Assembly: GCA_934654795.1 (NCBI GenBank)
Contig: CAKUGT010000003.1
Coordinates: 38,616-102,615 of the forward strand
Length of the DNA: 64,000 nucleotides
From: an uncultured Collinsella sp.
GTDB taxonomy: Bacteria; Actinomycetota; Coriobacteriia; Coriobacteriales; Coriobacteriaceae
Reading direction: 5' to 3'
In this document: positions 1 to 64,000 of the stretch, piece by piece
Layout of the letters: every line of letters begins with the position of its first letter
Numbering within the stretch: position 1 is the stretch's first letter
Notes under the pieces: generated by a model
What the model saw: only the letters and a program-made list of their open reading frames with translations
What the model was told of the DNA's origin: nothing
The model's database searches: none
Made by a program: the position numbers and the translations under genes

Positions 1-1
1 C

Positions 2-520
2 GCCCTGCTGCTCGACCCCGCCAATACGGCGATGGGCGATACCTGCGAGCTGCTGCTCTACGAGGCCGCGCGCGCCCAGCTGGTGCACGAGGTCATCGCG
101 CCCGCCCTTGCGGCCGGCAAGGTGGTCCTGTGCGACCGTTTCTACGATTCCACGACGTGCTATCAGGCGTTTGCCGATGGCCTCGATCGTCAGATGGTGC
201 GCGATGCCAATAACCTGGCCGTCGCGGGAACACATCCGGCGCTCACGCTCGTCTACCACATCACGCCCGAGCAGGCGGCGCTGCGCATGGCCGCTCGTGG
301 CGCGGCAGACCGCATGGAGGCCAAGGGGATGGCCTTCCAAGAGCGTGTCTACCAGGGATTTTGTGCCATCGCTGCCGAGGAGCCGAACCGCGTAAAGCTT
401 ATCGATGCTACCGCGCCGATCGCAGATGTCTTCGCGCAGACGGTCGAGCGGGTCCGCGCGTGCGGCCTCAACATCCCTCAGGACGCCGTCGCCGCCGCGC
501 TTGCCCAGGAGGCTGAGTAG
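2..520 (+). CDS. tmk: Thymidylate kinase, 3' part (5' end outside window)
   Basis: Phosphorylates dTMP to dTDP in the cytosol for dTTP synthesis. The reading frame is open from the first bases of the window, so the P-loop and start codon are missing. The visible part carries the DRFYDST motif of dTMP kinases at about residue 46 of the readable part, then an Arg-rich lid-like stretch (RGAADRME) and the usual C-terminal helix. One base separates its stop from holB, so tmk, holB and ricT look like one operon, an order also known from Firmicutes (tmk ... holB-yaaT). Identification is firm from motifs plus context; only the truncation limits it. Confidence 0.95.
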   Translation, partial: ALLLDPANTAMGDTCELLLYEAARAQLVHEVIAPALAAGKVVLCDRFYDSTTCYQAFADGLDRQMVRDANNLAVAGTHPALTLVYHITPEQAALRMAARGAADRMEAKGMAFQERVYQGFCAIAAEEPNRVKLIDATAPIADVFAQTVERVRACGLNIPQDAVAAALAQEAE

Positions 521-521
521 C

Positions 522-1649
522 ATGGCCCCCGCTCAGGCAAGCCTGCTCGCCAAGCTTGACACCCAAGAGCGCGTGCGTGACTTTTTGACCAACGCCGTCG
601 CCAGCGGCCGCGCATCGCATGCCTACTTGTTTTTGGGCGCTCCCGGTGCCGGCAAGCTCGACGCCGCATGGGCGCTCGCCCAGGCATTCCTGTGCGAGCA
701 GGACGGCTGCGGATCGTGCGACAGCTGCGTGCGCGTCGCTCGTCATACGCATCCCGACGTGCACTACTACACGCCCGAGAGCGCTACGGGCTACCTTATC
801 GCCCAAACCCGCGAACTACTCGACGACGTGCCCCTCGCGCCCATCCGCGCCAAGGCCAAGGTCTACATCATCGACCGTGCCGAGCAACTGCGCGCCAACA
901 CCGCCAATGCCCTGCTCAAAACGCTTGAGGAACCGCCCGAGGGCGTCATGTTCATCCTGCTGGGCACCTCGGCCGACGTAATGCTGCCCACCATTGTGAG
1001 CCGCTGCCAGTGCGTGCCGTTTCGGCTGGTATCGCCCGCCGTCGCCGCGCAGGCCGTGAGCCGCGCCACCGGCCAGGACATCGCGCGCTGTCGCATGGCC
1101 GTCGCCGTGGCGGGAAGCCCCACGCGCGGCATCGAGTTCCTTAAGAGCGCCGAGCGCCAGGACGCCCGCCGTCAGATGGTCCGTGCCATCGACTCACTCA
1201 TTGCCGCCGACGAGGCCGACGTGCTCAGTCGCGCCAAGTCGCTCATTGTCGCCGTTAAGGCGCCGCTCGCCGAGGTCAAGTCCACGCAGGAAAAGGTGCT
1301 CGAGCAAAACGCCGACTACCTGTCGCGTGGAGCATTGAAGCAGCTTGAGGACCGCAACAAGCGCGAACTCAACGCGCGCGAGCGTTCGGGTATCATGGAA
1401 GCGCTGGCGAGCGCGCGGACGCTCATGCGCGATGTGCTGCTGACGCTTCAGGACGAGGCAGCAGACGTGGTGAACGAGGACGTGCGCGACACAATCGGGC
1501 GGCTTGCCGCCGCGACGAATGTTGCGGGTGCCACCCGGGCGCTCGAGGCGGTTGCCACCGCTGAGCGCAACATCGCCAGAAACGTTACTCCCCAGCTGGC
1601 CATCGAGGTCATGCTGTTCGATATCAGGAAGGCACTGAAATGCCGTTAG
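522..1649 (+). CDS. holB: DNA polymerase III subunit delta'
   Basis: Clamp-loader subunit that helps load the beta sliding clamp on primed DNA. The ATG at 522 gives 375 residues and starts right after the tmk stop; the frame is open further upstream, but that part overlaps tmk. Visible are a P-loop-like GAPGAGKL (residues 39-46), the four-cysteine zinc module (C58, C63, C66, C69), the conserved ANALLKTLEEPP segment (about 128-139) and SRC (160-162). These are hallmark features of DnaX/HolB proteins. Its 3' end overlaps ricT by 10 bases, which suggests translational coupling. Confidence 0.93.
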   Translation: MAPAQASLLAKLDTQERVRDFLTNAVASGRASHAYLFLGAPGAGKLDAAWALAQAFLCEQDGCGSCDSCVRVARHTHPDVHYYTPESATGYLIAQTRELLDDVPLAPIRAKAKVYIIDRAEQLRANTANALLKTLEEPPEGVMFILLGTSADVMLPTIVSRCQCVPFRLVSPAVAAQAVSRATGQDIARCRMAVAVAGSPTRGIEFLKSAERQDARRQMVRAIDSLIAADEADVLSRAKSLIVAVKAPLAEVKSTQEKVLEQNADYLSRGALKQLEDRNKRELNARERSGIMEALASARTLMRDVLLTLQDEAADVVNEDVRDTIGRLAAATNVAGATRALEAVATAERNIARNVTPQLAIEVMLFDIRKALKCR

Positions 1650-3340
1650 TTGTACCCGTTAAGTTTACCTACGCCTCGCGCGACCTGTGGTTTGACCCGC
1701 AGGATCTGGATATCCTCGAGGCAGATTACGCTATTTGCTCCACCGAGCGCGGAACCGAGATCGGCCTGGTCACGGCCGATCCCTTCGAGGTGCCGCAAGA
1801 CGAGATCGGCCAGCCGCTCAAGCCCGTGCTGCGCGTGGCGAGTGACATCGACTTGCAGCTTGCCGACGACCTGGCTATCCAGGGCGACGAGGCCATGGTC
1901 GATTTTCGCCGTCTGGTCAAGGAGCTCGACCTCGAGATGAAGCCGGTGGGCGTCGAGTACCTGTTTGGCGGCGAGAAGGCCGTGTTCTACTTTGCGGCCG
2001 AGGAGCGCGTCGATTTTCGCCAGCTCGTCAAAGACCTGTCCTCGACGCTGCACATTCGCGTCGACATGCGCCAGATCGGCGTGCGCGACGAGACCCGCCT
2101 GGTGGGCGGCTATGCCCAGTGCGGCCAGGAGCTCTGCTGCACGCGCTTTGGCGGACAGTTTGAGCCGGTTTCGATCCGCATGGCAAAAGAGCAGGACCTG
2201 CCGCTCAATTCCTCCAAGATCAGCGGCGTCTGCGGCCGCCTGATGTGCTGCCTGCGCTACGAGTTCGAGGCGTACAAGGACTTTAAGAGCCGCGCGCCCA
2301 AAAAGAAGACGCTCATCGATACGCCGCTCGGCAAGGCGCGTATCCAGGAATACGACACCCCGCGCGAGCAGCTGGTGCTGCGCCTGGAGAACGGCAAGGT
2401 CTTTAAGGTCAACCTGGCCGATATGACCTGCTCCGAGGGTTGCAAGAAGAAAGCCGCCGAGCAGGGCTGCAACTGCCGCCCCGACTGCGTGACGCGCGAT
2501 GTGCTCGAGCGCATCGAGTCGCCCGAGATGCGTCTGGCGCTCATGGAGCTCGACCGCGAGAACGGCGTTGACGTGGGCGATGGCCTGTCGAGTGCCGATC
2601 GTCTGGCGGGCACGTCGATGCCCAAGCGCCGTCGCCGCGATGCGGACGCCGATGCCCGCGCTGCTCAGAGCCAGGGCGAGGGCCGTGGCCGTGGTAAGGG
2701 TCGCGGCAAGGTCGAGGCTCCCGAGGCCGAGGAGGCCGCCGGTGGCCGCCGCCGTCGCAAGCGTGCGGGCTCGGGCGATGCCGGCGAGACCGCGGCTGCA
2801 GGCAAGAATGCCTCACGCGAGCGCGAGGCTCAGCAGCCCCAGCAGCAAAACCGCGGCGGTGGCATGAACCCCACGCGCCGTCGCCGCCGTCATCTGTCGA
2901 GCGAGGAGCGCGAGGACGCTTTCCGCGCCGCAGCCGCTCGCGAGGCAGGTGCCGCTCCCAAGGGCGGCTCGGGTTCCGACGCACCTGCCGACAAGGGCGG
3001 CAAGCCGCGTGGCGAGGAGGAGCGCGCTCCGCGTCCGCGCCGTCGCCATTCCTCGGGCACGCAGCAGAAGCCTTCGGTGCCTTCCGTGGCCGATCAGGTT
3101 TCGGATGGCGAGGTCAAGGTCACGCGTCGTCGTCCCGGTGACGGCGGAGGTGCGGCTGCCAAGGCCGCGCGCGGCGCCGCCCGCGACGAGCACGAGCCGC
3201 GTGAGGATCGCGGTGGCGAGGGCTCTGCCGACCAGGGCCAGAAGCGCCGTCGCCGTCGCCGCTCCCGTAAGCCGCGCCAGGATGGTGGCGAGGGCTCGAC
3301 CCTGGGCTCGTCCGCACCGCAACCGCCTGCCGGCGAATAG
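1640..3340 (+). CDS. ricT: RicT/YaaT PSP1-domain protein with long basic tail
   Basis: The PSP1 core (about residues 1-290) matches RicT (YaaT), known in Bacillus as part of the iron-sulfur RicAFT complex that affects RNase Y-dependent mRNA processing. The cysteine signatures are present: C161, C166-C167 and C198, C203-C204, with more at C264, C268, C277, C279 and C283. From about residue 325 to 566 the protein is a low-complexity Arg/Gly/Lys/Ala tail with repeated RRRR blocks, roughly doubling the usual length of about 270-300 residues. The tail looks disordered and RNA- or nucleic-acid-binding, which is inference. No RicA or RicF partner is encoded in this window. Confidence 0.93.
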   Translation: MPLVVPVKFTYASRDLWFDPQDLDILEADYAICSTERGTEIGLVTADPFEVPQDEIGQPLKPVLRVASDIDLQLADDLAIQGDEAMVDFRRLVKELDLEMKPVGVEYLFGGEKAVFYFAAEERVDFRQLVKDLSSTLHIRVDMRQIGVRDETRLVGGYAQCGQELCCTRFGGQFEPVSIRMAKEQDLPLNSSKISGVCGRLMCCLRYEFEAYKDFKSRAPKKKTLIDTPLGKARIQEYDTPREQLVLRLENGKVFKVNLADMTCSEGCKKKAAEQGCNCRPDCVTRDVLERIESPEMRLALMELDRENGVDVGDGLSSADRLAGTSMPKRRRRDADADARAAQSQGEGRGRGKGRGKVEAPEAEEAAGGRRRRKRAGSGDAGETAAAGKNASREREAQQPQQQNRGGGMNPTRRRRRHLSSEEREDAFRAAAAREAGAAPKGGSGSDAPADKGGKPRGEEERAPRPRRRHSSGTQQKPSVPSVADQVSDGEVKVTRRRPGDGGGAAAKAARGAARDEHEPREDRGGEGSADQGQKRRRRRRSRKPRQDGGEGSTLGSSAPQPPAGE

Positions 3341-3405
3341 CGCCCGCGAGCGGATTTAACCTGCCTTGCCCCGAGCACATCGGGGTACCATAGTGCTGAA
3401 TCAAC

Positions 3406-3437
3406 AACCCTCCCTCTGCCTTTGCATAGGGAGGGTT
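3406..3437 (+). promoter_or_regulatory. Hairpin sequestering the comF ribosome-binding site
   Basis: A perfect 10-bp stem, AACCCTCCCT (3406-3415) with AGGGAGGGTT (3428-3437), and a 12-nt loop. The right arm contains the only good Shine-Dalgarno (AGGGAGG) for the comF GTG at 3443. No T-run follows, so a plain terminator is unlikely; translational control or an intrinsic pause is possible. Confidence 0.6.
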
Positions 3438-3442
3438 GTGTC

Positions 3443-4249
3443 GTGAAGAGACATTTGAATGTACTAGGTCGTTTGCAGGGTGCTGGCGCCCTACCGTTTG
3501 CAGACGAATTGCTACCGTTTGCCGAGCGCGCGGCGCACGAGGCGCTTGAGGCGTTGTCGCCCACGCGATGCGCCGGCTGCGAGCGCGCCGGCGCGCTTAT
3601 TTGCCAGGACTGCTTGTCGGCGCTAACGCTCATCGATCCGCGTCATAGCTGCACTCGATGCGGCGCTCCGTTTGGAGACCTGCTGTGCACCGAGTGCTCG
3701 GTCGAGGGTACGTCCTCGGCAATGGCCGATGCGCTCGACCGGTGCCTGGCGTGCGCCGTCTATGCGCATCCGCTGCCGCGCATCATTAAAGCGTACAAAG
3801 ACGCGGGCGAGCGCCGTCTTGCTCCGTATCTGGCAGAGCTGCTATACGACACCGCCCTGCATGCGCAGGTCGCAGCTCCCGATCGCTATGGCGGCGTGCT
3901 GTCCGGTGCGGACGCGGTGGTGTTTGTGCCTGCGACAGCGGCGGCGTTTCGGCGGCGCGGCTTTGATCACATGGAGGCCATTGCGCGTCCATTTTGCGAG
4001 CTGTCGGGTGTACCGCTGCTCGATGCCCTCGTTAAGTACGGCCATGGCGACCAGCGCGAACTCGGTCGCGAGGAGCGCCGAGAGCGCTCCCGGGGCATGT
4101 ACGAGACAGTCGAGGACGTGCGGGGCCGCCGCCTGCTGCTCATCGATGACGTTATCACCACGGGCGCGACGATGGCCGCGGCTTCGGCGGAACTCAAGCG
4201 CGCCGGCGCTGCGGCAGTCGATGGCCTCGCTATCGCACGCGTTTGGTAG
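3443..4249 (+). CDS. comF: ComF-family phosphoribosyltransferase-like protein
   Basis: Member of the ComF/GntX family, linked to natural transformation in Bacillus and Haemophilus; the phosphoribosyltransferase fold has no settled substrate. The GTG at 3443 follows AGGGAGGG by 7 nt and gives 268 residues. Eight cysteines in CxxC pairs (C43/46, C54/57, C70/73, C82/85) form the N-terminal zinc-ribbon region. The PRPP-binding loop LLLIDDVITTGAT lies at about residues 231-243. It sits alone behind ricT with its start region folded in a hairpin. Identification is strong; whether this organism is naturally competent cannot be told from the window. Confidence 0.92.
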   Translation: MKRHLNVLGRLQGAGALPFADELLPFAERAAHEALEALSPTRCAGCERAGALICQDCLSALTLIDPRHSCTRCGAPFGDLLCTECSVEGTSSAMADALDRCLACAVYAHPLPRIIKAYKDAGERRLAPYLAELLYDTALHAQVAAPDRYGGVLSGADAVVFVPATAAAFRRRGFDHMEAIARPFCELSGVPLLDALVKYGHGDQRELGREERRERSRGMYETVEDVRGRRLLLIDDVITTGATMAAASAELKRAGAAAVDGLAIARVW

Positions 4250-4259
4250 GGGTGGTTTT

Positions 4260-5369
4260 GTGGCAGTGAAGATGGCGCGGTGTGACGAACCGACAAGCGA
4301 GCAACTGGCGGCCTCCATAATTCTGACCGGCGCCTCGGCGCTACGCATGATGCGCGCCGAGCGCCGACAAATGGGTTACATCAGTTGGAGGGACCTCAAT
4401 CCCGATGAAGAGCGCCGTGTGCTGCGCACGTCGTCGCCCTCGACTGAGGACATCTATCTTCCCGACTTGGTGCGAATCGGAGCCAAAAGCGGCGAGGTGC
4501 AAGAAGATCTGTGCTTGCTGGTGGGATCTGCGGCGCAGCGCCGCCGCATGCCCGGCGTGGGCTGGTCCGTGTGTTCCGGGTTGCCTGCCGGCTCGATTCT
4601 AGAGGTGGAACCGGGGGTATACGGCCTATCTCCCGAGGCCCTTTGTGTTGCCGTTGCCCGCGAGGTCGGCTGTATCCAGGCATTTGCCCTGGCCCAGGAG
4701 CTGTGCTCTAAGATTTCGCTGAGTGACCGCGGGAAGTATCTGCCTCCCTACACCTCGCCTGTTACGAATAAACTTGCAAAGGACAAGGACCAGCCAGCAG
4801 ACGTGGGCTACTTTGAGGTTGAGCCGGTGCTAATGCCCGATCGTCTGGCAGATTACCTTGCGGCATGCAAGGGGAATGTGGCCAAACAGCTGCTGCGTCT
4901 GTGTCCCTACCTGTCAGAAAACCTGCTCTCGCCCATGGAGTGCATCATGCTCGCCCTGTTTTCGCTTCCGTTTTCCTATGGCGGGTTTGCCTGCGGACCT
5001 TTTAAGACCGACTACAAGATCGAGTTCGATGACCGTGCGCAGGCAATCTCGGGGATGCCCCATGCAGTTTGCGATGCGTATCAAGAAGCGGCCCGGTTTG
5101 ACCTGGAATACAACGGTGAGCTGGGCCATTCCTCTCGGAGGGGACGTATCCATGATGAAAAGCGCAACACGGGCTTGATTACTATGGGAATCGAGGTCGC
5201 GACGGTCAACAACGAAATGCTCTGCGACATGGAAGCGATGGAAGCACTCGCATGGCGCATCCACCAGCGTATGCGAAAGCGGTACCGGAATCGTGTCGAT
5301 GCCCGCAGGAAGAAGCAAGAGGCGTTGCTTAACACGCTGCGGGCGTGTTTTGGGCTTAAGCCGGTCTAA
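4260..5369 (+). CDS. Uncharacterised protein with PD-(D/E)XK nuclease-like C-terminus
   Basis: A 369-residue protein starting at the GTG at 4260, five bases after AGGGGTGG and ten bases after the comF stop. No family name is certain. The region around residues 280-317 reads FDLEYNG, then HxxRxxxxDxxRNxxL and GIEVATV, which resembles the core of DUF559/Vsr-like PD-(D/E)XK nucleases (an acidic residue, then ExNG, then Arg/Asp-rich helix). The N-terminal 270 residues have an AbiEi-like flavour (an SxPTxxxYLP-type stretch), a weak impression only. Possible roles are an orphan toxin-nuclease or a restriction-like protein. The short distance to comF suggests co-transcription. Confidence 0.75.
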   Translation: MAVKMARCDEPTSEQLAASIILTGASALRMMRAERRQMGYISWRDLNPDEERRVLRTSSPSTEDIYLPDLVRIGAKSGEVQEDLCLLVGSAAQRRRMPGVGWSVCSGLPAGSILEVEPGVYGLSPEALCVAVAREVGCIQAFALAQELCSKISLSDRGKYLPPYTSPVTNKLAKDKDQPADVGYFEVEPVLMPDRLADYLAACKGNVAKQLLRLCPYLSENLLSPMECIMLALFSLPFSYGGFACGPFKTDYKIEFDDRAQAISGMPHAVCDAYQEAARFDLEYNGELGHSSRRGRIHDEKRNTGLITMGIEVATVNNEMLCDMEAMEALAWRIHQRMRKRYRNRVDARRKKQEALLNTLRACFGLKPV

Positions 5370-5403
5370 TTCACGTCGAAATTAGGGGGTTAATCATATG
5401 CCC

Positions 5404-5620
5404 TGGCCAAAATATGGCAAATATGAGTACTGTCACTAAATCAGTAACAGCAAAATCAAGGAGTTTAGGACTCGGGGGCGGCATAAAGTAAGAAGATAAT
5501 ATACAAATGTAGAATAACTAAGCATCAGGTTGGCGACACTGAGCGCAAAATCTGTCCGAGAGGCCAAAATTGCCTGTTACTAAATTGGTGACAGTACTCA
5601 TATTTGCCGTTTTTTGGCCA
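5404..5620. repeat. 217-bp element bounded by long imperfect inverted repeats
   Basis: Arms of about 50 bp at 5404-5453 and 5570-5620 are inverted copies of each other, sharing the uninterrupted block GGCAAATATGAGTACTGTCA. The 116 bp between them hold no convincing reading frame. The layout (terminal inverted repeats, no transposase, lower GC than the neighbours) suggests a MITE-like or other small mobile element. Only one copy lies in this window. Confidence 0.75.
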
Positions 5621-5621
5621 C

Positions 5622-5669
5622 GGCACCCCAAGAAGGGTGCCCCGGAGCTCCCCATAGGGGAGCTCCGGG
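5622..5669. repeat. Two adjacent strong hairpins
   Basis: GGCACCC (5622-5628) pairs with GGGTGCC (5635-5641). Directly after it, CCCGGAGCTCCCC (5641-5653) pairs perfectly with GGGGAGCTCCGGG (5657-5669) across a 3-nt loop. No T-run follows on either strand, so a classical terminator is uncertain; an end of the neighbouring repeat element or a transcription barrier is possible. Confidence 0.55.
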
Positions 5670-5741
5670 CTTCACAGAGGCACGAATAGCCCACTCCGAC
5701 CTGCGAAATCTGTACTCGCGATGCGAATGACGCCCCTAACC

Positions 5742-5770
5742 TTAAACTTTAGCTTGAACTTAGCTATAAT
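5742..5770 (+). promoter_or_regulatory. Sigma-70-type promoter
   Basis: TTAAAC (5742-5747), a 17-bp spacer and a perfect TATAAT (5765-5770). Transcription should begin near 5777, about 325 nt ahead of the lipoprotein start at 6102. The frame upstream of 6102 is open to 5721, but codons before 5777 would not be transcribed from here. Confidence 0.75.
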
Positions 5771-5776
5771 GCGCTA

Positions 5777-6095
5777 CGTTCCTACCAGGCTGTGGTTGCG
5801 GACGGACGAAATGCCCGTCCTAGTCCAAGACAGACGCGGTCAAAGGGATCCACGTAAGCGACCGCGTGCGCGCGGCGCGATCATGGCGCGTCCTAGATGT
5901 AAGCCGCACCGTCCGTTCTACTTTCTTTGGGGCAATACCGCCTCGCGGGCGAGCGGGCCAGTCGTGAAGGTGGCTACGGCCTCCAGAGCAAACGCCCCGG
6001 TGCGCAAGTGTGGGGTCAAATACCAGGTCAGCTGGTGGGAACAACCCGATATTCCGCGCAAGGCACGGATCGTATACGACACAGAAGGCAGGGTA
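5777..6095 (+). other. Long structured 5' leader or small RNA of unknown class
   Basis: Between the promoter at 5742-5770 and the lipoprotein gene lie about 320 nt rich in pairing. Examples are GGACGG (5800-5805) with CCGTCC (5815-5820) and ACGCGGTC (5834-5841) with GACCGCGT (5860-5867). CGGACGG (5799-5805) can instead pair with CCGTCCG at 5909-5915, giving mutually exclusive folds as in riboswitch-like leaders. I could not match it to RNase P RNA, tmRNA, SRP RNA or a common riboswitch. Part of it could also be N-terminal coding sequence, because one frame stays open. Confidence 0.45.
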
Positions 6096-6101
6096 GTGGA
6101 C

Positions 6102-7127
6102 ATGGTGAGGGGCAGCTTGATGCACGCGGCTCGGTTAGGTGCTGGGACCGCAGCGGTCATCGCCGTTTTGGGCCTGAGCGGATGCGCGTTCAACCCGCTG
6201 TCTACGTTCACGACTCCCACGATCGACCAGATCGAGTACGAGACCGTCACGCCCACGGTGTCGGATGATGCCCTGGTCACTCCCGGTACCCTGACGGTCG
6301 CCCTCGATACCTCCGATGCGCCGCAGGCCATGCAGGGCGCTGGCGGCGAGCTCACGGGGTATGCAGTCGACGCTGCCCGCGCCCTCGCAAGCCGCATGGG
6401 CCTTAAGGTCGCCTTTGTCGATGCGTCCTCGGCAGGTTCCGCGCTCGGCGACAAAAAGGCTGATATCTTTATCGGCGAGATCAACTCTACGGACGGGGAC
6501 GTTAGCTCGCTCGGCACCTGCCTGTACGATGCCGCTTCCGTGTTCGGTAAAACCAGCGATGGTGGGTCGCTAAGCGTTTCCACCGATACCCTTAACACGT
6601 CTACTCTGGGTATCCAGATGTCCTCGGCCTCGCAGGAGGCGCTTGCTAAGCAGAGCATCACCGCCAACCAAAAGACCTACTCCAACATCAACGAGTGCTT
6701 TGAGGCGCTCGAGTCCGGCGAAGTCGACTATGTGATCTGCGACTCCACGGCCGGCGGCTACCTTGCACGCCTGATGAGCGAGATCTCCTATGTCGGTGCG
6801 CTCGAGGCGCCCTCGACGCTTGGTGTTGCGGGCCTCTCGTCCAATGACGAACTGTGCCGTGCCGTGAGCGATGCCCTCGACGGTATTACGGCCGACGGCA
6901 CGCTCGAGGCGGTCCACTGCGTCTGGTACGGCACGATGCCCTACGACCTCACCACTAAGACGGTTTCGGGCGCTAACGTGCAGCCGGGCGACTCTGAGTC
7001 CAGTGAGACCACGTCCTCCGGCAGCGAGTCCTCCGATTCCAACAATGAGACCGCATCCTCCGAAGACAAATCGTCCAGCCAGGAAGACACCATCACCGAC
7101 GACGACATTAACAAGCTTAATAGCTAG
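6102..7127 (+). CDS. Lipoprotein, family-3-type substrate-binding protein
   Basis: A predicted extracytoplasmic solute-binding lipoprotein of 341 residues. The ATG at 6102 follows AAGGCAGGG by 9 nt and gives a clean lipoprotein signal: a hydrophobic run ending in LSGC with C28 as the lipidated cysteine. The body (GELTGYAVDAARALASRMGLKV, then a CxxDSTAGGYL-like hinge) resembles polar amino-acid-binding proteins (SBP_bac_3). The last 45 residues are Ser/Glu/Asp-rich and probably disordered. No ABC permease or ATPase is adjacent, so the partner transporter is unknown. An upstream extension of the frame exists but has no good start. Confidence 0.82.
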   Translation: MVRGSLMHAARLGAGTAAVIAVLGLSGCAFNPLSTFTTPTIDQIEYETVTPTVSDDALVTPGTLTVALDTSDAPQAMQGAGGELTGYAVDAARALASRMGLKVAFVDASSAGSALGDKKADIFIGEINSTDGDVSSLGTCLYDAASVFGKTSDGGSLSVSTDTLNTSTLGIQMSSASQEALAKQSITANQKTYSNINECFEALESGEVDYVICDSTAGGYLARLMSEISYVGALEAPSTLGVAGLSSNDELCRAVSDALDGITADGTLEAVHCVWYGTMPYDLTTKTVSGANVQPGDSESSETTSSGSESSDSNNETASSEDKSSSQEDTITDDDINKLNS

Positions 7128-7147
7128 TTATTGCTAGGGGTGGCGTC

Positions 7148-7227
7148 TCCTATGCGCTAGGAGAGATGCCTCTTCACGGTTTCAACACGCACTGCCGGGC
7201 TTCCCCAATAGGGGAGCCCGGCTTTTT
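7148..7227 (+). terminator. Rho-independent terminator
   Basis: A GCCGGGC...GCCCGGC stem at 7194-7222 with a short loop, followed by TTTTT (7223-7227). A weaker hairpin TCTCCTA/TAGGAGA lies just upstream, at about 7147-7166. It ends the lipoprotein transcript. Confidence 0.85.
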
Positions 7228-7444
7228 CATCTCTATAAAACCAGCAGGTCAAAGCCAATTTTCGGGACCAAATACAAAGTCGCCGGCTCCCTCCTATAGC
7301 GCACTTTGCCACAGAAAAGTGCGAGACTTCGGTATGCGGTATCAAGCAATCGTTATTCGGGTCTTTGGGAATCCGCGTGATTAAATGCACGGCAATGGGT
7401 ACATAGCCAGTACAGTAAGTCCCCGAGGCAGATTGGAGCCACGT

Positions 7445-8029
7445 ATGGATATCAAGGTTTCTGGACGCAAGACGACGGTAACCGATGCTCTGCGTGCGCA
7501 TGTGGATGAGAAGATCGGCGAGGCGCTCAAGGTTTTCGATATCGAGCCCATGACGGTCGACGTTGTACTTCGCTATGAGAAGAACCCCTCGAACCCCAAC
7601 CCGGCAATCGTCGAGGTTACGGTTCGCGCCCGTGGTTCGGTGATTCGCGTTGCCGAGCACGGTGCAGATATGTACGCCGCCATCGACCTCTCCGCCGATA
7701 AGGTCACCCGCCAGCTGCGCAAGTTCAAGACCAAGGTCGTGGACAACCGCCAGGGCGGTGCCAGCGCAGCGGATGTCGCACCGGTCGAGCGCGTCGAGGA
7801 TCTGGCCGACCTGCTGCTGCCCGAGGAGGAGGACGACCTGCTCGTCCGCGAGAAGGTCATCGATGTCACCCCGATGACTGAGGAGCAGGCGCTGGTGCAG
7901 ACCGATCTGCTCGGTCACGACTTCTACGTGTTCGAGAATGCGACGACTGGCCTCATCAATGTGGTGTATCACCGTAAGAATGGTGGATATGGCATCATCA
8001 AGCCCCGTATCGAAACACTTGACGAGTAA
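7445..8029 (+). CDS. hpf: Ribosome hibernation promoting factor, long form
   Basis: Binds the 30S decoding region and joins two ribosomes into inactive 100S dimers in stationary phase or stress. The start MDIKVSGRK at 7445 follows a TTGGAG site and gives 194 residues, the length of the long HPF type found in Gram-positives. The N-terminal sigma-54-modulation/S30AE domain covers about residues 1-100; the C-terminal dimerisation domain (VIDVTPMTEEQA ... GLINVVYHRKNGGYGIIKPR) covers about 135-190. It is a single gene with its own terminator. Identification is firm. Confidence 0.95.
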   Translation: MDIKVSGRKTTVTDALRAHVDEKIGEALKVFDIEPMTVDVVLRYEKNPSNPNPAIVEVTVRARGSVIRVAEHGADMYAAIDLSADKVTRQLRKFKTKVVDNRQGGASAADVAPVERVEDLADLLLPEEEDDLLVREKVIDVTPMTEEQALVQTDLLGHDFYVFENATTGLINVVYHRKNGGYGIIKPRIETLDE

Positions 8030-8058
8030 AATACGTTAACTTGCATGAGTTAACGGTT

Positions 8059-8090
8059 GGCGGCCATCCCATGCGGGTGGCCGCCTTTTT
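8059..8090 (+). terminator. Rho-independent terminator after hpf
   Basis: GGCGGCCATCCC pairs with GGGTGGCCGCC across ATGC, followed by TTTTT. It separates hpf from the degV-type gene, whose Shine-Dalgarno (AAGGAG) comes immediately after. Confidence 0.9.
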
Positions 8091-8108
8091 ACGTAAGGAG
8101 TCGCTTTG

Positions 8109-9062
8109 ATGGACAAGGCCGCATCCGCCGGTCATTCGGACCGTTGCCGCATCGTCGTCGATACCTGCTGCGACTTTAGCCCCGAGGTCGCCGCGAACCT
8201 CGATGTCGATATCTTGGGTTTCCCCTTCATTATCGATGGCGAGGAGCGTACGGACGACATCTGGTCGAGCATCACGCCCAAGGAGTTCTACGACCGCATG
8301 CGCGCCGGCGCCCGCGTGTCCACCTCCGCCGTGTCGCTCGGTCGCTATATCGAGTTCTTTACCGAGTGCGCCAAAGAGGGTACGCCCACGGTCTACCTGT
8401 GCTTTACCTCGGCGCTGTCGTCGAGCTACAACTCCGCGTGCCAGGCGGCGGACGCCGTGCGTGCCGAGTATCCCAACTTTGAGCTCTACGTGGTCGACAA
8501 CGCCCTACCCTGTGCGACCGGCGAGCTCCTGGCGCTCGAGGCCGTGCGCCAGCGCTCGGCGGGACTGACCGCCAAGCAGCTGGTCGATTGGGCAAACGAG
8601 GCAAAGACCTACGTCCACGGCTACTTTACGCTCGAGAGCTTTGACGCGCTGGCTGCCGGCGGCCGCATTCCGCCCGCGGCAGCGCAGCTCACGGCTAAGC
8701 TCGACGTCAAGCCCGAGCTTTCCTACGACCTGGCCGGCTCGCTGTCGCTGATCGGCGTCAACCGCGGCCGCAAGAAGGCGCTCAAGTCCATCCTCAAGTC
8801 GTTCCGCGAGAACTACGTGCCCGATCGCACCATGCCCATCGCCATCATGACGGCCGATGCCGAAAAGGACGGCGACTGGCTCGAAGCCGCCATCCGCAAG
8901 GAGGAGGGCTGCGCCGACGTCACGATCATTCGCAGCTCCGTGGGTCCCACCATCGGCTCGCATGTGGGCCCCGGCATGGTGGCTTGCGCGTTTTGGGGTA
9001 AGAACCGCGCCGAGAAGGCCTCGCTTTCCGACCGCATCGCCCGCCGCGTGCGCGGCGAGTAG
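8109..9062 (+). CDS. DegV/FakB-family fatty-acid-binding protein
   Basis: DegV (EDD-fold) proteins bind a fatty acid and present it to the kinase FakA in exogenous fatty-acid use. The ATG at 8109 lies 8 nt after AAGGAG and gives 317 residues, typical of the family. Family signatures are the N-terminal VDTCCDFSPEVA, the TSAVSLG segment (about residues 74-80), the FTSALSSSYNSA motif, and GGRIPPAAAQL near residue 187. The C-terminal half contains the usual DIMTADAEKDG-like region. No fakA is nearby. The ligand cannot be told from sequence. Confidence 0.92.
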   Translation: MDKAASAGHSDRCRIVVDTCCDFSPEVAANLDVDILGFPFIIDGEERTDDIWSSITPKEFYDRMRAGARVSTSAVSLGRYIEFFTECAKEGTPTVYLCFTSALSSSYNSACQAADAVRAEYPNFELYVVDNALPCATGELLALEAVRQRSAGLTAKQLVDWANEAKTYVHGYFTLESFDALAAGGRIPPAAAQLTAKLDVKPELSYDLAGSLSLIGVNRGRKKALKSILKSFRENYVPDRTMPIAIMTADAEKDGDWLEAAIRKEEGCADVTIIRSSVGPTIGSHVGPGMVACAFWGKNRAEKASLSDRIARRVRGE

Positions 9063-9154
9063 ACAGGCGCTACGACCACGGGCGCCCCGCAGCTCAAGCG
9101 CTGGCGCTGAGTAATCAACCTGGTAACAACACCCAACCCAAAAGGAAAGGTTTC

Positions 9155-10234
9155 ATGGCAAACAAGCTCTCCGTCGCATTCATCGGCACCGGAATCATGG
9201 GTGCCCCCATCGCCGGCCACATCCTGGATGCCGGCTATCCCGTCACGGTCAACAACCGTACCAAGTCCAAGGCCGCCGCGCTTATCGAGCGCGGTGCCGT
9301 TTGGGCCGATACGCCGGTCGACGCCGTGGCGAACGCCGATGTCGTCTTTACCATGGTGGGCTATCCCTCCGAGGTCGAGGAACTCTACCTGGCAGGCGAC
9401 GGCCTGCTCGCGTGCACCAAGCCGGGCGCGGTCTTGATCGACCTCACCACGAGCTCGCCCGAGCTTGCGCGCGACATTGCCGAGGCCGCCCAGGTCTCCG
9501 GTCGCATGGCGTTTGACTGCCCCGTCACCGGCGGCGAGTCGGGCGCGATCGCCGGCACGCTCACGGCTATCGTGGGCGCTACCGAGAACGACATCGCGCC
9601 GGTCCGCGACATCCTTGCCACCTTCGCGGCCAACATCTGCTGCTTCGACGGCGCCGGCAAGGGCCAGGCTGCCAAGCTCGCCAACCAGGTGTCGCTGGGC
9701 GCCTGCATGGTCGGTATGGCCGATGCGCTGGCGTTTGCCGAGCTCAACGGCCTGGATCTGGAGAAGACCCGCCAGATGATCCTGGGCGGCACCGGCAAGT
9801 CCGGCGCCATGGAGAGCCTGGCGCCCAAGGCGCTCGACGGCGACTACAAGCCCGGCTTTATGGTCGAGCACTTCATTAAGGACCTGCGTTTGGCGCTCGC
9901 CTACGCCGATGACCGCGAGCTCGCGCTGCCCGGCGCCGACGTGGCCTTTACGCTCTACGACATGCTCGACGCTATCGGTGGCGCCAAGCTGGGCACCCAG
10001 GCCATCACGGTCCTCTATAAGGAGGAGGCCGATGCCATCGCCGCCGGTCTGGACTGGTCGCAGTATCGTCCCGAGGAGCATGGCGCTCACGAGGAAGGTT
10101 GCGGTTGCGGCGAGCACGGCGAGGACCATGAGTGCGGTTGTGGCCATCACCACGGCGAGGACCACGAGTGCTGCGGTGGCCACGGCCATGACGACGGCCA
10201 CGAGTGCTGCTGCGGCCACCATCACGGGGAGTAG
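9155..10234 (+). CDS. Beta-hydroxyacid dehydrogenase with His/Cys-rich tail
   Basis: A 359-residue NAD(P)-dependent oxidoreductase of the 3-hydroxyisobutyrate / 2-hydroxy-3-oxopropionate reductase family. The Rossmann motif FIGTGIMG is at residues 9-16, the substrate motif DCPVTGGESGA near 124 and the catalytic-lysine region GKGQAAKLANQ near 170. The substrate is not determined. Unusually, residues 309-359 form a tail with 14 histidines and 9 cysteines in repeats such as DHECGCGHHHGE, resembling nickel- or zinc-binding tails of metallochaperones. The catalytic domain is complete without it. RBS AAAGGAAAGG precedes the ATG. Confidence 0.9.
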   Translation: MANKLSVAFIGTGIMGAPIAGHILDAGYPVTVNNRTKSKAAALIERGAVWADTPVDAVANADVVFTMVGYPSEVEELYLAGDGLLACTKPGAVLIDLTTSSPELARDIAEAAQVSGRMAFDCPVTGGESGAIAGTLTAIVGATENDIAPVRDILATFAANICCFDGAGKGQAAKLANQVSLGACMVGMADALAFAELNGLDLEKTRQMILGGTGKSGAMESLAPKALDGDYKPGFMVEHFIKDLRLALAYADDRELALPGADVAFTLYDMLDAIGGAKLGTQAITVLYKEEADAIAAGLDWSQYRPEEHGAHEEGCGCGEHGEDHECGCGHHHGEDHECCGGHGHDDGHECCCGHHHGE

Positions 10235-10239
10235 CGCCT

Positions 10240-10668
10240 ATGAGCTGGACGTTCGTGGTGCTTGCGCTGGTGCTCTTTCTCTTTGCGATCTACATCGGCT
10301 TTTTGTGCGGCCAGTGGGCGTGCGAAAAGCGTGTCATCACCAAGCGCGACTACTGGATTGCCAACTTTGCAGGAGCGGCGGCGGTCGTCCTACTGACCTG
10401 GGTGTTCTCGCTGTTCCCGCTGGTGCAGTTTGCGCCGATCGGCTGGCTCGGCGGCTTTATCGCCGGCCTTAAGATGAGCTTTGGCGAGTCCGTCGGTCCG
10501 TGGCGCAAGCACGACGAGGTCTTTAACGTCAACAAGGCTCATCGCGCCGCCGCCGACGCGGGCGACGCCGAGGAGCGCCGCCGTGCGCGTCGCAATGGCG
10601 CGGCCGACCGACAGCTCATCTCGGTCACCGATGACAGCAAGGGTGCTGGCAAGCACGCTAAGAAATAG
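10240..10668 (+). CDS. Small membrane protein of unknown function
   Basis: A 142-residue protein starting at the ATG 6 bases after the preceding stop. Residues about 3-24, 40-60 and 64-79 are hydrophobic and should span the membrane; the remaining 60 residues are polar with an Arg/Ala-rich stretch and a lysine-rich end, likely cytoplasmic. I do not recognise a family. The short spacing on both sides (6 bases upstream, 15 downstream) suggests an operon with the dehydrogenase and the HEAT-like protein. Confidence 0.82.
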   Translation: MSWTFVVLALVLFLFAIYIGFLCGQWACEKRVITKRDYWIANFAGAAAVVLLTWVFSLFPLVQFAPIGWLGGFIAGLKMSFGESVGPWRKHDEVFNVNKAHRAAADAGDAEERRRARRNGAADRQLISVTDDSKGAGKHAKK

Positions 10669-10683
10669 TAAGAAGAGGTAACT

Positions 10684-11382
10684 ATGGCAGAAAACAAAGA
10701 CGAACAGCTCACCGACGAGGAGCTGGCACAGCTCCAGCTGGCAGAGGAGAATGAGAACGCCGTCGATCGCCTGGTCCAGGAGCTCGGCTGCCCCACGCGC
10801 CGCATCCGCCAGTTTGCCGCCCGCGTGCTGCACCTGCTTGCCGAGCGCGATCCGCAGCGCGTCGTGCCCTGCGTGCCCGCGTTGATCGAGGCACTCGACC
10901 GCCCCGAGGCGCAGACCCGCTGGGAGGCCCTCGATGCCCTGACGGCGCTCGCCACCACCTGCCCCGAGCAGCTGGGCGATGCCTTTGAGGGCGCCGAGAC
11001 CGCACTGTTCGACGAGATCTCCTCCACGCTGCGCTATGCCGCCTTCCGCCTGCTGTGCGTGTGGGGTGCCACGAGCGTCGAGCGCTCGCGCGAGGCTTGG
11101 CCCATCCTGGACGAGGCCATCCAGTGCTACCACGGCGACCTTGAGTATCGCGACATGCTCGGTTGCCTGTACGAGTTTTGCCAGGGCGAGATCGACGCCG
11201 AGGTTGCCGAGAAGCTTGCACTGCGCCTTAAGTTCGATGCCGAGAACGGCAAGGGCAGCTATCTCAAGGCCCGCTCGAGCGAGATTTGCGAAATGCTTGT
11301 TAAACGTTTTGGCCTGGATCTCTCCAAAAAGAAGAAGCGTGCTAGCGTTAAAAAATCTGACGACGCCGAAGACGAGGAGTAA
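10684..11382 (+). CDS. HEAT-repeat-like protein of unknown function
   Basis: A 232-residue soluble protein led by an AAGAGG site. Residues about 25-150 read as paired helices of HEAT type (for example RIRQFAARVLHLLAERDPQRVVPCVPALIEALDRPEAQTRWEALDALTALA, quoted here only as a region at about 39-90). It ends in a Lys-rich then acidic tail. Such repeats usually make protein-protein scaffolds. No enzymatic motif is visible. The next gene (isocitrate dehydrogenase) starts 6 bases after the stop, so co-transcription is likely, but a functional link is unknown. Confidence 0.8.
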   Translation: MAENKDEQLTDEELAQLQLAEENENAVDRLVQELGCPTRRIRQFAARVLHLLAERDPQRVVPCVPALIEALDRPEAQTRWEALDALTALATTCPEQLGDAFEGAETALFDEISSTLRYAAFRLLCVWGATSVERSREAWPILDEAIQCYHGDLEYRDMLGCLYEFCQGEIDAEVAEKLALRLKFDAENGKGSYLKARSSEICEMLVKRFGLDLSKKKKRASVKKSDDAEDEE

Positions 11383-11388
11383 CAGATT

Positions 11389-12474
11389 ATGGCGCACGAT
11401 GTAGTCCTGATTCCCGGTGACGGTATCGGTCCCGAGATTACGCAGGCCATGCGCCGCGTGGTCGAGGCCACCGGTGTCCAGATCAACTGGAACGTCCAGG
11501 AGGCCGGTGCCGGCGTCATGGACGAGTTTGGCACGCCGCTGCCCCAGCACGTCCTCGATGCGGTCGCCGAGACCAAGGTTGCCATCAAGGGCCCCATCAC
11601 CACGCCGGTCGGCACGGGCTTCCGCAGCGTTAACGTCGCCCTGCGCAAGCACTTCGACCTGTATGCCTGCGTGCGCCCCTGCCTGTCGCAGCCGGGCGAC
11701 GGCTCGCGCTTCCGCGACGTCGACCTGGTCATCGTGCGCGAGAACACCGAGGACCTCTACGCCGGCATCGAGTTCGATGAGGGCGCTGCCGAGGTCGAGG
11801 AGCTCTCGCAACTCGTCGAGCGTTCGGGCCAAAAGACCTTCGCCGCCGATTCCGCGATCTCGATCAAGCCGATCTCCATCGCCAAGAGCCGCCGCATTGT
11901 GGAGTATGCCTTTGAGTATGCCCGCCGCTGCGGCCGCAAAAAGGTGACGGCCGTGCATAAGGCCAACATCATGAAGGCGACCGACGGCCTGTTCCTGCGC
12001 GTGGCGCGCGAGGTGGCCGCCAACTATCCCGATATCGAGTTCAACGACAAGATCGTCGACGCCACCTGCATGGGCCTGGTCCAGAACCCCAACGACTTCG
12101 ATGTCTTGGTGCTGCCCAACCTGTACGGCGACATCGTGAGCGACCTGTGCGCCGGCCTGGTTGGTGGCCTGGGTATGGCTCCGGGTTCCAACATCGGTGC
12201 CGATTGCGCCATCTTTGAGGCAACGCACGGCTCCGCGCCCGATATCGCCGGTCAGGATATCGCCAACCCCACGGCCGAGATCCTCTCTGCTGCGATGATG
12301 CTCGATCACCTGGGCGAGAACGACGCTGCCAACCGCATCCGCGCCGCCGTCTCCGCTACGCTCGACGAGGGCGAGCAGGTTACCGGTGACGTGCGTCGCG
12401 CCCAGACCGGCTCCGTTGAGGGCGCTGTGGGCACGCAGGCCTTTGCCGATGCCGTTATCGCGCACCTGGCCTAA
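11389..12474 (+). CDS. icd: NAD-type isocitrate dehydrogenase (isocitrate/isopropylmalate family)
   Basis: Oxidative decarboxylation of isocitrate to 2-oxoglutarate, here probably feeding glutamate synthesis. 361 residues, the length of single-subunit NAD-type IDH and of IDH3-like proteins. Visible: [12 protein letters not shown] at residues 5-16, the substrate-binding [26 protein letters not shown] region (about 73-98), [10 protein letters not shown] near 118 and the [14 protein letters not shown] stretch near 283. The TGFRSVN loop fits isocitrate rather than 3-isopropylmalate. No other cycle genes are adjacent. NAD versus NADP preference is inferred from resemblance only. Confidence 0.88.
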
Positions 12475-12533
12475 GGTATGCACGCTGCAAACGCCTAAAT
12501 AGTACTTAAGTGTTTGCGTATAACCTAAGAATC

Positions 12534-12562
12534 AATACGCCCGGCGCCTCGTCGGGCGTATT
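12534..12562 (+). terminator. Palindrome, probable weak terminator after icd
   Basis: AATACGCCCG (12534-12543) pairs with CGGGCGTATT (12553-12562) across 9 nt. Only a broken T-run (TTCTATT) follows, so termination may be partial. Confidence 0.6.
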
Positions 12563-12600
12563 CTATTGGGGACTATGTTTCCTAACAAGGAGTAATCGAT

Positions 12601-13686
12601 ATGGGTCTGATTCAAAAGAAGGACGAGAAGGACGAGATCGACGGCATCCAGATCATCGAGCGCGGCGAAGGCCCCGACGGTGACGAGGACGAGAAGATCG
12701 ACCTGGTCGCCGGCACGTCTGCCGAACATATCGCCGCTGGCACGACCGCCGAGGAGGAGGACGCCCGCCTGGAGGCAAAGATCGCTGCGGACGCCGCCGA
12801 CGAGAACCTTATGCCTGAGGAGCAGGACGAGGACGACGACTCCGACGCGGACGACCGCGCATCCAAGCACAAGAAGACGATGATTGCCGCCTTCGTGGTT
12901 GCAGTCGTGATCGCTGCCGTGGTCGGCTTCTTTATCGGCAACGGTGGTTTTGGCGGCAAGGGCGTCGGTTCGTCGACCCTGACCGAGGACCAGCTCGATT
13001 CGACCGTGGCAAGCTATAGCTACAACGGCAAGAAGAGCGATATCACCGCGCGTGAGGCCATCGAGAGCCAGTACAGCCTTGATACCGTCAAGGACGACGA
13101 CGGCAACTACACCGCTCCGTCTGCCGACGTCATCCTGTCCTACGTGCGCAACCAGATTCTGCTGGACGCTGCCGAGGACGAGGGCATTACCGTTTCTTCC
13201 AAGGAAATGAAGCAGTACGCCGAGGATTCCATCGGCACCTCCGACTACAAGACCATGGCCACGCAGTACGGTGTTTCCAAGGACCAGGCCAAGCAGATCG
13301 TCCGCCAGTCTGCGACGCTGCAGAAGCTCTACAAGAAGAAGGTGGGCGATAGCTCCGCAAGCATGCCGACCGCTCCGACCGAGCCTGCTGACGGCAACGA
13401 GGAGACCGCGAGCAAGGACTACGCCGACTACATCATCAACCTTGCCGGCGATGAGTGGGATAGCGAGAAGGGCACCTGGAAGGACGCCGACAGCACCTAT
13501 GCTAAGGCGTTCGCCGACGATGCCTTTACGGCCGATAGCGCAACCTATAAGCAGGCCATGACCGCCTATTACACCGCCTACCAGCAGTACTCTTCGCAGG
13601 CTTCGAGCGCCAGCTCCAAGTGGACCGAGTATGCTAACGGTCTCTACGCCAAGGCCAACATCAGCATCTACGGCCTGTTTGCGTAA
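12601..13686 (+). CDS. Membrane-anchored SurA-N-like helical protein
   Basis: 361 residues after AAGGAG. The first 90 residues are acidic and cytoplasmic, then a single membrane segment (about 97-116) leads to an exported domain. The exported part (about 125-360) is helical and resembles the SurA N-terminal chaperone domain (ARxAIESQYSLDTV, VILSYVRNQILLDAAEDEGITVSSKEMKQYA). No PPIase domain follows, so it may be a chaperone-like or cell-surface holdase protein; this is inference. A strong terminator follows. It stands alone between terminators. Confidence 0.8.
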   Translation: MGLIQKKDEKDEIDGIQIIERGEGPDGDEDEKIDLVAGTSAEHIAAGTTAEEEDARLEAKIAADAADENLMPEEQDEDDDSDADDRASKHKKTMIAAFVVAVVIAAVVGFFIGNGGFGGKGVGSSTLTEDQLDSTVASYSYNGKKSDITAREAIESQYSLDTVKDDDGNYTAPSADVILSYVRNQILLDAAEDEGITVSSKEMKQYAEDSIGTSDYKTMATQYGVSKDQAKQIVRQSATLQKLYKKKVGDSSASMPTAPTEPADGNEETASKDYADYIINLAGDEWDSEKGTWKDADSTYAKAFADDAFTADSATYKQAMTAYYTAYQQYSSQASSASSKWTEYANGLYAKANISIYGLFA

Positions 13687-13728
13687 GGGCTGCCCGAGCC
13701 GCTGAGCGCGTAGCCAAAAAATCTGATG

Positions 13729-13765
13729 AGCCCGTTAGAACGGACATCGTTCTAACGGGCTTTTT
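13729..13765 (+). terminator. Rho-independent terminator
   Basis: AGCCCGTTAGAAC pairs with GTTCTAACGGGCT across 7 nt, followed by TTTTT. Ends the 12601-13686 gene. Confidence 0.92.
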
Positions 13766-13854
13766 GCACTGTGGGGAGGGCGATGAGAGGGGGTGGTTGT
13801 ATGCAAATTTCGGGACACTTTATTCATATAAAGCGAAAACGATTTCTGCCAAAC

Positions 13855-13897
13855 TGGTAGTAACAATGTGGTACCACTGTTCATCTGGTAGTAACCA
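13855..13897 (+). promoter_or_regulatory. Cluster of NagR/GntR-type operators upstream of nagE
   Basis: Three related sites: TGGTAGTAACAA (13855-13866), the palindrome GTGGTACCAC (13868-13877) and TGGTAGTAACCA (13886-13897). The last continues as ATTTTGAG, as does the site before the GntR gene at 15887. The TGGTnnnnACCA frame is typical for HutC/NagR-type GntR repressors. Confidence 0.65.
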
Positions 13898-13978
13898 ATT
13901 TTGAGACGAAATCGAATGGAAATTGCTAAGAATTAGTTTGGTAATGAAAGAAACGCTTCACGTCTACCTGCGGAAATT

Positions 13979-14010
13979 ACCGTTTACGGGCCAAAAATAA
14001 CCGTTTGGCA
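13979..14010 (+). promoter_or_regulatory. Sugar-promoter direct repeat, 21-bp spacing (nagE)
   Basis: ACCGTTTACGG (13979-13989) is followed exactly 21 bp later by ACCGTTTGGCA (14000-14010), on the strand of nagE, about 200 bp before its start codon. One of five such pairs in the window. Confidence 0.6.
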
Positions 14011-14045
14011 ACGATATAGTAATTTGAACGAAATGTGGTGGACGT

Positions 14046-14073
14046 TTGAATTGAGTGTGTGCTAACGTACATA
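14046..14073 (+). promoter_or_regulatory. Probable nagE promoter
   Basis: TTGAAT (14046-14051), 16 bp, TACATA (14068-14073). It lies about 35 bp downstream of the ACCGTTT direct repeat. The leader behind it contains small hairpins (AACCC/GGGTT near 14080-14099). The -10 is imperfect. Confidence 0.45.
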
Positions 14074-14206
14074 CCAGCAACCCAAAAAGGGACTGGGTTG
14101 TCTAAGTTTGCGCACCAATGCCGGCAAGCGGAGAAGCCGGTATGCACAAGGCGCGGACATGGGACTCGTTGGTGAACAACGAAAGAAAGGTTGGAGGAGA
14201 TACCAT

Positions 14207-15697
14207 ATGATGAAGTACCTCCAGAAGCTCGGCAAAGCGCTGATGCTTCCCGTCGCGGCGCTTCCCGTCGCAGGTATTCTTATGGGTGTGGGCTACCTGC
14301 TCGCTCCCGCAGTCATGGGTGCTGCCGGTGACACTACCGGTTTTGCCTATACCGCCGGCTTCCTGCTCATCAAGGCAGGCGGCGCTCTTATCGATAACAT
14401 GGCCTGGCTGTTCGCAGTCGGCGCCGCTGTCGGCCTTGCCGACGATCACGATGGCACCGCTGGCCTCGCTGGCCTCGTCGCCTTCCTGATGATCCAGCAG
14501 CTCCTGAACCCCGCTGTTGTTGGCACCATTCGTGGTATGGACGCCGATGCTCAGACCGCTTGGCTTGCCACGACCGAGGGCATCGCGTTCTCCAAGATCG
14601 CTGGTAACTCCTTCATCGGCATCCTGTCCGCCATCATCGGTGGCACTTGCTACAACAAGTTCAAGGACACCCGTCTTCCCGACTGGCTGGCCTTCTTCTC
14701 CGGCAAGCGTTGCGTCGCCATCATGACCGCCGTCATCTGCATCGTCGTCTCCGTTGTCCTGCTCTTCGCTTGGCCGCTCATCTTCGGTGCTCTTGTTGCT
14801 CTCGGTGAGGGTATCGCCGCCATGGGTGGCATCGGCGCTGGCATCTACGCCTTCCTCAACCGCCTGCTCATCCCGACCGGTCTGCACCACGCTCTGAACA
14901 ACGTGTTCTGGTTCGACACCATCGGCCTGGGCGACCTGACCCACTTCTGGGCTGGCGAGACCTCCGCTGACGTCAAGTGGAGCCTCGGTATGTACATGTC
15001 CGGCTTCTTCCCCTGCATGATGTTCGGTATCCCGGGCGCTGCCCTGGCTATGGTTCAGACCGCTAAGAACAAGAAGGCTGCTATCGGCCTGGTTGTCTCC
15101 GCTGCTATCTGCGCCTTTGTCTGCGGCGTCACCGAGCCCTTCGAGTTCGGCTTCATGTTCCTGTGCTTCCCGCTCTACGTCGTGTACGCTGCCCTGTACG
15201 GCATCTTCACCATCATCACCTACTATGTTGGTTTCCGTGCTGGCTTCTGCTTCTCCGCTGGTGCTACCGACCTTCTGTTCTCCTCTAGCCTCCCGGCTGC
15301 TGCCAACACCTGGGCGATCATCCCGCTGGGCATCGCTGCCTTCGTGGTCTTCTACCTCGTGTTCCGCTTCGCCATCACCAAGTTCAACCTCATGACCCCT
15401 GGTCGCGAGGATGAGGATGTCGAGGAGACCTCCGCTTCCGCCGCTGCTGGCGACGACAAGTTCGCCGCTCTGGCCGCCGCTGTTCTCGCTGCCGTCGGTG
15501 GCAAGGAGAACGTCAAGACCGTTGACTGCTGCGCTACTCGCCTGCGCTTCGAGCTTGGCGATTCCGCTCTGGTCGACGAGGCTGCCTGCAAGAAGGCTGG
15601 CGCTCTGGGTGTCATGAAGATGGACAAGGGTGCTACCCAGGTCATCATCGGCACGCAGGTCCAGGCTGTTGCCGAGGAGCTCAAGAAGCTTCTCTAA
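14207..15697 (+). CDS. nagE: N-acetylglucosamine PTS permease, EIICB
   Basis: Imports N-acetylglucosamine and delivers it as GlcNAc-6-phosphate. The ATG at 14207 lies 6 nt after GGAGGAGA; 496 residues. The IIC domain (about 1-395) has many membrane helices and the RLLIPTGLHHALNN motif of the glucose/GlcNAc superfamily. The IIB domain (about 420-496) carries VDCCATRLRF, with C442 directly before ATRLR as the likely phosphorylated cysteine. No IIA domain is fused, so a separate EIIA must serve it. NagR-type operators and an ACCGTTT direct repeat lie upstream. The GlcNAc assignment follows from the nagA and GntR neighbours. Confidence 0.92.
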   Translation: MMKYLQKLGKALMLPVAALPVAGILMGVGYLLAPAVMGAAGDTTGFAYTAGFLLIKAGGALIDNMAWLFAVGAAVGLADDHDGTAGLAGLVAFLMIQQLLNPAVVGTIRGMDADAQTAWLATTEGIAFSKIAGNSFIGILSAIIGGTCYNKFKDTRLPDWLAFFSGKRCVAIMTAVICIVVSVVLLFAWPLIFGALVALGEGIAAMGGIGAGIYAFLNRLLIPTGLHHALNNVFWFDTIGLGDLTHFWAGETSADVKWSLGMYMSGFFPCMMFGIPGAALAMVQTAKNKKAAIGLVVSAAICAFVCGVTEPFEFGFMFLCFPLYVVYAALYGIFTIITYYVGFRAGFCFSAGATDLLFSSSLPAAANTWAIIPLGIAAFVVFYLVFRFAITKFNLMTPGREDEDVEETSASAAAGDDKFAALAAAVLAAVGGKENVKTVDCCATRLRFELGDSALVDEAACKKAGALGVMKMDKGATQVIIGTQVQAVAEELKKLL

Positions 15698-15722
15698 GCC
15701 TTAAAGACGTATCTGTCTTGCA

Positions 15723-15757
15723 AAGGGTCGTCCCGCTCCGCGGGGGCGGCCCTTTTT
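15723..15757 (+). terminator. Rho-independent terminator after nagE
   Basis: AGGGTCGTCCCGC and GCGGGGGCGGCCCT-type arms around TCC, followed by TTTTT. Separates nagE from the GntR gene. Confidence 0.88.
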
Positions 15758-15870
15758 GCTACCTCGATACTTGATGCAGCGGTGTGATTGGTATTACAGC
15801 GCATAGGCTATCAACCGGCAAACAATACTGAAATGTACGTGTTGACCTGCTGTTATTCCATTAAAACTGC

Positions 15871-15898
15871 TATAGTACGTGGTGTCTGGTTACAACCA
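15871..15898 (+). promoter_or_regulatory. Promoter with GntR operator, GntR gene
   Basis: A -10-like TATAGT (15871-15876) is followed by TGGTTACAACCA (15887-15898), a perfect TGGT-N4-ACCA site placed at about the transcription start. This fits autorepression by the gene that begins at 15930. No good -35 is seen. Confidence 0.6.
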
Positions 15899-15929
15899 AT
15901 TTTGAGTCATTTATCCGGCAGGTATCATT

Positions 15930-16661
15930 ATGGCAATGGGAGCGCGCAAACAACCTTTGTACGATCAGCTCGTCGATTTGCTGACCGATAAAATCGATCA
16001 CGAACTTCGACCTGGCGACTATTTGCCGTCCGAGCGTGACTTGTCGGAGCGCTACGGCCTCTCGCGTACGACGGTTCGCCTTGCCCTGCAGGAGCTTGAG
16101 CGCCTGGGCTTGGTGGTTCGTCAGCGCGGCCGTGGAACCATGGTATGCGATCGCTCTCTGCAGACGGCAAACCTCACGCAAACCTATAGCTTTACCGAGC
16201 AGATGAAGGCAATCGGCCGTGTGCCCAAGACGACGATTCTTGAGTTTACCGAGGTCGAGGCTGACAAGAATATTGCCGTAGAGATGAACGCGCGTCTGGG
16301 CGAGCGTCTGTACAAGATCAAGCGCCTGCGTATTGCCGATGGTGTGCCGCTCATGATTGAGTGCACGTATTTGCCGAGCCGCAAATTCTTTGCGCTTAAG
16401 CGTCCCATGATCGAGAACAAATCGCTGTACGACATGATCGAGCAGGACTTTCACGAGAAGGTTCGCGTGGCCGAGGAAGAATTCTATGCGAGTATTGCCC
16501 GCCATTCCGACGCTCGTTTGCTCGAGATTGCCGAAGGCGCGCCGGTCCTGGATTTGATTCGTACCACCTATGACATGAACAACGAGGTCATCGAATATAC
16601 GCGTTCGGTTGCGCGTGCCGACCAGTTTAAGTACAAGGTCTACCACAACCGCGCTGTCTAG
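15930..16661 (+). CDS. GntR/HutC-family regulator, NagR-like
   Basis: A 243-residue transcription factor with an N-terminal winged helix (about 8-72; LPSERDLSERYGLSRTTVRLALQELERLGLVVRQRGRGTMV as region) and a C-terminal UTRA effector domain (about 90-240), the NagR/YvoA/DasR architecture. These sense GlcNAc-6-P or GlcN-6-P. Its own promoter and the nagE promoter share TGGTnnnnACCA operators, and nagA follows 143 bp downstream. A second, AT-richer paralogue lies at 19990. NagR function is inferred from family and operators. Confidence 0.9.
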   Translation: MAMGARKQPLYDQLVDLLTDKIDHELRPGDYLPSERDLSERYGLSRTTVRLALQELERLGLVVRQRGRGTMVCDRSLQTANLTQTYSFTEQMKAIGRVPKTTILEFTEVEADKNIAVEMNARLGERLYKIKRLRIADGVPLMIECTYLPSRKFFALKRPMIENKSLYDMIEQDFHEKVRVAEEEFYASIARHSDARLLEIAEGAPVLDLIRTTYDMNNEVIEYTRSVARADQFKYKVYHNRAV

Positions 16662-16804
16662 CGTTATTGGGTATAAACGGCTTGGCGTATTTTGTGACGG
16701 GTGCAACGTACGCCGAACCATGGATCGCAACGAACAATCGCTCAAATGAACAATGCAGTGGTTTTTGACCCGCCCTAAAACGCACTGCGAGTACGGGAGC
16801 TTAG

Positions 16805-17974
16805 ATGAGCACGTATGCTATCAAGGCCGACAAGTTCTTTTTGCCGGCAGGGCCGCAGCTGGGTGGCTACCTTATGGTCGAAGACGGCGTCTTTGGCGCT
16901 TGGCAGGCCGATGAGCCCGATTGCGAGATCAAGGACTACGCGGGCACGTGGATTGCGCCGGGCATGGTGGACACCCACATCCACGGCTTCTATAACCATG
17001 CCACGACTGATAACGATGCCGAGGGCATCAACATCAGCTCGACCGAGCTCGCCCGTCGCGGTACCACCAGCTGGCTGCCCACGACCTTTACCGACGGTGT
17101 GGAGCAGATTAAGGACGCCTGCGCCGCCATCGCTCAGGCTGACGAGGAGCGCGGCCCAGAGTTTTGCGGTGCCCGCATCCAGGGTATCTACCTGGAGGGC
17201 CCCTTCTTTACCATGAAGCACGTGGGCGCCCAGAACCCCGCCTTTTTGATTGACCCGTCCGAGGAAATCTTTGACGAGTGGCAGGAGGCCGCCGGCGGAC
17301 GCATCGTCAAGAGCGCCATGGCAGCCGAGCGCGACGGCGTTGCCGCCTACGCCGCAGCCTTGAGCGCCAAGGGCGTGGTGACCTGCATCGGTCACTCCGA
17401 CGCTACCTATGACGAGTGCGCCGCAGCTATTAACGCTGGCGCCAGCTGCTTTACCCACACCTACAATGGCCAGCGCGGCCTGCATCACCGTGAGCCGGGC
17501 GTTGTGGGCGCTGCCATGACTACCCCCAACACGTATGCCGAGATCATCTGCGACGGCAAGCATGTGAACCCTGCTGCCATCAAGGCACTGCTGCAGGCCA
17601 AGGGCTGGCAGCATACGGTGCTCATCACCGACTGCCTGGGCTGCGGTGGTATGCCCGAGGGCAAGTACACCAGCGGCGGCATGGATGTCGTTATGAAGGA
17701 CAACCTGTGCTGGCTTGCCGACGGCTCCGCCATCGCCGGCTCGGTGCTCACGCTTGCCCAGGGCGTCAAGAACATTGTCGACTGGGGCCTTGCCAGCGCC
17801 GATATCGCTATTCGCATGGCGACCGAGGTTCCGGCGCGTTCCGCCCATGTCGACGACAAGTGCGGTAGCATTATGCCGGGGCGCGACGCCGACTTTGTCG
17901 TGTTCAATCCCGACCTTACCCTGGTCGAGACGTATGTGGGCGGCAACAGCGTCGGTAACGCGTTTACCGCGTAG
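16805..17974 (+). CDS. nagA: N-acetylglucosamine-6-phosphate deacetylase (copy 1)
   Basis: Removes the acetyl group from GlcNAc-6-P, giving GlcN-6-P. 389 residues. Visible amidohydrolase metal motifs: VDTHIHGFYNH (about 56-66), the metal-binding glutamate in YLEGPFF (about 134-140), GHSDATYDE (about 197-205) and THTYNGQRGLHHREPG (about 217-232). It shares the bulk of its protein sequence with the copy at 22117, while third codon positions differ freely, so the pair is an old duplication under selection. This copy lies in the nagE/NagR half, followed by a yhcH-type gene 32 bp on. Confidence 0.93.
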   Translation: MSTYAIKADKFFLPAGPQLGGYLMVEDGVFGAWQADEPDCEIKDYAGTWIAPGMVDTHIHGFYNHATTDNDAEGINISSTELARRGTTSWLPTTFTDGVEQIKDACAAIAQADEERGPEFCGARIQGIYLEGPFFTMKHVGAQNPAFLIDPSEEIFDEWQEAAGGRIVKSAMAAERDGVAAYAAALSAKGVVTCIGHSDATYDECAAAINAGASCFTHTYNGQRGLHHREPGVVGAAMTTPNTYAEIICDGKHVNPAAIKALLQAKGWQHTVLITDCLGCGGMPEGKYTSGGMDVVMKDNLCWLADGSAIAGSVLTLAQGVKNIVDWGLASADIAIRMATEVPARSAHVDDKCGSIMPGRDADFVVFNPDLTLVETYVGGNSVGNAFTA

Positions 17975-18006
17975 CTGCCAAAGTGACGATCCGAGAGGGG
18001 ATTTAG

Positions 18007-18480
18007 ATGATTTACGGTGCACTGGGCGATATCGAGGAATACCGCGGCATGCTCAAGAGCCTCGATGTGCTGATCGATTGGCTCGAGGAGAACGATCCGG
18101 CGGAGCTCGAGGTCGGCAGCCATCCGATTCTGGGCGACAAGGTCTTTGCGAACGTCATGGCCCCCACGACGCGTCCCGAGGCCGACGCTCACTATGAGAC
18201 GCATCAGCGCTATCACGACCTTCAGATCGACGTCGAGGGTCGCGAGGCCTTTAAGGTCGCCACGGGCAGCCTGACGCTGGTTCAGGAGTTTGACGAGAAG
18301 GATGACTACGATCTGGTCGATTCCGACGCCTCGATCGCCGGCGATCTGGCCGACGACAAGTTTGCGCTGTTCGTTGCCGGCGAGCCTCACATGCCCACGC
18401 TCGAGTTCCCGGGCGATGGCGCACAGCCGGTCAAGAAGATCTGCTTTAAGCTGCTTGCAGACGCTTACTGGGAGGAGTAG
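18007..18480 (+). CDS. YhcH/YjgK/YiaL-family protein
   Basis: 157 residues of the cupin-like YhcH/YjgK/YiaL (DUF386) family, in E. coli linked to sialic acid and other sugar catabolism (the NanQ-type sugar anomerases) and elsewhere called beta-galactosidase subunit beta. The conserved core HETHQRYHDLQIDVEG (here YETHQRYHDLQIDVEG, about 59-74) and the C-terminal MPTLEFPGDGAQPVKKICFK are seen. RBS GAGAGGGG. It closes the GntR-nagA unit and probably acts on an amino-sugar or sialic-acid-derived sugar; the substrate is not determined. Confidence 0.9.
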   Translation: MIYGALGDIEEYRGMLKSLDVLIDWLEENDPAELEVGSHPILGDKVFANVMAPTTRPEADAHYETHQRYHDLQIDVEGREAFKVATGSLTLVQEFDEKDDYDLVDSDASIAGDLADDKFALFVAGEPHMPTLEFPGDGAQPVKKICFKLLADAYWEE

Positions 18481-18539
18481 CGCGCTGCTCGGCTGAGCTG
18501 TTCGTATGCTGGCGTGATCCCCTTGGAGGAGCGCGCTTG

Positions 18540-18593
18540 AGCCCCGTTAATCGCGGTTCCCCGTTTGGGAGGCCGCGGTTGGCGGGGCTTTTT
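18540..18593 (+). terminator. Rho-independent terminator with branched loop
   Basis: AGCCCCG pairs with CGGGGCT, with an inner CGCGG/CCGCG stem, followed by TTTTT. Ends the nagA-yhcH transcript. Confidence 0.85.
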
Positions 18594-18659
18594 GTTGAGT
18601 AAGGGAGTTGCTGGCGGCGTTGTGTTTGGGTTGGCGCACACGAACTCAAAATCGGCAAC

Positions 18660-18684
18660 AAAAAAGCCACCCCGAAGGCGGCTA
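18660..18684 (-). terminator. Terminator of tRNA-Thr (minus strand)
   Basis: Read on the minus strand: AGCCGCC-TTCG-GGGTGGCT followed by TTTTTT. It starts about 10 nt after the tRNA end. Confidence 0.88.
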
Positions 18685-18694
18685 TCTTGTGCAA

Positions 18695-18770
18695 TGGAGC
18701 CAGCGACCGGGCTCGAACCGGTGACCCCCGCTTTACGAGAGCGGTGCTCTACCAACTGAGCTACGCTGGC
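18695..18770 (-). tRNA. tRNA-Thr (anticodon CGT)
   Basis: On the minus strand the acceptor GCCAGCG (5') pairs with CGCTGGC (3'), the discriminator is T and CCA is encoded. The D arm contains AGCTCAGTTGGTAGAGC, the anticodon stem CCGCT/AGCGG holds the loop CTCGTAA with anticodon CGT, and the T arm has GGTTCGAGCC. CGT reads ACG (threonine). Confidence 0.97.
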
Positions 18771-18927
18771 GGCCATGTGGTGACGCAACTGAGGCGTCAA
18801 CGGCTGTCTATGATACGGGACATCGCAAATCCGCGCAAGTGTTCTGACGGCTTTTCTCACTTTAAATGCACTAATATTCAAGACGTGATGTCTTGCCCTT
18901 ACGGGTCTCAAGCAGAATGGGGCAGCG

Positions 18928-19410
18928 ATGGCTCAACCCAAGATTCTTCTTACGCGAATCGATGACCGCTTTATTTACGGGCAAGACGTTGAGCTGTGGA
19001 ATGAAGCCGTGGGCGCCAACCTTGTCCTGATCGTCAACGACGAGATCGCGGCGGATTCGCGCAGGTGGGCACCCATGAGGGTGGCGGCGCCCGAGGGCGT
19101 CTGGACACGGTTCTTCTCGGTCCAAAGGACGATTGACGTTATTCATGCGGCAACGCCGCGCCAATGGATCCTGATCATGGTAGCGTTGCCTGCGGACGCA
19201 CTGGCGCTGGTTAAGGGCGGCGTGCCCATCACCAAGATCAGCATAGGTCACATGCAAGCAGGGGAGGGCAAGCGCCCCATAACGCCCGCGGTTGCCCTGA
19301 GCGAAGCAGACGTCGCTGCCTTCAAAGAGCTGCAAGAGCTCGGCGTGAAAATGGAAGTTCGCAATCTACCCAGTGACGAACCCGACTCCATTAATGCTCT
19401 GCTGTATTAA
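18928..19410 (+). CDS. Orphan mannose-family PTS IIB-like protein lacking the phospho-histidine
   Basis: 160 residues matching the mannose/fructose/sorbose-family EIIB fold from the N-terminus (ILLTRIDDRFIYGQDVELWNEA) to the C-terminal LKxLGVKMEVRNLPSDEPxSI. In active EIIBs the loop reads RIDxRLIHGQV, whose histidine carries the phosphate. Here it reads RIDDRFIYGQD: tyrosine (Y17) stands in place of the histidine and the codon TAC is unambiguous. No IIA, IIC or IID genes of this family lie nearby. It may be a regulatory or degenerate protein. It is transcribed divergently from tRNA-Thr and sits between the two amino-sugar modules. Confidence 0.88.
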   Translation: MAQPKILLTRIDDRFIYGQDVELWNEAVGANLVLIVNDEIAADSRRWAPMRVAAPEGVWTRFFSVQRTIDVIHAATPRQWILIMVALPADALALVKGGVPITKISIGHMQAGEGKRPITPAVALSEADVAAFKELQELGVKMEVRNLPSDEPDSINALLY

Positions 19411-19589
19411 CGAGTCGTCGAACGTGGCGAGTCAGCCGTAAGCAAGTCAGGTTCGATTCTGGATACTCTCAGTCTTGGAAATAGGATGGCAACAGATCTC
19501 TAATGCTCATGTAGGTGAATCAAAAGTAGACAAGCATTTGAAGAAATACGATTGAAATGGAATGAAACTAGTAGGAAATAGTGGTTAGC

Positions 19590-19616
19590 TGGTACATACC
19601 ACCTTTCAAATATAGA
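19590..19616 (+). promoter_or_regulatory. GntR-type operator with -10-like TATAGA
   Basis: TGGTACATACCA (19590-19601) is a perfect TGGT-N4-ACCA site, followed by TATAGA (19611-19616). It lies about 390 bp ahead of the second GntR gene, so the transcript would have a long leader or start another small gene. Confidence 0.5.
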
Positions 19617-19698
19617 ATCGTTAGAAACCTAAAATTAAAAAGTAATTTACCAGCTGGTTTAATTCTATTTCATTAAAGCCGTTCATCGTCATTTCGCT

Positions 19699-19709
19699 AC
19701 CGTTTACGG
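19699..19709 (+). promoter_or_regulatory. Sugar-promoter motif ACCGTTTACGG
   Basis: Single copy, oriented toward the GntR2-agaS-nagA unit. The position 21 bp further (19720) has only a poor match. Confidence 0.45.
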
Positions 19710-19989
19710 ACCACTTCAGATTATGGCTACATAATTGCGTTAATGCGTTCATAATAGGCAAGACGTTTAGCTGAGTTATGACGCGTGCGTTTGGAGACCC
19801 AACGCTTGATGAACTTGCCGAACGCGCGCGGGTTGTTGGTCGTGAGGGAGTCGATCTCAAGAAACTCGAGATTGTGACAATGATGAAGATGATGAGCTGT
19901 AGTGTCGCTATTAGCCCATTTATGGGACATGTTGATGCATTACCTGAAGGCTGAAGTATTGGTCAATTACTAATTACGTGGAGAATATC

Positions 19990-20724
19990 ATGACGCGCAA
20001 GGGGCGCAGGCAACCGCTATACGATCAGCTCGTAGATATTCTGATCGAGAAAATTGATCATGAATATCAGCCAGGCGATTTGATTCCGTCCGAACGTGAG
20101 CTTGCCGAACGTTACGGACTTTCGCGATCGACTGTCCGACTTGCAATTCAGGAACTTGAGTATCTTGGTCGGATTGTGCGACAACAAGGTCGTGGTACGT
20201 TTGTTGCTGATCGACTAACCCAAGCAACAAATCTTACCCAATCGTACAGTTTTACTGAACAGATGAAAGCGATGGGCCGGCTGCCAGAAACAACCATCTT
20301 AGAGTTCTGTGAAATGGAAGCAGATAAAACGCTCTCGATACAAATGGGGATTCGTTTGGGTGAAAAGGTATTAAAGCTCAAACGTTTACGGATGGCAGAT
20401 GGTATACCTATGATGGTTGAGCGTAGCTATCTTCCAACAAGGCTCTTTATTTCTCTCAAGCGTCCTTTACTCGAACAAAAGCCCCTTTACGATGTCATCG
20501 AGCGGGATTATCAGCAGAAAATTCGAGTAGCGGATGAGGAGTTCTCTGCGGGTATAGCACGTCCATGTGATGCTCGGCTTCTAGGTATTGGTGAAGGCAC
20601 GCCAGTTCTGGACATAGTCCGAACTACTCACAACACCCAAAATGATGTTGTCGAGTTCACGCTTTCGGTGGCTCGTGCGGACAAGTTTAAGTACAGGATT
20701 TCTCATTATCGAGATACTCAGTGA
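19990..20724 (+). CDS. GntR/HutC-family regulator, second NagR-like paralogue
   Basis: 244 residues; the ATG at 19990 follows GTGGAG, while a GTG at 19978 lies inside that site and is less likely. It has the same winged-helix plus UTRA layout as the regulator at 15930, with most positions identical through the helix (ERELAERYGLSRSTVRLAIQELEYLG) and the UTRA domain. Its codons are much richer in A/T than those of its neighbours, suggesting a different origin or relaxed composition. It heads a unit with agaS and nagA copy 2, so it may sense a galactosamine-type phosphate; this is inference. Confidence 0.9.
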   Translation: MTRKGRRQPLYDQLVDILIEKIDHEYQPGDLIPSERELAERYGLSRSTVRLAIQELEYLGRIVRQQGRGTFVADRLTQATNLTQSYSFTEQMKAMGRLPETTILEFCEMEADKTLSIQMGIRLGEKVLKLKRLRMADGIPMMVERSYLPTRLFISLKRPLLEQKPLYDVIERDYQQKIRVADEEFSAGIARPCDARLLGIGEGTPVLDIVRTTHNTQNDVVEFTLSVARADKFKYRISHYRDTQ

Positions 20725-20758
20725 TCGGATACGAGTGCTAACGAAAGGAAAACAGCCT

Positions 20759-20791
20759 ATGACTACTACCCGATTTAACTTTTTAGATTAA
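20759..20791 (+). CDS. Possible 10-residue leader peptide before agaS
   Basis: ATG at 20759 after GAAAGGAAAACAGCCT encodes MTTTRFNFLD and stops 44 bp before agaS. A good Shine-Dalgarno is the main support; it may equally be the stub of a lost gene. Confidence 0.3.
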   Translation: MTTTRFNFLD

Positions 20792-20835
20792 GCCTTTGTA
20801 TATCAGATAATTTAGTAAAGAAAGAGGTATTAGAA

Positions 20836-22002
20836 ATGTTCGAGAAGAGTGTCGAGGAGCTCACCGAGCTCGGCGCCCAGATCACCACGGCCGAGATTGC
20901 TCAGCAGCCCGAGCTTTGGCGCGATACGCTCAACATCTATCGCGAGAACAAGGAGGCCATTGAGGCCTTCCTGGCCGAGGCTCGCGCTATGGGCGAGGGC
21001 CGTCTGTCCGTTGTCTTCACCGGTGCCGGTACTTCTGACTACGTTGGCGATACCTGCGCCCCGTACCTGCGTCACGCCGGCAACACTGATCTCTACGACT
21101 TTAAGCCCATTGCCACGACCGACATCGTGAGCGCTCCGCGCGACTTCCTGCGCGCCGAGGATCCCACGCTCGTGGTTTCCTTCGCTCGTTCTGGCAACAG
21201 CCCCGAGAGCCTTGCTGCCGTCGCCGTCGCCAAAGAGCTCGTGCACAACGTCAAGTTCCTCAACATCACCTGCGCCCCCGAGGGCAAGCTCGCTGTCGAG
21301 TCTGCCGATGATCCCAACGCGCTGACGCTGCTCATCCCGCGCGCCAACGACAAGGGCTTCGCTATGACCGGTTCTTACACCTGCATGACCCTGCTCTCCA
21401 CCCTCATCTTCGATGAGGCTTCCGATGAGCAGAAGGCCGAGTGGGTCGAGACCATCGCCAAGATGGGCGAGGAGGTCATCTCCCGCGAGTCCGAGGTCGC
21501 CGATTACCTGGCTGGCGACTTCAACCGCGTGACCTACCTGGGTTCCGGCTCCTTTGGTGGCCTTGCCCAGGAGAGCCAGCTCAAGATCCTCGAGCTCGCT
21601 CACGGCCTGGTCGCCACCTCTTACGACACCTCCATGGGCTATCGTCACGGACCCAAGTCCTTCGTCGACGATAAGACGCTCGTCTTCGTTTTCGTCAACA
21701 ACGACGCCTACACCCGTCAGTACGACATCGACATTCTCAACGAGATCGGTGGCGACGAGATCGCTCAGCACACCGTCGCCGTTCAGCAGGAAGGTGCCAC
21801 CGTCTATGAGGGTGAGTCCTTCACCTTCAAGGGCTATGAGGCACTTCCCGAGGGCTACCTTGCTCTGCCGTTCGTGATGTTTGCCCAGGCTATCAGCCTG
21901 CTCAACTCCGTGCGCGTGGGCAACACGCCCGATACGCCGAGCCCCACCGGCACGGTCAACCGCGTGGTTAAGGGCGTGACGATTCACCCCTTCACCGCTT
22001 AA
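20836..22002 (+). CDS. agaS: AgaS-type SIS-domain aldose/ketose isomerase-deaminase
   Basis: 388 residues with two SIS domains (about 45-200 and 215-370). Motifs: FTGAGTSDYVGD (about 61-72), SFARSGNSPES (about 115-125) and LGSGSFGGLAQESQLKILE (about 235-253). AgaS proteins deaminate and isomerise galactosamine-6-phosphate to tagatose-6-phosphate; the family also includes GlcN-6-P deaminases. The neighbouring nagA would supply the deacetylated substrate, and lacC at 44.8 kb could take tagatose-6-P further. RBS AAAGAGG precedes the ATG. No GalNAc-specific PTS is adjacent. Confidence 0.9.
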   Translation: MFEKSVEELTELGAQITTAEIAQQPELWRDTLNIYRENKEAIEAFLAEARAMGEGRLSVVFTGAGTSDYVGDTCAPYLRHAGNTDLYDFKPIATTDIVSAPRDFLRAEDPTLVVSFARSGNSPESLAAVAVAKELVHNVKFLNITCAPEGKLAVESADDPNALTLLIPRANDKGFAMTGSYTCMTLLSTLIFDEASDEQKAEWVETIAKMGEEVISRESEVADYLAGDFNRVTYLGSGSFGGLAQESQLKILELAHGLVATSYDTSMGYRHGPKSFVDDKTLVFVFVNNDAYTRQYDIDILNEIGGDEIAQHTVAVQQEGATVYEGESFTFKGYEALPEGYLALPFVMFAQAISLLNSVRVGNTPDTPSPTGTVNRVVKGVTIHPFTA

Positions 22003-22020
22003 TCGCGTCCCCCTGTAAGG

Positions 22021-22058
22021 GCGCCCGTCCGCTCATAACGGCGGGCGGGCGCTTTTTT
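22021..22058 (+). terminator. Rho-independent terminator after agaS
   Basis: GCGCCCGTCCGC with GCGGGCGGGCGC, followed by TTTTTT. It lies between agaS and nagA copy 2, so nagA2 may have its own promoter or depend on read-through. Confidence 0.9.
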
Positions 22059-22116
22059 ACATGGACCGGGTGTAAGTATCACCACGGTCAACCGCTTCAA
22101 GAAGCAAGGAGTGCAT

Positions 22117-23286
22117 ATGAGCACGTTCGCAATTAAGGCTGACAAGTTCTTCTTGCCGGCGGGCCCGCAGCTGGGCGGCTATCTCATGGTCGAGGACGGC
22201 GTCTTTGGCGCCTGGCAGGCCGACGAGCCCTCCTGCGAGATTAAGGACTACACGGGATCGTGGATCGCGCCGGGCATGGTCGACACCCACATCCATGGCT
22301 TCTATAACCACTCGACTACCGATAATGATCCCGAGGGTATCAACATCAGCTCGACCGAGCTCGCCCGTCGCGGCACCACCAGCTGGCTGCCCACGACGTT
22401 CACCGATGGCGTCGAGCAGATCAAGGACGCCTGCGCTGCTATTGCCCAGGCCGATGAGGGTCGTGGCCCCGACTTCTGCGGTGCTCGCATTCAGGGCATC
22501 TACCTGGAGGGCCCCTTCTTTACCATGAAGCACGTGGGCGCGCAGAACCCCGCCTATCTGATTGACCCTTCTGAGGAAGTCTTCGACCAGTGGCAGGAGG
22601 CTGCCGGTGGTCGCATCGTTAAGAGCGCCATGGCGGCCGAGCGCGACGGTGCCGCTGCTTATGCGGCCGCTCTGAACGCCAAGGGCGTGGTGACCAGCAT
22701 CGGTCACTCCGATGCCACCTACGATGAGTGCATCGCCGCTATCAACGCCGGCGCCAGCTGCTTTACGCACACCTATAACGGTCAGCGCGGTCTGCATCAC
22801 CGCGAGCCGGGCGTTGTGGGTGCTGCCATGGCAACGCCCGAGACCTATGCTGAGATCATCTGCGACGGCAAGCACGTAAACCCTGCCGCCATCAAGGCGC
22901 TGCTGCAGGCCAAGGGCTGGCAGCGCACGGTGCTCATCACCGATTGCCTGGGCTGCGGCGGCATGCCCGAGGGCAGCTACACCAGCGGCGGCATGGACGT
23001 CATCATGAAGGATAACCTGTGCTGGCTCGCCGACGGCAAGAGCATTGCCGGTTCGGTGCTCACGCTTGCCCGGGGCGTCAAGAACATCGTTGACTGGGGT
23101 ATCGCCAGCGCCGATATCGCCATTCGCATGGCAACCGAGGTGCCGGCCCGCTCTGCGCATATCGAGGATAAGTGCGGCAGCATCATGCCGGGTCGCGACG
23201 CCGACTTTGTCGTGTTCGACCATGAGCTCACCCTCGTCGAGACGTATGTTGGCGGACAGAGCGTCGGCAACGCGTTTGCCGAGTAG
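22117..23286 (+). CDS. nagA: N-acetylglucosamine/galactosamine-6-phosphate deacetylase (copy 2)
   Basis: 389 residues starting at the ATG at 22117, 6 nt after AAGGAG. Protein is nearly the same as copy 1 at 16805, including the metal motifs VDTHIHGFYNH, YLEGPFF, GHSDATYDE and THTYNGQRGLHHREPG; differences are scattered (for example IGHS context and a few Ala/Ser swaps). At DNA level third positions differ widely. Its place behind agaS suggests it may serve galactosamine (an AgaA role), but the sequence similarity gives no sign of altered specificity. A strong terminator follows at 23406. Confidence 0.92.
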   Translation: MSTFAIKADKFFLPAGPQLGGYLMVEDGVFGAWQADEPSCEIKDYTGSWIAPGMVDTHIHGFYNHSTTDNDPEGINISSTELARRGTTSWLPTTFTDGVEQIKDACAAIAQADEGRGPDFCGARIQGIYLEGPFFTMKHVGAQNPAYLIDPSEEVFDQWQEAAGGRIVKSAMAAERDGAAAYAAALNAKGVVTSIGHSDATYDECIAAINAGASCFTHTYNGQRGLHHREPGVVGAAMATPETYAEIICDGKHVNPAAIKALLQAKGWQRTVLITDCLGCGGMPEGSYTSGGMDVIMKDNLCWLADGKSIAGSVLTLARGVKNIVDWGIASADIAIRMATEVPARSAHIEDKCGSIMPGRDADFVVFDHELTLVETYVGGQSVGNAFAE

Positions 23287-23405
23287 CCGCCAAAGTAAGA
23301 ACCCGAGAAGATCGGGTCGTATTGTCACCGAAACTGGATAGCACGCGGGGAGCGACTGATTGAGGCATTCCGAGCTCGGAGCGGTCCATAGTTGTGGTAA
23401 TGCAA

Positions 23406-23440
23406 GTGCCCGCCGATGAAAACATCGGCGGGCACTTTTT
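23406..23440 (+). terminator. Rho-independent terminator after nagA copy 2
   Basis: GTGCCCGCCGATG-AAAA-CATCGGCGGGCAC, a perfect 13-bp stem, then TTTTT. It lies between two convergent genes (galM follows on the minus strand). Confidence 0.93.
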
Positions 23441-23461
23441 GCGGTATGTTGCGCTATGGGC

Positions 23462-24514
23462 TTAGTGCCTCATAAAGTGATACTCGATCACATTGCTGTA
23501 GGGGTGACCCGGGCCCACGATGCCCTGGGGGAACAGCACATGGTGCGGCGTATCGGGATACATCTCGGCCTCGAGGGCAAAGCCGGCGCCCCAGCCATAG
23601 TTGGCGTCGTCCTTGGCGTGCTCGTCGCCCAGCCAGTTGCCGGTGTAGAGCTGCACGCCCGGCGCGGTGGTGTAGTAATCCATCTCGCGACCGGTCCACA
23701 TCTCCTCAACATGCAGGGCGCGTCGCAAGTTGCGGCCGTACTGGTAGCCGCCGATGCACAGGCAGTGGTCGTAGCCGCGGGCCTGCTTAATCTGCGGATC
23801 GTCGGCTTCCATGCCGGGTGCGACGGGACGCAGCTCGCGGAAGTCAAACGGCGTGCCCTCGACCGGGGCAATCTCGCCGGTGGGGATGTTCTGCTCGTCG
23901 ATGGGCAGGTAGTGAGCAGCGTTGGCCACAAAGAAGTGCTCACAGTCTATACCGGCGTTGTGGCCGGCAAGGTTAAAGTACGTGTGGTTGGTCATGGACA
24001 CGTAGGTGGCGCGGTCGCTCTCGCAGCCGTACTCGATACGGAAGCGGCCCGTCGGCGTTACGGTAAACACGGCCGTAAACGTGCGGTTGCCGGGAAGTCC
24101 CAGCTCGCCGTCCTCGAGCGAGGTGGTCATACGCACGGCGTTGTGACTCTCGTCGAGCTCAACGTCCCACACGCGCTTGTGCAGGCCGTGCTCAAGGTCG
24201 CTGTGTAGGTTGTTGGCGCCCTCGTTGGTCGGCATATGCCAGTCCGTGCCATCGATGGTGATCGTTGCGTCCGCGGTGCGGTTGGCCACGGGGCCGATGG
24301 TTGCGCCAAAGCAGGCGGGGTTGTCAAAGTAATCCTCGAGCTTATCGAAGCCCAGCACCACATCGCGTACGTTGCCGGGGATGTCGGGCACGTCGATGCC
24401 CAGTACGGTGGCTCCATAGTCCATAATGCGAACACAGATCTCGGGCCCGTTGAGGGTGTAGCGATGAACGGGGGTACCGCACGGCGCGGTGCCGAAAAGC
24501 TCGGAAGTGATCAT
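23462..24514 (-). CDS. galM: Aldose 1-epimerase (mutarotase)
   Basis: Interconverts alpha- and beta-anomers of galactose or glucose, feeding alpha-galactose to GalK. The start MITSELFGTAPCG at 24514 gives 350 residues with AGGA upstream; longer upstream frames lack a good site. Signatures: GATVLGIDVPD near 33, GPVANRTADATI near 75-86, NEGANNLHSD near 97-106, NHTYFNLAGHN (catalytic histidine region, about 174-184) and a glutamate near the end (PYSNVIEY). It is divergent from the DeoR-type regulator at 24720. Confidence 0.93.
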   Translation of the reverse strand: MITSELFGTAPCGTPVHRYTLNGPEICVRIMDYGATVLGIDVPDIPGNVRDVVLGFDKLEDYFDNPACFGATIGPVANRTADATITIDGTDWHMPTNEGANNLHSDLEHGLHKRVWDVELDESHNAVRMTTSLEDGELGLPGNRTFTAVFTVTPTGRFRIEYGCESDRATYVSMTNHTYFNLAGHNAGIDCEHFFVANAAHYLPIDEQNIPTGEIAPVEGTPFDFRELRPVAPGMEADDPQIKQARGYDHCLCIGGYQYGRNLRRALHVEEMWTGREMDYYTTAPGVQLYTGNWLGDEHAKDDANYGWGAGFALEAEMYPDTPHHVLFPQGIVGPGHPYSNVIEYHFMRH

Positions 24515-24662
24515 TTGGTTCCTAACATCGAGGTATTTCGGACAAACTGTAGCGCGAACAGGCGAGATTATCACTACACCTCACTAAAGCAGGGGGTATT
24601 TTTCTTAAAAAAAGTAATGAAGGTGCAGTTGAAGCACTCATTTTTGGCCCGCGCGAGTCTGA

Positions 24663-24668
24663 TATAAT
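24663..24668 (+). promoter_or_regulatory. -10 element of the DeoR-type gene
   Basis: TATAAT preceded by TGA, 51 bp before the GTG at 24720. No clear -35 is visible. It lies in the intergenic region shared with galM. Confidence 0.5.
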
Positions 24669-24719
24669 TTGTTCGATACTGTTTGAATTGGTGCGCGCAA
24701 GGAACGGCGAGGACTCATC

Positions 24720-25484
24720 GTGATTAAGGCAGAGCGACAGGATAAGGTTCGTCAGCTGCTCGAGGAGCAGGGAACGGTCTCGGTCAAGGAGATCTCGGAC
24801 GCGCTGGGCGTTTCGGACATGACGATCCGCCGCGATCTGGAGGAGCTTGCAAGCTTGGGCGAGATCGAGCGCGTGCACGGCGGTGCCCGCAGCGCGCAGG
24901 GTCGCCCCCATGCCATGCTTCGGCACGAGTACTCGCACAGTGAAAAGCGCTCCAAGCATGCCGAGGAAAAGCTGCAGATCGCGCGCCGTGCCGTGGAGCT
25001 TATCGAGGAGGGCTCGACTATCTTTTTGGGTACGGGCACCACGGTTGAACAGATGGCCTCGATGCTGCCGGCGTTTCGCCTGCGTATTGTGACTAACTCG
25101 CTTTCGGTTTTTAACCTGCTCGAGGAGCGCGAGGACTGCGACTTGTGCCTGGTGGGCGGCATGTACCGCCGCCGCACTGCCGCCTTTGTGGGCCCCACGG
25201 CCGAGGGCACCCTGCGCGCACTGGGGATTGACGCGGCCTTTATCGGCGCGAACGGCATTTTGGATGGCGACGTATCCACGTCCAACATGGACGAGGGCCG
25301 CATCCAGCAGCTCGCCTTTAGCAAGGCCGACTCGCGCTATCTGATCGCCGACTCCAGTAAGATCGGCAAGCGCGACTTCTACACCTTCTGCCGCCTGGAC
25401 AGCCTGGACGCCGTAGTATGCGAGCCGAGCATCTCGGCAGAAGACCGCGCCGCCATCGAAGAACATACGCAGATCATCTGCTAA
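24720..25484 (+). CDS. DeoR-family transcriptional regulator
   Basis: 254 residues; the GTG start gives MIKAERQDKV, a standard DeoR beginning. The N-terminal helix-turn-helix (about 5-58) contains GTVSVKEISDALGVSDMTIRRDLEELASLG in region form, followed by the linker HGGAR. The effector domain (about 75-235) is of the DeoRC sugar-phosphate isomerase-like type with IFLGTGTTVEQMA and LVGGMYRRRTAAFVGP. Such regulators sense phosphosugars. Divergence from galM suggests control of galM, but DeoR proteins often act on distant operons too. The target is not shown by the sequence. Confidence 0.9.
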   Translation: MIKAERQDKVRQLLEEQGTVSVKEISDALGVSDMTIRRDLEELASLGEIERVHGGARSAQGRPHAMLRHEYSHSEKRSKHAEEKLQIARRAVELIEEGSTIFLGTGTTVEQMASMLPAFRLRIVTNSLSVFNLLEEREDCDLCLVGGMYRRRTAAFVGPTAEGTLRALGIDAAFIGANGILDGDVSTSNMDEGRIQQLAFSKADSRYLIADSSKIGKRDFYTFCRLDSLDAVVCEPSISAEDRAAIEEHTQIIC

Positions 25485-25582
25485 CTAGCGCAGCAGGCGA
25501 TACTTCTGCCCCCTGCCAGCGCGGGGATTATTGCTTCAATATGACGTGCAGAATGACACGGATAAGCAAAAACACCATTTGT

Positions 25583-25650
25583 GCGTCAAATTTGATGACG
25601 CGTAAAAATTTGCGCGTCATTTTACGCGTCAACGTGACGCGATATGACAC
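25583..25650. repeat. Cluster of GCGTCA/TGACGC half-sites
   Basis: GCGTCA at 25583, 25614 and 25626; TGACGC at 25596 and 25635; TGACAC at 25645. Two pairs form inverted repeats (25583-25601 and 25626-25640). More TGAC words lie just upstream, near 25542 and 25555. The cluster sits in the gap between the DeoR gene end and the ParE toxin end. Confidence 0.55.
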
Positions 25651-25685
25651 GCAAATGCGATCGGGCCAAGTGTTCAGCTTGTGGG

Positions 25686-25991
25686 CTAGACCAGGCGGGC
25701 GTAGTCCTGCGACTGGTGAAAGACGTGGGCGATATAGATTGTTTCGTGCTCAAACTTGTATAGACACACGTAGTTGTTGACGGGAAACGATCGGTAATTA
25801 CGTGCCGCCAGCTCTTGCATGTGCGAGAGGGGACGTAAAAGCGGCTGTTCGCGAAGCAGATCAAGCTGATATTCAAACTCAGCGACAAAATTGCCTGCTG
25901 CACGAGGATTCTTGAGGATTTGAGCAAGGTATCCGACAATACTCTCGTACTCATATCGCGCGCTTTTGAGGATTACGACGTTATAGGTCAT
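25686..25991 (-). CDS. RelE/ParE-family toxin
   Basis: 101 residues of the RelE/ParE fold: MTYNVVILKSARYEYESIVGYLA at the start, then LREQPLLRPLSHMQELAARNYRSFPVNNYVCLYKFEHETIYIAHVFHQSQDYARLV in region form. RNase (RelE) versus gyrase poison (ParE) activity cannot be decided from sequence. The RNYRSFPVNNYVCLYKF and AHVFHQSQDY segments are typical of ParE-like proteins paired with Phd/YefM antitoxins. The start overlaps the antitoxin 3' end by 11 nt, so the pair is translationally coupled. Confidence 0.9.
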   Translation of the reverse strand: MTYNVVILKSARYEYESIVGYLAQILKNPRAAGNFVAEFEYQLDLLREQPLLRPLSHMQELAARNYRSFPVNNYVCLYKFEHETIYIAHVFHQSQDYARLV

Positions 25992-26247
25992 ATTTGTCTC
26001 GTATCGAAGCCGCGAAGGATTCGTAGTCGCTGTAGTCGCCTTGCGATATTTCGTCTTCTGCCAGCATCATACGAGACAGCAGTTTTGCCTTGGCGATTTC
26101 TTCTTGCATGAGACGATACTGGTCGCTGCTGATGCAGTGCATGGCCTCGTAGCCGTTCTTAGTTACGGTGACGTCGCGCTCAGACTCAACAAGTGCGGTG
26201 AATGTGGCAGTGTCCTTCATATCTCGGACGGGCACACAGGCGGACAT
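25981..26247 (-). CDS. Phd/YefM-family antitoxin
   Basis: 88 residues from the ATG at 26247, preceded on the minus strand by AAAGGAGG. The N-terminal half reads VPVRDMKDTATFTALVESERDVTVTKNGYEAMHCIS, the dimerising DNA-binding Phd fold; the C-terminal part is acidic and helical and would wrap the toxin. It is first in the operon, as usual for this family. An inverted repeat over its promoter (26267-26292) is the probable autoregulatory operator. Confidence 0.9.
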   Translation of the reverse strand: MSACVPVRDMKDTATFTALVESERDVTVTKNGYEAMHCISSDQYRLMQEEIAKAKLLSRMMLAEDEISQGDYSDYESFAASIRDKYDL

Positions 26248-26266
26248 GGGTACCTCCTTTGTGTTG

Positions 26267-26292
26267 GGACACAATTGTACCACGTTGTGTCC
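26267..26292 (-). promoter_or_regulatory. Operator of the toxin-antitoxin operon
   Basis: GGACACAA (26267-26274) and TTGTGTCC (26285-26292) are perfect inverted repeats 10 bp apart. On the minus strand a -10-like TACAAT (26279-26274) lies at the edge of the spacer, so binding would block the promoter. Confidence 0.7.
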
Positions 26293-26315
26293 AAGCGGCC
26301 GGTACCAGCGGATCG

Positions 26316-26370
26316 TCTCGACCTGTAACAGTTAAGACTTAAAAACTCGGCTACGTGTTACAGATCGAGA
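26316..26370. repeat. BIME-like 55-bp palindromic element, copy 1 (single)
   Basis: TCTCGACCTGTAACA (26316-26330), a 25-bp core, TGTTACAGATCGAGA (26356-26370). Sits between the toxin-antitoxin promoter and the 3' end of the GntR gene. Confidence 0.85.
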
Positions 26371-26386
26371 CAAAAGAAAAAGAACA

Positions 26387-27124
26387 TTAGGATTTGAATA
26401 CGTAGTTTTGATAAGGGATTCGCCCAGTTAAGACGGTGCGGCAAGTAATTGCAATTAATTTGCCTTCGGAGTCGTAAGCATAACGAGTTAGTTCGATGAC
26501 CGGAAGTTTTGCAACACCATAATTGCTGGCTTCGGAATCGCTAAGCTGACGTGCTCTATAGCTTTCCCTAACAGATTGGATAGACTTGGACAAGTCATCC
26601 ATGATTCTGCTAAATGCCTGAAAATCTAACTGGTTATTCGGAACGCGCGACTTTGAAATGAAGAACGTATCAGCGCCTATGAAGCTACTTTCAAGTTCGT
26701 AGGTCAATTCAAGGCGCTGAATCTCATCGCGACTTTGGCATCCAAATTGTTGGAGCATCATTACGGAAATTGATCGACCTGACGTGAGGCCGCCGAAATG
26801 TTTAGTGATGGCATCCGGATCAACACCATCGCAATGGCTTGCAAAGTCAAAGTCTAAAAGTGAATTGAGCTCGCTAACGCGTTTCGGTGCAACAAACGAT
26901 CCCTTACCTTGGATTCGATAGATACTTCCACGACGCTCCAGCTCACTCATGGCAAGACGGACGGTTGTCCTGCTTACGGCATATTCGTCGCAGAGTTCCA
27001 TTTCTGTTGGAAGTTTATCGTCTGCTTGGTATACATCGACGATCTGCTTGAGCAGCGCGTCAGTGAGCTGTAAATAGAGTGGCCGTTTTTCGTATGTATC
27101 GAGCATTAGAGCCTCAGTTTGCAT
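26387..27124 (-). CDS. GntR-family regulator (UTRA type), third in window
   Basis: 245 residues with an N-terminal winged helix (about 12-78; LPTEMELCDEYAVSRTTVRLAMSELERRG in region form) and a C-terminal UTRA domain. It is more distant from the two NagR-like proteins than they are from each other. Its GC content is lower than average. A start at ATG 27104 (MLDTYEKRPLY) is an alternative. It lies 54 bp behind the DUF7916-like gene on the same strand, so the two probably form one operon divergent from the EIICB at 28456, and an ATTGTT-AC-AACAAT palindrome in between is a candidate target. Confidence 0.88.
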   Translation of the reverse strand: MQTEALMLDTYEKRPLYLQLTDALLKQIVDVYQADDKLPTEMELCDEYAVSRTTVRLAMSELERRGSIYRIQGKGSFVAPKRVSELNSLLDFDFASHCDGVDPDAITKHFGGLTSGRSISVMMLQQFGCQSRDEIQRLELTYELESSFIGADTFFISKSRVPNNQLDFQAFSRIMDDLSKSIQSVRESYRARQLSDSEASNYGVAKLPVIELTRYAYDSEGKLIAITCRTVLTGRIPYQNYVFKS

Positions 27125-27178
27125 GTTGGTGGTATCTGATGGGTATCTCGGCCGGGAAGTAGCGTGGGCGAGACAACC

Positions 27179-28099
27179 TTAACGTATCACAGAACGGCTC
27201 AGCATGACGATCTGATGCCTGTATCCACGAAGGGCTTGTCCGAGCGTGAAGATATTCTGGGGCAGGCAAATACCGTTCATGGAGTCCCCGATATGTTGGA
27301 GGTCAGCGCCGGCTGCTTTTGCCGCAAGGCCTATTTTCTTAATGGTCTCGCTGTCGCAAGAGTCTTGACTCGTCCCGTTCGCCGCCATGACGAGAACCTT
27401 CTCTTCAATTGACTTGCCTACGTTGTGGGATCGTACAAAGTCTACGATGGCGCGCAGGTCTGCTTCTTGGAAGCAAGGGACAGTGTAGGGGGCTGGCACG
27501 AGAAGGATATCGACGCCGAGGTCAACAAACTTGCGCGCAATTTCGAGCGTCATGACAGGTTCCGCAACGCCTGCCCCATGCATTTTTCCAGCTATGATCA
27601 GTCCATTGAAATGCTCTTTGGAGAGTTTGATTGAATGGGCGATCGCATCGTTGGAGACGCCAGTTCCAGGGTTGCCTGTGAGGCAAATAAAATCAAATCC
27701 GAGTTCGTTGGCCTTTTCTAGGGTCTTGGGAGAGACACGCCGACCCATAGGGATTTCTGTACGGGATTCAGACATTTCAGCATCATTATCAACTGGTTCC
27801 AGATTGACGCCAACGGGCCTTCCGCATGCTCGCTTCACCCAAGTGACCGGGTTTTCAGTGAGTTCATCTGGAGTGCCGGCAATCACCGGATTGAACACAT
27901 CGAGTGCGTTAAACAGAAGCAGATCGGCACCTGCGGCACGTTCGATTTCGGCATTAGTAACGCCGGCGAGAAATTGGGAAGAGGGTACGTTTTCCGCCAT
28001 GATGGTACGTCCCTCGGAAGCCAGAATTGCCTGCTTTAGATCCATGGGTGACGTGGCGGCAAAATCGGACGCGGACATGTTCAGCAATCGTTTGGGCAT
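27179..28099 (-). CDS. DUF7916-like protein (PEP-phosphonomutase/TIM-barrel-like)
   Basis: 306 residues: MPKRLLNMSASDFAATSPMDLKQAILASEGRTIMAENV at the start (region), NAEIERAAGADLLLFNALDVFNPVI, and MGRRVSPKTLEKANELGFDFICLTGNPGTGVSN. These match a family often labelled PEP phosphonomutase-like or DUF7916, found beside lactose/cellobiose-type PTS genes; its function is unknown. The pattern of alternating strands and helices fits a TIM barrel. It shares an intergenic promoter region with the EIICB at 28456 and is followed by a GntR regulator. A role in handling the imported phosphosugar is a guess from context. Confidence 0.78.
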   Translation of the reverse strand: MPKRLLNMSASDFAATSPMDLKQAILASEGRTIMAENVPSSQFLAGVTNAEIERAAGADLLLFNALDVFNPVIAGTPDELTENPVTWVKRACGRPVGVNLEPVDNDAEMSESRTEIPMGRRVSPKTLEKANELGFDFICLTGNPGTGVSNDAIAHSIKLSKEHFNGLIIAGKMHGAGVAEPVMTLEIARKFVDLGVDILLVPAPYTVPCFQEADLRAIVDFVRSHNVGKSIEEKVLVMAANGTSQDSCDSETIKKIGLAAKAAGADLQHIGDSMNGICLPQNIFTLGQALRGYRHQIVMLSRSVIR

Positions 28100-28132
28100 T
28101 GTTACTTCCTTTGACTAGAACAATAGGTTTGT

Positions 28133-28164
28133 GACATTGTCCCTAATATTGTTACAACAATGTC
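28133..28164. promoter_or_regulatory. Nested inverted repeat, candidate GntR operator
   Basis: ATTGTT-AC-AACAAT (28148-28161) is a perfect palindrome; the outer GACATTGT (28133-28140) also pairs with ACAATGTC (28157-28164). It lies just upstream of the DUF7916-GntR operon and ahead of the divergent EIICB. Confidence 0.6.
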
Positions 28165-28184
28165 TCTAATATGTTATATCCAAT

Positions 28185-28195
28185 CGGTAAACGGT
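28185..28195 (-). promoter_or_regulatory. Sugar-promoter motif (minus strand, DUF7916 gene)
   Basis: CGGTAAACGGT, i.e. ACCGTTTACCG on the minus strand, 86 bp before the DUF7916-like start. The second position 21 bp on has only a weak match. Confidence 0.45.
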
Positions 28196-28260
28196 TGCAA
28201 ACGTATTGTACTGCTCTGAAAAAATAGCCTTTAGCTGGACAAATCTAAAATTACGCAACT

Positions 28261-28271
28261 ACCGTTCACCG
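28261..28271 (+). promoter_or_regulatory. Sugar-promoter motif (EIICB at 28456)
   Basis: ACCGTTCACCG on the plus strand, 185 bp before the EIICB start. Single copy. Confidence 0.45.
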
Positions 28272-28455
28272 AATAAAGATTTAAATTCTTGACATGTCGA
28301 CAAAGCAGAAAAAGAATTGGTTATGACAAATCGCGCAAATGGTATTACATTTCGCACGAGAACGTATTCATTTACATAAGTGGATACAAGCTGGGACGAC
28401 GACGGTTGAGTCCGGATAAATCGTTGTGTGCCCGGCAATCATGAAAGGATATGTT

Positions 28456-30150
28456 ATGGACGCTATCGTCAAATTCCTTGAAAAACACCAGGCCCTCTTC
28501 GACAAAATCTCAAGGAACATTTATCTGGTGGCGATTAAGGATGGCTTTCTCTCGAATATGCCAATTGTGCTGTTCTCGAGTCTGTTCCTTCTTCTCTCGA
28601 CGCTCCCTGCCTATGTAGGCATCACGCTTCCGTCTGAGGTGCTGGATTTCTTTAATAAAATCTATGCATATACCATGGGGCTTCTTGGCATTATGGTGGC
28701 CGGTACCACGGCGAGCTCACTTGCCATGTCGATGAACCGCCGCATGCCTTCGGGCAAATCTCTCAACCCCACCTCGTGCATGGTTTGTGCCATGTGCGGC
28801 ATGTTCTTGCTGTCGGTGACGAACGATGTGGTCTCGATTGGCGGAGCGGATACATCTGTTTTTGAAACCGGCTATATGGGAACCAAGGGTTTTCTCGCTG
28901 CGTTCGTATCTGCATTCTTGACCGTTAATATCTATAAGGTGTGCATTAGCCATAATGTGACGATCAAGCTCCCCAAAGAGGTCCCTGGCTCTATTGCGCA
29001 GAGTTTTCGCGATATCTTTGCGTTTGGGTTTTCAATCCTTGCGTGCGCCGTTATCGATCTCGCGAGCCGTACGCTGCTTGCCGTGCCGTTCGCCAATTTG
29101 GTATCCGCTCTAATCTCGCCGCTGTTCTCCGCGGTCGACACCTATCCTGGCATGGCGCTTATCGAAGGCGCGGTCGCACTTTTCCAATTTATGGGTATTC
29201 ACGGTGCTTCGGTTGTCATGAGCCCGATCAATGCTGCGCTCTACGGCAATACCGTTACCAATCTTGAGGTTTTCCAAGCAGGTGGACACCCGTCAATTGC
29301 TCTCACGCAGGACTTTACAAGCTTCATCGGCGGTCTGGGCGGTTCTGGCTGCACGTTCATCGTTCCTATTATCCTGATCATGTTCATGCGTTCCAAGCAG
29401 CTTAAAGCTATGGGCAAGGCATCGATTATCCCGGTGATTTTTGGAGTTAACGAGCCCGTTCTCTTCGGTATGCCGATTGTTCTCAATCCCTATATGTTCG
29501 TGCCCTTCCTAGCGGCTCCTATGGTCAACGCCATAATCGGTAAGTTTTTCATTGACGTAATTGGAATGAACGCCCCCATGTATACCATGCCGTGGGCGCT
29601 TCCCGGCCCAATCGGTGCATTTCTTACCACAGGTCTTGATCTGCGTTCTCTTGTATTGATGGCAGTGCTGCTGGTCGTTGACTTTGTAATTTACTATCCG
29701 TTCTGTAAGGCATACGACCATCAGCTTTGTTTGGAAGAGTCTGCAAAGGAGGCTGCAGGAACCTCGGATGCAGATGCTATTGCCGCGCAGGAAAATGTCG
29801 CAAAAGCACTTGAGGCAGTAAAGGACAAGGCGGAGCAGATTCGCGTGCTTGTGCTTTGCCAGGGTGCCGGCACTTCGACTCTCTTGGCAAATGCTCTTCG
29901 CGAAGGTGCCGCTGCTAAGGGTATTGATCTGGTTTCTCAGTCCGGTGCGTATGGAAGCCACTATGAGACAATGGATCAGTACAACGTGATTGTTCTGGCG
30001 CCCCAGGCTCGCATGTACTATGACGCTATGAAGGCCGATACCGATCGTCTTGGAATTAAACTGCTCACCACAAGGGGCAAGCAGTATATCGACCTTACCA
30101 ACGATCCCGAAGGTGCAATTGACTGGATCGTTCAGGAGCTGGCCAAATAG
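28456..30150 (+). CDS. Lactose/cellobiose-family PTS permease, EIICB
   Basis: 564 residues from the ATG at 28456 (after GAAAGGAT). The IIC domain (about 1-425) has the family start MDAIVKFLEKHQALFDKISRN, many membrane helices and NEPVLFGMPIVLNPYM near 345, the conserved loop of lactose/cellobiose EIICs. A linker then leads to the IIB domain with VLVLCQGAGTS, C468 being the phosphorylated cysteine. It closely resembles the two LacE proteins at 32558 and 37529. No phospho-glycosidase is adjacent; instead the divergent operon encodes a DUF7916-like protein and a GntR regulator, so the substrate is open. EIIA is probably the LacF at 40880 or another gene. Confidence 0.92.
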   Translation: MDAIVKFLEKHQALFDKISRNIYLVAIKDGFLSNMPIVLFSSLFLLLSTLPAYVGITLPSEVLDFFNKIYAYTMGLLGIMVAGTTASSLAMSMNRRMPSGKSLNPTSCMVCAMCGMFLLSVTNDVVSIGGADTSVFETGYMGTKGFLAAFVSAFLTVNIYKVCISHNVTIKLPKEVPGSIAQSFRDIFAFGFSILACAVIDLASRTLLAVPFANLVSALISPLFSAVDTYPGMALIEGAVALFQFMGIHGASVVMSPINAALYGNTVTNLEVFQAGGHPSIALTQDFTSFIGGLGGSGCTFIVPIILIMFMRSKQLKAMGKASIIPVIFGVNEPVLFGMPIVLNPYMFVPFLAAPMVNAIIGKFFIDVIGMNAPMYTMPWALPGPIGAFLTTGLDLRSLVLMAVLLVVDFVIYYPFCKAYDHQLCLEESAKEAAGTSDADAIAAQENVAKALEAVKDKAEQIRVLVLCQGAGTSTLLANALREGAAAKGIDLVSQSGAYGSHYETMDQYNVIVLAPQARMYYDAMKADTDRLGIKLLTTRGKQYIDLTNDPEGAIDWIVQELAK

Positions 30151-30187
30151 TGGATGCACTTTGCCGTTGATTCGTCGGTGTATAGTA

Positions 30188-30223
30188 CGGCCCCGCAGCT
30201 TATTGAGCTGCGGGGCCGTATTT
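30188..30223 (+). terminator. Rho-independent terminator after EIICB
   Basis: CGGCCCCGCAGCT-TATTG-AGCTGCGGGGCCG, then TATTTCGTT. A strong stem with a broken T-run. Confidence 0.8.
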
Positions 30224-30332
30224 CGTTGAGTATCTAATTGAGACAACGGGCGCAACCGTCGTGAGATCGCATTGGCGCTCTCCGAGTCGCCGACAAACTG
30301 CCTTCCATCTATGTGACCAAAGGCGGATTATA

Positions 30333-30438
30333 GGACAAAATGTGTGTCCATGTTTGGGGCATCGGCACAGGTCGATGCCCCTTTTTCAGTCGCATAAATT
30401 CCGTGCCCGCTTTTAACCGCTCGGACAGAATGTGTGTC
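30333..30438. repeat. Two copies of GGACANAATGTGTGTCC around a terminator
   Basis: GGACAAAATGTGTGTCC (30333-30349) and GGACAGAATGTGTGTCC (30422-30438), 89 bp apart. Each has GGACA/TGTCC ends. Between them GGGGCATCG/CGATGCCCC (30356-30381) plus TTTTT forms a terminator. They lie directly before the transposase remnant and may be ends of an insertion element. Confidence 0.5.
30356..30386 (+). terminator. Rho-independent terminator
   Basis: GGGGCATCG-GCACAGGT-CGATGCCCC followed by TTTTT. No gene immediately upstream other than the EIICB, which already has a terminator. Confidence 0.75.
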
Positions 30439-30510
30439 CGGCTGCCTATCGTTTTCGTCGGTAGATAACCTTTTCCGGAACCGTTAAATACACTTTCGGA
30501 AGAGGTGCCC

Positions 30511-30660
30511 ATGAAGGCCGTTTATTGCCCCTGCTGCGGCGGTCGGACCAAGCGCAACGGCGATATGATCGACGGAGTTTGTGAGCCTGCAGCTTGGTCG
30601 GGTCGACACGCGAAGGCCGCTCGCGGCGCCGTACATGCTTTCGGTATCACATCGGCTTAA
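30511..30660 (+). pseudogene. 5' remnant of an IS transposase (IS1249/IS256-like)
   Basis: MKAVYCPCCGGRTKRNGDMI opens a 49-codon frame with the CPxCG...KRNG zinc-finger start typical of IS1249-type transposases. After about 23 residues the sequence stops resembling a transposase and the frame ends at 30660. The rest of the gene is absent. AGAGGTGCCC precedes the ATG. Confidence 0.55.
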
Positions 30661-30696
30661 AATGATACCGAAAGCATGTTCGTGATACTGAAAGCA
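30633..30696. repeat. 17-bp perfect inverted repeat plus a third half-copy
   Basis: ACATGCTTTCGGTATCA (30633-30649) is inverted at 30663-30679 across 13 bp. A degenerate half-copy, TGATACTGAAAGCA, follows at 30683-30696. The left arm lies inside the transposase remnant, so it may mark its break point. No T-run follows. Confidence 0.6.
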
Positions 30697-30752
30697 AGGA
30701 AAGAGCCGTGCTTCATGGCTGCTTGTAAAGCGCGGATTTGACTATCTAATTG

Positions 30753-30967
30753 TCTCAATCAGTAGCGGTTGGGACCGAAAAACTCGGCCAAACGTTACAG
30801 ATTGAGATTGTTTGGATTGGTTCGAACGTTTGTCTCGATCTGTAACAGGTAGACGTGAAAAAACGGGCCACGTGTTACAGATTGAGATCTTCAAGTTCGG
30901 GCCGTCCGTTTGTCTTGATTTGTAACAGGTAGGACCGAAAACCCCTGTTAGATGTTACAGATCGAGA
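30753..30967. repeat. BIME-like array, copies 2-4, 80-bp period
   Basis: Three elements at 30753-30807, 30833-30887 and 30913-30967. Each has two inverted 15-bp arms (type TCTCGATCTGTAACA / TGTTACAGATTGAGA) around exactly 25 bp, and 25 bp separate the elements, so starts are 80 bp apart. The first left arm is degenerate (AGTAGC for TGTAAC). It lies behind lacG copy 1 (3' end). Confidence 0.9.
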
Positions 30968-30995
30968 CAAACGGCCTGCTCGGGCCGAGCCAAAA

Positions 30996-31038
30996 CAAAA
31001 AGGCCGCATGCGAGCCCGTGGGGGATTCGCATGCGGCC
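30996..31038 (-). terminator. Terminator of lacG copy 1 (minus strand)
   Basis: Minus strand: GGCCGCATGCGA and TCGCATGCGGCC pair across a 13-nt loop, followed by TTTTTG. Confidence 0.9.
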
Positions 31039-31060
31039 GACAAGGGGTGTGCGGCAAAAA

Positions 31061-32482
31061 CTAGGCCATGAGCAGGCCGGTCTCCGCGACGTTCTTGTAC
31101 CAGTACGCGCTCGCCTTGGGATAGCGCTTCTGGGTCTCAAAGTCGATGTAGAACAGGCCATAGCGCTTGTTATAGCCGTTGGTCCAGGAGAACTGGTCCT
31201 GCAGCGACCACACAAAGTAACCGTCGACGTTTACGCCGCCGTCGATTGCCTTGAGGATCCACGCGAGATGCTGACGCATATAGTCGATGCGAGGGGCGTC
31301 GTCGATAAAGCCGTTCTCAAAGTCGTCCTTATAGCCCATGCCGTTCTCGGTGATGTAGATCTTTTTGTAGTTGGGGTAATCGTTCTTAATGCGGAGCAGC
31401 AGGTCGTAGAGGCCCTCGGGATAGATAATCCAGTCCCAATCGGTGGTGGGTACGCCTTCGCGCACGCATGACTCGCCCACGCCCTTGAGGAACCAGCGCG
31501 AGGAGCCCTTGTCGCCGGTGCCATTGTGGTTGATGTCGTTTTCGCCCTCGGCGGCACGCAGGAACTGGCACTTGTAGGTGTTGACGCCCAGGCAATCGTT
31601 GTAGGGGAGCGCGGCGGTCAGCGCGGCGATGTCCTCGTCGCGGACGTCGAGCTCGCCGCCGGCGATATGGGCCAGCTTGGTCGCAGCCTCCATGGTGTCG
31701 GCTGCATAGTGGCCGCGGAAGGTGGCGTCGAGTACCCAGCGGTTGTTGATGACGTCGGCCATGCGAGCCGCCTCGCAGTCGGCGGCGTTGTTGGGGTCGA
31801 GGGGATACTTGGGCTCCAGGTTCTGGACAATGCCGATCTCGCCCTCAAAGCCGCCCTCATGGAAGGCGACGACGGCCTTGGCGTGGGCTACCATCATGTT
31901 GTGCATGAGCTGGAAGGCCTTGTCCAGGCGATACTTCTCGCCGTGCGGCCAGTTGCCGACGATAAAACTGCCCTCGGCGGTCGCGGGAATCTCGTTAAAG
32001 GTAAACCAGTGCTTGACCTCGGTGAACTCGGCAAAGCAGAACTTGGCGTAATCGACGAAGGCGTCGATGGTCGTGCGCGTCAGGAATCCCTCGCCGCCGT
32101 CCTGGTAGAAGGCCTCGGGCGTATCGAAGTGATCGAGCGTGACATAGGGGATAACGCCAGCTTTGTTGCAGGTGGCAAAGAGCTCGTGATAGAAAGCGAC
32201 GCCCTCGGGGTTAATCTCGCCGGTGCCACTGGGGAAGATACGGCTCCAAGCTATGGAGACACGGATGCCGTTGATGCCGAAGCGCTGGCACAGGTCGATA
32301 TCGACCGGATATTTGTTGTAGAAATCGCTTGCGGGGTCGGGGGAGAAGCGACCCTGAGCAGCCAGGAAATCGTCCCAGGGCACTTTGCCCTTGCCGTGCG
32401 TGCGGGTCTCGCCCTCAACCTGGTAAGCGGCGGTGGCGCCGCCAAACACAAAGCCGTCGGGGAACTGCATGGGGTTGGTCAT
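31061..32482 (-). CDS. lacG: 6-phospho-beta-galactosidase (GH1), copy 1
   Basis: Hydrolyses intracellular lactose-6-phosphate (or a related phospho-beta-galactoside) to galactose-6-P and glucose. 473 residues, GH1 fold. The acid/base glutamate is in WFTFNEI (E164) and the nucleophile in YITENGMGY (E379). It follows the lactococcal LacG pattern closely (FGGATAAYQVEGETRTHGKG, ASDFYNKYPVD, TDWDWIIYPEGLYD). It is 75 bp downstream of lacE copy 1 on the same strand, with RBS GAAAGGA. A phospho-beta-glucoside substrate cannot be excluded. Confidence 0.92.
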   Translation of the reverse strand: MTNPMQFPDGFVFGGATAAYQVEGETRTHGKGKVPWDDFLAAQGRFSPDPASDFYNKYPVDIDLCQRFGINGIRVSIAWSRIFPSGTGEINPEGVAFYHELFATCNKAGVIPYVTLDHFDTPEAFYQDGGEGFLTRTTIDAFVDYAKFCFAEFTEVKHWFTFNEIPATAEGSFIVGNWPHGEKYRLDKAFQLMHNMMVAHAKAVVAFHEGGFEGEIGIVQNLEPKYPLDPNNAADCEAARMADVINNRWVLDATFRGHYAADTMEAATKLAHIAGGELDVRDEDIAALTAALPYNDCLGVNTYKCQFLRAAEGENDINHNGTGDKGSSRWFLKGVGESCVREGVPTTDWDWIIYPEGLYDLLLRIKNDYPNYKKIYITENGMGYKDDFENGFIDDAPRIDYMRQHLAWILKAIDGGVNVDGYFVWSLQDQFSWTNGYNKRYGLFYIDFETQKRYPKASAYWYKNVAETGLLMA

Positions 32483-32557
32483 GAGTCATCCTTTCTGTGG
32501 GATACGAATAGGGAGAGGTGCCCGAACTGGGGATCCGGGCACCAACAGAGGGAGGAA

Positions 32558-34336
32558 CTAGTCGAGGTTCTCGCGGAGCCACTTGATGGCGCCAGCGGGG
32601 TCGCGAGTAAGGTCGATATATTCCTTACCGCGGGGAGCGAGCAGCTTAATGCCCAGACGATCGGTGTCGGCCTTCATGTCGTTGTAGTAGCTACGAACCT
32701 GCGGGGCAAGCACGATAACGTCGTACTGATCCATGATGGCGGTGTGCTGGCCATAGGCGCCTGCGGAGGAAGCGATGTTCTCTCCGGTCTGCGCGGCACC
32801 TTCCTTGATGGCGTTGGCGAGCATGGCAGAGGTGCCGGCGCCGGCGCACAGGACGAGGACCTTCAGGCCATCGACATCCTTCTTGGCGGATGCATCGGCA
32901 GCGGGCTCGGGCTGATCGGCGACAGGCTTGCTGTCGGCGGCGGCAACGGTCGTCTCGACGGAAGCGGTAGCCTGCTCGACAGCGGGCGCAGAGGCGTTGG
33001 CGGCGATGGCAGCAGCACCATCGGACTCGAGACCCAGCTCGGCGGCGCGCTCGGCCTCCTGGTCGCAGAGCAGCTTATCGTATGCCTTCAAGAACGGCAG
33101 GTAGATGATGGCGTCCAGCAAGATGATGACCGCGACAAATACCAGGGCAATAAGCTGGAAGTTCGTGGTGATGAAGATACCGATGGGGGCGGGGGTGGCC
33201 CAAGGCACCACGAAGGAGAAGCCGTTCATGCCCACGTTATCGATAAAGAACTTGGCAACACTCACGTTGACGCAGCCGGCGGCAACAAAGGGGATGAGCA
33301 TGTAGGGGTTAAGGATCATCGGCGCGCCAAAGAGCAGCGGCTCGTTGACAGCAAAGGCAACAGGAACAATCGAGGCCTTACCGACGGCCTTGAGCTGCTT
33401 GGACTTCATAAAGAGAATCAGCAGAAGCGGCACGATGAACGTGGCGCCGGTGCCGCCGAACTCACCCACGAGCGACATGTTAAAGGTGAGGGAGTGGGCA
33501 GGGTGGCCACCGGCCAGCAGAACCTGCAGGTTCTCGGCCTGGTTGGCAAGACGGATGGGGTCGATGCCCGGCTGGACGATCGAGGGGCCGTGGACGCCAA
33601 TGAACCAGAAGAACGCTGTGGCTGCCTGGATAAGGATAAGGCCAGGATAGGTTTCTGCAGCGGTAAAGAGCGGGGAGAGCAGTTTGATAAGCAGCTCGGA
33701 GAACGGAACGCCCATGAGGTTGCGCACGACGACATCGATGATGCCGCAGATGATGACGGCGCCGCCAAAGGGGATAATGTCGCGGAAGTTCTGAGCGATG
33801 GCGCCCGGAACCTCCTTGGGCAGCTTAATGGTCAGATCGCGCGAGACGCAGAACTTATAGACCCACACGGTAATGAACGCGGCGATATAGGCCGAGAACA
33901 GACCGCGCGTACCCATGCTGGTGCAGTCGAAGACCGAAAGCTCGGAGCCGTTGAACTTGGTGGTGAACTGCGTAACGGCGAGCAAAAGCATGCTGCACTG
34001 GGCGGCCACCATGGTGGAGCCGTCGTTGAGCACCTTGCCGGCGGGCATGCGACGGTTCATGGATGCCGTGAAGTTCTTGGCAGTGGTGCCGGCAACCATG
34101 ATGCCCATGACACCCATGGTGAAGTTGTAGAGCTTGTTGCACCAGTCGATGAGCGGCTGGGGCAGCGTGATGCCGACCACGCCGGGAAGCGTGGCGATCA
34201 GCAGAAAGATCGAAGAGGTGAGGACGATGGGCATGCACCCAAGGAATCCGTCCTTGATGGCCTGGAGGTAGATGTTCCTCGAGATCTTCTCAAAGAATGG
34301 TTGATGCTTTTCGAGCATCTTTACGATGGCGTCCAT
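32558..34336 (-). CDS. lacE: Lactose-family PTS permease EIICB, copy 1
   Basis: 592 residues: IIC domain (about 1-430) with NEPLLFGAPMILNPYM near 340, an Ala/Glu/Pro-rich linker (about 435-485), and IIB with VLVLCAGAGTS, C497 being the phosphorylated cysteine. First gene of a lacE-lacG operon divergent from the LacI-type regulator at 34612. The LacI operator at 34439-34460 and an ACCGTT-type pair at 34507-34538 lie in the divergent promoter region. Lactose is the obvious substrate, but the two parallel modules suggest different galactosides. Confidence 0.92.
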   Translation of the reverse strand: MDAIVKMLEKHQPFFEKISRNIYLQAIKDGFLGCMPIVLTSSIFLLIATLPGVVGITLPQPLIDWCNKLYNFTMGVMGIMVAGTTAKNFTASMNRRMPAGKVLNDGSTMVAAQCSMLLLAVTQFTTKFNGSELSVFDCTSMGTRGLFSAYIAAFITVWVYKFCVSRDLTIKLPKEVPGAIAQNFRDIIPFGGAVIICGIIDVVVRNLMGVPFSELLIKLLSPLFTAAETYPGLILIQAATAFFWFIGVHGPSIVQPGIDPIRLANQAENLQVLLAGGHPAHSLTFNMSLVGEFGGTGATFIVPLLLILFMKSKQLKAVGKASIVPVAFAVNEPLLFGAPMILNPYMLIPFVAAGCVNVSVAKFFIDNVGMNGFSFVVPWATPAPIGIFITTNFQLIALVFVAVIILLDAIIYLPFLKAYDKLLCDQEAERAAELGLESDGAAAIAANASAPAVEQATASVETTVAAADSKPVADQPEPAADASAKKDVDGLKVLVLCAGAGTSAMLANAIKEGAAQTGENIASSAGAYGQHTAIMDQYDVIVLAPQVRSYYNDMKADTDRLGIKLLAPRGKEYIDLTRDPAGAIKWLRENLD

Positions 34337-34412
34337 AAAGCTCCTTTGCTACTTGATGCGCGATGCATGTGGATGGAACTGGTCGTCGATGGATGGTCAG
34401 GACTGCCCGGAA

Positions 34413-34433
34413 GCCTTCCTGCGTAAGGAAGGC
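34413..34433. other. Hairpin in the lacE1 leader region
   Basis: GCCTTCC-TGCGTAA-GGAAGGC, a perfect 7-bp stem just next to the LacI operator. It would lie in the 5' leader of lacE copy 1 (minus strand). No T-run. Confidence 0.4.
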
Positions 34434-34438
34434 ATTGC

Positions 34439-34460
34439 GAAATGACAACGTTGTCATTTC
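34439..34460. promoter_or_regulatory. LacI-type operator of lac module 1
   Basis: A 22-bp perfect palindrome with core ATGACAACGTTGTCAT (34442-34457). A second, imperfect copy (ATGACAACGTAAGACAT, 34465-34481) lies beside it. Frame ATGnnnACGTnnnCAT is shared with the other two LacI modules. Confidence 0.8.
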
Positions 34461-34506
34461 GTTAATGACAACGTAAGACATTTTTGGAAGAGCAACAAGG
34501 ATATAC

Positions 34507-34538
34507 GGGTGAGTGGTCGATTTTGTCCGGTAAACGGT
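34507..34538 (-). promoter_or_regulatory. Sugar-promoter direct repeat, 21-bp spacing (lacE copy 1)
   Basis: On the minus strand ACCGTTTACCG (34538-34528), then a degenerate ACCACTCACCC 21 bp later (34517-34507), pointing toward lacE copy 1, whose start is 171 bp further. Confidence 0.5.
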
Positions 34539-34611
34539 TGATTTATCAGTCAGGCAGGTAGTGTATGCTAGAACGCAAAAAACAAGCGATAGAGACCCGA
34601 GTGGAGAAGCA

Positions 34612-35622
34612 GTGACAACGATGGACAAGAAAAACGTCTCAATGAACGATGTGGCGGTTGCCGCCGGCGTGTCTCTCAAGACGGTATCTCGTGTAATCAA
34701 TGAGCCCGATAGCGTGCGCGAGTCGACGCGCGAGAAGGTCCATGCGGCCATGGAGGCGCTCGGATTTCGAACTAACTTTGCCGCGCGCTCACTCAAGTTG
34801 GGCCGTTACGGGTGCATCGGCGTGGTGCTGTTCCACTTGTCGGGCGGCGCCGTGGACATGATCGACGGTATCGCCGATGCCGCCGAAGAGCGAGGCTTTG
34901 CTCTCACGATGATCAAGAAACGAGCGGGGGAGAAGATGACCCTCGCCGATGCAGCGCGCAGGATGTCGCAGCTGCCCGTCGATGGCATGATTTTCAACCT
35001 GCGTCAGATGGTCGATGACTTTGATACCTTTGAGGCGCCGAAGGACCTTAAGACGGTGATTATCACGTCGATGGAGCATCCTACCTGCTCTACCGTTAGT
35101 GACGACCAAGAGGGCGGCGCGCGCATGGCGTGCGAGTACTTCTTGGATCATGGTCACAAGAACGTGTACTTCGTTTCGGGTAAGAAAGAGTCGCTGTCGA
35201 GCCAGTGCCGTATGAAAGGTTGGCGTGCGGCACTCGAGGCGCGTGGCATCGAGCCGCCTGAGCCTCTGCAGGGCGATTGGAATGCGGATAGTGGCTATGC
35301 CGCGGGTCTTGTGCTTGCCGATAAGCCCGATTGCACGGCGGTCCTCGCTGCTAACGACTGCATGGCAAACGGCGTGATGACGGCTCTACGTGACAAAGGG
35401 CTCAGTGTGCCCGATGATGTGTCCGTGATCGGCTTCGACGATGAGCTCTACAAGACCATTCCCAACTCGATTCTGACATCGGTGAAGTTTCGCCATCGCG
35501 AGCTGGGCGTCCGTGCGCTTAACGAGGTCGTCGCAGGTCTGGAAGCCCCGAGCTCCAGAAGCCGGACGCTCGTCTCCGGCGTGCTGGTCGAGCGCTCCAG
35601 CGTAAGGGACCTGCGGGCGTAG
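34612..35622 (+). CDS. LacI-family regulator of lac module 1
   Basis: 336 residues from the GTG at 34612 (GGAG 6 nt upstream); an ATG at 34621 is too far from that site. The N-terminal helix-turn-helix reads VSMNDVAVAAGVSLKTVSRVIN (about 9-30, quoted as region), the hinge ARSLKLGRYGCIG follows, and the rest is the periplasmic-binding-protein-like effector domain ending DVSVIGFDDELY ... VRDLRA. Divergent from lacE copy 1 with a palindromic operator between. Closely related to the regulators at 39661 and 50747. Confidence 0.92.
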   Translation: MTTMDKKNVSMNDVAVAAGVSLKTVSRVINEPDSVRESTREKVHAAMEALGFRTNFAARSLKLGRYGCIGVVLFHLSGGAVDMIDGIADAAEERGFALTMIKKRAGEKMTLADAARRMSQLPVDGMIFNLRQMVDDFDTFEAPKDLKTVIITSMEHPTCSTVSDDQEGGARMACEYFLDHGHKNVYFVSGKKESLSSQCRMKGWRAALEARGIEPPEPLQGDWNADSGYAAGLVLADKPDCTAVLAANDCMANGVMTALRDKGLSVPDDVSVIGFDDELYKTIPNSILTSVKFRHRELGVRALNEVVAGLEAPSSRSRTLVSGVLVERSSVRDLRA

Positions 35623-35640
35623 GCGTGCTCGGCTCGTTCA

Positions 35641-35775
35641 TCTCAACCTGTAACAGGTAGGGCCGAAAATCTCAGCTAGATGTTACAGATTGAGATATTT
35701 CTGCTCGGGCGTTCTGTTTGTCTCGATCTGTAACAGCTTGGAGCGAAAAACTCAGCTAGATGTTACAGATTGAGA
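35641..35775. repeat. BIME-like array, copies 5-6, 80-bp period
   Basis: Elements at 35641-35695 and 35721-35775, each 15+25+15 bp, starts exactly 80 bp apart. They fill the gap between the convergent 3' ends of the LacI-type gene and lacG copy 2. Confidence 0.92.
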
Positions 35776-35798
35776 CAAACGTGCGGTACGGTCTGCCC

Positions 35799-35843
35799 AA
35801 AAAAGGCCGGGGGCGGCGCGTCGTGTGACGTGCCGCCCCCGGC
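35799..35843 (-). terminator. Terminator of lacG copy 2 (minus strand)
   Basis: Minus strand: GCCGGGGGCGGC and GCCGCCCCCGGC pair across a 14-nt loop, followed by CTTTTTT. Confidence 0.92.
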
Positions 35844-35896
35844 TGAGAAATGGGGACAGGTTATGTGAGCGGGGCAATTCCGCTGGTCGCAAGCCG

Positions 35897-37336
35897 CTAG
35901 TCCAGACGACGGGTCTGCGCTACGTGCTTATACCAGTAGGCGCTTGCCTTGGGCGTGCGCTTCTGGGTTTCAAAGTCAACGTAGAAGAAGCCATAACGCT
36001 TGTTGTAGCCATTGGTCCAGGAGAACTGATCCTGCAGGCTCCACAGGAAGTAACCGCCCACGTTGACACCCACCTCCATGGCCTTGAGCAGCCAGCGCAG
36101 GTGCTGCTCGATGTAGTCGATGCGCGGCTGGTCGTCCACAAAACCGTCCTTGTAGGGGTCCTTGTAGCCCATGCCGTTTTCGGTAATGAAGATCTGCTTG
36201 TAGTTGGGGTAGCGCTGCTTAATGTAGACGAGCAGATCGAACAGACCCTCGGGATAGATGATCCAGTCCCAGTCGGTGGTGGGGATGCCGGACTTGTTCA
36301 CATGCTCGCCAATGCCCTTGACGCGCCAGCGACCGGTGCCCTTCTCGCCCGTACCGTTGTGGTGCAGGTCGTTCTCGCCATCGTAAGCCTTCAAAAAACG
36401 GCACTGGTAGTTGTTAACGCCCAGGTAGTCGTTGTAGAGCGCTGCTTCGCGCATAATCTTGAGGTCCTCGTCCAGGATCTCGATGGTGCCGCCCGAGACG
36501 GCAGCCAGGCGGTTGGCGCACTCGAGGGTGTCGGGAGCATAGTCGCCGCGGAAGGTGGCGTCGAGTAAAAACTGGTTTTGCAGCACGTGCTCGTTGTTGG
36601 CGGCCTTGATGTCGGCGGGGTCGTTCTCGTTGAGCGGGTACTTAAACTCCAGCGACTGGATGACGCCGATCTTGCCCTTAAAGCCGCCGTTGTGGAAGGC
36701 CAGCACGGCCTTGGCGTGTGCGAGCATCATGTTGTGCTCGCACTGGAAGGCCTCGGCCAGATGAGCTTTGACGCCGCCGGGGAAGGTGCCCTCGATGTAG
36801 GTGTTAGAGGCGTCGGCCCAGATCTCGTTAAAGGTGAACCAGTAGGTCACCTGGTCGGCGTACTCCTTAAAGCAGAAGGTGGCAAAGTCCACAAAGGCGT
36901 CGATGGTTTCGCGGCTGAGGAAGTCGCCCTTCTCAAAGAGGGGGAGTGGCGTATCGAAGTGGTGCAGCGTGACGAACGGCTCGACGTGATGCTTGTGGCA
37001 CTCGGCGAAGAGGTCGTGGTAGAACTGCACGCCCTCGGGGTTGATCTCGCCGGTGCCGTTGGGGAAGATGCGGCTCCAGGCGATGGAGAGACGGATGCCG
37101 TTGATGCCGAACTCCTCGCACAGCTCCAGATCGACGGGATACTGGTTGTAGAAGTCAGAAGCGGGATCGGGGGAGAAGCGGCCCTGGGCCTCCAGGAAGT
37201 CGTCCCAGGCAACCTTGCCCTTACCGTGAGTGCGGGTCTCGCCCTCTACCTGGTAGGCAGCGGTGGCGCCGCCAAAGACAAAGTCCTCGGGAAACTGCGC
37301 GGGCGGGTTGGTGACGCTAGCAGGGTTAACGGACAT
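35897..37336 (-). CDS. lacG: 6-phospho-beta-galactosidase (GH1), copy 2
   Basis: 479 residues from the ATG at 37336 (MSVNPASVTN); longer upstream frames have no support. Acid/base E171 in WFTFNEI and nucleophile E386 in FITENGMGY. HVEPFVTLHHFDTP and TDWDWIIYPEGLFD match lactococcal LacG even more closely than copy 1 does. It lies 192 bp behind lacE copy 2 on the same strand. That gap holds a GGCGGCGC/GCGCCGCC hairpin (37428-37456), which may lower expression of lacG relative to lacE. Its exact galactoside may differ from copy 1. Confidence 0.92.
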   Translation of the reverse strand: MSVNPASVTNPPAQFPEDFVFGGATAAYQVEGETRTHGKGKVAWDDFLEAQGRFSPDPASDFYNQYPVDLELCEEFGINGIRLSIAWSRIFPNGTGEINPEGVQFYHDLFAECHKHHVEPFVTLHHFDTPLPLFEKGDFLSRETIDAFVDFATFCFKEYADQVTYWFTFNEIWADASNTYIEGTFPGGVKAHLAEAFQCEHNMMLAHAKAVLAFHNGGFKGKIGVIQSLEFKYPLNENDPADIKAANNEHVLQNQFLLDATFRGDYAPDTLECANRLAAVSGGTIEILDEDLKIMREAALYNDYLGVNNYQCRFLKAYDGENDLHHNGTGEKGTGRWRVKGIGEHVNKSGIPTTDWDWIIYPEGLFDLLVYIKQRYPNYKQIFITENGMGYKDPYKDGFVDDQPRIDYIEQHLRWLLKAMEVGVNVGGYFLWSLQDQFSWTNGYNKRYGFFYVDFETQKRTPKASAYWYKHVAQTRRLD

Positions 37337-37427
37337 AATGATCCAATCATTTGAACAATGGAAACGGTGCAGAGTGGGCCAAAGCCAGCGAGCGACGCCC
37401 AGGCGAGTCAGATTGCCCCGAAACAAG

Positions 37428-37506
37428 GCGGCGCTGACCTTGTGGTCGCGCCGCCGAAGTTGAGCGGCAATCTGGCCGGCTGGGCGCCGCGCAGCGTCGA
37501 GCCGGC
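37428..37506 (-). other. Two hairpins in the lacE2-lacG2 gap
   Basis: GGCGGCGC (37428-37435) pairs with GCGCCGCC (37449-37456), and GCCGGCT with AGCCGGC nearby (about 37477-37505). No clear T-run. Possible processing or attenuation point between the two genes. Confidence 0.45.
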
Positions 37507-37528
37507 CGCTGTTCGTTAGAACAGCGGA

Positions 37529-39304
37529 CTAAAGGGAGAGCTGCTCGGAGACGAAGGCGAGAGACTTGTCGCCGTTCTGGGAGAGCTCGATGTACTGCTT
37601 GCCGCGGCAGGCGACGCACTTGTTGCCCACGCGCTCGCAGTCCTTCTGCAGGTCGGCGAGGTAGCTCGCGGCCTGCGGGGCCAGGACGACCAGGTCAAAG
37701 TCGGGGAGCATGTCCACGTGGTTGCCATAGGCGTCGGCAGCGGTCTCCAGGTCGATACCGCGCTCCTTGGCGGCCTTGGCCAGTGCGTTGGCCAGCAGGC
37801 CCGAGGTGCCGCCACCCTGGCAGAGCACGAGCACGCGCTTGCCGTTGAGGTCGCTGGCAGCCGTGGCCTCGGCGGCGGGGGCTGCAGCGGCGGGGGAGGC
37901 GTCGGCCTTTACGGCCTCGGCAGCGGCGCCGTCGGCAACGCTCTTGGCATCGGCCTTGCCCTGGAAGGCGTCGTTGAGCTTGGCAGCCTTCTCGGCGTTC
38001 TTGGCGGCGAGCTCCTCCTGGGAGATCTCGGCCTCCTCGGCGCACTTCTGGGCGTCATAGGCACGGAAGAACGGGTAGTACAGAAGGAAGTCGACGACCA
38101 GGATGACGGCGAGCATCACAAAGGCGAGCGGCTGGAAGCCCAGGCCCATGATGGTGCCGATGGGGCCGGGAACGGTCCAGGGCAGGGTGTACATAAAGCC
38201 GTTCATGCCCAGGAAGTCGATAAAGACCTTGAGGATCCAGACGTTGGCGATCGGGGCAAAGACAAACGGGACAAAGAAGACGGGGTTGAGCACGATGGGC
38301 GCGGCGAACAGCAGCGGCTCGTTGACGGCGAAGCAGACCGGGACGATGGAGGCCTTACCGACCGCACGCATCTCCTGGGACTTAGCCAGGAAACAGAACA
38401 TGAAGACGAGGACGAGCGTGGCGCCGGTGCCGCCCATGCAGACGACGAAGTACTGGGCGCCCTGCGTCAGGACGGCAGAAGCGTGTTGACCGGCCTGGAA
38501 CGCAGCCAGGTTGTCGGTCATGTTGGCAACGAGAGCGGCGGCGATGGCGGGCTCGACGATCGAGGGACCGTGGACGCCCACGAACCAGAAGAGGCTCATG
38601 GCGCCGTAGATCACAGCGAGGCCGATGTAGCCGTCGGCAGCGGTGAACAAGGGCTGGAACACCTGGATGACGCCCTGGGCAAAGCAGAAGCCAAAGGCAG
38701 AGCGGAAGACGATGTCAAAGACCCAAAAGACGGTGATGCAGACGGAGAAGGGGATGATGTCCTTAAAGGTCTGCGAGATGTTGGGCGGAACCTGCTCGGG
38801 CATCTTGACGGTGATGTTGCGCTTAATGAAGAACTTGTAGATGATGCCGGTCACAAACGCAGCGATGAAAGCGGTCAGCAGACCCTTGGAGCCAAGGTAG
38901 GTGGTGTTGAAGCCGCTGGCGGCGTCCGTGGCGATGGTGTCGCTCGAAAGGAGCAAGAAGCCGATGATGGCCGCGCACATGCACGAGATGAAGTTAATCT
39001 GGTTGTTCTTGGGCAGGTCGCGGTTCTGAGCGTCGGCGAAGTGCTTGGCCGTGGTGGCGGCGCAGGCGATGGCCAGGATGCCCATGGAGTAGTTGTAGCA
39101 CTTCCACAGGGCGTTGTTGATGTCATCGGGCCAGTAGAAACCCCAGATGTTGGGGACCGAGGCTACCAGACAGAAGATGGACGAGAAGATGATGATGGGG
39201 ATGACGGAGATAAAGCCGTCGCGAATCGCCTTGAGGTACTTGTTGCGGGCGATCGCGTTGAAAAAGGGCTGGCCCTTTTCGATGGTGGCGATGAGTTGCT
39301 CCAT
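37529..39304 (-). CDS. lacE: Lactose-family PTS permease EIICB, copy 2
   Basis: 591 residues. IIC (about 1-425) begins MEQLIATIEKGQPFFNAIARNKYL and contains NEPLLFAAPIVLNPVF; then an Ala-rich linker and IIB with VLVLCQGGGTS, C495 phosphorylated. It is more distant from the other two EIICBs than they are from each other. First gene of lacE-lacG module 2, divergent from the LacI-type gene at 39661. Two LacI operators (39364-39385, 39486-39503) lie in the promoter region. Substrate lactose or a related galactoside. Confidence 0.92.
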   Translation of the reverse strand: MEQLIATIEKGQPFFNAIARNKYLKAIRDGFISVIPIIIFSSIFCLVASVPNIWGFYWPDDINNALWKCYNYSMGILAIACAATTAKHFADAQNRDLPKNNQINFISCMCAAIIGFLLLSSDTIATDAASGFNTTYLGSKGLLTAFIAAFVTGIIYKFFIKRNITVKMPEQVPPNISQTFKDIIPFSVCITVFWVFDIVFRSAFGFCFAQGVIQVFQPLFTAADGYIGLAVIYGAMSLFWFVGVHGPSIVEPAIAAALVANMTDNLAAFQAGQHASAVLTQGAQYFVVCMGGTGATLVLVFMFCFLAKSQEMRAVGKASIVPVCFAVNEPLLFAAPIVLNPVFFVPFVFAPIANVWILKVFIDFLGMNGFMYTLPWTVPGPIGTIMGLGFQPLAFVMLAVILVVDFLLYYPFFRAYDAQKCAEEAEISQEELAAKNAEKAAKLNDAFQGKADAKSVADGAAAEAVKADASPAAAAPAAEATAASDLNGKRVLVLCQGGGTSGLLANALAKAAKERGIDLETAADAYGNHVDMLPDFDLVVLAPQAASYLADLQKDCERVGNKCVACRGKQYIELSQNGDKSLAFVSEQLSL

Positions 39305-39363
39305 GCAATGCTCCTAAGAGTCGGTGGGTTAGCAACGATGGAAACTTCTGGCGTTCGCTTGCC

Positions 39364-39385
39364 AAAATGTTGACGTTGCCATTTT
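39364..39385. promoter_or_regulatory. LacI-type operator 1 of lac module 2
   Basis: ATGTTGACGTTGCCAT (39367-39382), imperfect palindrome extended by AA/TT on both sides, 60 bp before the lacE copy 2 start. Confidence 0.7.
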
Positions 39386-39485
39386 GTGACACAAAAAAAG
39401 AAGCGAACCGGTGGTTCCTGTGCCTGCGAACCGTCGATTTCTTACGCGTAAACGTTTGAGCCGCCCGGTGGCTCTGTGTTTGCAC

Positions 39486-39503
39486 AATGGCAACGTTAAC
39501 ATT
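39486..39503. promoter_or_regulatory. LacI-type operator 2 of lac module 2
   Basis: ATGGCAACGTTAACAT (39487-39502), the inverted form of operator 1 with one or two changes. 120 bp from operator 1, compatible with looping. Confidence 0.7.
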
Positions 39504-39538
39504 CGGACGACAAAAGCCGTTCGGGGGAGCAAAAATGT

Positions 39539-39549
39539 CGGTGAACGGT
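39539..39549 (-). promoter_or_regulatory. Sugar-promoter motif (lacE copy 2)
   Basis: CGGTGAACGGT, ACCGTTCACCG on the minus strand, toward lacE copy 2 (235 bp to its start). Single copy. Confidence 0.45.
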
Positions 39550-39630
39550 AGGTTTTGGGTGGTGAGCGTATGGTGGGGAGGCGTTGGATATACTTGAAGA
39601 CGTTTCATTTGACTGCGTAGGGTGCCACCA

Positions 39631-39646
39631 ATGGCATCGTTGACAT
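39631..39646. promoter_or_regulatory. LacI-type operator 3 of lac module 2
   Basis: ATGGCATCGTTGACAT, ending 14 bp before the ATG of the LacI-type gene. It suggests autoregulation. Confidence 0.6.
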
Positions 39647-39660
39647 AGAAAGATCGACCT

Positions 39661-40665
39661 ATGGCCGCTGTTAAAAAATCGGTTTCCGTTAAGGACGTGG
39701 CGCGTCTCGCGGGCGTCTCGGAGCAGACGGTCTCGCGTACCGTGCACGATTCACCCAGCGTTCGCCCCGAGACCAAGGAGCGCGTGCGCGCCGCCATGCG
39801 CGAACTGGGCTATCGCCCCAATTTTGCCGGTCGATCGCTGCGTCGCGGCAAGTTTAAGACCGTCGGCGTCGCCATGTTCAACATCACCGGCACCGGCAAC
39901 CTCGACCGTATGGAGGGCTTTGCCGCCGCCGCCGATAAGCACGGCTATGCCATCACCCTCACTAAAGTAGACGGGCATCCGTATACCCTCGAGAGCGCAT
40001 CGTCGCGCATGAGCGCACTGCCGGTCGACGGCATGGTCGTGATCATGAACCGTATGCCGGCAGACTTTGGTACCTTTGAGCCGCTTCCCGGTATGCAGAC
40101 GGTGCTCGTTACCATGCTGGAGCACCCGCTCTGTTCAACGGTCGATAACGACCAGTTCGATTGCTCGCGCCAAGTTGTCGAGTACTTGCTGGGACAGGGG
40201 CACAAGACCGTGCACTTTATCTCGTGCCCCGAGCGCTCGCTTTCGGGCATGCGGCGCGAGGAAGGCTGGCGTGAGACATTGCGTGCGCATGGCATTGAGC
40301 CGCCGCGACTCGTCCGTGGCGATTGGACGGCACAGAGCGGATATGCTGCCGGTCAGGCTCTGGCGGACGATCCGACCTGTACGGCCATTTATGCTTCCAA
40401 CGATGCCATGGCATATGGCTGCATCCGTGGGCTCGAGTCGCGCGGGAAGCGCGTGCCCCAGGATGTGAGCGTGGTGGGTGTTGATGACAGCCTGGGCGAT
40501 ATCGTGCCTGACCGTCGCCTGACGACGGTGCGCTTTGACAACAAGCGCGTCGGCATGTGGGCGGTCGACAAGATTGCCGGCGCCGAGGGGGGTGCGTCTG
40601 GCGTGGAGCACATGCTGATCCCCGGTGTGCTCGTAGAGGGCGATACGGTGCGCGATTTGCATTAG
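39661..40665 (+). CDS. LacI-family regulator of lac module 2
   Basis: 334 residues. Helix-turn-helix VSVKDVARLAGVSEQTVSRTVH (about 8-29, region) followed by FAGRSLRRGKFKTVGV and the effector domain with VEYLLGQGHKTVHFIS and DVSVVGVDDSLGD. Divergent from lacE copy 2; three ATGnnnACGTnnnCAT-type operators flank it. About as similar to the galK-linked regulator at 50747 as to the one at 34612, so the three arose by duplication. The ligand is unknown; an allolactose-like or phosphosugar ligand is possible. Confidence 0.92.
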   Translation: MAAVKKSVSVKDVARLAGVSEQTVSRTVHDSPSVRPETKERVRAAMRELGYRPNFAGRSLRRGKFKTVGVAMFNITGTGNLDRMEGFAAAADKHGYAITLTKVDGHPYTLESASSRMSALPVDGMVVIMNRMPADFGTFEPLPGMQTVLVTMLEHPLCSTVDNDQFDCSRQVVEYLLGQGHKTVHFISCPERSLSGMRREEGWRETLRAHGIEPPRLVRGDWTAQSGYAAGQALADDPTCTAIYASNDAMAYGCIRGLESRGKRVPQDVSVVGVDDSLGDIVPDRRLTTVRFDNKRVGMWAVDKIAGAEGGASGVEHMLIPGVLVEGDTVRDLH

Positions 40666-40725
40666 GGTGCGGTCCTGTTTGGGTTGTCGCTAACTGTGTT
40701 CGATATTGTTCAGATTGGTTTAAAA

Positions 40726-40757
40726 ACCGTTCACGGACGAAAATTGACCGTTCATAG
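40726..40757 (+). promoter_or_regulatory. Sugar-promoter direct repeat, 21-bp spacing (lacF)
   Basis: ACCGTTCACGG (40726-40736), and exactly 21 bp later ACCGTTCATAG (40747-40757), 123 bp before lacF on its strand. The TTGACC inside the second copy could double as a -35. Confidence 0.6.
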
Positions 40758-40777
40758 CTTGAAATAACGTTTTGCGC

Positions 40778-40789
40778 TGTTCTTTTTTG
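40778..40789 (+). promoter_or_regulatory. TGTTCTTTTTTG motif shared with the lacA region
   Basis: Matches the half of the palindrome TTTGTTC-N6-GAACAAA upstream of lacA (42590-42609). Possible common regulator of lacF and lacABXC. Confidence 0.4.
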
Positions 40790-40879
40790 TTTGAATGATA
40801 ATGTTTCTGGCATACACAACGCAGCGCGTATGCCCGGACGCGATGCTCTCCATTGGTTCATATGTGAAAGGAACGCAAT

Positions 40880-41218
40880 ATGGCAACCAAAGAAGAAATC
40901 TCGATGGTTGGATTCGAGATTGTCGCATACGCAGGTGACGCCCAGACCGATTTGCTTGCGGCACTCGATGCTGCTCGCGAGGGTGATTTTGAGAAGGCCG
41001 AACAGCTGCACAAGGATGCCAGCGATGCACTTATCGGCGCCCACGACACGCAGACCAAGCTGCTTTCGCAGGAGGCCGGCGGCGGCGAGATGGAGATGAC
41101 CTTCATCATGGCCCATGCTCAGGATACTCTCATGACCACCATGATTCTGGAGAAGCAGACCCGCTTTACCATCGATGCCTACAAGCGCATCGCCGATCTT
41201 GAGGCCAAGCTCGCCTAA
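40880..41218 (+). CDS. lacF: Lactose-family PTS EIIA
   Basis: 112 residues, the usual length of LacF. Trimeric cytosolic phosphocarrier that takes phosphate from HPr and passes it to the IIB cysteine of LacE. The active-site histidine is H79 in MAHAQDTLM. FEIVAYAGDAQTDLLAALDAA near the N-terminus is family-typical. It is the only lactose-family EIIA in this window, so it probably serves both lacE copies and perhaps the EIICB at 28456. RBS GAAAGGA. It follows the LacI-type gene by 214 bp and has its own promoter signals and terminator. Confidence 0.95.
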   Translation: MATKEEISMVGFEIVAYAGDAQTDLLAALDAAREGDFEKAEQLHKDASDALIGAHDTQTKLLSQEAGGGEMEMTFIMAHAQDTLMTTMILEKQTRFTIDAYKRIADLEAKLA

Positions 41219-41248
41219 CGAACTCTCACAACCAAGTCCCCTTCCAAA

Positions 41249-41279
41249 AGCCCTGTCGCAACCCCGCGGCAGGGCTTTT
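41249..41279 (+). terminator. Rho-independent terminator after lacF
   Basis: AGCCCTGTCGC with GCGGCAGGGCT across a C-rich loop, then TTTC. Confidence 0.85.
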
Positions 41280-41292
41280 CTGTCCCTCAGCC

Positions 41293-41363
41293 TAAGTTGC
41301 GGTGAAATAGGGACTGAATGGGCCTTCTAACAGCAAAAACAGTCCCTATTTCACCGCAACTTA
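41293..41363. repeat. 24-bp perfect inverted repeat with 23-bp loop
   Basis: The arms at 41293-41316 and 41340-41363 are exact inverted copies (ends TAAGTTGCGG ... CCGCAACTTA). It lies between the lacF terminator and the next gene. The stem is too long for a standard terminator and there is no T-run. Possibly another dispersed palindromic element. Confidence 0.8.
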
Positions 41364-41438
41364 TTCGGCGCTGTTGGATATTTTGCTTCGTGGGTATACT
41401 TCCATCCGCAATACAGGCCGGACTGAGGAGGTATCCAA

Positions 41439-42452
41439 ATGCCGGACAACGGATCGATTCAAAAGAAAGGCGCGCACGAGATGGCTCATGGGCGCCCTGT
41501 CCAAATAACCGAGCATACGACAGTGACCGAGCTGCAACCCAGCCTGTCCGATGTCGTGTGTGCAAACAAAAAGTTGCAAATCGGGTTCATCGTTGCGCTC
41601 GTGGTACTGGCGCTTCTGTCGGGTTTTGTCGCGCGCCCGCATTTTGCCGACACCAAGACCTGGGACTCAACTATCGAGGTCATCGACCAAAAGAAGGGCA
41701 ACGTGTTGGCGCTCACGACGTCGTGCGTGGCGCTGTCTGCGGGTATTACGGCGCTGCCTGGTGACACCGGAACGCCGGTGGCGGAGCAGCTCGCTCAGCT
41801 TTCGGGCAACTTGGGCATCGTGCTTGCCGTGCTCTACCTCGAGAAATACCTGCTGACCATTTTGTGGTCAGTCGGTCTCGGCATTCTAATACCGCTTTCG
41901 CTGGTGCTCTTTGCGGTGTCGCTCGGCATCCACGGGCGTTGGAGCACGAGCGCCGTCCTGCGTCGCGTTGCGACGCGCGTGCTGGTGGTCGCCATGATCG
42001 GCATGGCGCTCGTACCGGCGAGCGTATGGGTGTCGCAGAAGGTCGATGAGACGTATCGAGTGAGCATCGAAGCGGCGGAGCAAAAGGCAGCCGACGCTGC
42101 GGGTGCGGCAGATAGCGACAGCTCCAAAGCAAGCAAGAAAAAGACCGAGTCCACAGAGTCCAAGAACGTGCTTGAGCAGCTTGCCGACGGTGCCTCGAGC
42201 CTGGTCACATCGGTAACCAGCGGGGCAAAGCAGATGACCGATGAGATCGTGCAGCAAGTGACCGATCTGATCGAAGGCGTCATCGTGATGATCGTGACCT
42301 CGTGCGTTATCCCGTTGCTGGTGCTCGCGGCGTTTCTGTGGCTGGGACACGTGCTGCTGGGGATCGATGCCTCCGGTCCCGCGAACTATCTGACGGGTCG
42401 TTTCTTGGGCGCTCCGTCCAAACATGCCAAGAAGAGCGGGCAGCCTGAGTAA
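41439..42452 (+). CDS. Membrane protein of unknown function
   Basis: 337 residues after GAGGAGG. About four or five hydrophobic segments: about 47-64, 108-130, 138-160, 178-196 and 280-305. A Ser/Lys/Ala-rich segment (about 205-245) and a coiled-coil-like stretch (about 240-275) lie between the last two. No motif is recognised. It sits between lacF and lacABXC, separated from both by terminators, so it may simply be inserted there. Confidence 0.82.
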   Translation: MPDNGSIQKKGAHEMAHGRPVQITEHTTVTELQPSLSDVVCANKKLQIGFIVALVVLALLSGFVARPHFADTKTWDSTIEVIDQKKGNVLALTTSCVALSAGITALPGDTGTPVAEQLAQLSGNLGIVLAVLYLEKYLLTILWSVGLGILIPLSLVLFAVSLGIHGRWSTSAVLRRVATRVLVVAMIGMALVPASVWVSQKVDETYRVSIEAAEQKAADAAGAADSDSSKASKKKTESTESKNVLEQLADGASSLVTSVTSGAKQMTDEIVQQVTDLIEGVIVMIVTSCVIPLLVLAAFLWLGHVLLGIDASGPANYLTGRFLGAPSKHAKKSGQPE

Positions 42453-42488
42453 CTAAAGCAGCTGTATATGCCGGGGAATACCGCCGAA

Positions 42489-42521
42489 GGGCGGCCGAGA
42501 CACATTCTCGGCCGCCCTTTT
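42489..42521 (+). terminator. Rho-independent terminator
   Basis: GGGCGGCCGAGA-CACAT-TCTCGGCCGCCC followed by TTTT. A perfect 12-bp stem. Confidence 0.93.
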
Positions 42522-42556
42522 GTTTGTTGAACACATGGTCGCTACGTCCGCGCCGG

Positions 42557-42588
42557 GTCCAAACGGTCGACAATCATCCGTGAACGGT
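42557..42588 (-). promoter_or_regulatory. Sugar-promoter direct repeat, 21-bp spacing (lacA region)
   Basis: On the minus strand ACCGTTCACGG (42588-42578) then ACCGTTTGGAC (42567-42557), 21 bp apart. It is upstream of lacA but in the opposite orientation to most other cases. Confidence 0.55.
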
Positions 42589-42589
42589 T

Positions 42590-42665
42590 TTTGTTCAAAA
42601 AAGAACAAAGATAAACAAATAGTTGTTGCAGTTGCTGTTCGAATGTGTTCAAATAAACATGAACA
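42590..42665 (+). promoter_or_regulatory. TGTTC/GAACA operator cluster upstream of lacA
   Basis: TTTGTTC-AAAAAA-GAACAAA (42590-42609) is a perfect palindrome; TGTTCA (42646-42651) and TGAACA (42660-42665) form a second pair. A TGTTCG half-site lies at about 42636. AT-rich TGTT-type sites fit a DeoR-family lac repressor; the two DeoR genes of the window are candidates. Confidence 0.55.
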
Positions 42666-42759
42666 GTGAAGAACCGCACATTCAGATGCCCGGACCTGAG
42701 CGCGATTCAACACTTCCAAACAGAAACTACGCACCTGCGTATCTCTCAAGGAGGATGTC

Positions 42760-43188
42760 ATGAGGGTTGTAATCGCTTCCGATGCCGACGGTATGTCGAT
42801 GAAGGAGTCCATCAAGGAGATGCTCATCGCCGACGGTCACGAGGTCGTCGACTATTCCGAGACCCCTGCCGCGGACTTTGTCGACTCTGCGACCGCCGTT
42901 GCCAAGGACCTGCTGGAGCACAAGGATTCCCAGGGCTTTGCCTTCGATAAGTACGGCGTCGGTTCCTATATGGCCGCCGTCAAGATGAAGGGCATGGTCG
43001 TTGCCAACATTTCCGACGAGCGCTCTGCCTACATGACCCGCGAGCACAACGGTTCGCGCATGGTCACCATGGGCCCGGGCGTCGTTGGCACCGAGGTCGC
43101 CAAGAAGATCGCTCGCGAGTTCCTGCGCGCCCAGTACGCCGGCGGTCGTCACCAGATTCGTGTCGACATGCTCAACAAGATGGCCTAA
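42760..43188 (+). CDS. lacA: Galactose-6-phosphate isomerase subunit LacA
   Basis: With LacB converts galactose-6-P to tagatose-6-P. 142 residues, the standard LacA length, with RpiB/LacA/LacB fold: MRVVIASDADGMSMKESIKEML, VDYSETPAADFVDSA, and RVDMLNKM at the end. RBS AAGGAGG. It lacks the CGTGIG cysteine loop found in LacB, as expected for LacA. First of lacA-lacB-lacX-lacC. Confidence 0.95.
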   Translation: MRVVIASDADGMSMKESIKEMLIADGHEVVDYSETPAADFVDSATAVAKDLLEHKDSQGFAFDKYGVGSYMAAVKMKGMVVANISDERSAYMTREHNGSRMVTMGPGVVGTEVAKKIAREFLRAQYAGGRHQIRVDMLNKMA

Positions 43189-43251
43189 CGAGAGCCACCG
43201 AGAACTCGAACTTCTACCTCAACTTGTGAATTCAGACGAAAGGACGTTCTG

Positions 43252-43776
43252 ATGAAGAAGACCATCGCAATCGGTTGCGACCATATCGTTACGGACGAGA
43301 AGATCTATCTGGCCGACCGCCTGGAGCAGGCCGGCTATCAGGTGCTCGACTGCGGCACCTATAGCCACAGCCGCACGCACTATCCCATCTACGGCAAGGC
43401 CGTGGGCGATGCCGTTGCCAGCGGCAAGGCCGACTTTGGCGTGGCCCTGTGCGGCACCGGTATCGGCATCACCAACGCTGTCAACAAGGTCCCCGGCGCC
43501 CGTTGCGCCCTGGTCCGCGACATGACCTCTGCCCTGTATGCCCGTCGCGAGCTCAACGCCAACATCGTGGGCTTTGGCGGCAAGATCACCGGCGAGTTCC
43601 TGATGGCCGACATCATGCTCGCCTTCCTGGAGGAGCCCTACGAGAAGACTCCCGAGCACGATGCCCTGATCGCCAAGATCGATGCCTGCAACAAGGCCGA
43701 CGCCGAGGCCCAGGCCGACCCGCACTTCTTTGACGAGTTCCTCGAGAAGTGGGACCGTGGCGAATACCATGATTAG
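43252..43776 (+). CDS. lacB: Galactose-6-phosphate isomerase subunit LacB
   Basis: Partner of LacA. 174 residues. [44 protein letters not shown] (region at 5-48) carries the substrate residues, and [24 protein letters not shown] (about 64-87) holds the active-site CGTGIG loop. The C-terminus [16 protein letters not shown] is LacB-typical. RBS GAAAGGA, 63 bp after lacA. Confidence 0.95.
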
Positions 43777-43895
43777 CGGGTATCCGGCGTAATTAACTAG
43801 TCCGTTGACGGCTCGCGTTTCTGTGAGGGGGCGCGGGCCGGTTTTCTATCAGCCCCACTGACTCGGCGGGCTGGCGTACGAAAGGGAAGGCTCCT

Positions 43896-44777
43896 ATGGA
43901 GTTTGTTCTTGATAACGGTTCTATTCGCGTGGCACTGAGCACGGCTGGCGGATCGTTCACTTCGATTAAAGCCAACGGTCGCGAGTACCTGTGGCAGGGC
44001 GATCCTTCGGTCTGGTCGGGTCAGGCACCCATTTGCTTCCCCATCTGCGGCGGCCTTCGTAACGGCCGCGCGATGACCATGGGCGGCCACGAGGTAAAGC
44101 TCGCCCGCCACGGCTTTGCCCGCAAGCAGGAGTGGAAGCTCGAGGAGCAGAGCGACAACATGGTTGCGCTGAGCCTGAGCTCTGCCGACCATGCCGAACT
44201 GCTCGAGCAGTATCCGTATCCGTTTAAGATCGTTGCTCGTTACACGATTGATTCGGAAAAAGTGGCCGTGTCGTACGAGGTGACCAATGAGGGCACCGAG
44301 GATATGCCATTCTTTGTGGGTGGCCACCCCGGCTTTAAGTGCCCGCTCGACGAGGGCGAGTCCTATGACGACTATGAGCTTCGTTTTGATCAGCGTGAGG
44401 CCGCCGAGCTCTGTACTGCCGTTCCCTCGACGGGCCTGATTGATGTCGAGCATCGCAGCAAAAACCCGATGGTCGGCCACGACCTGCCGCTGACCCACGA
44501 ACTCTTCGACTTCGCGGAGACCATCTTTGACGTGCTCGACAGCCGCGTGGTTACGCTGACCAAGAAAACCGAGGACAAGGGCGTGCGCCTGACGTTCCCG
44601 GATATGCCGTACCTGATTGTATGGAGCAAGCCCGAGGGCGACTTTGTGGCCGTGGAACCGTGGGGTGGCCTGTCTACTTGCTCCGACGAGGACGATATTC
44701 TGGAGCACAAGCGTGGCTGCCTGGTTGCCAAGCCGGGGGAGACCGTCACCCGCGGCTTTAAGATCGAGATCCTTTAA
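43896..44777 (+). CDS. LacX-like aldose 1-epimerase family protein
   Basis: 293 residues of the aldose-1-epimerase fold, group of LacX and YeaD-like mutarotases. GGSFTSIKANGREYLWQGDPSVWSGQAPICFPICGGLRNG lies at about 18-57, RHGFARK near 70, NEGTEDMPFFVGGHPGFKCPL near 131, and the C-terminal EPWGGLSTCSDED near 255. It probably acts on hexose-6-phosphates or galactose in the tagatose pathway; LacX genes elsewhere close lac operons. RBS AAAGGGAAGG. Between lacB and lacC. Confidence 0.88.
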   Translation: MEFVLDNGSIRVALSTAGGSFTSIKANGREYLWQGDPSVWSGQAPICFPICGGLRNGRAMTMGGHEVKLARHGFARKQEWKLEEQSDNMVALSLSSADHAELLEQYPYPFKIVARYTIDSEKVAVSYEVTNEGTEDMPFFVGGHPGFKCPLDEGESYDDYELRFDQREAAELCTAVPSTGLIDVEHRSKNPMVGHDLPLTHELFDFAETIFDVLDSRVVTLTKKTEDKGVRLTFPDMPYLIVWSKPEGDFVAVEPWGGLSTCSDEDDILEHKRGCLVAKPGETVTRGFKIEIL

Positions 44778-44833
44778 CGAGCTATCGTATGTTTGGGGTC
44801 GCACACGTCGTGCCCCGGAAACAGGAGTTCAAT

Positions 44834-45769
44834 ATGATTCTGACCGTTACCATGAACCCGTCGATTGATACGCGCTATCAGCTCGACAAGCTGATCATCG
44901 ACGATGTTAACCGTGTGACGCCCGAAAAGACCGCTGGCGGCAAGGGCCTCAACGTGAGCCGAGTGCTGCTGCAGTTGGGCGACGATGTGCTCGCGACCGG
45001 CCTGCTCGGCGGCCACATGGGTGCCTATATGGCCGAGCTTATGGATGCCGACGGCGTCAAGAACGACTTTGTGCCCATCGCCGGTGAGACGCGCATTTGC
45101 CTGAATATTCTGCACGAGGGTAATCAGACCGAGCTGCTGGAGAGCGGTCCGCAGATTGCGCCTGCCGAGCTCGAGGCCTTTACGTCAAAGTTCGCCGAGC
45201 TTGCAGCGAAGGCGGACGTCGTGACGCTTTCGGGTTCGCTGCCGCGTGGCGTCGATGCCGGCTACTATGCCGAGCTCGTCAAGATTGCCGAGGAGGCGGG
45301 CGCCAAGGTGCTGCTCGACACTTCGGGTGCATCGCTGGAGGCCGCGCTGGAGTCCGACGCTAAGCCTGAGCTCGTAAAGCCCAACCTGACCGAGATTAAC
45401 GGCCTGCTGGGTACGTCCTTTACGACCGACGATGTCGATGCCCTGCGCGAGGCGCTTGCCTCCGATGGCCGCTTTGCCGGTATTCCCTGGGTTGTCGTTT
45501 CGATGGGTGCTGCCGGTTCGGTGGGCTTCCATGAGGGCCGCGCGTTCCGCGCCAAGACGCCCGCGATTGCGGCTGTGAACGCGACGGGTTCCGGTGACTC
45601 GACCATCGCCGGCTTTGCGCATGCCATTGCTGCTGGTGCCGACGACGTCACGGTGCTCAAGACCGCCAATACCTGCGGCAAGCTCAACGCCATGGATCCC
45701 AAGACCGGCCACCTGGTCATGGACCGCTGGGACGAGATCTACAACAGCGTGGAAGTAACGGAGCTGTAG
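44834..45769 (+). CDS. lacC: Tagatose-6-phosphate kinase (PfkB family)
   Basis: Phosphorylates tagatose-6-P to tagatose-1,6-bisphosphate. The ATG at 44834 follows ACAGGAG; 311 residues as in LacC and 1-phosphofructokinase. PfkB signatures: TAGGKGLNVSRVL (about 33-45), GSLPRGVDAGYYAEL (about 134-148) and NATGSGDSTIAGF (about 249-261; catalytic base D255). FruK-type specificity cannot be excluded by sequence alone but lacABX context makes LacC the best reading. No lacD follows; the aldolase at 55773 may supply that step. Confidence 0.92.
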   Translation: MILTVTMNPSIDTRYQLDKLIIDDVNRVTPEKTAGGKGLNVSRVLLQLGDDVLATGLLGGHMGAYMAELMDADGVKNDFVPIAGETRICLNILHEGNQTELLESGPQIAPAELEAFTSKFAELAAKADVVTLSGSLPRGVDAGYYAELVKIAEEAGAKVLLDTSGASLEAALESDAKPELVKPNLTEINGLLGTSFTTDDVDALREALASDGRFAGIPWVVVSMGAAGSVGFHEGRAFRAKTPAIAAVNATGSGDSTIAGFAHAIAAGADDVTVLKTANTCGKLNAMDPKTGHLVMDRWDEIYNSVEVTEL

Positions 45770-45770
45770 A

Positions 45771-45874
45771 GTTACGCGGTTTTACCAAACCGCGTAACGG
45801 CTCGACGCTGCAAGCCCGCCAGAGCGGCAATCTGCCTTTCGTTTCAAGGCACCTTGCTCGCTCTGGCGGGTTTT
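45771..45874 (+). terminator. Hairpin and terminator after lacC
   Basis: GTTACGCGGTTT-TACC-AAACCGCGTAAC (45771-45798), then CCCGCCAGAGC with GCTCTGGCGGG (45815-45870) around an inner TGCCTT/AAGGCA stem, followed by TTTTC. The second is the likely terminator. Confidence 0.75.
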
Positions 45875-45913
45875 CGCTGTCGTTGCTAAAACATCGACGT
45901 AATGCGGCAGATG

Positions 45914-45952
45914 GGGACGTTCCTTTTCTGCCGGCAGTTTGGGACACTCCTT
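45914..45952. repeat. 39-bp direct repeat, copy A
   Basis: Matches the copy at 47425-47463 with a single mismatch (GGGACGTTCC versus GGGACGATCC at the start; both then CTTTTCTGCCGGCAGTTTGG and GACACTCCTT). The two copies flank the DUF4143 ATPase gene in direct orientation. Confidence 0.85.
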
Positions 45953-45975
45953 ACGGGGCACCCCCTCCACAGCGC

Positions 45976-47277
45976 CTATGCCAGCTTGTCGATTTGCCCA
46001 ATCTCCCAGAGCGGAATGTTGACGAGCGTGCCCTCGTCTCTATATGCCGCTAACGATGTTCTCACGCAGCGCTCGAGCTTGAACTTCTCGCAGGCAATCC
46101 TCAGGCTCTTTGCTTTGAGATTCTCTGCCGCCTTGACCTCGAGCGGAAGCACGGTCCCCGCATGGTCGATGGCAAAGTCAGTCTCTGCATTGCCGGAGGA
46201 GGATGACCAATACGCGGGAGTTTTGCCTTGGAGCAAAAGCTCCTGTGCGACGTATTGCTCGGTCAGCGAGCCTTTGAACTCCGTAAAAACGGCGGGCCCG
46301 TTCAGAACAATGGCCGGCGAGAGGCCGGAGAGTGCTCCGAGGATGCCGGTGTCGATGCAGAACAGCTTGAAGCCCGAGAGATCCTCGTAGCTTGTGAGCG
46401 GTGCTCTTAGGGCGGAAACACGTGGTACCTTATGAACGATTCCATAGTCCATGAGCCACTGGAGGCTTTCCTCAAAATCGCGTGCTCGTGCCCCGGGGCG
46501 AAGCGCGCCGTAGATGAACTTCTTGTTTTCCTTTGCGAGCTGGCCGGGAAGGGATTTCCAAACCAGCCTCATGCGCTCGACGATGCGGGCTGGCGCATGC
46601 TTGCCAAAATCGGATTCGTAAGCCTCGATAATCTGCTGCTGAAGCCTGCGGGCCTCGATGAAATCGTGGGAGGCGGCGAAAGCGGAGACAACTTCTGGCA
46701 TGCCACCGACAACGAGGTATTCCTTGAGCAGGCGCTCGAGCTTTTCGGAAACGTTTGCCAGCAGGTCCATGTTTGCGGCAAGGATGGCATCTGCGAGCGG
46801 ACCGCCATCGACGGCACGAACGAACTCGGCAAACCCCATGGGGCGCATGGTGAGCTGGTCGATCTTGCCGACGGGGAACGACTCGTTTTCTCGCCGGAGT
46901 GCAAGGCCCATATAGGAGCCGGCTGCCACGATATGGTATTCCGGCGCCAGCTCGTTGAAGTATTTGAGCGAGGTGATGCCACGCGGTGCCTCTTGGATTT
47001 CGTCGAAGATGATGAGTGTGTCTGTCGGCGTTATGGTCTGGCCGCGCAGGAGCTCTATCTGGGAGATGATGCGTTTGGGGTCAAGGCTTCCGTCGAACAG
47101 CGAACGTGCGCCCGGTTCGAGCATAAAGTCAAAACGGATGACGTTTTGATACTGCTGGCCTGCGAATTCGTTGAGAAGCCAGGTTTTTCCCGTCTGGCGG
47201 GCCCCCTTAAGCAGGAGGGGCTTGCGGTTTGCCCTAGATTTCCAAGCGATGAGTTCGTCCATTAGCTGTCGCTGCAT
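45976..47277 (-). CDS. AAA ATPase with DUF4143 domain
   Basis: 433 residues. The N-terminal P-loop is LLLKGARQTGKTWLL with GARQTGKT at residues 25-32; Walker B TLIIFDEIQEAP lies near 86-97. The C-terminal DUF4143 domain (about 200-400) ends with AETDFAIDHAGTVLPLEVKAAENLKAKSL, a PD-(D/E)XK-like core. Such proteins are common in Bacteroides and Coriobacteriia in many copies with no agreed function; defence or DNA-metabolism roles have been suggested. It is flanked by 39-bp direct repeats and preceded by tandem 33-bp repeats, which points to a mobile or duplicated cassette. Confidence 0.9.
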   Translation of the reverse strand: MQRQLMDELIAWKSRANRKPLLLKGARQTGKTWLLNEFAGQQYQNVIRFDFMLEPGARSLFDGSLDPKRIISQIELLRGQTITPTDTLIIFDEIQEAPRGITSLKYFNELAPEYHIVAAGSYMGLALRRENESFPVGKIDQLTMRPMGFAEFVRAVDGGPLADAILAANMDLLANVSEKLERLLKEYLVVGGMPEVVSAFAASHDFIEARRLQQQIIEAYESDFGKHAPARIVERMRLVWKSLPGQLAKENKKFIYGALRPGARARDFEESLQWLMDYGIVHKVPRVSALRAPLTSYEDLSGFKLFCIDTGILGALSGLSPAIVLNGPAVFTEFKGSLTEQYVAQELLLQGKTPAYWSSSSGNAETDFAIDHAGTVLPLEVKAAENLKAKSLRIACEKFKLERCVRTSLAAYRDEGTLVNIPLWEIGQIDKLA

Positions 47278-47319
47278 ACTGCCTCCTAACGACCATGGTT
47301 AGTATAAGACTGTTTTGGT

Positions 47320-47410
47320 CCTTCCATCGAAAAATGTGGGAGTGAACCACGTTTTTCCATCGAATAATGTGGGAGACAACCACGTTTTTCCATCGAATAA
47401 TGTGGTGGTT
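47320..47410. repeat. Tandem 33-bp repeats upstream of the DUF4143 gene
   Basis: Nearly three units, each starting CCATCGAAWAATGTGGGAG and ending CCACGTTTTT. On the minus strand the units read in one frame as HIIRWKNVVVS, HIIRWKNVVHS and HIFRWKDQNS, part of a 74-codon frame (47458-47234). Read on the plus strand each unit has GTGG/CCAC followed by GTTTTT. The last unit adjoins the ATPase promoter (TATACT on the minus strand, about 47307-47302). Confidence 0.75.
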
Positions 47411-47424
47411 TAGGTCGACACCTA

Positions 47425-47463
47425 GGGACGATCCTTTTCTGCCGGCAGTTTGGGACACTCCTT
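47425..47463. repeat. 39-bp direct repeat, copy B
   Basis: Second copy of the repeat at 45914-45952, 1511 bp away, same orientation, one mismatch. Confidence 0.85.
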
Positions 47464-47493
47464 GTTTTGGTGCAAATTAGCTATCCTTGCATC

Positions 47494-47534
47494 AAAAACG
47501 GCGTCCGTCGGCGATGTTGCCGGCGGGCGCCGTT
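47494..47534 (-). terminator. Terminator of galT (minus strand)
   Basis: Minus strand: AACGGCGCCCGCCGGC and GCCGACGGACGCCGTT-type arms around a short loop, then TTTTGATG. About 50 nt behind the galT stop. Confidence 0.82.
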
Positions 47535-47584
47535 GTCGTGTGGGCGGTTATGTCGTGGCCGCTGATGAGGCTCGAACCCGTATG

Positions 47585-49213
47585 CTACAGCGAGTCGATG
47601 AAGCGCTGCTGGGCGGCGCGGCCGGCCTCGTCCCACTTAAAGACGCCGGCGTTGTCGAGCACGTGGCCAAACACCACGCCGACCTCCTCGTGCAGGATAT
47701 CGATGGCGTTGTCCGCCGTAAGCTCGTCGGCGCGGCGGGCAAAAATGTCCTCGGCCCATGCGGCGTGGCTGCGGCAAAGGTCGTCGCCCTCGAGCGCGGT
47801 GGCAAGGTCGTAGCTCGCGTCGACCTTGGCTGCCAGCAGGTGCTCGCGAACAGCACCGAGCTCGGGAACCAGGCGCGGCGGAAGAATGGCCAGGCCCATG
47901 ACCTCAATCAGGCCGATGTTCTCCTTCTTAATGTGGTGATACTCGGCATGCGGATGGAACACGCCCAGCGGATGCTCATCGGTCGTAATGTTGCAGCGAA
48001 GCGCCAGGTAGGCCTCGTAGATATCGCCACCGGCATTGCCGCGGGAGTCCACGCGGCGGATGACGGGCGTCACGGTGTTGTGAGCCACGCCGTCCGCCGT
48101 GTGCGCGATGACACCCACGGACTCGTCGGTCCACTCGCGCCAGGCGAGAATGATCTTCTCGGCGGCATCGAGCAGCTGAGCACGGTCGTGCGAGCGCAGG
48201 CGCAGCACCGAGAGCGGCCACTGCAGCACGGTGCCGGTGACCTGGTCAAATCCGGGCACGCTAAACTGCGAGACCTCGGCCGCGTGCATCATCGGGAACT
48301 CGTGCGCGCCACCCTGGAAATGGTCATGCGACAGGATCGAGCCGCCCACGATGGGCAGGTCGGCGTTGGAGCCGATAAAGTAGTGCGGGAACAGGTCCAC
48401 AAAGTCGAGCAGGCAGGAGAGACCCTTGCGATTGACGTGCATCGGACGATGTTCGGAGCTCATGGCAATGCAGTGCTCGTTAAAGTACGCGTACGGGCTG
48501 TACTGGAAGCCCCAGCGCTCGCCGTCGAGCTGGATGGGGATAACGCGCAGATTCTGGCGAGCGGGGTGAGCGCCGCCGTCGGCTGCGGCGGAGCGTCCGG
48601 GATAGCCCTCGTTTTCGATGCAGAGCTGGCAGGCGGGATACTTCTCGCCCGTGTTCTTGGCAGCGCCGGCCGCGGCAATGTCGCGCGGGTCCTTCTCGGG
48701 CTTGGACAGGTTGATGGTAATCTCAAGATCGCCCCAGTTGGTTGGGGTGCTCCATTTGATGTTGCGCGCGATGGCGGCGCGGCGCACATAGCCGGCGTCG
48801 CAGCACAGGCCGTAGAACCAGTCGGTCGCGGCCTTGGGCTCGTTGACGCCCATGCGTCCGTTGAACTCCTCGTTTACAACCGAAGGCCTCGGCATAAGCA
48901 CACCCATGATGCGCATGGCGATGCGGTCGCGGCCCGACGCCGTGTCCTCGGCAGTGCCGTTGGCGACGGCGGCCTCGGAAAGCGCGGCGAGCGTGCCCTC
49001 AAGATCAAAGTCGGGGAGGGTATCGGGGTGCAAAAGCGAGAGCTTCTCGGTCTGCAGCGCCCAGGTCATGTCGAGCGCGGGGCCTGTGGCGCCAATGCAC
49101 TCAAGAATGGTGTTGTAGACCCAGATGCGGTCGTCCTGCCCGATCATGGATCGGTGGATGGCGTACTCGATCAGGTTCTGCGCAGCCTCGCGCACGTCGG
49201 TCATTACAGCCAT
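47585..49213 (-). CDS. galT: UDP-glucose-hexose-1-phosphate uridylyltransferase, class II
   Basis: Leloir enzyme exchanging UMP between UDP-glucose and galactose-1-P. 542 residues of the longer GalT2 type of Gram-positive bacteria (Lactobacillus, Bacillus), not the E. coli type. Markers: ATDWFYGLCCDAGYVRRAAIARN near 128, LPIVGGSILSHDHFQGGAHEFPM (about 295-317) and LGVFHPHAEYHHIKKENIGLIEVMGLAILP (about 421-450). Overlaps galK: the stop-start sequence TAATG offers a start at 49204 as an alternative to 49213. Coupled galK-galT expression is expected. Confidence 0.94.
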   Translation of the reverse strand: MAVMTDVREAAQNLIEYAIHRSMIGQDDRIWVYNTILECIGATGPALDMTWALQTEKLSLLHPDTLPDFDLEGTLAALSEAAVANGTAEDTASGRDRIAMRIMGVLMPRPSVVNEEFNGRMGVNEPKAATDWFYGLCCDAGYVRRAAIARNIKWSTPTNWGDLEITINLSKPEKDPRDIAAAGAAKNTGEKYPACQLCIENEGYPGRSAAADGGAHPARQNLRVIPIQLDGERWGFQYSPYAYFNEHCIAMSSEHRPMHVNRKGLSCLLDFVDLFPHYFIGSNADLPIVGGSILSHDHFQGGAHEFPMMHAAEVSQFSVPGFDQVTGTVLQWPLSVLRLRSHDRAQLLDAAEKIILAWREWTDESVGVIAHTADGVAHNTVTPVIRRVDSRGNAGGDIYEAYLALRCNITTDEHPLGVFHPHAEYHHIKKENIGLIEVMGLAILPPRLVPELGAVREHLLAAKVDASYDLATALEGDDLCRSHAAWAEDIFARRADELTADNAIDILHEEVGVVFGHVLDNAGVFKWDEAGRAAQQRFIDSL

Positions 49214-50409
49214 GCCGCGTATGCCCCCTTGTCAGAGATAGCGTAGTGACGGGCGGAACCCTCGCCAAGCCAGCCGTTCATCTTGGCAATGAAAGTGTCG
49301 ACCAAATCGAGCGGCACGAAGGCCTGGATGGTGCCGCCAAAGCCGCCGCCATGGATGCGGACGGCGCCGCGGCCGTCGAGCACGTGCTCGGCAAGGGCCA
49401 GGGCATACATGGAGGGCTGCTCGGAGCCCAGCTTGGCAACGACATTCTGCAGGTACATGGCGGAGCTGGCGCCGGACTCGCGCGTCAGGACCAGGAACTG
49501 GTCGATGTCGCCGGCGTTAAGAGCTGCCCAGCGCTTGTCGACCAGGCCGTTCTCGTACCAGTAGTGAACGGCGCGCAGGCAGGCGCGGTCGCCCAGCTTG
49601 GCGCGCAGCTCGGGCAGCTTGGCGTCAAAGTCGGCAACGTCGACCTCGCACAGACGTGCCTTGCCAAACTCGGCGGCAACATCCTGCATCTCGCGCGGAA
49701 CGGCGGCGTAGTCGTCGGTAGCGGCGACGTGGTCGGCGCCCACCTTAACGAGCACGAGCGCATAGCCGTGATCCTCAAAGTTAAGCTCGAGCTTCTGTGT
49801 TTTAGGCTGAACCTGGTCCTCAAAGTCCATGTAGGCAAGGCCGCCCAGACACACGGCAGCCTGGTCCATCAGGCCGCAGGGCTTGCCGTAGTAGTTGTTC
49901 TCGGTGCGCTGGCTCATCTGAGCGAGTGCGACGGGCTCAATGGCGGGTGCGCCCCAGAGCGTCTCCATGGCGCGGCCGTATGCTGCCTCGACGGCAGCGG
50001 AGCTCGAAAGGCCGCCGCCCGAGGGGACGGAGCAGGTGAAGGCGAAGTCGAAGCCGTGGGGCTCAACGCCCAGGGCTGCAACTTCATGGGCCATGCCGCG
50101 GACGAGACTCGCGGACGTGCCCTTCTCGGACTCCTGAACATCCAGCGTGTCGAGCGTGATCTCAAAGGTGGGGTAGCCCTCGTCGGCAACGCGGACCTTG
50201 TTGGTGTCGGTTGCCACGGCAATGCCGTCGACGGCGACATCGAGCGAGCCGGCGATGACGTGGCCGCCCTCGTGGTCGGTGTGGTTGCCGCTGATCTCGG
50301 AGCGGCCGGGCGCGTGCACGTAGAGCACCTGGCGGTCGCCGATGGGGCCAAACTCCTCCTCAAACAGCTTGGTGAGCGTAGCGAGCGTCTTTTCGTCGGG
50401 GGCGGTCAT
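49204..50409 (-). CDS. galK: Galactokinase
   Basis: Phosphorylates alpha-galactose at C1. The ATG at 50409 follows AAGGAAAGGACC; 401 residues (GHMP superfamily). The galactose motif is APGRSEISGNHTDHEGG (about 33-49), the ATP loop PSGGGLSSSAAVE (129-141) and the third motif IHGGGFGGTIQAFV near 360-373. First gene of galK-galT, divergent from the LacI-type regulator at 50747, with three operators of the ATGnnnACGTnnnCAT type in the shared promoter region. No galE is in the window. Confidence 0.95.
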   Translation of the reverse strand: MTAPDEKTLATLTKLFEEEFGPIGDRQVLYVHAPGRSEISGNHTDHEGGHVIAGSLDVAVDGIAVATDTNKVRVADEGYPTFEITLDTLDVQESEKGTSASLVRGMAHEVAALGVEPHGFDFAFTCSVPSGGGLSSSAAVEAAYGRAMETLWGAPAIEPVALAQMSQRTENNYYGKPCGLMDQAAVCLGGLAYMDFEDQVQPKTQKLELNFEDHGYALVLVKVGADHVAATDDYAAVPREMQDVAAEFGKARLCEVDVADFDAKLPELRAKLGDRACLRAVHYWYENGLVDKRWAALNAGDIDQFLVLTRESGASSAMYLQNVVAKLGSEQPSMYALALAEHVLDGRGAVRIHGGGFGGTIQAFVPLDLVDTFIAKMNGWLGEGSARHYAISDKGAYAAWL

Positions 50410-50452
50410 GAGGGTCCTTTCCTTGGCACGAACAGGTGAGTTTTGCGTCGTT

Positions 50453-50468
50453 ATGAGTACGTTAACAA
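50453..50468. promoter_or_regulatory. LacI-type operator G1 of the gal module
   Basis: ATGAGTACGTTAACAA, 44 bp before the galK start. One mismatch to the ATGnnnACGTnnnCAT frame. Confidence 0.65.
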
Positions 50469-50516
50469 TTTGAAGCGGTGTGAACTCAGCATCCACGATG
50501 CCGCACGTTAAGGGCT

Positions 50517-50532
50517 ATGTTAACGTACTCAT
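50517..50532. promoter_or_regulatory. LacI-type operator G2 of the gal module
   Basis: ATGTTAACGTACTCAT, the exact inverted form of G1 with a full frame match. Confidence 0.75.
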
Positions 50533-50561
50533 AACACAACGCATATCACTTTTTGAGAATC

Positions 50562-50593
50562 TGGTAATCGGTAGATTTTCGGCCGTGAACGGT
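50562..50593 (-). promoter_or_regulatory. Sugar-promoter direct repeat, 21-bp spacing (galK)
   Basis: On the minus strand ACCGTTCACGG (50593-50583), then ACCGATTACCA (50572-50562), 21 bp apart, 153 bp from the galK start and pointing toward it. Confidence 0.58.
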
Positions 50594-50639
50594 AGTGCCG
50601 TATGGACTTATAGAGCAGAAAAGCTGCAGCTAGAAAAAG

Positions 50640-50655
50640 TAGAGTACGTTAACAT
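50640..50655. promoter_or_regulatory. LacI-type operator G3 of the gal module
   Basis: TAGAGTACGTTAACAT, about 91 bp before the start of the regulator gene. Same GAGTACGTTAAC core as G1. Confidence 0.65.
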
Positions 50656-50671
50656 GCGTCCGACGATAGCG

Positions 50672-50704
50672 GCCCTCTGCGCGGGTTAAATTCCCGCGCA
50701 GAGG
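50672..50704. other. Strong hairpin in the leader of the gal regulator
   Basis: CCCTCTGCGCGGG and CCCGCGCAGAGGG pair perfectly (13 bp) across 7 nt. It lies between operator G3 and the GTG at 50747. No T-run follows; it may limit read-through or mark RNA processing. Confidence 0.55.
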
Positions 50705-50746
50705 GCATGCACGCTATTCCGATCTCGCAAGGGTGAAGGTGATCTT

Positions 50747-51778
50747 GTGGCAAGGCGCCCCTCCAACGATACAGGCTCGCGTCCGGTTTCCATGGCCGAC
50801 GTCGCCCGCGCTGCTGGCGTTTCGCAGCAGACGGTCTCGCGCGTCGCCAACGGCCTGCCCAATGTGAACGAGCAGACGCGCCAGCGCGTACAGGCTGCCA
50901 TGCAAGAGCTCGGCTTTCGCCCGAGCTATGCTGGGCGTTCCCTGCGCGACGGTCGCTACCATTCGGTCGGCCTATGCGTCAACGACGTCACCAAGTTTGG
51001 GAACCTGACAATGATCGACGGTATCGCCAGCGCCGCTCGCGAGCATAGCTGCGCCATCACGCTGGTCGAGATGTCCAAGACCGAGGAGTTTTCGCTTGCC
51101 GAAGCCACGCGTCGCATGGCGGCGCTGCCGGTCGATGGCATCATCATCGGCATGAGCCGCATGGCGCCCGACTTTGAGACGTTCGATCCGCTGCCGGGAA
51201 TCGGCACGGTTATCGTCACCATGTATGCGCATCCGCGCGTGACCACGGTCGATTCCGACCATTACGGTTGCTCGCTGCTGCTTATGGATCACCTGTTTGA
51301 GCTTGGTCACGAGCAGATTCGATATATCGGCGGCCCGTCCTTCTCGGTGGACGAGCAGTTCCGTCGCGCCGGTTGGCAAGACGCGCTCGAGCGCAGGCAT
51401 ATCGAGCCGGTGGAGCCGCTCGAGGGAGACTGGTCTGCCAACAGCGGATACGAGGCCGGCAGGTATCTGGCCGAGCACGACCGCACCATGACGGCGATCT
51501 ATGCGGCAAACGACCAGATGGCAAACGGAGCGATTGCCGCGCTGCGCGATAGCGGTCTGCGCGTGCCCGAGGACGTGAGCGTGGTGGGTGTCGACGATTC
51601 GCTTGACGACTTTGTCGCACACAACGAACTCACGACCGTGCGGTTCGATCTGCATCAGCGCGGACGCGAGGTGTTTGAGCATGCGGTTCCCGAGGCGGGT
51701 ACGGTGGGCAAAACCGTTGCCATTCGTATTCCCGGCCAGCTCATCATTCGACATAGCACGGCGATACCGCGCACATAG
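50747..51778 (+). CDS. galR: LacI-family regulator of the gal module
   Basis: 343 residues from the GTG at 50747 (AAGGTGAT upstream). Helix-turn-helix VSMADVARAAGVSQQTVSRVAN at about 14-35 (region), then YAGRSLRDGRYHSVGLCVND, and an effector domain with DVSVVGVDDSLDDFVAHNELTTVRFD. Divergent from galK-galT with three matching operators between; named galR for that context. Clearly homologous over its full length to the regulators at 34612 and 39661. Confidence 0.9.
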   Translation: MARRPSNDTGSRPVSMADVARAAGVSQQTVSRVANGLPNVNEQTRQRVQAAMQELGFRPSYAGRSLRDGRYHSVGLCVNDVTKFGNLTMIDGIASAAREHSCAITLVEMSKTEEFSLAEATRRMAALPVDGIIIGMSRMAPDFETFDPLPGIGTVIVTMYAHPRVTTVDSDHYGCSLLLMDHLFELGHEQIRYIGGPSFSVDEQFRRAGWQDALERRHIEPVEPLEGDWSANSGYEAGRYLAEHDRTMTAIYAANDQMANGAIAALRDSGLRVPEDVSVVGVDDSLDDFVAHNELTTVRFDLHQRGREVFEHAVPEAGTVGKTVAIRIPGQLIIRHSTAIPRT

Positions 51779-51785
51779 TTTGTGC

Positions 51786-51796
51786 TGGTAAACGGC
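51786..51796 (-). promoter_or_regulatory. Degenerate sugar-promoter motif behind galR
   Basis: TGGTAAACGGC, i.e. GCCGTTTACCA on the minus strand; one mismatch in the ACCGTT core. It lies upstream of the flavoprotein gene in inverse orientation and may be chance. Confidence 0.25.
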
Positions 51797-51907
51797 GATT
51801 TATCGCATTTCAATAACAATCAGTAAGGATGCCGGCAGATAGCTGTTGGGATGCAGCCGAGTGCTATGATAGACGGGCTCTTTTGTCTATCTAGGAGGCT
51901 TTGCCTG

Positions 51908-53068
51908 ATGGAGATCACCAAGGATATCCGCTACGTTGGCGTCGACGATCACGACATTGACCTGTTCGAGGGCCAGTACGATGTGTCCGGGAACGGTATG
52001 GCATACAACAGCTACGTTATCTTGGGCGAAAAGATCGCTGTCGCCGATTCGGTCGACGGCGGTTTTGTCGACGAGTGGCTCGGTAACATCGAAGCCGTGC
52101 TCGACGGTCGCACGCCCGATTACCTGGTCGTCCATCACATGGAGCCCGATCACTCCGCTGGCATCGCCGCCTTTATGGAGCGCTATCCCCAGGCGCAGAT
52201 TGTGGCCAGCATGGGCGCCTTCCGCATGATGGTCAACTACTTTGGCACCGATTATCCCGAGCGCAAGATGGTCGTCAAAGAGGGCGACGTGCTCGACCTG
52301 GGCGGCCACAGCCTGACCTTTGTCGGCGCCCCCAACGTGCACTGGCCTGAGGTGCTGTTCTCTTACGAGTCCACTGATAAGGTGCTCTTTAGCGCCGACG
52401 GCTTTGGCAAGTTCGGCGCCAACGATATCGAGGATCCGGAAGGCTGGGCCTGCGAGGCGCGTCGTTACTACTTTGGTATCGTGGGCAAGTTCGGCAAGTT
52501 TGTGCAGGCCGTGCTTAAGAAGGCCGCCGATCTGGACATCCAGGTTATCTGCCCGCTCCACGGCCCCGTGCTAACCGAGAACCTGGGCTACTATCTCGAC
52601 ACCTACAACACCTGGTCGAGCTATCAGCCCGAGGACGAGGGCATCACCATTGCCTACGCGAGCGTCTACGGCCATCTGAAGGCTGCCGTTGAGGAGCTTG
52701 CATCTGCGCTCGAGGCTCGCGGCCAGAAGGTCTCCGTCTTTGACTTGGCTCGCGACGATATGGCCGAGGCGGTTGAGGACGCGTTCCGCTATGACCGTCT
52801 GGTGCTCGCTTCCATCACCTACCAGGGCGAGATCTTCCCGTTCATGAGCACCTTCATCCACACGCTCGCCGAGCATGCCTACCAGAACCGTACCGTGGCG
52901 CTTGTCGAGGCCGGTTCCTGGGCGCCTGCCGCTGCCAAGGTCATGACCAAGGAGCTCGAGGGCATGAAGGACATTACCCTGACGCAGAACAAGGTGACCG
53001 TCCTGGGTTCGCTCAACGACGCCTCGCGCGCGCAGATCGAGGCCCTTGCTGACGAGCTCTCCAAGTAA
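51908..53068 (+). CDS. A-type flavoprotein (flavodiiron protein, FprA-like)
   Basis: Reduces O2 to water or NO to N2O in anaerobes, with electrons usually from rubredoxin. The ATG at 51908 follows AGGAGG; 386 residues. The metallo-beta-lactamase-like domain (about 1-250) has the diiron motif HHMEPDHSAG (H77, E79, D81, H82). The flavodoxin domain (about 254-386) starts ITIAYASVYGHLKAAVEELA and binds FMN. No rubredoxin domain is fused and none is adjacent. Fits a strict anaerobe meeting traces of oxygen. Confidence 0.94.
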   Translation: MEITKDIRYVGVDDHDIDLFEGQYDVSGNGMAYNSYVILGEKIAVADSVDGGFVDEWLGNIEAVLDGRTPDYLVVHHMEPDHSAGIAAFMERYPQAQIVASMGAFRMMVNYFGTDYPERKMVVKEGDVLDLGGHSLTFVGAPNVHWPEVLFSYESTDKVLFSADGFGKFGANDIEDPEGWACEARRYYFGIVGKFGKFVQAVLKKAADLDIQVICPLHGPVLTENLGYYLDTYNTWSSYQPEDEGITIAYASVYGHLKAAVEELASALEARGQKVSVFDLARDDMAEAVEDAFRYDRLVLASITYQGEIFPFMSTFIHTLAEHAYQNRTVALVEAGSWAPAAAKVMTKELEGMKDITLTQNKVTVLGSLNDASRAQIEALADELSK

Positions 53069-53089
53069 CGACGCTCCACTTCCACCGTC

Positions 53090-53131
53090 AAAACCACCAC
53101 AAAGGGGATAGTCCCCTTTGTGGTGGTTTTT
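53090..53131 (+). terminator. Rho-independent terminator after the flavoprotein gene
   Basis: AACCACCACAAAGGGGA-TAG-TCCCCTTTGTGGTGGTT followed by TTTTGTTTT (long, nearly perfect stem). A close relative lies at 54591. Confidence 0.93.
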
Positions 53132-53173
53132 GTTTTGTTCGAAGAGGACGGTCAGCGCCGCTGTTGGCCATTT

Positions 53174-53230
53174 GCTCAAAGAACTCAAGCATGCTCAAGA
53201 AACTCAAAGGCGCTCAAAAAAATCAAGGGT
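53174..53230 (+). repeat. Three tandem 19-bp repeats upstream of the AAA ATPase gene
   Basis: Units start at 53174, 53193 and 53212, each GCTCAAnnAAnTCAA plus four variable bases. They end 8 bp before a -10-like CATAAT (53238-53243). The regular 19-bp spacing suggests cooperative binding of a regulator, perhaps the ATPase itself. Confidence 0.7.
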
Positions 53231-53271
53231 TGTAGGGCATAATGGAATTACGTGAGTTCAAGGGAGGCTTT

Positions 53272-54387
53272 ATGGCGGCGGCGACAGCGTACAGGCAAGC
53301 AAATCCGTTCACGCCGATGTTCGGACGTGTGCCGGCATACATGGCCGGTCGTGAGCAAATCATTGATGATATGGTGCTGGCGTTTGAAAGCGCCGATTCC
53401 GACCCCAACCTATGCTCGATTTTCTACGGCGCGCGCGGGACGGGCAAAACAGCTCTTTTGGCATATCTGTCGTACCGCGCCCAACAAGAAGGCTGGATTA
53501 CGGCGAACGTGACGGCTTCGGACGGGATGCTCGAAGACATTCTGCAGCGCCTCAATGAATCGGCCGCCCATTTGATCGAAAAGCCTGCTTCTAGGCGTGT
53601 GAACAGTGTTGGGATTGCCCCCATAGGTAGTATGAGCTGGGAAAACGTCGATATTGAATTTGAAGGCGCCAACTGGCGTACTAAGATGAACGCCCTGTTT
53701 GCTCAGCTTGAAGCGACTGGCACCGGGGTACTTATCGCCGTTGACGAGGTGGATGCATCGTTTGCACAAATGACGGAGCTCGTTACCACTTACCAGCATT
53801 TTGTGAGTGAGAACAAAAAGGTGGCTTTGCTTATGGCAGGGCTGCCGTTTCGCGTGCTGGCGTTGCTGACGGGAAAATCGACTTCGTTCCTTCGTCGTGC
53901 TGCACAACATTCGTTGGGATCTATTTCACCGACCGAGGTAAAAGAAGCGTTCCGGCTGACGATCGAAGACGGCGGCAAGACGATTTCTGATGAGGCGGTC
54001 GATCGTGCCGCCGAGGCGATCGATGGCTTTCCATTTATGTTCCAGCTGGTGGGATATCGGGCATGGAATGCTTCGCGCCAAGCGTCTGAGGTTTCCTTTG
54101 AAGATGTCGAACGAGGCGCGAAGCTTGCGCAAGAGGAGCTCGAATCGCGTGTTTTTGCCTCGACCGCGGCAGAACTTTCACAGGGGGACTTGGCTTTTCT
54201 TCGTGCAATGAATCCGGAGGGGACAACGACCAGGCAAGAATTGGCTGCGCGGCTTAAGAAAAGCTCTGGTTCGATTTCGACGTATAAGAAACGTCTGATT
54301 GAGGCTGGGGTGATTGAGGAGCCCTTACAGGGACGTTTCGAGTTTGCGCTGCCGGGCTTCGGTCGATATGTGGCGTCTCTTTGTTAG
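53272..54387 (+). CDS. AAA-family ATPase with winged-helix C-terminus
   Basis: 371 residues. The ATG at 53272 lies 6 nt after AAGGGAGG and is preferred over the ATG at 53242, which overlaps a -10-like sequence. Walker A GARGTGKT is at 53-60, Walker B GVLIAVDEVD near 143-152, and a sensor-type region ALLMAGLPFRVLALL follows. Residues about 300-365 look like a winged helix (MNPEGTTTRQELAARLKKSSGSISTYKKRLIEAGVI in region form). The layout is that of ORC1/Cdc6-like or archaeal-type ATPases found as stand-alone genes. A phage, plasmid or regulatory origin is possible; function unknown. Confidence 0.88.
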   Translation: MAAATAYRQANPFTPMFGRVPAYMAGREQIIDDMVLAFESADSDPNLCSIFYGARGTGKTALLAYLSYRAQQEGWITANVTASDGMLEDILQRLNESAAHLIEKPASRRVNSVGIAPIGSMSWENVDIEFEGANWRTKMNALFAQLEATGTGVLIAVDEVDASFAQMTELVTTYQHFVSENKKVALLMAGLPFRVLALLTGKSTSFLRRAAQHSLGSISPTEVKEAFRLTIEDGGKTISDEAVDRAAEAIDGFPFMFQLVGYRAWNASRQASEVSFEDVERGAKLAQEELESRVFASTAAELSQGDLAFLRAMNPEGTTTRQELAARLKKSSGSISTYKKRLIEAGVIEEPLQGRFEFALPGFGRYVASLC

Positions 54388-54424
54388 AGGGTCACTCCCG
54401 CGAAGATTGTTTCGCATCCAACTG

Positions 54425-54560
54425 TCTCAATCTGTAACATCTGGACGGCTAAATCGACTCTATCTGTTACAGATTTAGATTAAGGGCGGAGGTCGAGTGG
54501 GATTATCTCAATCTGTAACAGTTAGCCGGCTTTTAAGGGCCTAGTTGTTACAGATTGAGA
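54425..54560. repeat. BIME-like array, copies 7-8, 81-bp period
   Basis: Elements at 54425-54479 and 54506-54560, each 15+25+15 bp, starts 81 bp apart. Located between the convergent 3' ends of the AAA ATPase and DeoR genes. Confidence 0.9.
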
Positions 54561-54590
54561 CAAACTGGCGGAGCGAACCGCCGTGCCGTC

Positions 54591-54632
54591 AAAACCACCA
54601 CAAAGGGGACAGGCACCTTTGTGGTGGTTTTT
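54591..54632. terminator. Terminator between convergent genes
   Basis: AAAACCACCACAAAGG and CCTTTGTGGTGGTTTT pair across 10 nt, with A- and T-runs at the ends so that it can work on both strands. It matches the terminator at 53090 over most of its stem. Confidence 0.88.
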
Positions 54633-54634
54633 GT

Positions 54635-55438
54635 TTAAGCGCCGGCGATGAGGAGATTTGGGCGGGTGTTGTCGACGATCTCGGCGATTGAGGTGGCGAC
54701 GGCGTGATCGGGGTCACGGTCCATCACGATGTTGTCGACATCGGTAAGTTCGGCGAAGCGGTACATGCCGCGTCCGTTGACCTTGCTCGCGTCCATGAGT
54801 GCCACGCTCTTACGCGCGGCGACGATCATGGCCGTTTTGGTCTCGGCCATCTGCGGAAAGTCGGTGGTGAAGCCACAGCCCGGGACAAAGGCGCCGGGGC
54901 ACATGATGGCGAGGTCGGCGTGGACCATTTGCAACGCCTGCATGGTGAGCGGACCGTACAGATAACGGTGGCCCTTACGCAGCGCGCCGCCCAGCATGAC
55001 GACGTCGACCGAGGGCATGCTCTCGTCGATGTAATCGGCAATGGTAATGTCGGCCGTGATGACGGTGATGCCGTCGCGTTGGTCGAGTAGGCGGACAAAT
55101 TCGAGTGCCGTGGTGCCCGAGTCGACGAGCAGGGTGTCACCGTCGCTGACGAGCTCAATGGCGCCTTGTGCGATGGCCTGCTTGGCGGCAACGTTGACGT
55201 TAATGCGCCGGTCCTGCGTGGAGACGGTCAGGCGCTTGTGGAGCGACACGGCACCGCCATGCGTACGGCGCAGCTTGCCGGACTCGGCGAGGGCGTCCAA
55301 GTCGGCGCGGGCCGTGACGGAGGACACGCCAAAGGTCTGGGCGATTTCTGCCACCTGCACCGAGGCATTATGCTCGAGCATTTCCATGATGGCGGCACGG
55401 CGTTCGTCGGCAAAAGCTCGGGTTGCAACTTGGACCAT
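54635..55438 (-). CDS. DeoR-family regulator next to the aldolase
   Basis: 267 residues from the ATG at 55438 (GGAG five bases upstream); the frame is open to an ATG at 55495, which has no ribosome-binding site. Helix-turn-helix: ERRAAIMEMLEHNASVQVAEIAQTFGVSSVTARADLDALAESG at about 10-52 (region), then RRTHGGAV. The effector domain has VDSGTTALEFVRLLDQRDGITVITADITIADY and VVMLGGALRKGHRYLYGP. DeoR regulators of lac/gat operons sense tagatose-6-P or related compounds. Divergent from the class II aldolase, so it is a candidate regulator of the tagatose pathway, including the TGTTC sites near lacA. Confidence 0.9.
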   Translation of the reverse strand: MVQVATRAFADERRAAIMEMLEHNASVQVAEIAQTFGVSSVTARADLDALAESGKLRRTHGGAVSLHKRLTVSTQDRRINVNVAAKQAIAQGAIELVSDGDTLLVDSGTTALEFVRLLDQRDGITVITADITIADYIDESMPSVDVVMLGGALRKGHRYLYGPLTMQALQMVHADLAIMCPGAFVPGCGFTTDFPQMAETKTAMIVAARKSVALMDASKVNGRGMYRFAELTDVDNIVMDRDPDHAVATSIAEIVDNTRPNLLIAGA

Positions 55439-55772
55439 GTCAGCTCCATTCTCAGCCAAATTTGCAGGAATTGTGTTGAGTTCATTTTCGTTCATTTTCT
55501 TTTTGAGTAAGAAAACGCCTTTCGATTACTTATCTTTTCTATAAAAGAAAGTCGATTCCCGCGAAAACCTCAATATCGAACAGAGGGAATTGGCCCCAAT
55601 CTCTTCCGTTTGCTTTTCAAAATTGAGAGTCTTGCCCTGCGGAGTGACAGCATCCCGCACATTCATACCCGCTGAATTTCATACAATGAACGCAGTAAAA
55701 CGCAAGGTAAAACGCCTTGCGGACACGTACGCCCGATGTCCAGATGCGGGCGAGGGAGAGGAGCAAACGCTC

Positions 55773-56630
55773 ATGGCACTTGTTACCACCGAAAAGATGC
55801 TCAAGGACGCTCAGGCCGGCCACTACGCCGTCGGCGCGTTCAACGTCGAGAACCTCGAGTTTGTTATGGCCGTTCTGGCCGCTGCCGAGGAGACCGAGTC
55901 CCCCGTCATCATGCAGACCACCCCGGGCACCATCAAGACCGCTGGCCTGGATTACTTCTACGGTATGGTCAAGGCTGCCGCCGAGCGCGCTTCCGTGCCT
56001 GTTGCCCTGCACCTCGATCATGGCGATGGCTATGACCGCTGCATGCAGGCTTTCCGCACGGGCTACACCTCCGTCATGATCGACGGTTCGCACGAGTCCT
56101 TCGAGGACAACATCGCTCTGACCAAGTCCGTCGCCGATGCTGGCCGCGCCATGGGCGTGCCCGTCGAGGCTGAGCTTGGCAAGGTTGGCGGCAAGGAGGA
56201 CGACGGTCCCGCGGTTGAGGGCGAGAGCCCCTACACCGATCCTGCCGAGGCCAAGGAGTTCGTCGAGCGCACTGGCTGCACCTCGCTGGCCATTGGCGTT
56301 GGCACCAGCCACGGCGTGTACACGAGCGATCCGCACATCGAGCAGTCCGTGGTCAAGGCCATCCGCGACGCCGTCGACGTGCCGCTGGTTCTGCACGGCA
56401 CCTCCGGTGTGCCCGATGAGCAGGTTGCCGAGGCTGTGAAGAACGGCATCTGCAAGGTCAACTACGCCACCGAGCTGCGTCAGGCCTTCACCAAGGGCTT
56501 CATGGCCTACATGGCCGAGAACCCCGCCTGCTTCGATCCCAAGAAGCCGGCCAAGGAGGGCATGCGTGAGATCACCGAGCTGGTTAAGATCCGCATGACC
56601 AACCTCAACTCTGTGGACAAAGCAGAGTAA
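55773..56630 (+). CDS. Class II aldolase, GatY/KbaY-like (tagatose- or fructose-bisphosphate)
   Basis: Zinc-dependent cleavage of a ketose-1,6-bisphosphate to DHAP and glyceraldehyde-3-P. The ATG at 55773 (MALVTTEKMLKDAQAG) gives 285 residues; the frame is open upstream to 55590 but that part lacks aldolase similarity. HLDHGDGYDRCMQAFRTGYTSVMIDGSHESFEDNI (about 79-113) carries zinc ligands, VEAELGKVGGKEDD and GTSHGVYTSDP follow, then LVLHGTSGVPDEQV. It resembles GatY/KbaY, so it may complete the lacABC pathway, which lacks lacD. Fructose-bisphosphate aldolase of glycolysis is the alternative. Confidence 0.88.
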   Translation: MALVTTEKMLKDAQAGHYAVGAFNVENLEFVMAVLAAAEETESPVIMQTTPGTIKTAGLDYFYGMVKAAAERASVPVALHLDHGDGYDRCMQAFRTGYTSVMIDGSHESFEDNIALTKSVADAGRAMGVPVEAELGKVGGKEDDGPAVEGESPYTDPAEAKEFVERTGCTSLAIGVGTSHGVYTSDPHIEQSVVKAIRDAVDVPLVLHGTSGVPDEQVAEAVKNGICKVNYATELRQAFTKGFMAYMAENPACFDPKKPAKEGMREITELVKIRMTNLNSVDKAE

Positions 56631-56663
56631 CAGCAAGGGTACTCCGACTCGCTACATATCCCG

Positions 56664-56788
56664 GGGAGGGACGAGGGCTTAGTTCCCCAATCGTCCTCGG
56701 GCATGCAAAAAGCCTCGCTGCGCACTTCGTGCGGCGAGGCTTTTTGCCCCCTGCGGAAAGATTAGGGAACTAAGCCCTCGTCCCTCCC
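56664..56788. repeat. 24-bp perfect inverted repeats bracketing a terminator
   Basis: The arms at 56664-56687 and 56765-56788 are exact inverted copies (GGGAGGGACGAGG ... CCTCGTCCCTCCC at the ends). Inside lies the terminator at 56707-56745. The whole could form a cruciform-like structure, or the arms could be the ends of a small element. Confidence 0.8.
56707..56745 (+). terminator. Rho-independent terminator after the aldolase
   Basis: AAAAAGCCTCGC and GCGAGGCTTTTT pair with inner GCGCAC/GTGCG pairing. Works in both directions. Confidence 0.9.
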
Positions 56789-57331
56789 AAGTTGACCTAC
56801 TCGAGGTCGTCGCCCTTGTGGCGTTATGGCTGGAAGGGTGGGGCGCGCGGGGCGCTTTGTTGATGAGGGGTTAGTATGCCCTAGCTTGGTTGGGGAATGT
56901 TTTGTCTAGGGATGCTTGGAGCTTTTCGAACGATGCTCGCAAGTTGTGGCTCTGGTTGGTTGAGCGTTTGACTTTTGTGGTGGGGGAGTCGAGGAGGCCG
57001 TTTCTCTGTGTCGGGGGGAAGGAGAAAAGGTTTGCATGTTTTAGGGACGGCTGCTGTGCTGCGTCATTGGAAGAATGCATGCGTGCGGCCTCCTCGATGT
57101 CCACCAAAAGGTTGCGCACGGGGTGTGCTGCTAGGTCCCGTGCGTTGGCAGTATTATGACGCGGTCGTTGCAAAGGAGCGCTAAAGAAAGGCTTAATGAG
57201 GTTTGCGATTACGGTGAAACCGCAGGTCAGAGCTATCGAGTAACACTCTTGAAAGGTTTTGAGCTTAAGGGCTTTCTAAGGTTTGTGGCACGGATGTGGC
57301 GCGGGCGTGTGGGGCGTGTGAATGGCTCGTT
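56789..57331. other. Gene-poor stretch of skewed composition
   Basis: About 540 bp with G and T enriched on the plus strand, especially 56880-57130. A 100-codon frame on the minus strand (57173-56871) and an 89-codon frame on the plus strand cross here. Neither has a good ribosome-binding site or recognisable domain; the minus-strand one ends with a plausible helical stretch (LRASFEKLQASLDKTF). I could not decide whether it is a gene, a remnant or a repeat element. Confidence 0.4.
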
Positions 57332-58318
57332 TTAGCGTTGCGGGGTCGCGGCCCGCACCTGCTCGATGACCTTTTCCATGGTGGCGTCGATGCGGTCCTT
57401 TTTGAGTTCGCATTCCCAGATAGTTATGGGTGTCCAGCCCATTTCGGTGAGCGCTGCCACGGCGTCGCGGTCGCGCTCGACGTTGCGGCGGAACTTTGCT
57501 TCCCAAAACTCAACGTTGCGCTTGGGCTGACTCGGATTGCACTTGGGGCAACGATGCCAAAAGCAGCCGTTGACGAAGATGGCGATCTTGCGCCCGGGAA
57601 AGGCGATGTCGGGCTTGCCGGGTACCTTCCATTCCAAGCGATAACCCGTAAGGCCCGCTGCCCGCAGGCGCTGGCGAACGAGCAGCTCGGGCTTGGTGTT
57701 GGCGCGCTTGTTGCCCTTCATGGACTTTTTGATGGCGGCTCGACGGCGGACCAGTTCACGCTCGTCGGCGGAAAGGTCCGAGGTATCGATGCCGTCCAGA
57801 AGGCCTGGCTTGGGGCGCTTTTTGCTGCGGCGCTTGGTTTTGCGCTTGGGTTTGGTGGTGGGCTCGTCGGTCGTGTTGGGCGCGGCGTCATCGGCGGCGC
57901 TTGCCTCAAGCCGGTCTTCCTTCAGCTCAATCAGGGCATCGATAAGCCCCTTGTCGGCGGGCATCCATTCCACCGTGGCAAGCGAGGTGCGCGGAATCCA
58001 GCGGATATCGAGCTGGCGATCGTGCTTCTGGGGCTCATCGGATTCATCGGCGAGCGAGCAGTAGTAGCACTCCATGGAGAGATGGAAATCGGGGTAGTCG
58101 TACTCAACAGTGTAGAAATCGCGCAGGTTGGTAACTTTTACCTGCAGCTCTTCCATAAGCTCGCGGCGCACGGCGTCTTCGGGCGTCTCGCCGCGCATGA
58201 GCTTGCCGCCGGGGAACTCCCAAAGTCCCTGCATGTCGCCATAGCCGCGCTGCACGGCAAGCAGCTCGTCGGATCCTTCCTTGCGAATGATCCCAGCGGC
58301 AACATGAACAGTCTTCAA
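57332..58318 (-). CDS. Nudix hydrolase fused to a Vsr-type endonuclease
   Basis: One 328-residue frame with two repair domains. The TTG at 58318 follows AGAGAGGA and gives MKTVHVAAGIIRKEG, a typical MutT start. The Nudix box runs from G38 to V60 (G-x5-E44-x7-R52-E53-L54-x-E56-E57). A basic linker (about 155-172, KPKRKTKRRSKKRPKP) leads to a very-short-patch-repair domain at about 199-305: MKGNKRANTKPELLVRQRL, GKPDIAFPGRKIAIFVNGCFWHRCPKC and NVERDRDAVAALTEMGW, ending in IWECEL. Catalytic-type D237 and H255 are present. No Dcm-type methylase is in the window. MutT would clean 8-oxo-dGTP while Vsr would nick T:G mismatches. Confidence 0.9.
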   Translation of the reverse strand: MKTVHVAAGIIRKEGSDELLAVQRGYGDMQGLWEFPGGKLMRGETPEDAVRRELMEELQVKVTNLRDFYTVEYDYPDFHLSMECYYCSLADESDEPQKHDRQLDIRWIPRTSLATVEWMPADKGLIDALIELKEDRLEASAADDAAPNTTDEPTTKPKRKTKRRSKKRPKPGLLDGIDTSDLSADERELVRRRAAIKKSMKGNKRANTKPELLVRQRLRAAGLTGYRLEWKVPGKPDIAFPGRKIAIFVNGCFWHRCPKCNPSQPKRNVEFWEAKFRRNVERDRDAVAALTEMGWTPITIWECELKKDRIDATMEKVIEQVRAATPQR

Positions 58319-58466
58319 CAGGAGTCCTCTCTCAACATCAACACGTGACAGGGTGGCTACCCGTACCTTACACAACGGTAAGGCAAGCGTAAGCCATATC
58401 GATGGTAGCCGACTCGGCTCCCTGCGACTATAGATGCCGTAGACTAATCGCAAGAAAGGACTCGGT

Positions 58467-59252
58467 ATGCAAACCACGCACATGGCGACCCCGGTACTGG
58501 AGGTCGCGCATCTCGAAAAGGTATATGGAGCGCTGGGCAATGTGACCCGCGCGCTCAACGACGTCAGCTTTACCGTCAACCGCGGCGAATTCGTTGGCAT
58601 CATGGGCGCCTCGGGCTCGGGCAAGTCGACGTTGCTCAACTGCGTGTCGACCATCGATAGCGCCACAAGTGGCACGATCCGCATCAACGGGCAGGACGTG
58701 ACGCGCATGAAGCAGGCTAAGCTTTCGCAGTTCCGCCGCGAGGAGCTCGGCTTTATCTTCCAGGACTCCAACCTGCTCGATACGCTCACGGCACGCGAGA
58801 ACATCGCCCTGCCGCTCACCATCGCCCGCACAAACTCGGCCGAAATCTCGACCCGCGTGCAGGATGTGGCCGCGCGTCTGTCTATTAGCCAGGTGCTCGA
58901 CAAGTATCCCTACCAGATGTCCGGCGGTCAGCAGCAGCGCGTTGCCGCGGCTCGCGCGCTCGTCACCGACCCCACTATGATTATGGCCGACGAGCCCACC
59001 GGCGCCCTCGACTCTAAAAGCGCCCGCCTGCTGCTCGAGAGCCTAGAGGCCCTCAACCGCCGCCTGCGCGCCACCGTGCTCATGGTCACGCATGACAGCT
59101 TTGCTGCTAGCTACACAAGCCGCGTGCTGTTTATCCGCGACGGCAAGATCTTTACCGAGCTGCGCCGCGGTGACACCGACCGCCGAGAGTTCTTCGACCG
59201 TATTATGGAGGTCGTTGCCATGATGGGCGGTGAGGGCTCCGATGCTCTGTAA
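58467..59252 (+). CDS. ABC transporter ATP-binding protein, BceA-type
   Basis: 261 residues. Walker A GASGSGKST (about 50-58), Q-loop FIFQDSNLLDTLTARENI, signature MSGGQQQRVAAARAL (about 151-165), Walker B MIMADEPTGALDSKSA and the H-loop VTHDSF. The DSNLLDTLTARENI region and pairing with a ten-helix FtsX permease fit the BceA/VraD group that confers peptide-antibiotic resistance or sensing. Overlaps the permease gene by 11 bases. No BceRS two-component pair is adjacent. Confidence 0.93.
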   Translation: MQTTHMATPVLEVAHLEKVYGALGNVTRALNDVSFTVNRGEFVGIMGASGSGKSTLLNCVSTIDSATSGTIRINGQDVTRMKQAKLSQFRREELGFIFQDSNLLDTLTARENIALPLTIARTNSAEISTRVQDVAARLSISQVLDKYPYQMSGGQQQRVAAARALVTDPTMIMADEPTGALDSKSARLLLESLEALNRRLRATVLMVTHDSFAASYTSRVLFIRDGKIFTELRRGDTDRREFFDRIMEVVAMMGGEGSDAL

Positions 59253-61443
59253 ACTCGCTTGGGGCAACGTTCGCCGCGCCGGCCGCGACTACCTCGTCTA
59301 CCTTTTGACGCTCACCCTGGGCGTCACCGTATTCTATGCCTTTAACACCGTTTCGATGCAGGTCGATATTGCCGGCATTGAGGAGGAGGGCCTATCCGAG
59401 CTCATGGGTACCATGCTCGGCTACCTCACGTACTTTTTGGCCGGCGTCATGGCCTTTTTGATGGTGTATGCCAATAACTTCATCATGAAACGCCGCAAGA
59501 AGGAGTTTGGCCTGTACCAGGTGCTCGGCATGGGGCGCGGGCGCGTCGCCACGATCATGGCGCTCGAGACGGTGATCGTTTCGGTCGGCGCCTTTGTCGC
59601 CGGTATTGTGCTGGGCGTGGGGCTCTCCCAGCTCATGACGTTCTTTACGGCCTCGCTCTTTAAGACGCAGATCGCCAATTTCCGCTTCTTTTTCTCGGTG
59701 CATGCGTTCAACCTGACCCTGGCCTGCATGCTCGTAATGTTTGTGCTCACGCTGCTGCTGAACCTTCGCGCCGTGCGTCGTACCAAACTCATCGAGCTTA
59801 TGGGTGCCGAGCGTCGCAACGAGAGCATCAAGACGCGCAATCCCTGGATCGCGATTGCCATCTTTGCTGTGGGCGTGGTGCTTGTGGGCGTGGCCTATTA
59901 CCGTCTGCTACGTGATGGGTTCCCGCTAACCGAGACGGGCGACAAGCTGGACGGGGCAATGAGCCAGTTTGGCATCACCACGGCCATGGTCACGGTAGGC
60001 ACCTTTGCCCTGTTCTGGGGACTCTCGGGCATGCTTATCAAGCTGCTGCAGAGCTTGCGCGGCGTGTATTGGCGCGGCCTCAACATGTTTACTGTGCGCC
60101 AGCTTGCGGCCAAGGTCAACACGGTGTGCTTTTCGATGGGCATCATCGCGATGATTCTGTTTTTGGCCATTACCTCGGTGACCTGTGGTATGTCGATTGC
60201 CAACGTGATGAACGAGAATCTGGAGCGCTATAACCCTGTTGACGTGTCTCAGACGTATGTCTATTACACGCCCGAAACGCTCGACTACTACAAGGAGTAT
60301 GTCAATCCGTCTGAGGCCGATCGCATGGTGCTGGCCGATGCAACGGTCGATTTGTACGCTGCATGGCATGGCGAGCGCAAGTCGGCGGACAACAACGACG
60401 AGACCGGCAAGAAGGTCAATATCGCCGATGTTGCCGGTGAGCATGTGCAGATCGATTCGTATCTGAGCTACCCGCTTGGCGGCTCGGGTCCCTCGGTAGT
60501 GGCGGGTGAGATGTGCAAGGCCATGGGCGAAAAGCTTCCCAAGGCGCTCGAGGGAAGCAACGCCGATGCGATGGGTCTGTTTGTGACTCCGGCGAGCCAG
60601 TATAACAAGCTGCGCCAGATGATGGGCGAGGAGCCGGTGAGCATTGGCCGCGACCAGTATCTGCTCACGTGTGATATGGGCGGTGAGCTGGGCGACCTGT
60701 ACACCAAGTATATGGCTGGCGGCCATACCCTCACCTTGGGCGGGCATGAGCTCAAGCCCGCAACCGATAAGTCGGACGAGGACACGGCGGCCATCGCCAA
60801 CTCGGCGATGGGCAGCAATCCCGGTACCGTGGTCGTAGCCGATGAGCTGCTGTCCCAGCTTAATCTGCAGCCGTATGCCAGTAATCTGCTCGTTAATTAC
60901 AAACAGGGTATGGATACGACCGAGGCAGACGAGAGCATTAAATACACCTTGCTCGATAATCTGCTCGTTGACGGCAAGAAGCCGGGGTCGTGGGGAGTCT
61001 TCATCACGCGTTCCGAGATGTACACGCAAGCAGCGCAGATGAACGGCATGATTAGCTATCTGGCCATCTACATTGGCTTTGTGCTGGTCGTTGCATGTGC
61101 GGCGATTCTGTCGATCCAGCAGCTCTCCAATGTGGCCGACGGCAGCCGCAGCTATCGTGTGCTGGCACAGATCGGCTGTGACGATCGCCAGATTCGCCAT
61201 TCGGTGATGGCGCAGCAAGCGGTATTCTTCCTGTTCCCGCTGACAGTGGGCCTGGCGCACTCCTTTGTGGCGCTCAAGGTGATCATTGAGCTGGTGAGCG
61301 TGTTCGGCAACATGAGCATCGCCGGTACCGTGGGCCTCACCTGTGCAATCTTCCTAGCAGCCTACGGCGGCTACTTCCTAGTGACCTACCTCATGAGCAC
61401 CGGCATGGTACGAGCCGCCATCGCCACCCGCTATAGCGAGTAG
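59242..61443 (+). CDS. ABC transporter permease, FtsX-like, BceB-type
   Basis: 733 residues from the ATG at 59242, inside the end of the ATPase gene. About ten membrane segments: one near residue 20, FtsX core helices about 55-75, 100-130 and 150-175, then about 200-220, 240-265 and 285-305, a large extracellular domain (about 310-600) and three more helices at 610-725. This 1+3+... layout with an external domain between helices 7 and 8 is the BceB pattern, used to remove peptide antibiotics from lipid II intermediates. The peptide is unknown. Confidence 0.9.
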   Translation: MLCKLAWGNVRRAGRDYLVYLLTLTLGVTVFYAFNTVSMQVDIAGIEEEGLSELMGTMLGYLTYFLAGVMAFLMVYANNFIMKRRKKEFGLYQVLGMGRGRVATIMALETVIVSVGAFVAGIVLGVGLSQLMTFFTASLFKTQIANFRFFFSVHAFNLTLACMLVMFVLTLLLNLRAVRRTKLIELMGAERRNESIKTRNPWIAIAIFAVGVVLVGVAYYRLLRDGFPLTETGDKLDGAMSQFGITTAMVTVGTFALFWGLSGMLIKLLQSLRGVYWRGLNMFTVRQLAAKVNTVCFSMGIIAMILFLAITSVTCGMSIANVMNENLERYNPVDVSQTYVYYTPETLDYYKEYVNPSEADRMVLADATVDLYAAWHGERKSADNNDETGKKVNIADVAGEHVQIDSYLSYPLGGSGPSVVAGEMCKAMGEKLPKALEGSNADAMGLFVTPASQYNKLRQMMGEEPVSIGRDQYLLTCDMGGELGDLYTKYMAGGHTLTLGGHELKPATDKSDEDTAAIANSAMGSNPGTVVVADELLSQLNLQPYASNLLVNYKQGMDTTEADESIKYTLLDNLLVDGKKPGSWGVFITRSEMYTQAAQMNGMISYLAIYIGFVLVVACAAILSIQQLSNVADGSRSYRVLAQIGCDDRQIRHSVMAQQAVFFLFPLTVGLAHSFVALKVIIELVSVFGNMSIAGTVGLTCAIFLAAYGGYFLVTYLMSTGMVRAAIATRYSE

Positions 61444-61457
61444 GCGACCCAACCCAG

Positions 61458-61488
61458 AGCCACCATGAAGGTCTCCTTTATGGTGGCT
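61458..61488 (+). terminator. Hairpin after the permease gene
   Basis: AGCCACCATGAAGG with CCTTTATGGTGGCT across TCT, then TGTTTGTCT. A weak T-run. Confidence 0.7.
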
Positions 61489-61494
61489 TGTTTG

Positions 61495-61630
61495 TCTCAA
61501 TCTGTAACATCAAGCTGGCAAAAATGTCTTTTCCTGTTACGGATTGAGATTATTCGGTGTGGGCCATGCGGTTTGTCTCGATCTGTAACAACAAGACGGG
61601 GATTTGGTCTCTATATGTTACAGATTGAGA
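61495..61630. repeat. BIME-like array, copies 9-10, 81-bp period
   Basis: Elements at 61495-61549 and 61576-61630, each 15+25+15 bp, starts 81 bp apart. They lie between the convergent 3' ends of the permease and the LuxR-type gene. Confidence 0.9.
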
Positions 61631-61704
61631 TAATTGAATTCGTGAACAAAAGGACGCCGCGAAAGAGTCGATTCTCTCGCGGCGGTTGGCGTTTGCCCAG
61701 ATGA

Positions 61705-61741
61705 AACCTGCCAAAATAAACCTGTCCCTTTTTGGCAGGTT
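61705..61741 (-). terminator. Hairpin overlapping the end of the LuxR-type gene
   Basis: AACCTGCCAAAA and TTTTGGCAGGTT pair around 13 nt, reaching into the stop codon of the minus-strand gene. It is probably its terminator. Confidence 0.6.
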
Positions 61742-62705
61742 ATCGCTTCCAGAAATGCAGGATCAACGTCGTGCGGTTTTGCTGTTCGGTTTTGACCAGG
61801 ATATTGTGGATGTGGGTCTTGACGGTGCCCACGGCAAGGAATAGCTCGTCAGCGATCTCTTGATTCGACTTGCCCAGCACGACCAGACGCATGACCTCGG
61901 TCTCGCGGTTGGAGAGCTTGTAGGCGTTGCGATAGAAGGGCATCTGCTCTTCGATGTGCCGATCAAGATCGCTGACGTTCTTTTCCTCGGGCGCCTCCTG
62001 CATGCGGATTGAAAGCACGTGGTAGGAGTAGATGATCAGCAGGATGGCAAAGTAGCACGCAAAGAAGTTCTCGCTAAAGTTGCGTTCGGACAGGTACAAC
62101 TGAAGCCAAGAGGGTGCCAAACTCATGGGGACTACCAGGATGTTGTAGAAGTCCTCGGCAACGATGCAACCAACCAGAATGGCGCCGATAATCAGGTGTT
62201 TCTTCTGGTTGTTAACACGTGCTTTCAACTCAACCTTCGTACTCTTGTGAGCCGTCCAAAAGATATACAGTCCCACAAAGACAAGGAATACCTGACGCAT
62301 CGTGTAGTAGAGCCACTGGTGCATGGGACCGTAGGGGACGGCGACGATAATCAGCAGCTCGCTCAACAAAAACGTTGCGACGGGGATAACGAACTGCTTT
62401 TTAGAATGCTTATCGAGCAAGTCCATGGCAATGGCCCAAATAAAAGCCTGCGAAGCGGTCGCCACAAGGGTCCGCAACACAGGCATGGTAATTGAGTAAT
62501 AGTCGCTTGCCGGAAAACTCTGGTTTTGCAGCGTGTATTCAAAAAAGAAGATTTCGGTCATCTCGATGGCATAGCAAATAAAAACGCCGCTGCCATAGAT
62601 AAAGAAGCGTCGACGAGACGAGGCATAGGCGGCAAGCGAAAGCACTGCCGTCACAATACAGATTACGAGTATTGCTAGGGTATAGAAGAACATCAGAGTG
62701 TTCAT
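61740..62705 (-). CDS. Membrane-anchored LuxR-family regulator, AguR-like
   Basis: 321 residues: about seven hydrophobic segments in residues 1-240 (for example 5-25, 36-52, 75-95, 105-122, 130-148, 172-192, 212-232) and a C-terminal LuxR helix-turn-helix (about 258-318) with LSNRETEVMRLVVLGKSNQEIADELFLAVGTVKTHIHNILVKT in region form. One-component membrane activators of this kind control agmatine deiminase operons (AguR of Lactococcus and Enterococcus). Divergence from the putrescine carbamoyltransferase gene at 63036 supports the same role here, sensing agmatine. Coriobacteriia carry many such regulators, so the ligand remains an inference. Confidence 0.88.
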   Translation of the reverse strand: MNTLMFFYTLAILVICIVTAVLSLAAYASSRRRFFIYGSGVFICYAIEMTEIFFFEYTLQNQSFPASDYYSITMPVLRTLVATASQAFIWAIAMDLLDKHSKKQFVIPVATFLLSELLIIVAVPYGPMHQWLYYTMRQVFLVFVGLYIFWTAHKSTKVELKARVNNQKKHLIIGAILVGCIVAEDFYNILVVPMSLAPSWLQLYLSERNFSENFFACYFAILLIIYSYHVLSIRMQEAPEEKNVSDLDRHIEEQMPFYRNAYKLSNRETEVMRLVVLGKSNQEIADELFLAVGTVKTHIHNILVKTEQQNRTTLILHFWKR

Positions 62706-62740
62706 CTGTCACCGTCCCATCTCATTTAATCTATGGCCGA

Positions 62741-62814
62741 ATCCTGTATATCCTGTGGGGTATAGACGTCTCGACCCTTCGTTCCATTGCAGATTAGGCG
62801 CCGAGATACAGGAT
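62741..62814. promoter_or_regulatory. Inverted ATCCTGTAT / ATACAGGAT pair
   Basis: ATCCTGTAT (62741-62749) and ATACAGGAT (62806-62814) are exact inverted copies in the divergent promoter region of the LuxR-type gene and ptcA. A second CCTGT word lies at 62752-62756. Candidate binding site for the regulator. Confidence 0.5.
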
Positions 62815-62822
62815 AGCTGTAT

Positions 62823-62833
62823 ACCGTTCGCGG
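62823..62833 (+). promoter_or_regulatory. Sugar-promoter-like motif, variant (ptcA region)
   Basis: ACCGTTCGCGG on the plus strand, 202 bp before ptcA. Single copy with one change in the right half. Confidence 0.35.
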
Positions 62834-62901
62834 TTCTAGATAGTAAACCCCCTGTAAACTCTTGACCTGCGGGTTTATATTGGATTAGAGAGGGTGTAAC
62901 T

Positions 62902-62912
62902 CCGTGAACGGT
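62902..62912 (-). promoter_or_regulatory. Sugar-promoter-like motif (minus strand, ptcA region)
   Basis: CCGTGAACGGT, ACCGTTCACGG on the minus strand, between the LuxR-type gene and ptcA. It shows the motif is not limited to sugar genes. Confidence 0.45.
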
Positions 62913-63035
62913 CTTTAATCCCGAATAAACTAGGTAAAAATTGCATACGGGTGAATGATGGTCTTGTCAACACGAGGCGTGATGTTCGAGCGCCTCATAG
63001 TAATAGTCGGCAAGACCGGCGGAAAGGAAATCGAC

Positions 63036-64000
63036 ATGGCACTGCCTAAGGATTTCATCGACACCAACGACTTCACCAAAGAGCAGATCATGGCCATCGA
63101 GGATCTTGGTCTGGCAATGAAGAAGGCCATCAAGGTTGACGGTTATTATCCGCACCTGCTCCGCAACCAGAGCCTTGGCATGATCTTCCAGCAGGTCTCC
63201 ACCCGCACCCGTCTTTCCTTCGAGACCGCTATGACCGACCTCGGCGGCCATGCTCAGTTCTATGGCCCTGGCACCATCCAGCTCGGCGGCCACGAGTCCC
63301 TGGGCGACACCGCTCGCGTCATGGGCTCGCTGCTCGACATCATGATGGCTCGCGTTGACCGTCACAAGGACGTCGTCGGCCTCGCCGAGGGCTCCGCTGT
63401 GCCCGTCATCAACGGCATGTCTGAGTTCAACCATCCCACGCAGGAGATGGGCGACCTCATGACCATGCTCGAGAACCTCCCCGAGGGCAAGAAGATCGAG
63501 GACTGCACCCTGGCCTTCATCGGCGACGCCACCCAGGTCTGCGTCTCCCTCATGTTCATCGCCTCCAAGGTCGGCATGAAGTTTGTCCAGTTTGGACCTA
63601 AGGGCCACCAGATCCCCGACGGCGGTCTGCACGTTGGCACCGTCGAGGAGCGCGCCGAGTTCGGCAAGCAGATGATGGCCATCGCCGAGGAGAACTGCAA
63701 GGTCTCCGGCGGCTCTGTCGTCATCTCCGACGACATCGAGTGCATCAAGGGCGCCGACTTCATCTACACCGACGTGTGGTATGGCCTGTACGACGAGGAG
63801 GTCTCGGGCGAGAACTACATGGACGTGTTCTATCCCAAGTATCAGGTCACCATGGATATGATGAACTTCGCCGGCCCCAACTCCAAGTTCATGCACTGCC
63901 TGCCGGCCACCCGCAACGAGGAGGTCGTCGACGAGGTCATGGACGATCCCGAGCGCTCCCTGTGCTGGGTCGAGGCCGAGAACCGCAAGCACTCCATCCG
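63036..64000 (+). CDS. ptcA: Putrescine carbamoyltransferase, 5' part (runs off the window)
   Basis: Phosphorolysis of carbamoylputrescine to putrescine and carbamoyl phosphate in the agmatine deiminase pathway, which yields ATP by carbamate kinase. The ATG at 63036 follows GGAAAGGA; at least 321 residues are readable and the frame is open at the window end. Carbamoyl-phosphate motif [11 protein letters not shown] (about 54-64), HPTQEMGD (about 131-138) and MHCLPATR (about 287-294). [12 protein letters not shown] (about 244-255) in place of the ornithine-enzyme DVWVSMG, plus GGSVVISDD, fit PTC rather than OTC. The partner genes (agmatine deiminase, antiporter, kinase) would lie beyond the window. 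Confidence 0.9.

Follow-up and report, generated by a model that had tools for sequence, protein, structure and literature searches.

A 21-bp direct repeat upstream of sugar and other genes in Collinsella, a candidate operator for a LytTR response regulator

Background

The sites of LytTR regulators have been described as pairs of 9-bp repeats separated by a gap of 10-13 bp (PMC11347149, in excerpt), and examples of the form ACCACTTAC-12-ACCACTTAC and ACCGCTTGT-12-ACCGCTTAT have been given, with the repeats upstream of the -35 element and a reported bias towards 10 bp (PMC6193735, in excerpt). For E. coli, the BtsR oligonucleotide contains ACCGCTTACATCCCTAAAATAACCACTCAG (PMC4847170, in excerpt), and we located it in the btsT promoter of strain K-12; yjiY/btsT is reported as the sole target of BtsS/BtsR (PMC5431176, in excerpt).

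We analysed a 64-kb stretch of Collinsella DNA (the window) together with related genomes, of which G001 is the nearest to the window; f1 denotes the window's family, and f2 and f3 two other families. Collinsella is a human gut genus for which the literature searched gave no account of any global regulator of carbon use. Judged by its sequence, the element described here has the 9-12-9 bp layout of LytTR response regulators. Its half-site ACCGTTYRC is by eye like the ACCRCTTAY-type sites and the BtsR oligonucleotide, with one or two core bases differing, as far as the excerpted sources (PMC6193735, PMC4847170) give them.

Results

The window contains 10 exact copies of the motif ACCGTTYACSG, where Markov models of orders 1-4 lead one to expect 0.11-0.19. 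A preliminary description of this DNA had placed all 10 correctly, together with a copy at 62823 that proved to be a one-mismatch variant. When two mismatches were allowed, the window held 56 matches against 54.5 expected, which is no excess, so the signal is confined to the near-exact motif. A 32-bp matrix built from 45 sites found eight tandem sites in the window at 22-35 bits, with the next score at 12.5; four of the eight (3493, 13979, 40726 and 42557) sat in the training set and are thus not independent. The window scan and the matrix bore out all five second copies at 21 bp that had been listed earlier, but the pair 3493/3514 and the partners of 19699 (at 19678) and of 39539 (at 39560, minus strand) had been omitted. 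Since the second copy is perfect in the pairs at 19699 and 39539, the statement that second copies are more degenerate does not hold in general. Around 30 exact sites, left after sites more than 70% alike had been removed from the 37 of the window and G001 (a few of them coding) and not selected by partner, +21 (z 5.4) and -21 (z 3.2) were the top two of the offsets tested. The observation of the motif with its 21-bp repeat in the window is therefore confirmed.

The first tandem site, ACCGTTTGC-12-ACCGTTTGC (3493..3524, +; 34.7 bits), lies upstream of a gene for a phosphoribosyltransferase-domain protein (3722..4249, +; PF00156, 4e-07); it has a similar site in G109 and no counterpart in G001. 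The site ACCGTTTAC-12-ACCGTTTGG (13979..14010, +; 34.1 bits) precedes a nagE-like PTS EIIC-EIIB gene (14207..15697, +; PF02378, PF00367), and GCCGTTCAT-12-ACCGTTTAC (19678..19709, +; 26.2 bits), with the 19699 motif as its second copy, precedes the GntR/UTRA regulator that opens the GntR-agaS unit (19978..20724, +; PF00392, PF07702); in both, 18/18 repeat bases are as in G001. Two lacE-like PTS EIICB genes, 32558..34336 and 37529..39304 (both -; PF02378, PF02302), are preceded respectively by ACCGTTTAC-12-ACCACTCAC (34507..34538, -; 28.7 bits), with 1/18 repeat bases changed relative to G001, and by TACGCTCAC-12-ACCGTTCAC (39539..39570, -; 22.3 bits), with 2/18 changed and the exact motif as its second copy. 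Similarly, ACCGTTCAC-12-ACCGTTCAT (40726..40757, +; 35.0 bits), again with 18/18 repeat bases as in G001, precedes a lacF-like PTS IIA gene (40880..41218, +; PF02255), and ACCGTTCAC-12-ACCGATTAC (50562..50593, -; 35.0 bits) precedes a galK-like galactokinase gene (49204..50409, -; PF00288, PF10509). The site ACCGTTCAC-12-ACCGTTTGG (42557..42588, -; 30.9 bits; motif at 42578) is oriented away from the adjoining lacA/rpiB-like sugar isomerase gene (42760..43188, +; PF02502) and has similar sites in G109, G101 and G001.

At the remaining four positions (28185, 28261, 62823 and 62902) the partner is weak at best. The exact motif with a weak 21-bp partner at 28164..28195 (-; 9.7 bits) stands ahead of a DUF7916 gene (27179..28099, -; PF25509, 1e-110), and in G105 a DUF7916 gene is likewise downstream of a site. 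A lone exact motif without a clear partner (28261..28271, +; 6.2 bits when scored as tandem) precedes a gene for PTS EIIC with a lactose/cellobiose IIB domain (28456..30150, +; PF02378, PF02302). Near the window end, the motif scan gave the intergenic one-mismatch copy (62823..62833, +) ahead of an aspartate/ornithine carbamoyltransferase-family gene that reaches the end (62982..64000, +; PF02729, PF00185), and an exact motif with a weak upstream partner lies at 62902..62912 (-; 12.5 bits).

The 21-bp spacing recurred in related genomes. With 29 spacings allowed, 13/22 ACCGTT direct repeats in G001 and 32/81 in five further genomes were exactly 21 bp apart, or 45/103 when pooled, which fits the 10-13 bp gaps of LytTR promoters. 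Pooled over all spacings, such pairs numbered 22 against 32 for a backwards control in G001 and 81 against 84 in the five genomes; the excess lies only at 21 bp, the control here being counted over all spacings together. In 25 f1 genomes the tandem pattern fixed at 21 bp had 154 matches and its backwards control 5; the counts were 29 and 9 in 43 f2 and f3 genomes and 19 and 9 in 81 other Coriobacteriia, and a stricter pattern gave 28 against 1 in the 43 f2 and f3 genomes and 17 against 0 in G001. Among non-identical f1 tandem sites, 62/74 pointed towards a next gene lying no more than 500 bp away, and 0/74 were coding; the other 12/74 were not aimed at the next called gene, in part because the simple codon-bias caller overlooked some genes. 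For non-identical ACCRYTYR tandem sites (n=101), 79 were gene-directed and upstream, 21 otherwise intergenic and 1 coding. The intergenic enrichment and the 21-bp autocorrelation peak that the preliminary description had proposed to look for genome-wide are thus both present in related genomes, and its claim was not refuted. The genome counts, the spacing and the intergenic, gene-directed placement support its reading of the motif as a shared promoter element for a regulator whose gene lies elsewhere. Of the 14 window genes checked for a suitable regulator, none is an AraC or LytTR gene.

Across the three families, the sites serve 46 gene groups: 19 for carbohydrates, 6 for amino acids or peptides, 7 for regulators and 14 of other or unknown class. 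Carbohydrate genes are the largest class, but the phrase "sugar operons" was too narrow, with 21/46 groups (7 of them regulators) outside the carbohydrate, amino-acid and peptide classes.

Conservation of the repeats was followed in three comparisons. Between seven window sites and their G001 counterparts, 5/126 repeat bases, 11/84 spacer bases and 62/840 flanking bases had changed, a difference that was not significant (Fisher p 0.15). Fifteen pairs gave 10/270 changed repeat bases and 26/180 changed spacer bases, a set biased because most pairs were chosen by repeat-pattern match. The galK alignment, comprising the window and 19 named Collinsella loci picked on galK alone, showed a mean agreement with the window of 0.96 in the repeats, 0.82 in the spacer and 0.83-0.86 in the flanks (20 rows). 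The site was matched in 17/19 of these Collinsella promoters; L194, L211 and the Atopobium locus L213, which was excluded from the alignment, gave no match.

With respect to promoter geometry, TATAAT-like matches peak 60-104 bp past the first repeat, with 31 in three 15-bp bins against 58 in the other 19 (65 sites, without a matched control set), which suggests that the repeats lie upstream of -35. No -10 or -35 element was found at one fixed distance from the repeats, and the single-position signal, a T at +57, weakened from 28/45 sites to 40/82. The placement of this peak bears on whether the site could be a repressor operator instead of an activator site, as with the LytTR protein CoxC, which represses from an operator overlapping -35 (PMC11347149, in excerpt); repeats upstream of -35 would make repression unlikely here.

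Discussion

The preliminary description had suggested AraC-type activators and some response regulators as readers of the site. The evidence favours the second suggestion, with the LytTR family in particular, and lends no support to the first. An AraC-family activator could bind a 21-bp direct repeat, as the tandem half-sites of such proteins can be 21 bp apart, and one site in G109 lies 15 bp ahead of an AraC-type gene; HTH_18 matches, however, occur in 22/25 site-bearing f1 genomes and not in all, and G043, G065 and G149, without a match to HTH_18, the AraC model searched genome-wide, carry 2, 3 and 8 tandem sites. The number of AraC proteins was unrelated to the number of sites (25 genomes; Spearman -0.17, p 0.42), and the half-site agrees with published LytTR sites (PMC6193735, in excerpt). 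We regard an AraC reader as near-refuted and very improbable.

A LytTR protein is present in 25/25 f1 genomes and in 147/149 Coriobacteriia. The REC-LytTR protein that we call RR2 (G001:C1:2009672-2010385) adjoins a LytS-like histidine kinase that carries a GAF domain and two TM segments, and the RR2 orthologue was found in 42/42 genomes searched, at 80-100% identity in 25/25 f1 genomes. Five RR2-linked kinases have two TM segments each by hydropathy, and in the three that were scanned GAF_3 was over cut-off in 3/3. RR2 is also kept in the site-poor families f2 and f3, so that presence and absence fail to link it to the site.

G001 has three LytTR proteins, two of them in adjoining kinase-regulator pairs, and a half-site of 9.8 bits lies upstream of kinase 1, as might be expected if the site were bound by a LytTR protein other than RR2 (its neighbouring paralogue RR1, or one of AgrA-like type) or by several jointly. 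This we consider improbable, since four drafts 98-99% complete (G067, G079, G101 and G121) show the RR2 orthologue as the one LytTR protein found and yet contain 6, 4, 7 and 1 tandem sites, respectively. The single site in G121 could arise by chance. Where RR2 and another LytTR protein coexist, both may read the site.

The number of tandem sites bore no relation to LytTR copy number (25 genomes; Spearman 0.15, p 0.49), and a LuxR-type regulator adjoins sites in the window. These two observations, and the predicted status of RR2 binding, would also suit a regulator of an unrecognised family whose site is like that of LytTR by coincidence, but the half-site, the 12-bp spacer and the probable upstream position all agree with published LytTR sites (PMC6193735, PMC11347149, in excerpt), and we give such a regulator only a slim chance.

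We conclude that the motif is probably the operator of a LytTR response regulator, for which RR2 is the likeliest candidate, most likely activating a broad catabolic regulon. Its two 9-bp direct half-sites, ACCGTTYRC, separated by a 12-bp A+T-leaning spacer, lie 21 bp, or two helical turns, apart, and a dimeric regulator may bind them with one LytTR domain on each. RR2, presumably paired with the neighbouring LytS-like kinase, would bind upstream of the promoter and most likely activate its targets, a proposed regulon of many PTS transporters, glycosidases, sugar kinases and isomerases, BglG antiterminators, and arginine deiminase and related genes. The signal may be an intracellular metabolic cue sensed by the GAF domain of the kinase.

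If this is correct, one two-component system ties sugar uptake to arginine use in Collinsella, a LytTR regulator acts as a broad switch over what these bacteria eat, and the regulon becomes predictable from sequence. To our knowledge, a catabolic regulon this broad would be unusual for a LytTR protein. The named promoters offer a cheap and concrete binding test of RR2.

Comparison with known systems

The CcpA-cre and CRP systems of global carbon control are similar in that one site type stands over many catabolic promoters. Their sites are inverted repeats, whereas the Collinsella site is a direct repeat. HPr kinase was found in 0/25 f1 genomes, and we reject a CcpA-cre system on that ground. 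Among the matches listed, the CRP-type HTH PF13545 occurs in 25/25 f1 genomes, in at least 22 over cut-off, many matches covering the HTH in part. AraC-type activators share the direct half-sites 21 bp apart and are set apart by the 3/25 site-bearing genomes that gave no HTH_18 match.

The LytTR Regulatory Systems of the HdrRM and BrsRM type share 9-12-9 direct repeats with ACCACTTAC-like half-sites, their repeats lying upstream of -35 (PMC6193735, in excerpt), as those of Collinsella may do. They differ in that the partner of their LytTR protein is a membrane protein and in that they autoregulate, whereas in Collinsella a REC-LytTR protein stands beside a histidine kinase and the RR2 operon gave no strong site in a matrix scan of five genomes (loci L098, L100-L103). 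A 21.8-bit site in L102 belongs to a distant PTS gene.

BtsS/BtsR (YehU/YehT) of E. coli shares ACCGYTYA-type half-sites, the 21-bp direct repeat and the REC-LytTR architecture, and the window site at 13979 resembles the BtsR operator of btsT, although a 15-kb scan with the Collinsella matrix put the btsT site in fourth place and not at the top. The LytTR domains of BtsR and RR2 are only 27% identical, and the best NCBIfam model for RR2, BtsR, scores 174.5 bits, below its cut-off of 246. BtsS is a 7-TM pyruvate receptor (PMC10653868, title), in contrast to the two TM segments and GAF domain of the RR2-linked kinase, and the three kinases scanned gave no 5TMR_LYT match; we accordingly do not identify the RR2 system as BtsSR. 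Against the one target reported for BtsR in the excerpt cited above, G001 has 17 ACCRYTYA-type tandem sites. Tentatively, and at somewhat less than an even chance, we suggest that in the Coriobacteriaceae a LytTR two-component system has replaced CcpA or CRP, such that one two-TM GAF kinase and its REC-LytTR partner, reading the intracellular metabolic state, would activate many promoters of sugar uptake, glycosidases and arginine catabolism, in a regulon grown from a narrow BtsSR-like ancestor.

Motif and spacing of the repeats

The motif ACCGTTYACSG, which the preliminary description had taken to be shared among promoters of the window, is real and occurs genome-wide in related genomes. Ten exact matches were found in the 64-kb window against 0.11-0.19 expected, with no excess left in the window when two mismatches were allowed. 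In G001, the comparison genome nearest to the window (27% of sampled 31-mers in common), there were 27 exact matches and 8 for the backwards control. The window belongs to Collinsella, its galK protein matching those of 19 Collinsella records at 97-99% identity; 11 of these records carry the name C. aerofaciens.

The consensus of 45 tandem sites (60 before those more than 70% alike were discarded), each with two direct copies 21 bp apart from start to start, was ACCGTTYRCSG, an A/T-leaning spacer with C favoured two bases ahead of the second copy, and ACCGTTYR; the six core letters were fixed by site selection and are uninformative, the letters beyond the core being the informative ones. A 32-bp matrix, whose training set included the window sites 3493, 13979, 40726 and 42557, scored eight window sites at 22-35 bits (3493+, 13979+, 19678+, 34507-, 39539-, 40726+, 42557- and 50562-), the next score being 12.5. 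Site 13979 has the sequence ACCGTTTACGGGCCAAAAATAACCGTTTGG.

The claim of repetition at exactly 21 bp was borne out in related genomes as well. When ACCGTT was paired with a second ACCGTT at start-to-start spacings of 8 to 36 bp, 13 of 22 pairs in G001 were spaced 21 bp, as were 32 of 81, counted from coordinates, in five further genomes (7, 3, 6, 9 and 7 in G019, G065, G067, G095 and G117). All spacings pooled gave no excess over the backwards control (22 pairs vs 32 in G001, 81 vs 84 in the five), and the 21-bp pairs were the sole class in excess, the control totals being given without a breakdown by spacing. Around 30 exact sites picked independently of any partner, the top offsets for a second ACCGTT were +21 (z 5.4) and -21 (z 3.2). 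None of the 13 G001 pairs at 21 bp was coding, whereas five of the nine at other spacings were.

The word ACCTGCGG occurs at window positions 13966, 62865 and 6774(-), and is possibly a second regulatory element. In the extracted loci it was 2.5 times as dense in non-coding as in coding DNA (0.183 vs 0.074/kb; 25 of 63 distinct places non-coding), and a few copies adjoin tandem sites (13979 in the window, and loci L009 and L132).

Distribution and conservation

Across 149 Coriobacteriia genomes, the pattern ACCGTTY-N14-ACCGTTY (group sums by hand) matched 154 times vs 5 for the control in family f1, to which the window was assigned through its nearness to G001; all 25 f1 genomes were positive, with 1-11 matches apiece. 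The 43 genomes of families f2 and f3 gave 29 matches vs 9, and the remaining 81 genomes 19 vs 9. A smaller set of sites in f2 and f3 is likely genuine too, because a stricter pattern gave 28 matches there vs 1 for the control.

Of 19 Collinsella galK loci, 17 had a match to the tandem site; mean agreement with the window was 0.96 in the repeats, 0.82 in the spacer and 0.83-0.86 in the flanks. Between seven window sites and G001, 5 of 126 repeat bases, 11 of 84 spacer bases and 62 of 840 flanking bases had changed, which is the expected direction but not significant (p 0.15).

Placement and downstream genes

Intergenic placement was likewise found in related genomes. With the wider pattern ACCRYTYR-N13-ACCRYTYR, only one of 101 non-identical sites was coding, 79 were gene-directed (upstream of the next called gene, at most 500 bp away, and aimed at it) and 21 were intergenic without being so directed. 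The f1 sites alone were 62 gene-directed, 12 intergenic but not so directed and 0 coding, and those of f2 and f3 17 gene-directed, 9 otherwise and 1 coding; the 101-site and f1 counts include near-copies from related genomes. Most loci had been chosen for having such a pair, coding status being no selection criterion. Discarding sites more than 60% alike left 65 of the 79 gene-directed sites, with a median distance of 150 bp to the start codon. Among these 65, TATAAT-like matches clustered 60-104 bp past the first repeat, where three 15-bp bins held 14, 9 and 8 of them; the remaining 19 bins together held 58. This clustering suggests that the repeats lie upstream of -35, but any upstream element would have a promoter below it. 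No constant promoter-to-repeat distance was found. For AgrA, PMC4227749 places promoter-proximal repeats centred near -60.

In the window and in related genomes alike, some tandem sites are oriented away from the gene that comes after them (window 42557-42588 (-); L104 2021-2052 (+)). In locus L108 of G109 a tandem site (2087-2118 (+)) lies 15 bp ahead of an AraC-type gene, a shorter distance from the start codon than for any other listed gene-directed site.

The 79 gene-directed sites preceded 46 groups of downstream proteins, sorted by hand after a domain scan of one member per group. The earlier assignment to sugar operons held for 19 groups: PTS parts, GH4, GH32, FGGY kinase, aldose epimerase, SIS-domain proteins, 6-phospho-N-acetylmuramidase, phosphoketolase and sugar MFS. 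It did not extend to six amino-acid or peptide groups (arginine deiminase, argininosuccinate synthase, diaminopropionate ammonia-lyase, a DcuC/YfcC-type carrier, M20 peptidase and a periplasmic binding protein), seven regulators (BglG-type, DeoR-type, GntR, LacI, YheO-like, AraC-type and PadR) and 14 other or unassigned groups. Seven of the latter were a phosphoribosyltransferase domain, polyphosphate kinase, flavodoxin, MFS, short-chain dehydrogenase, amidohydrolase and metallo-beta-lactamase (a sub-cut-off match); seven were DUF7916, one with a sub-cut-off isomerase match alone and five without any match. The label "catabolic regulon" is drawn solely from these group counts. Beneath single motifs or weaker tandems were glucuronate isomerase, fructose-type PTS, solute-binding, PPDK-domain and NusG-like proteins, and carbamate kinase (12.1 bits).

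Two called genes of L104 in G109 (405-1643 and 3492-4730 (-)) share their first 15 residues with the arginine deiminase of L030, and each has a tandem site, one of them reversed, in the preceding intergenic stretch. In the window, the called genes at 16805-17974 and 22117-23286 (+) have nearly identical first 25 residues, which suggests a duplicated GntR/aga-type unit. A LuxR-type HTH gene (61740-62705 (-)), whose product by eye has a membrane-bound-looking start, adjoins a carbamoyltransferase gene, with motif copies in between. A ParE-type toxin and Phd/YefM-like antitoxin pair lies at 25689-26247 (-), the antitoxin match being below cut-off.

Candidate regulators

The preliminary description had proposed an AraC-type activator or a response regulator. 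The second part agrees with the LytTR-like layout and half-site, while an AraC-type HTH_18 match was missing from three of 25 site-bearing genomes (G043, G065 and G149, with 2, 3 and 8 tandem sites). Site number was related neither to LytTR number (Spearman 0.15) nor to AraC number (Spearman -0.17) in 25 genomes. Published LytTR sites are paired 9-bp direct repeats with 10-13 bp between them (PMC11347149), such as ACCACTTAC-12-ACCACTTAC and ACCGCTTGT-12-ACCGCTTAT (PMC6193735), and have a common layout without a common consensus (PMC4847170). The BtsR oligonucleotide given in that last source contains ACCGCTTACATCCCTAAAATAACCACTCAG, which we located in the E. coli K-12 btsT promoter; on a 15-kb btsT stretch the Collinsella matrix ranked the btsT site fourth of about 30,000 positions. 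By layout, half-site and elimination, the tandem site is a probable LytTR operator. A search of literature listings, mostly without subscription papers, found no earlier description of a Collinsella carbon regulator or LytTR regulon.

LytTR proteins occurred in 147 of the 149 genomes. G001 has three LytTR systems, two adjoining kinase/REC-LytTR pairs and one AgrA-like pair, and the regulator of the second adjoining pair, RR2 (G001:C1:2009672-2010385), is our candidate reader of the site. Its orthologue was present in all 42 genomes searched of the 68 in f1-f3 (25 f1 at 80-100% identity, 11 f2 at 66-71%, 6 f3 at 58%). It is the one LytTR protein found in G067, G079, G101 and G121, which have 6, 4, 7 and 1 tandem sites; the single site in G121 could be chance. 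FFRVHRR of RR2 lines up by eye with AgrA FFRCHNS, a motif associated with DNA binding in PMC4227749.

Comparison with BtsSR

Overall identity between RR2 and E. coli BtsR was 33%, falling to 27% within the LytTR domain; the HR.Y.VNL and VPVSRR stretches are kept in both. The kinases adjoining RR2 in five genomes had two TM segments by hydropathy, and the three scanned had GAF_3 above cut-off, His_kinase and HATPase_c, with no match to 5TMR_LYT. BtsS is reportedly a 7-TM pyruvate receptor, a form that these kinases lack, since they have two TM segments and no 5TMR_LYT match, and they may well respond to a cytoplasmic signal. Because the Collinsella system fell short of the BtsR model cut-off and also differs in sensor type, two tests of membership, assignment to BtsSR was set aside.
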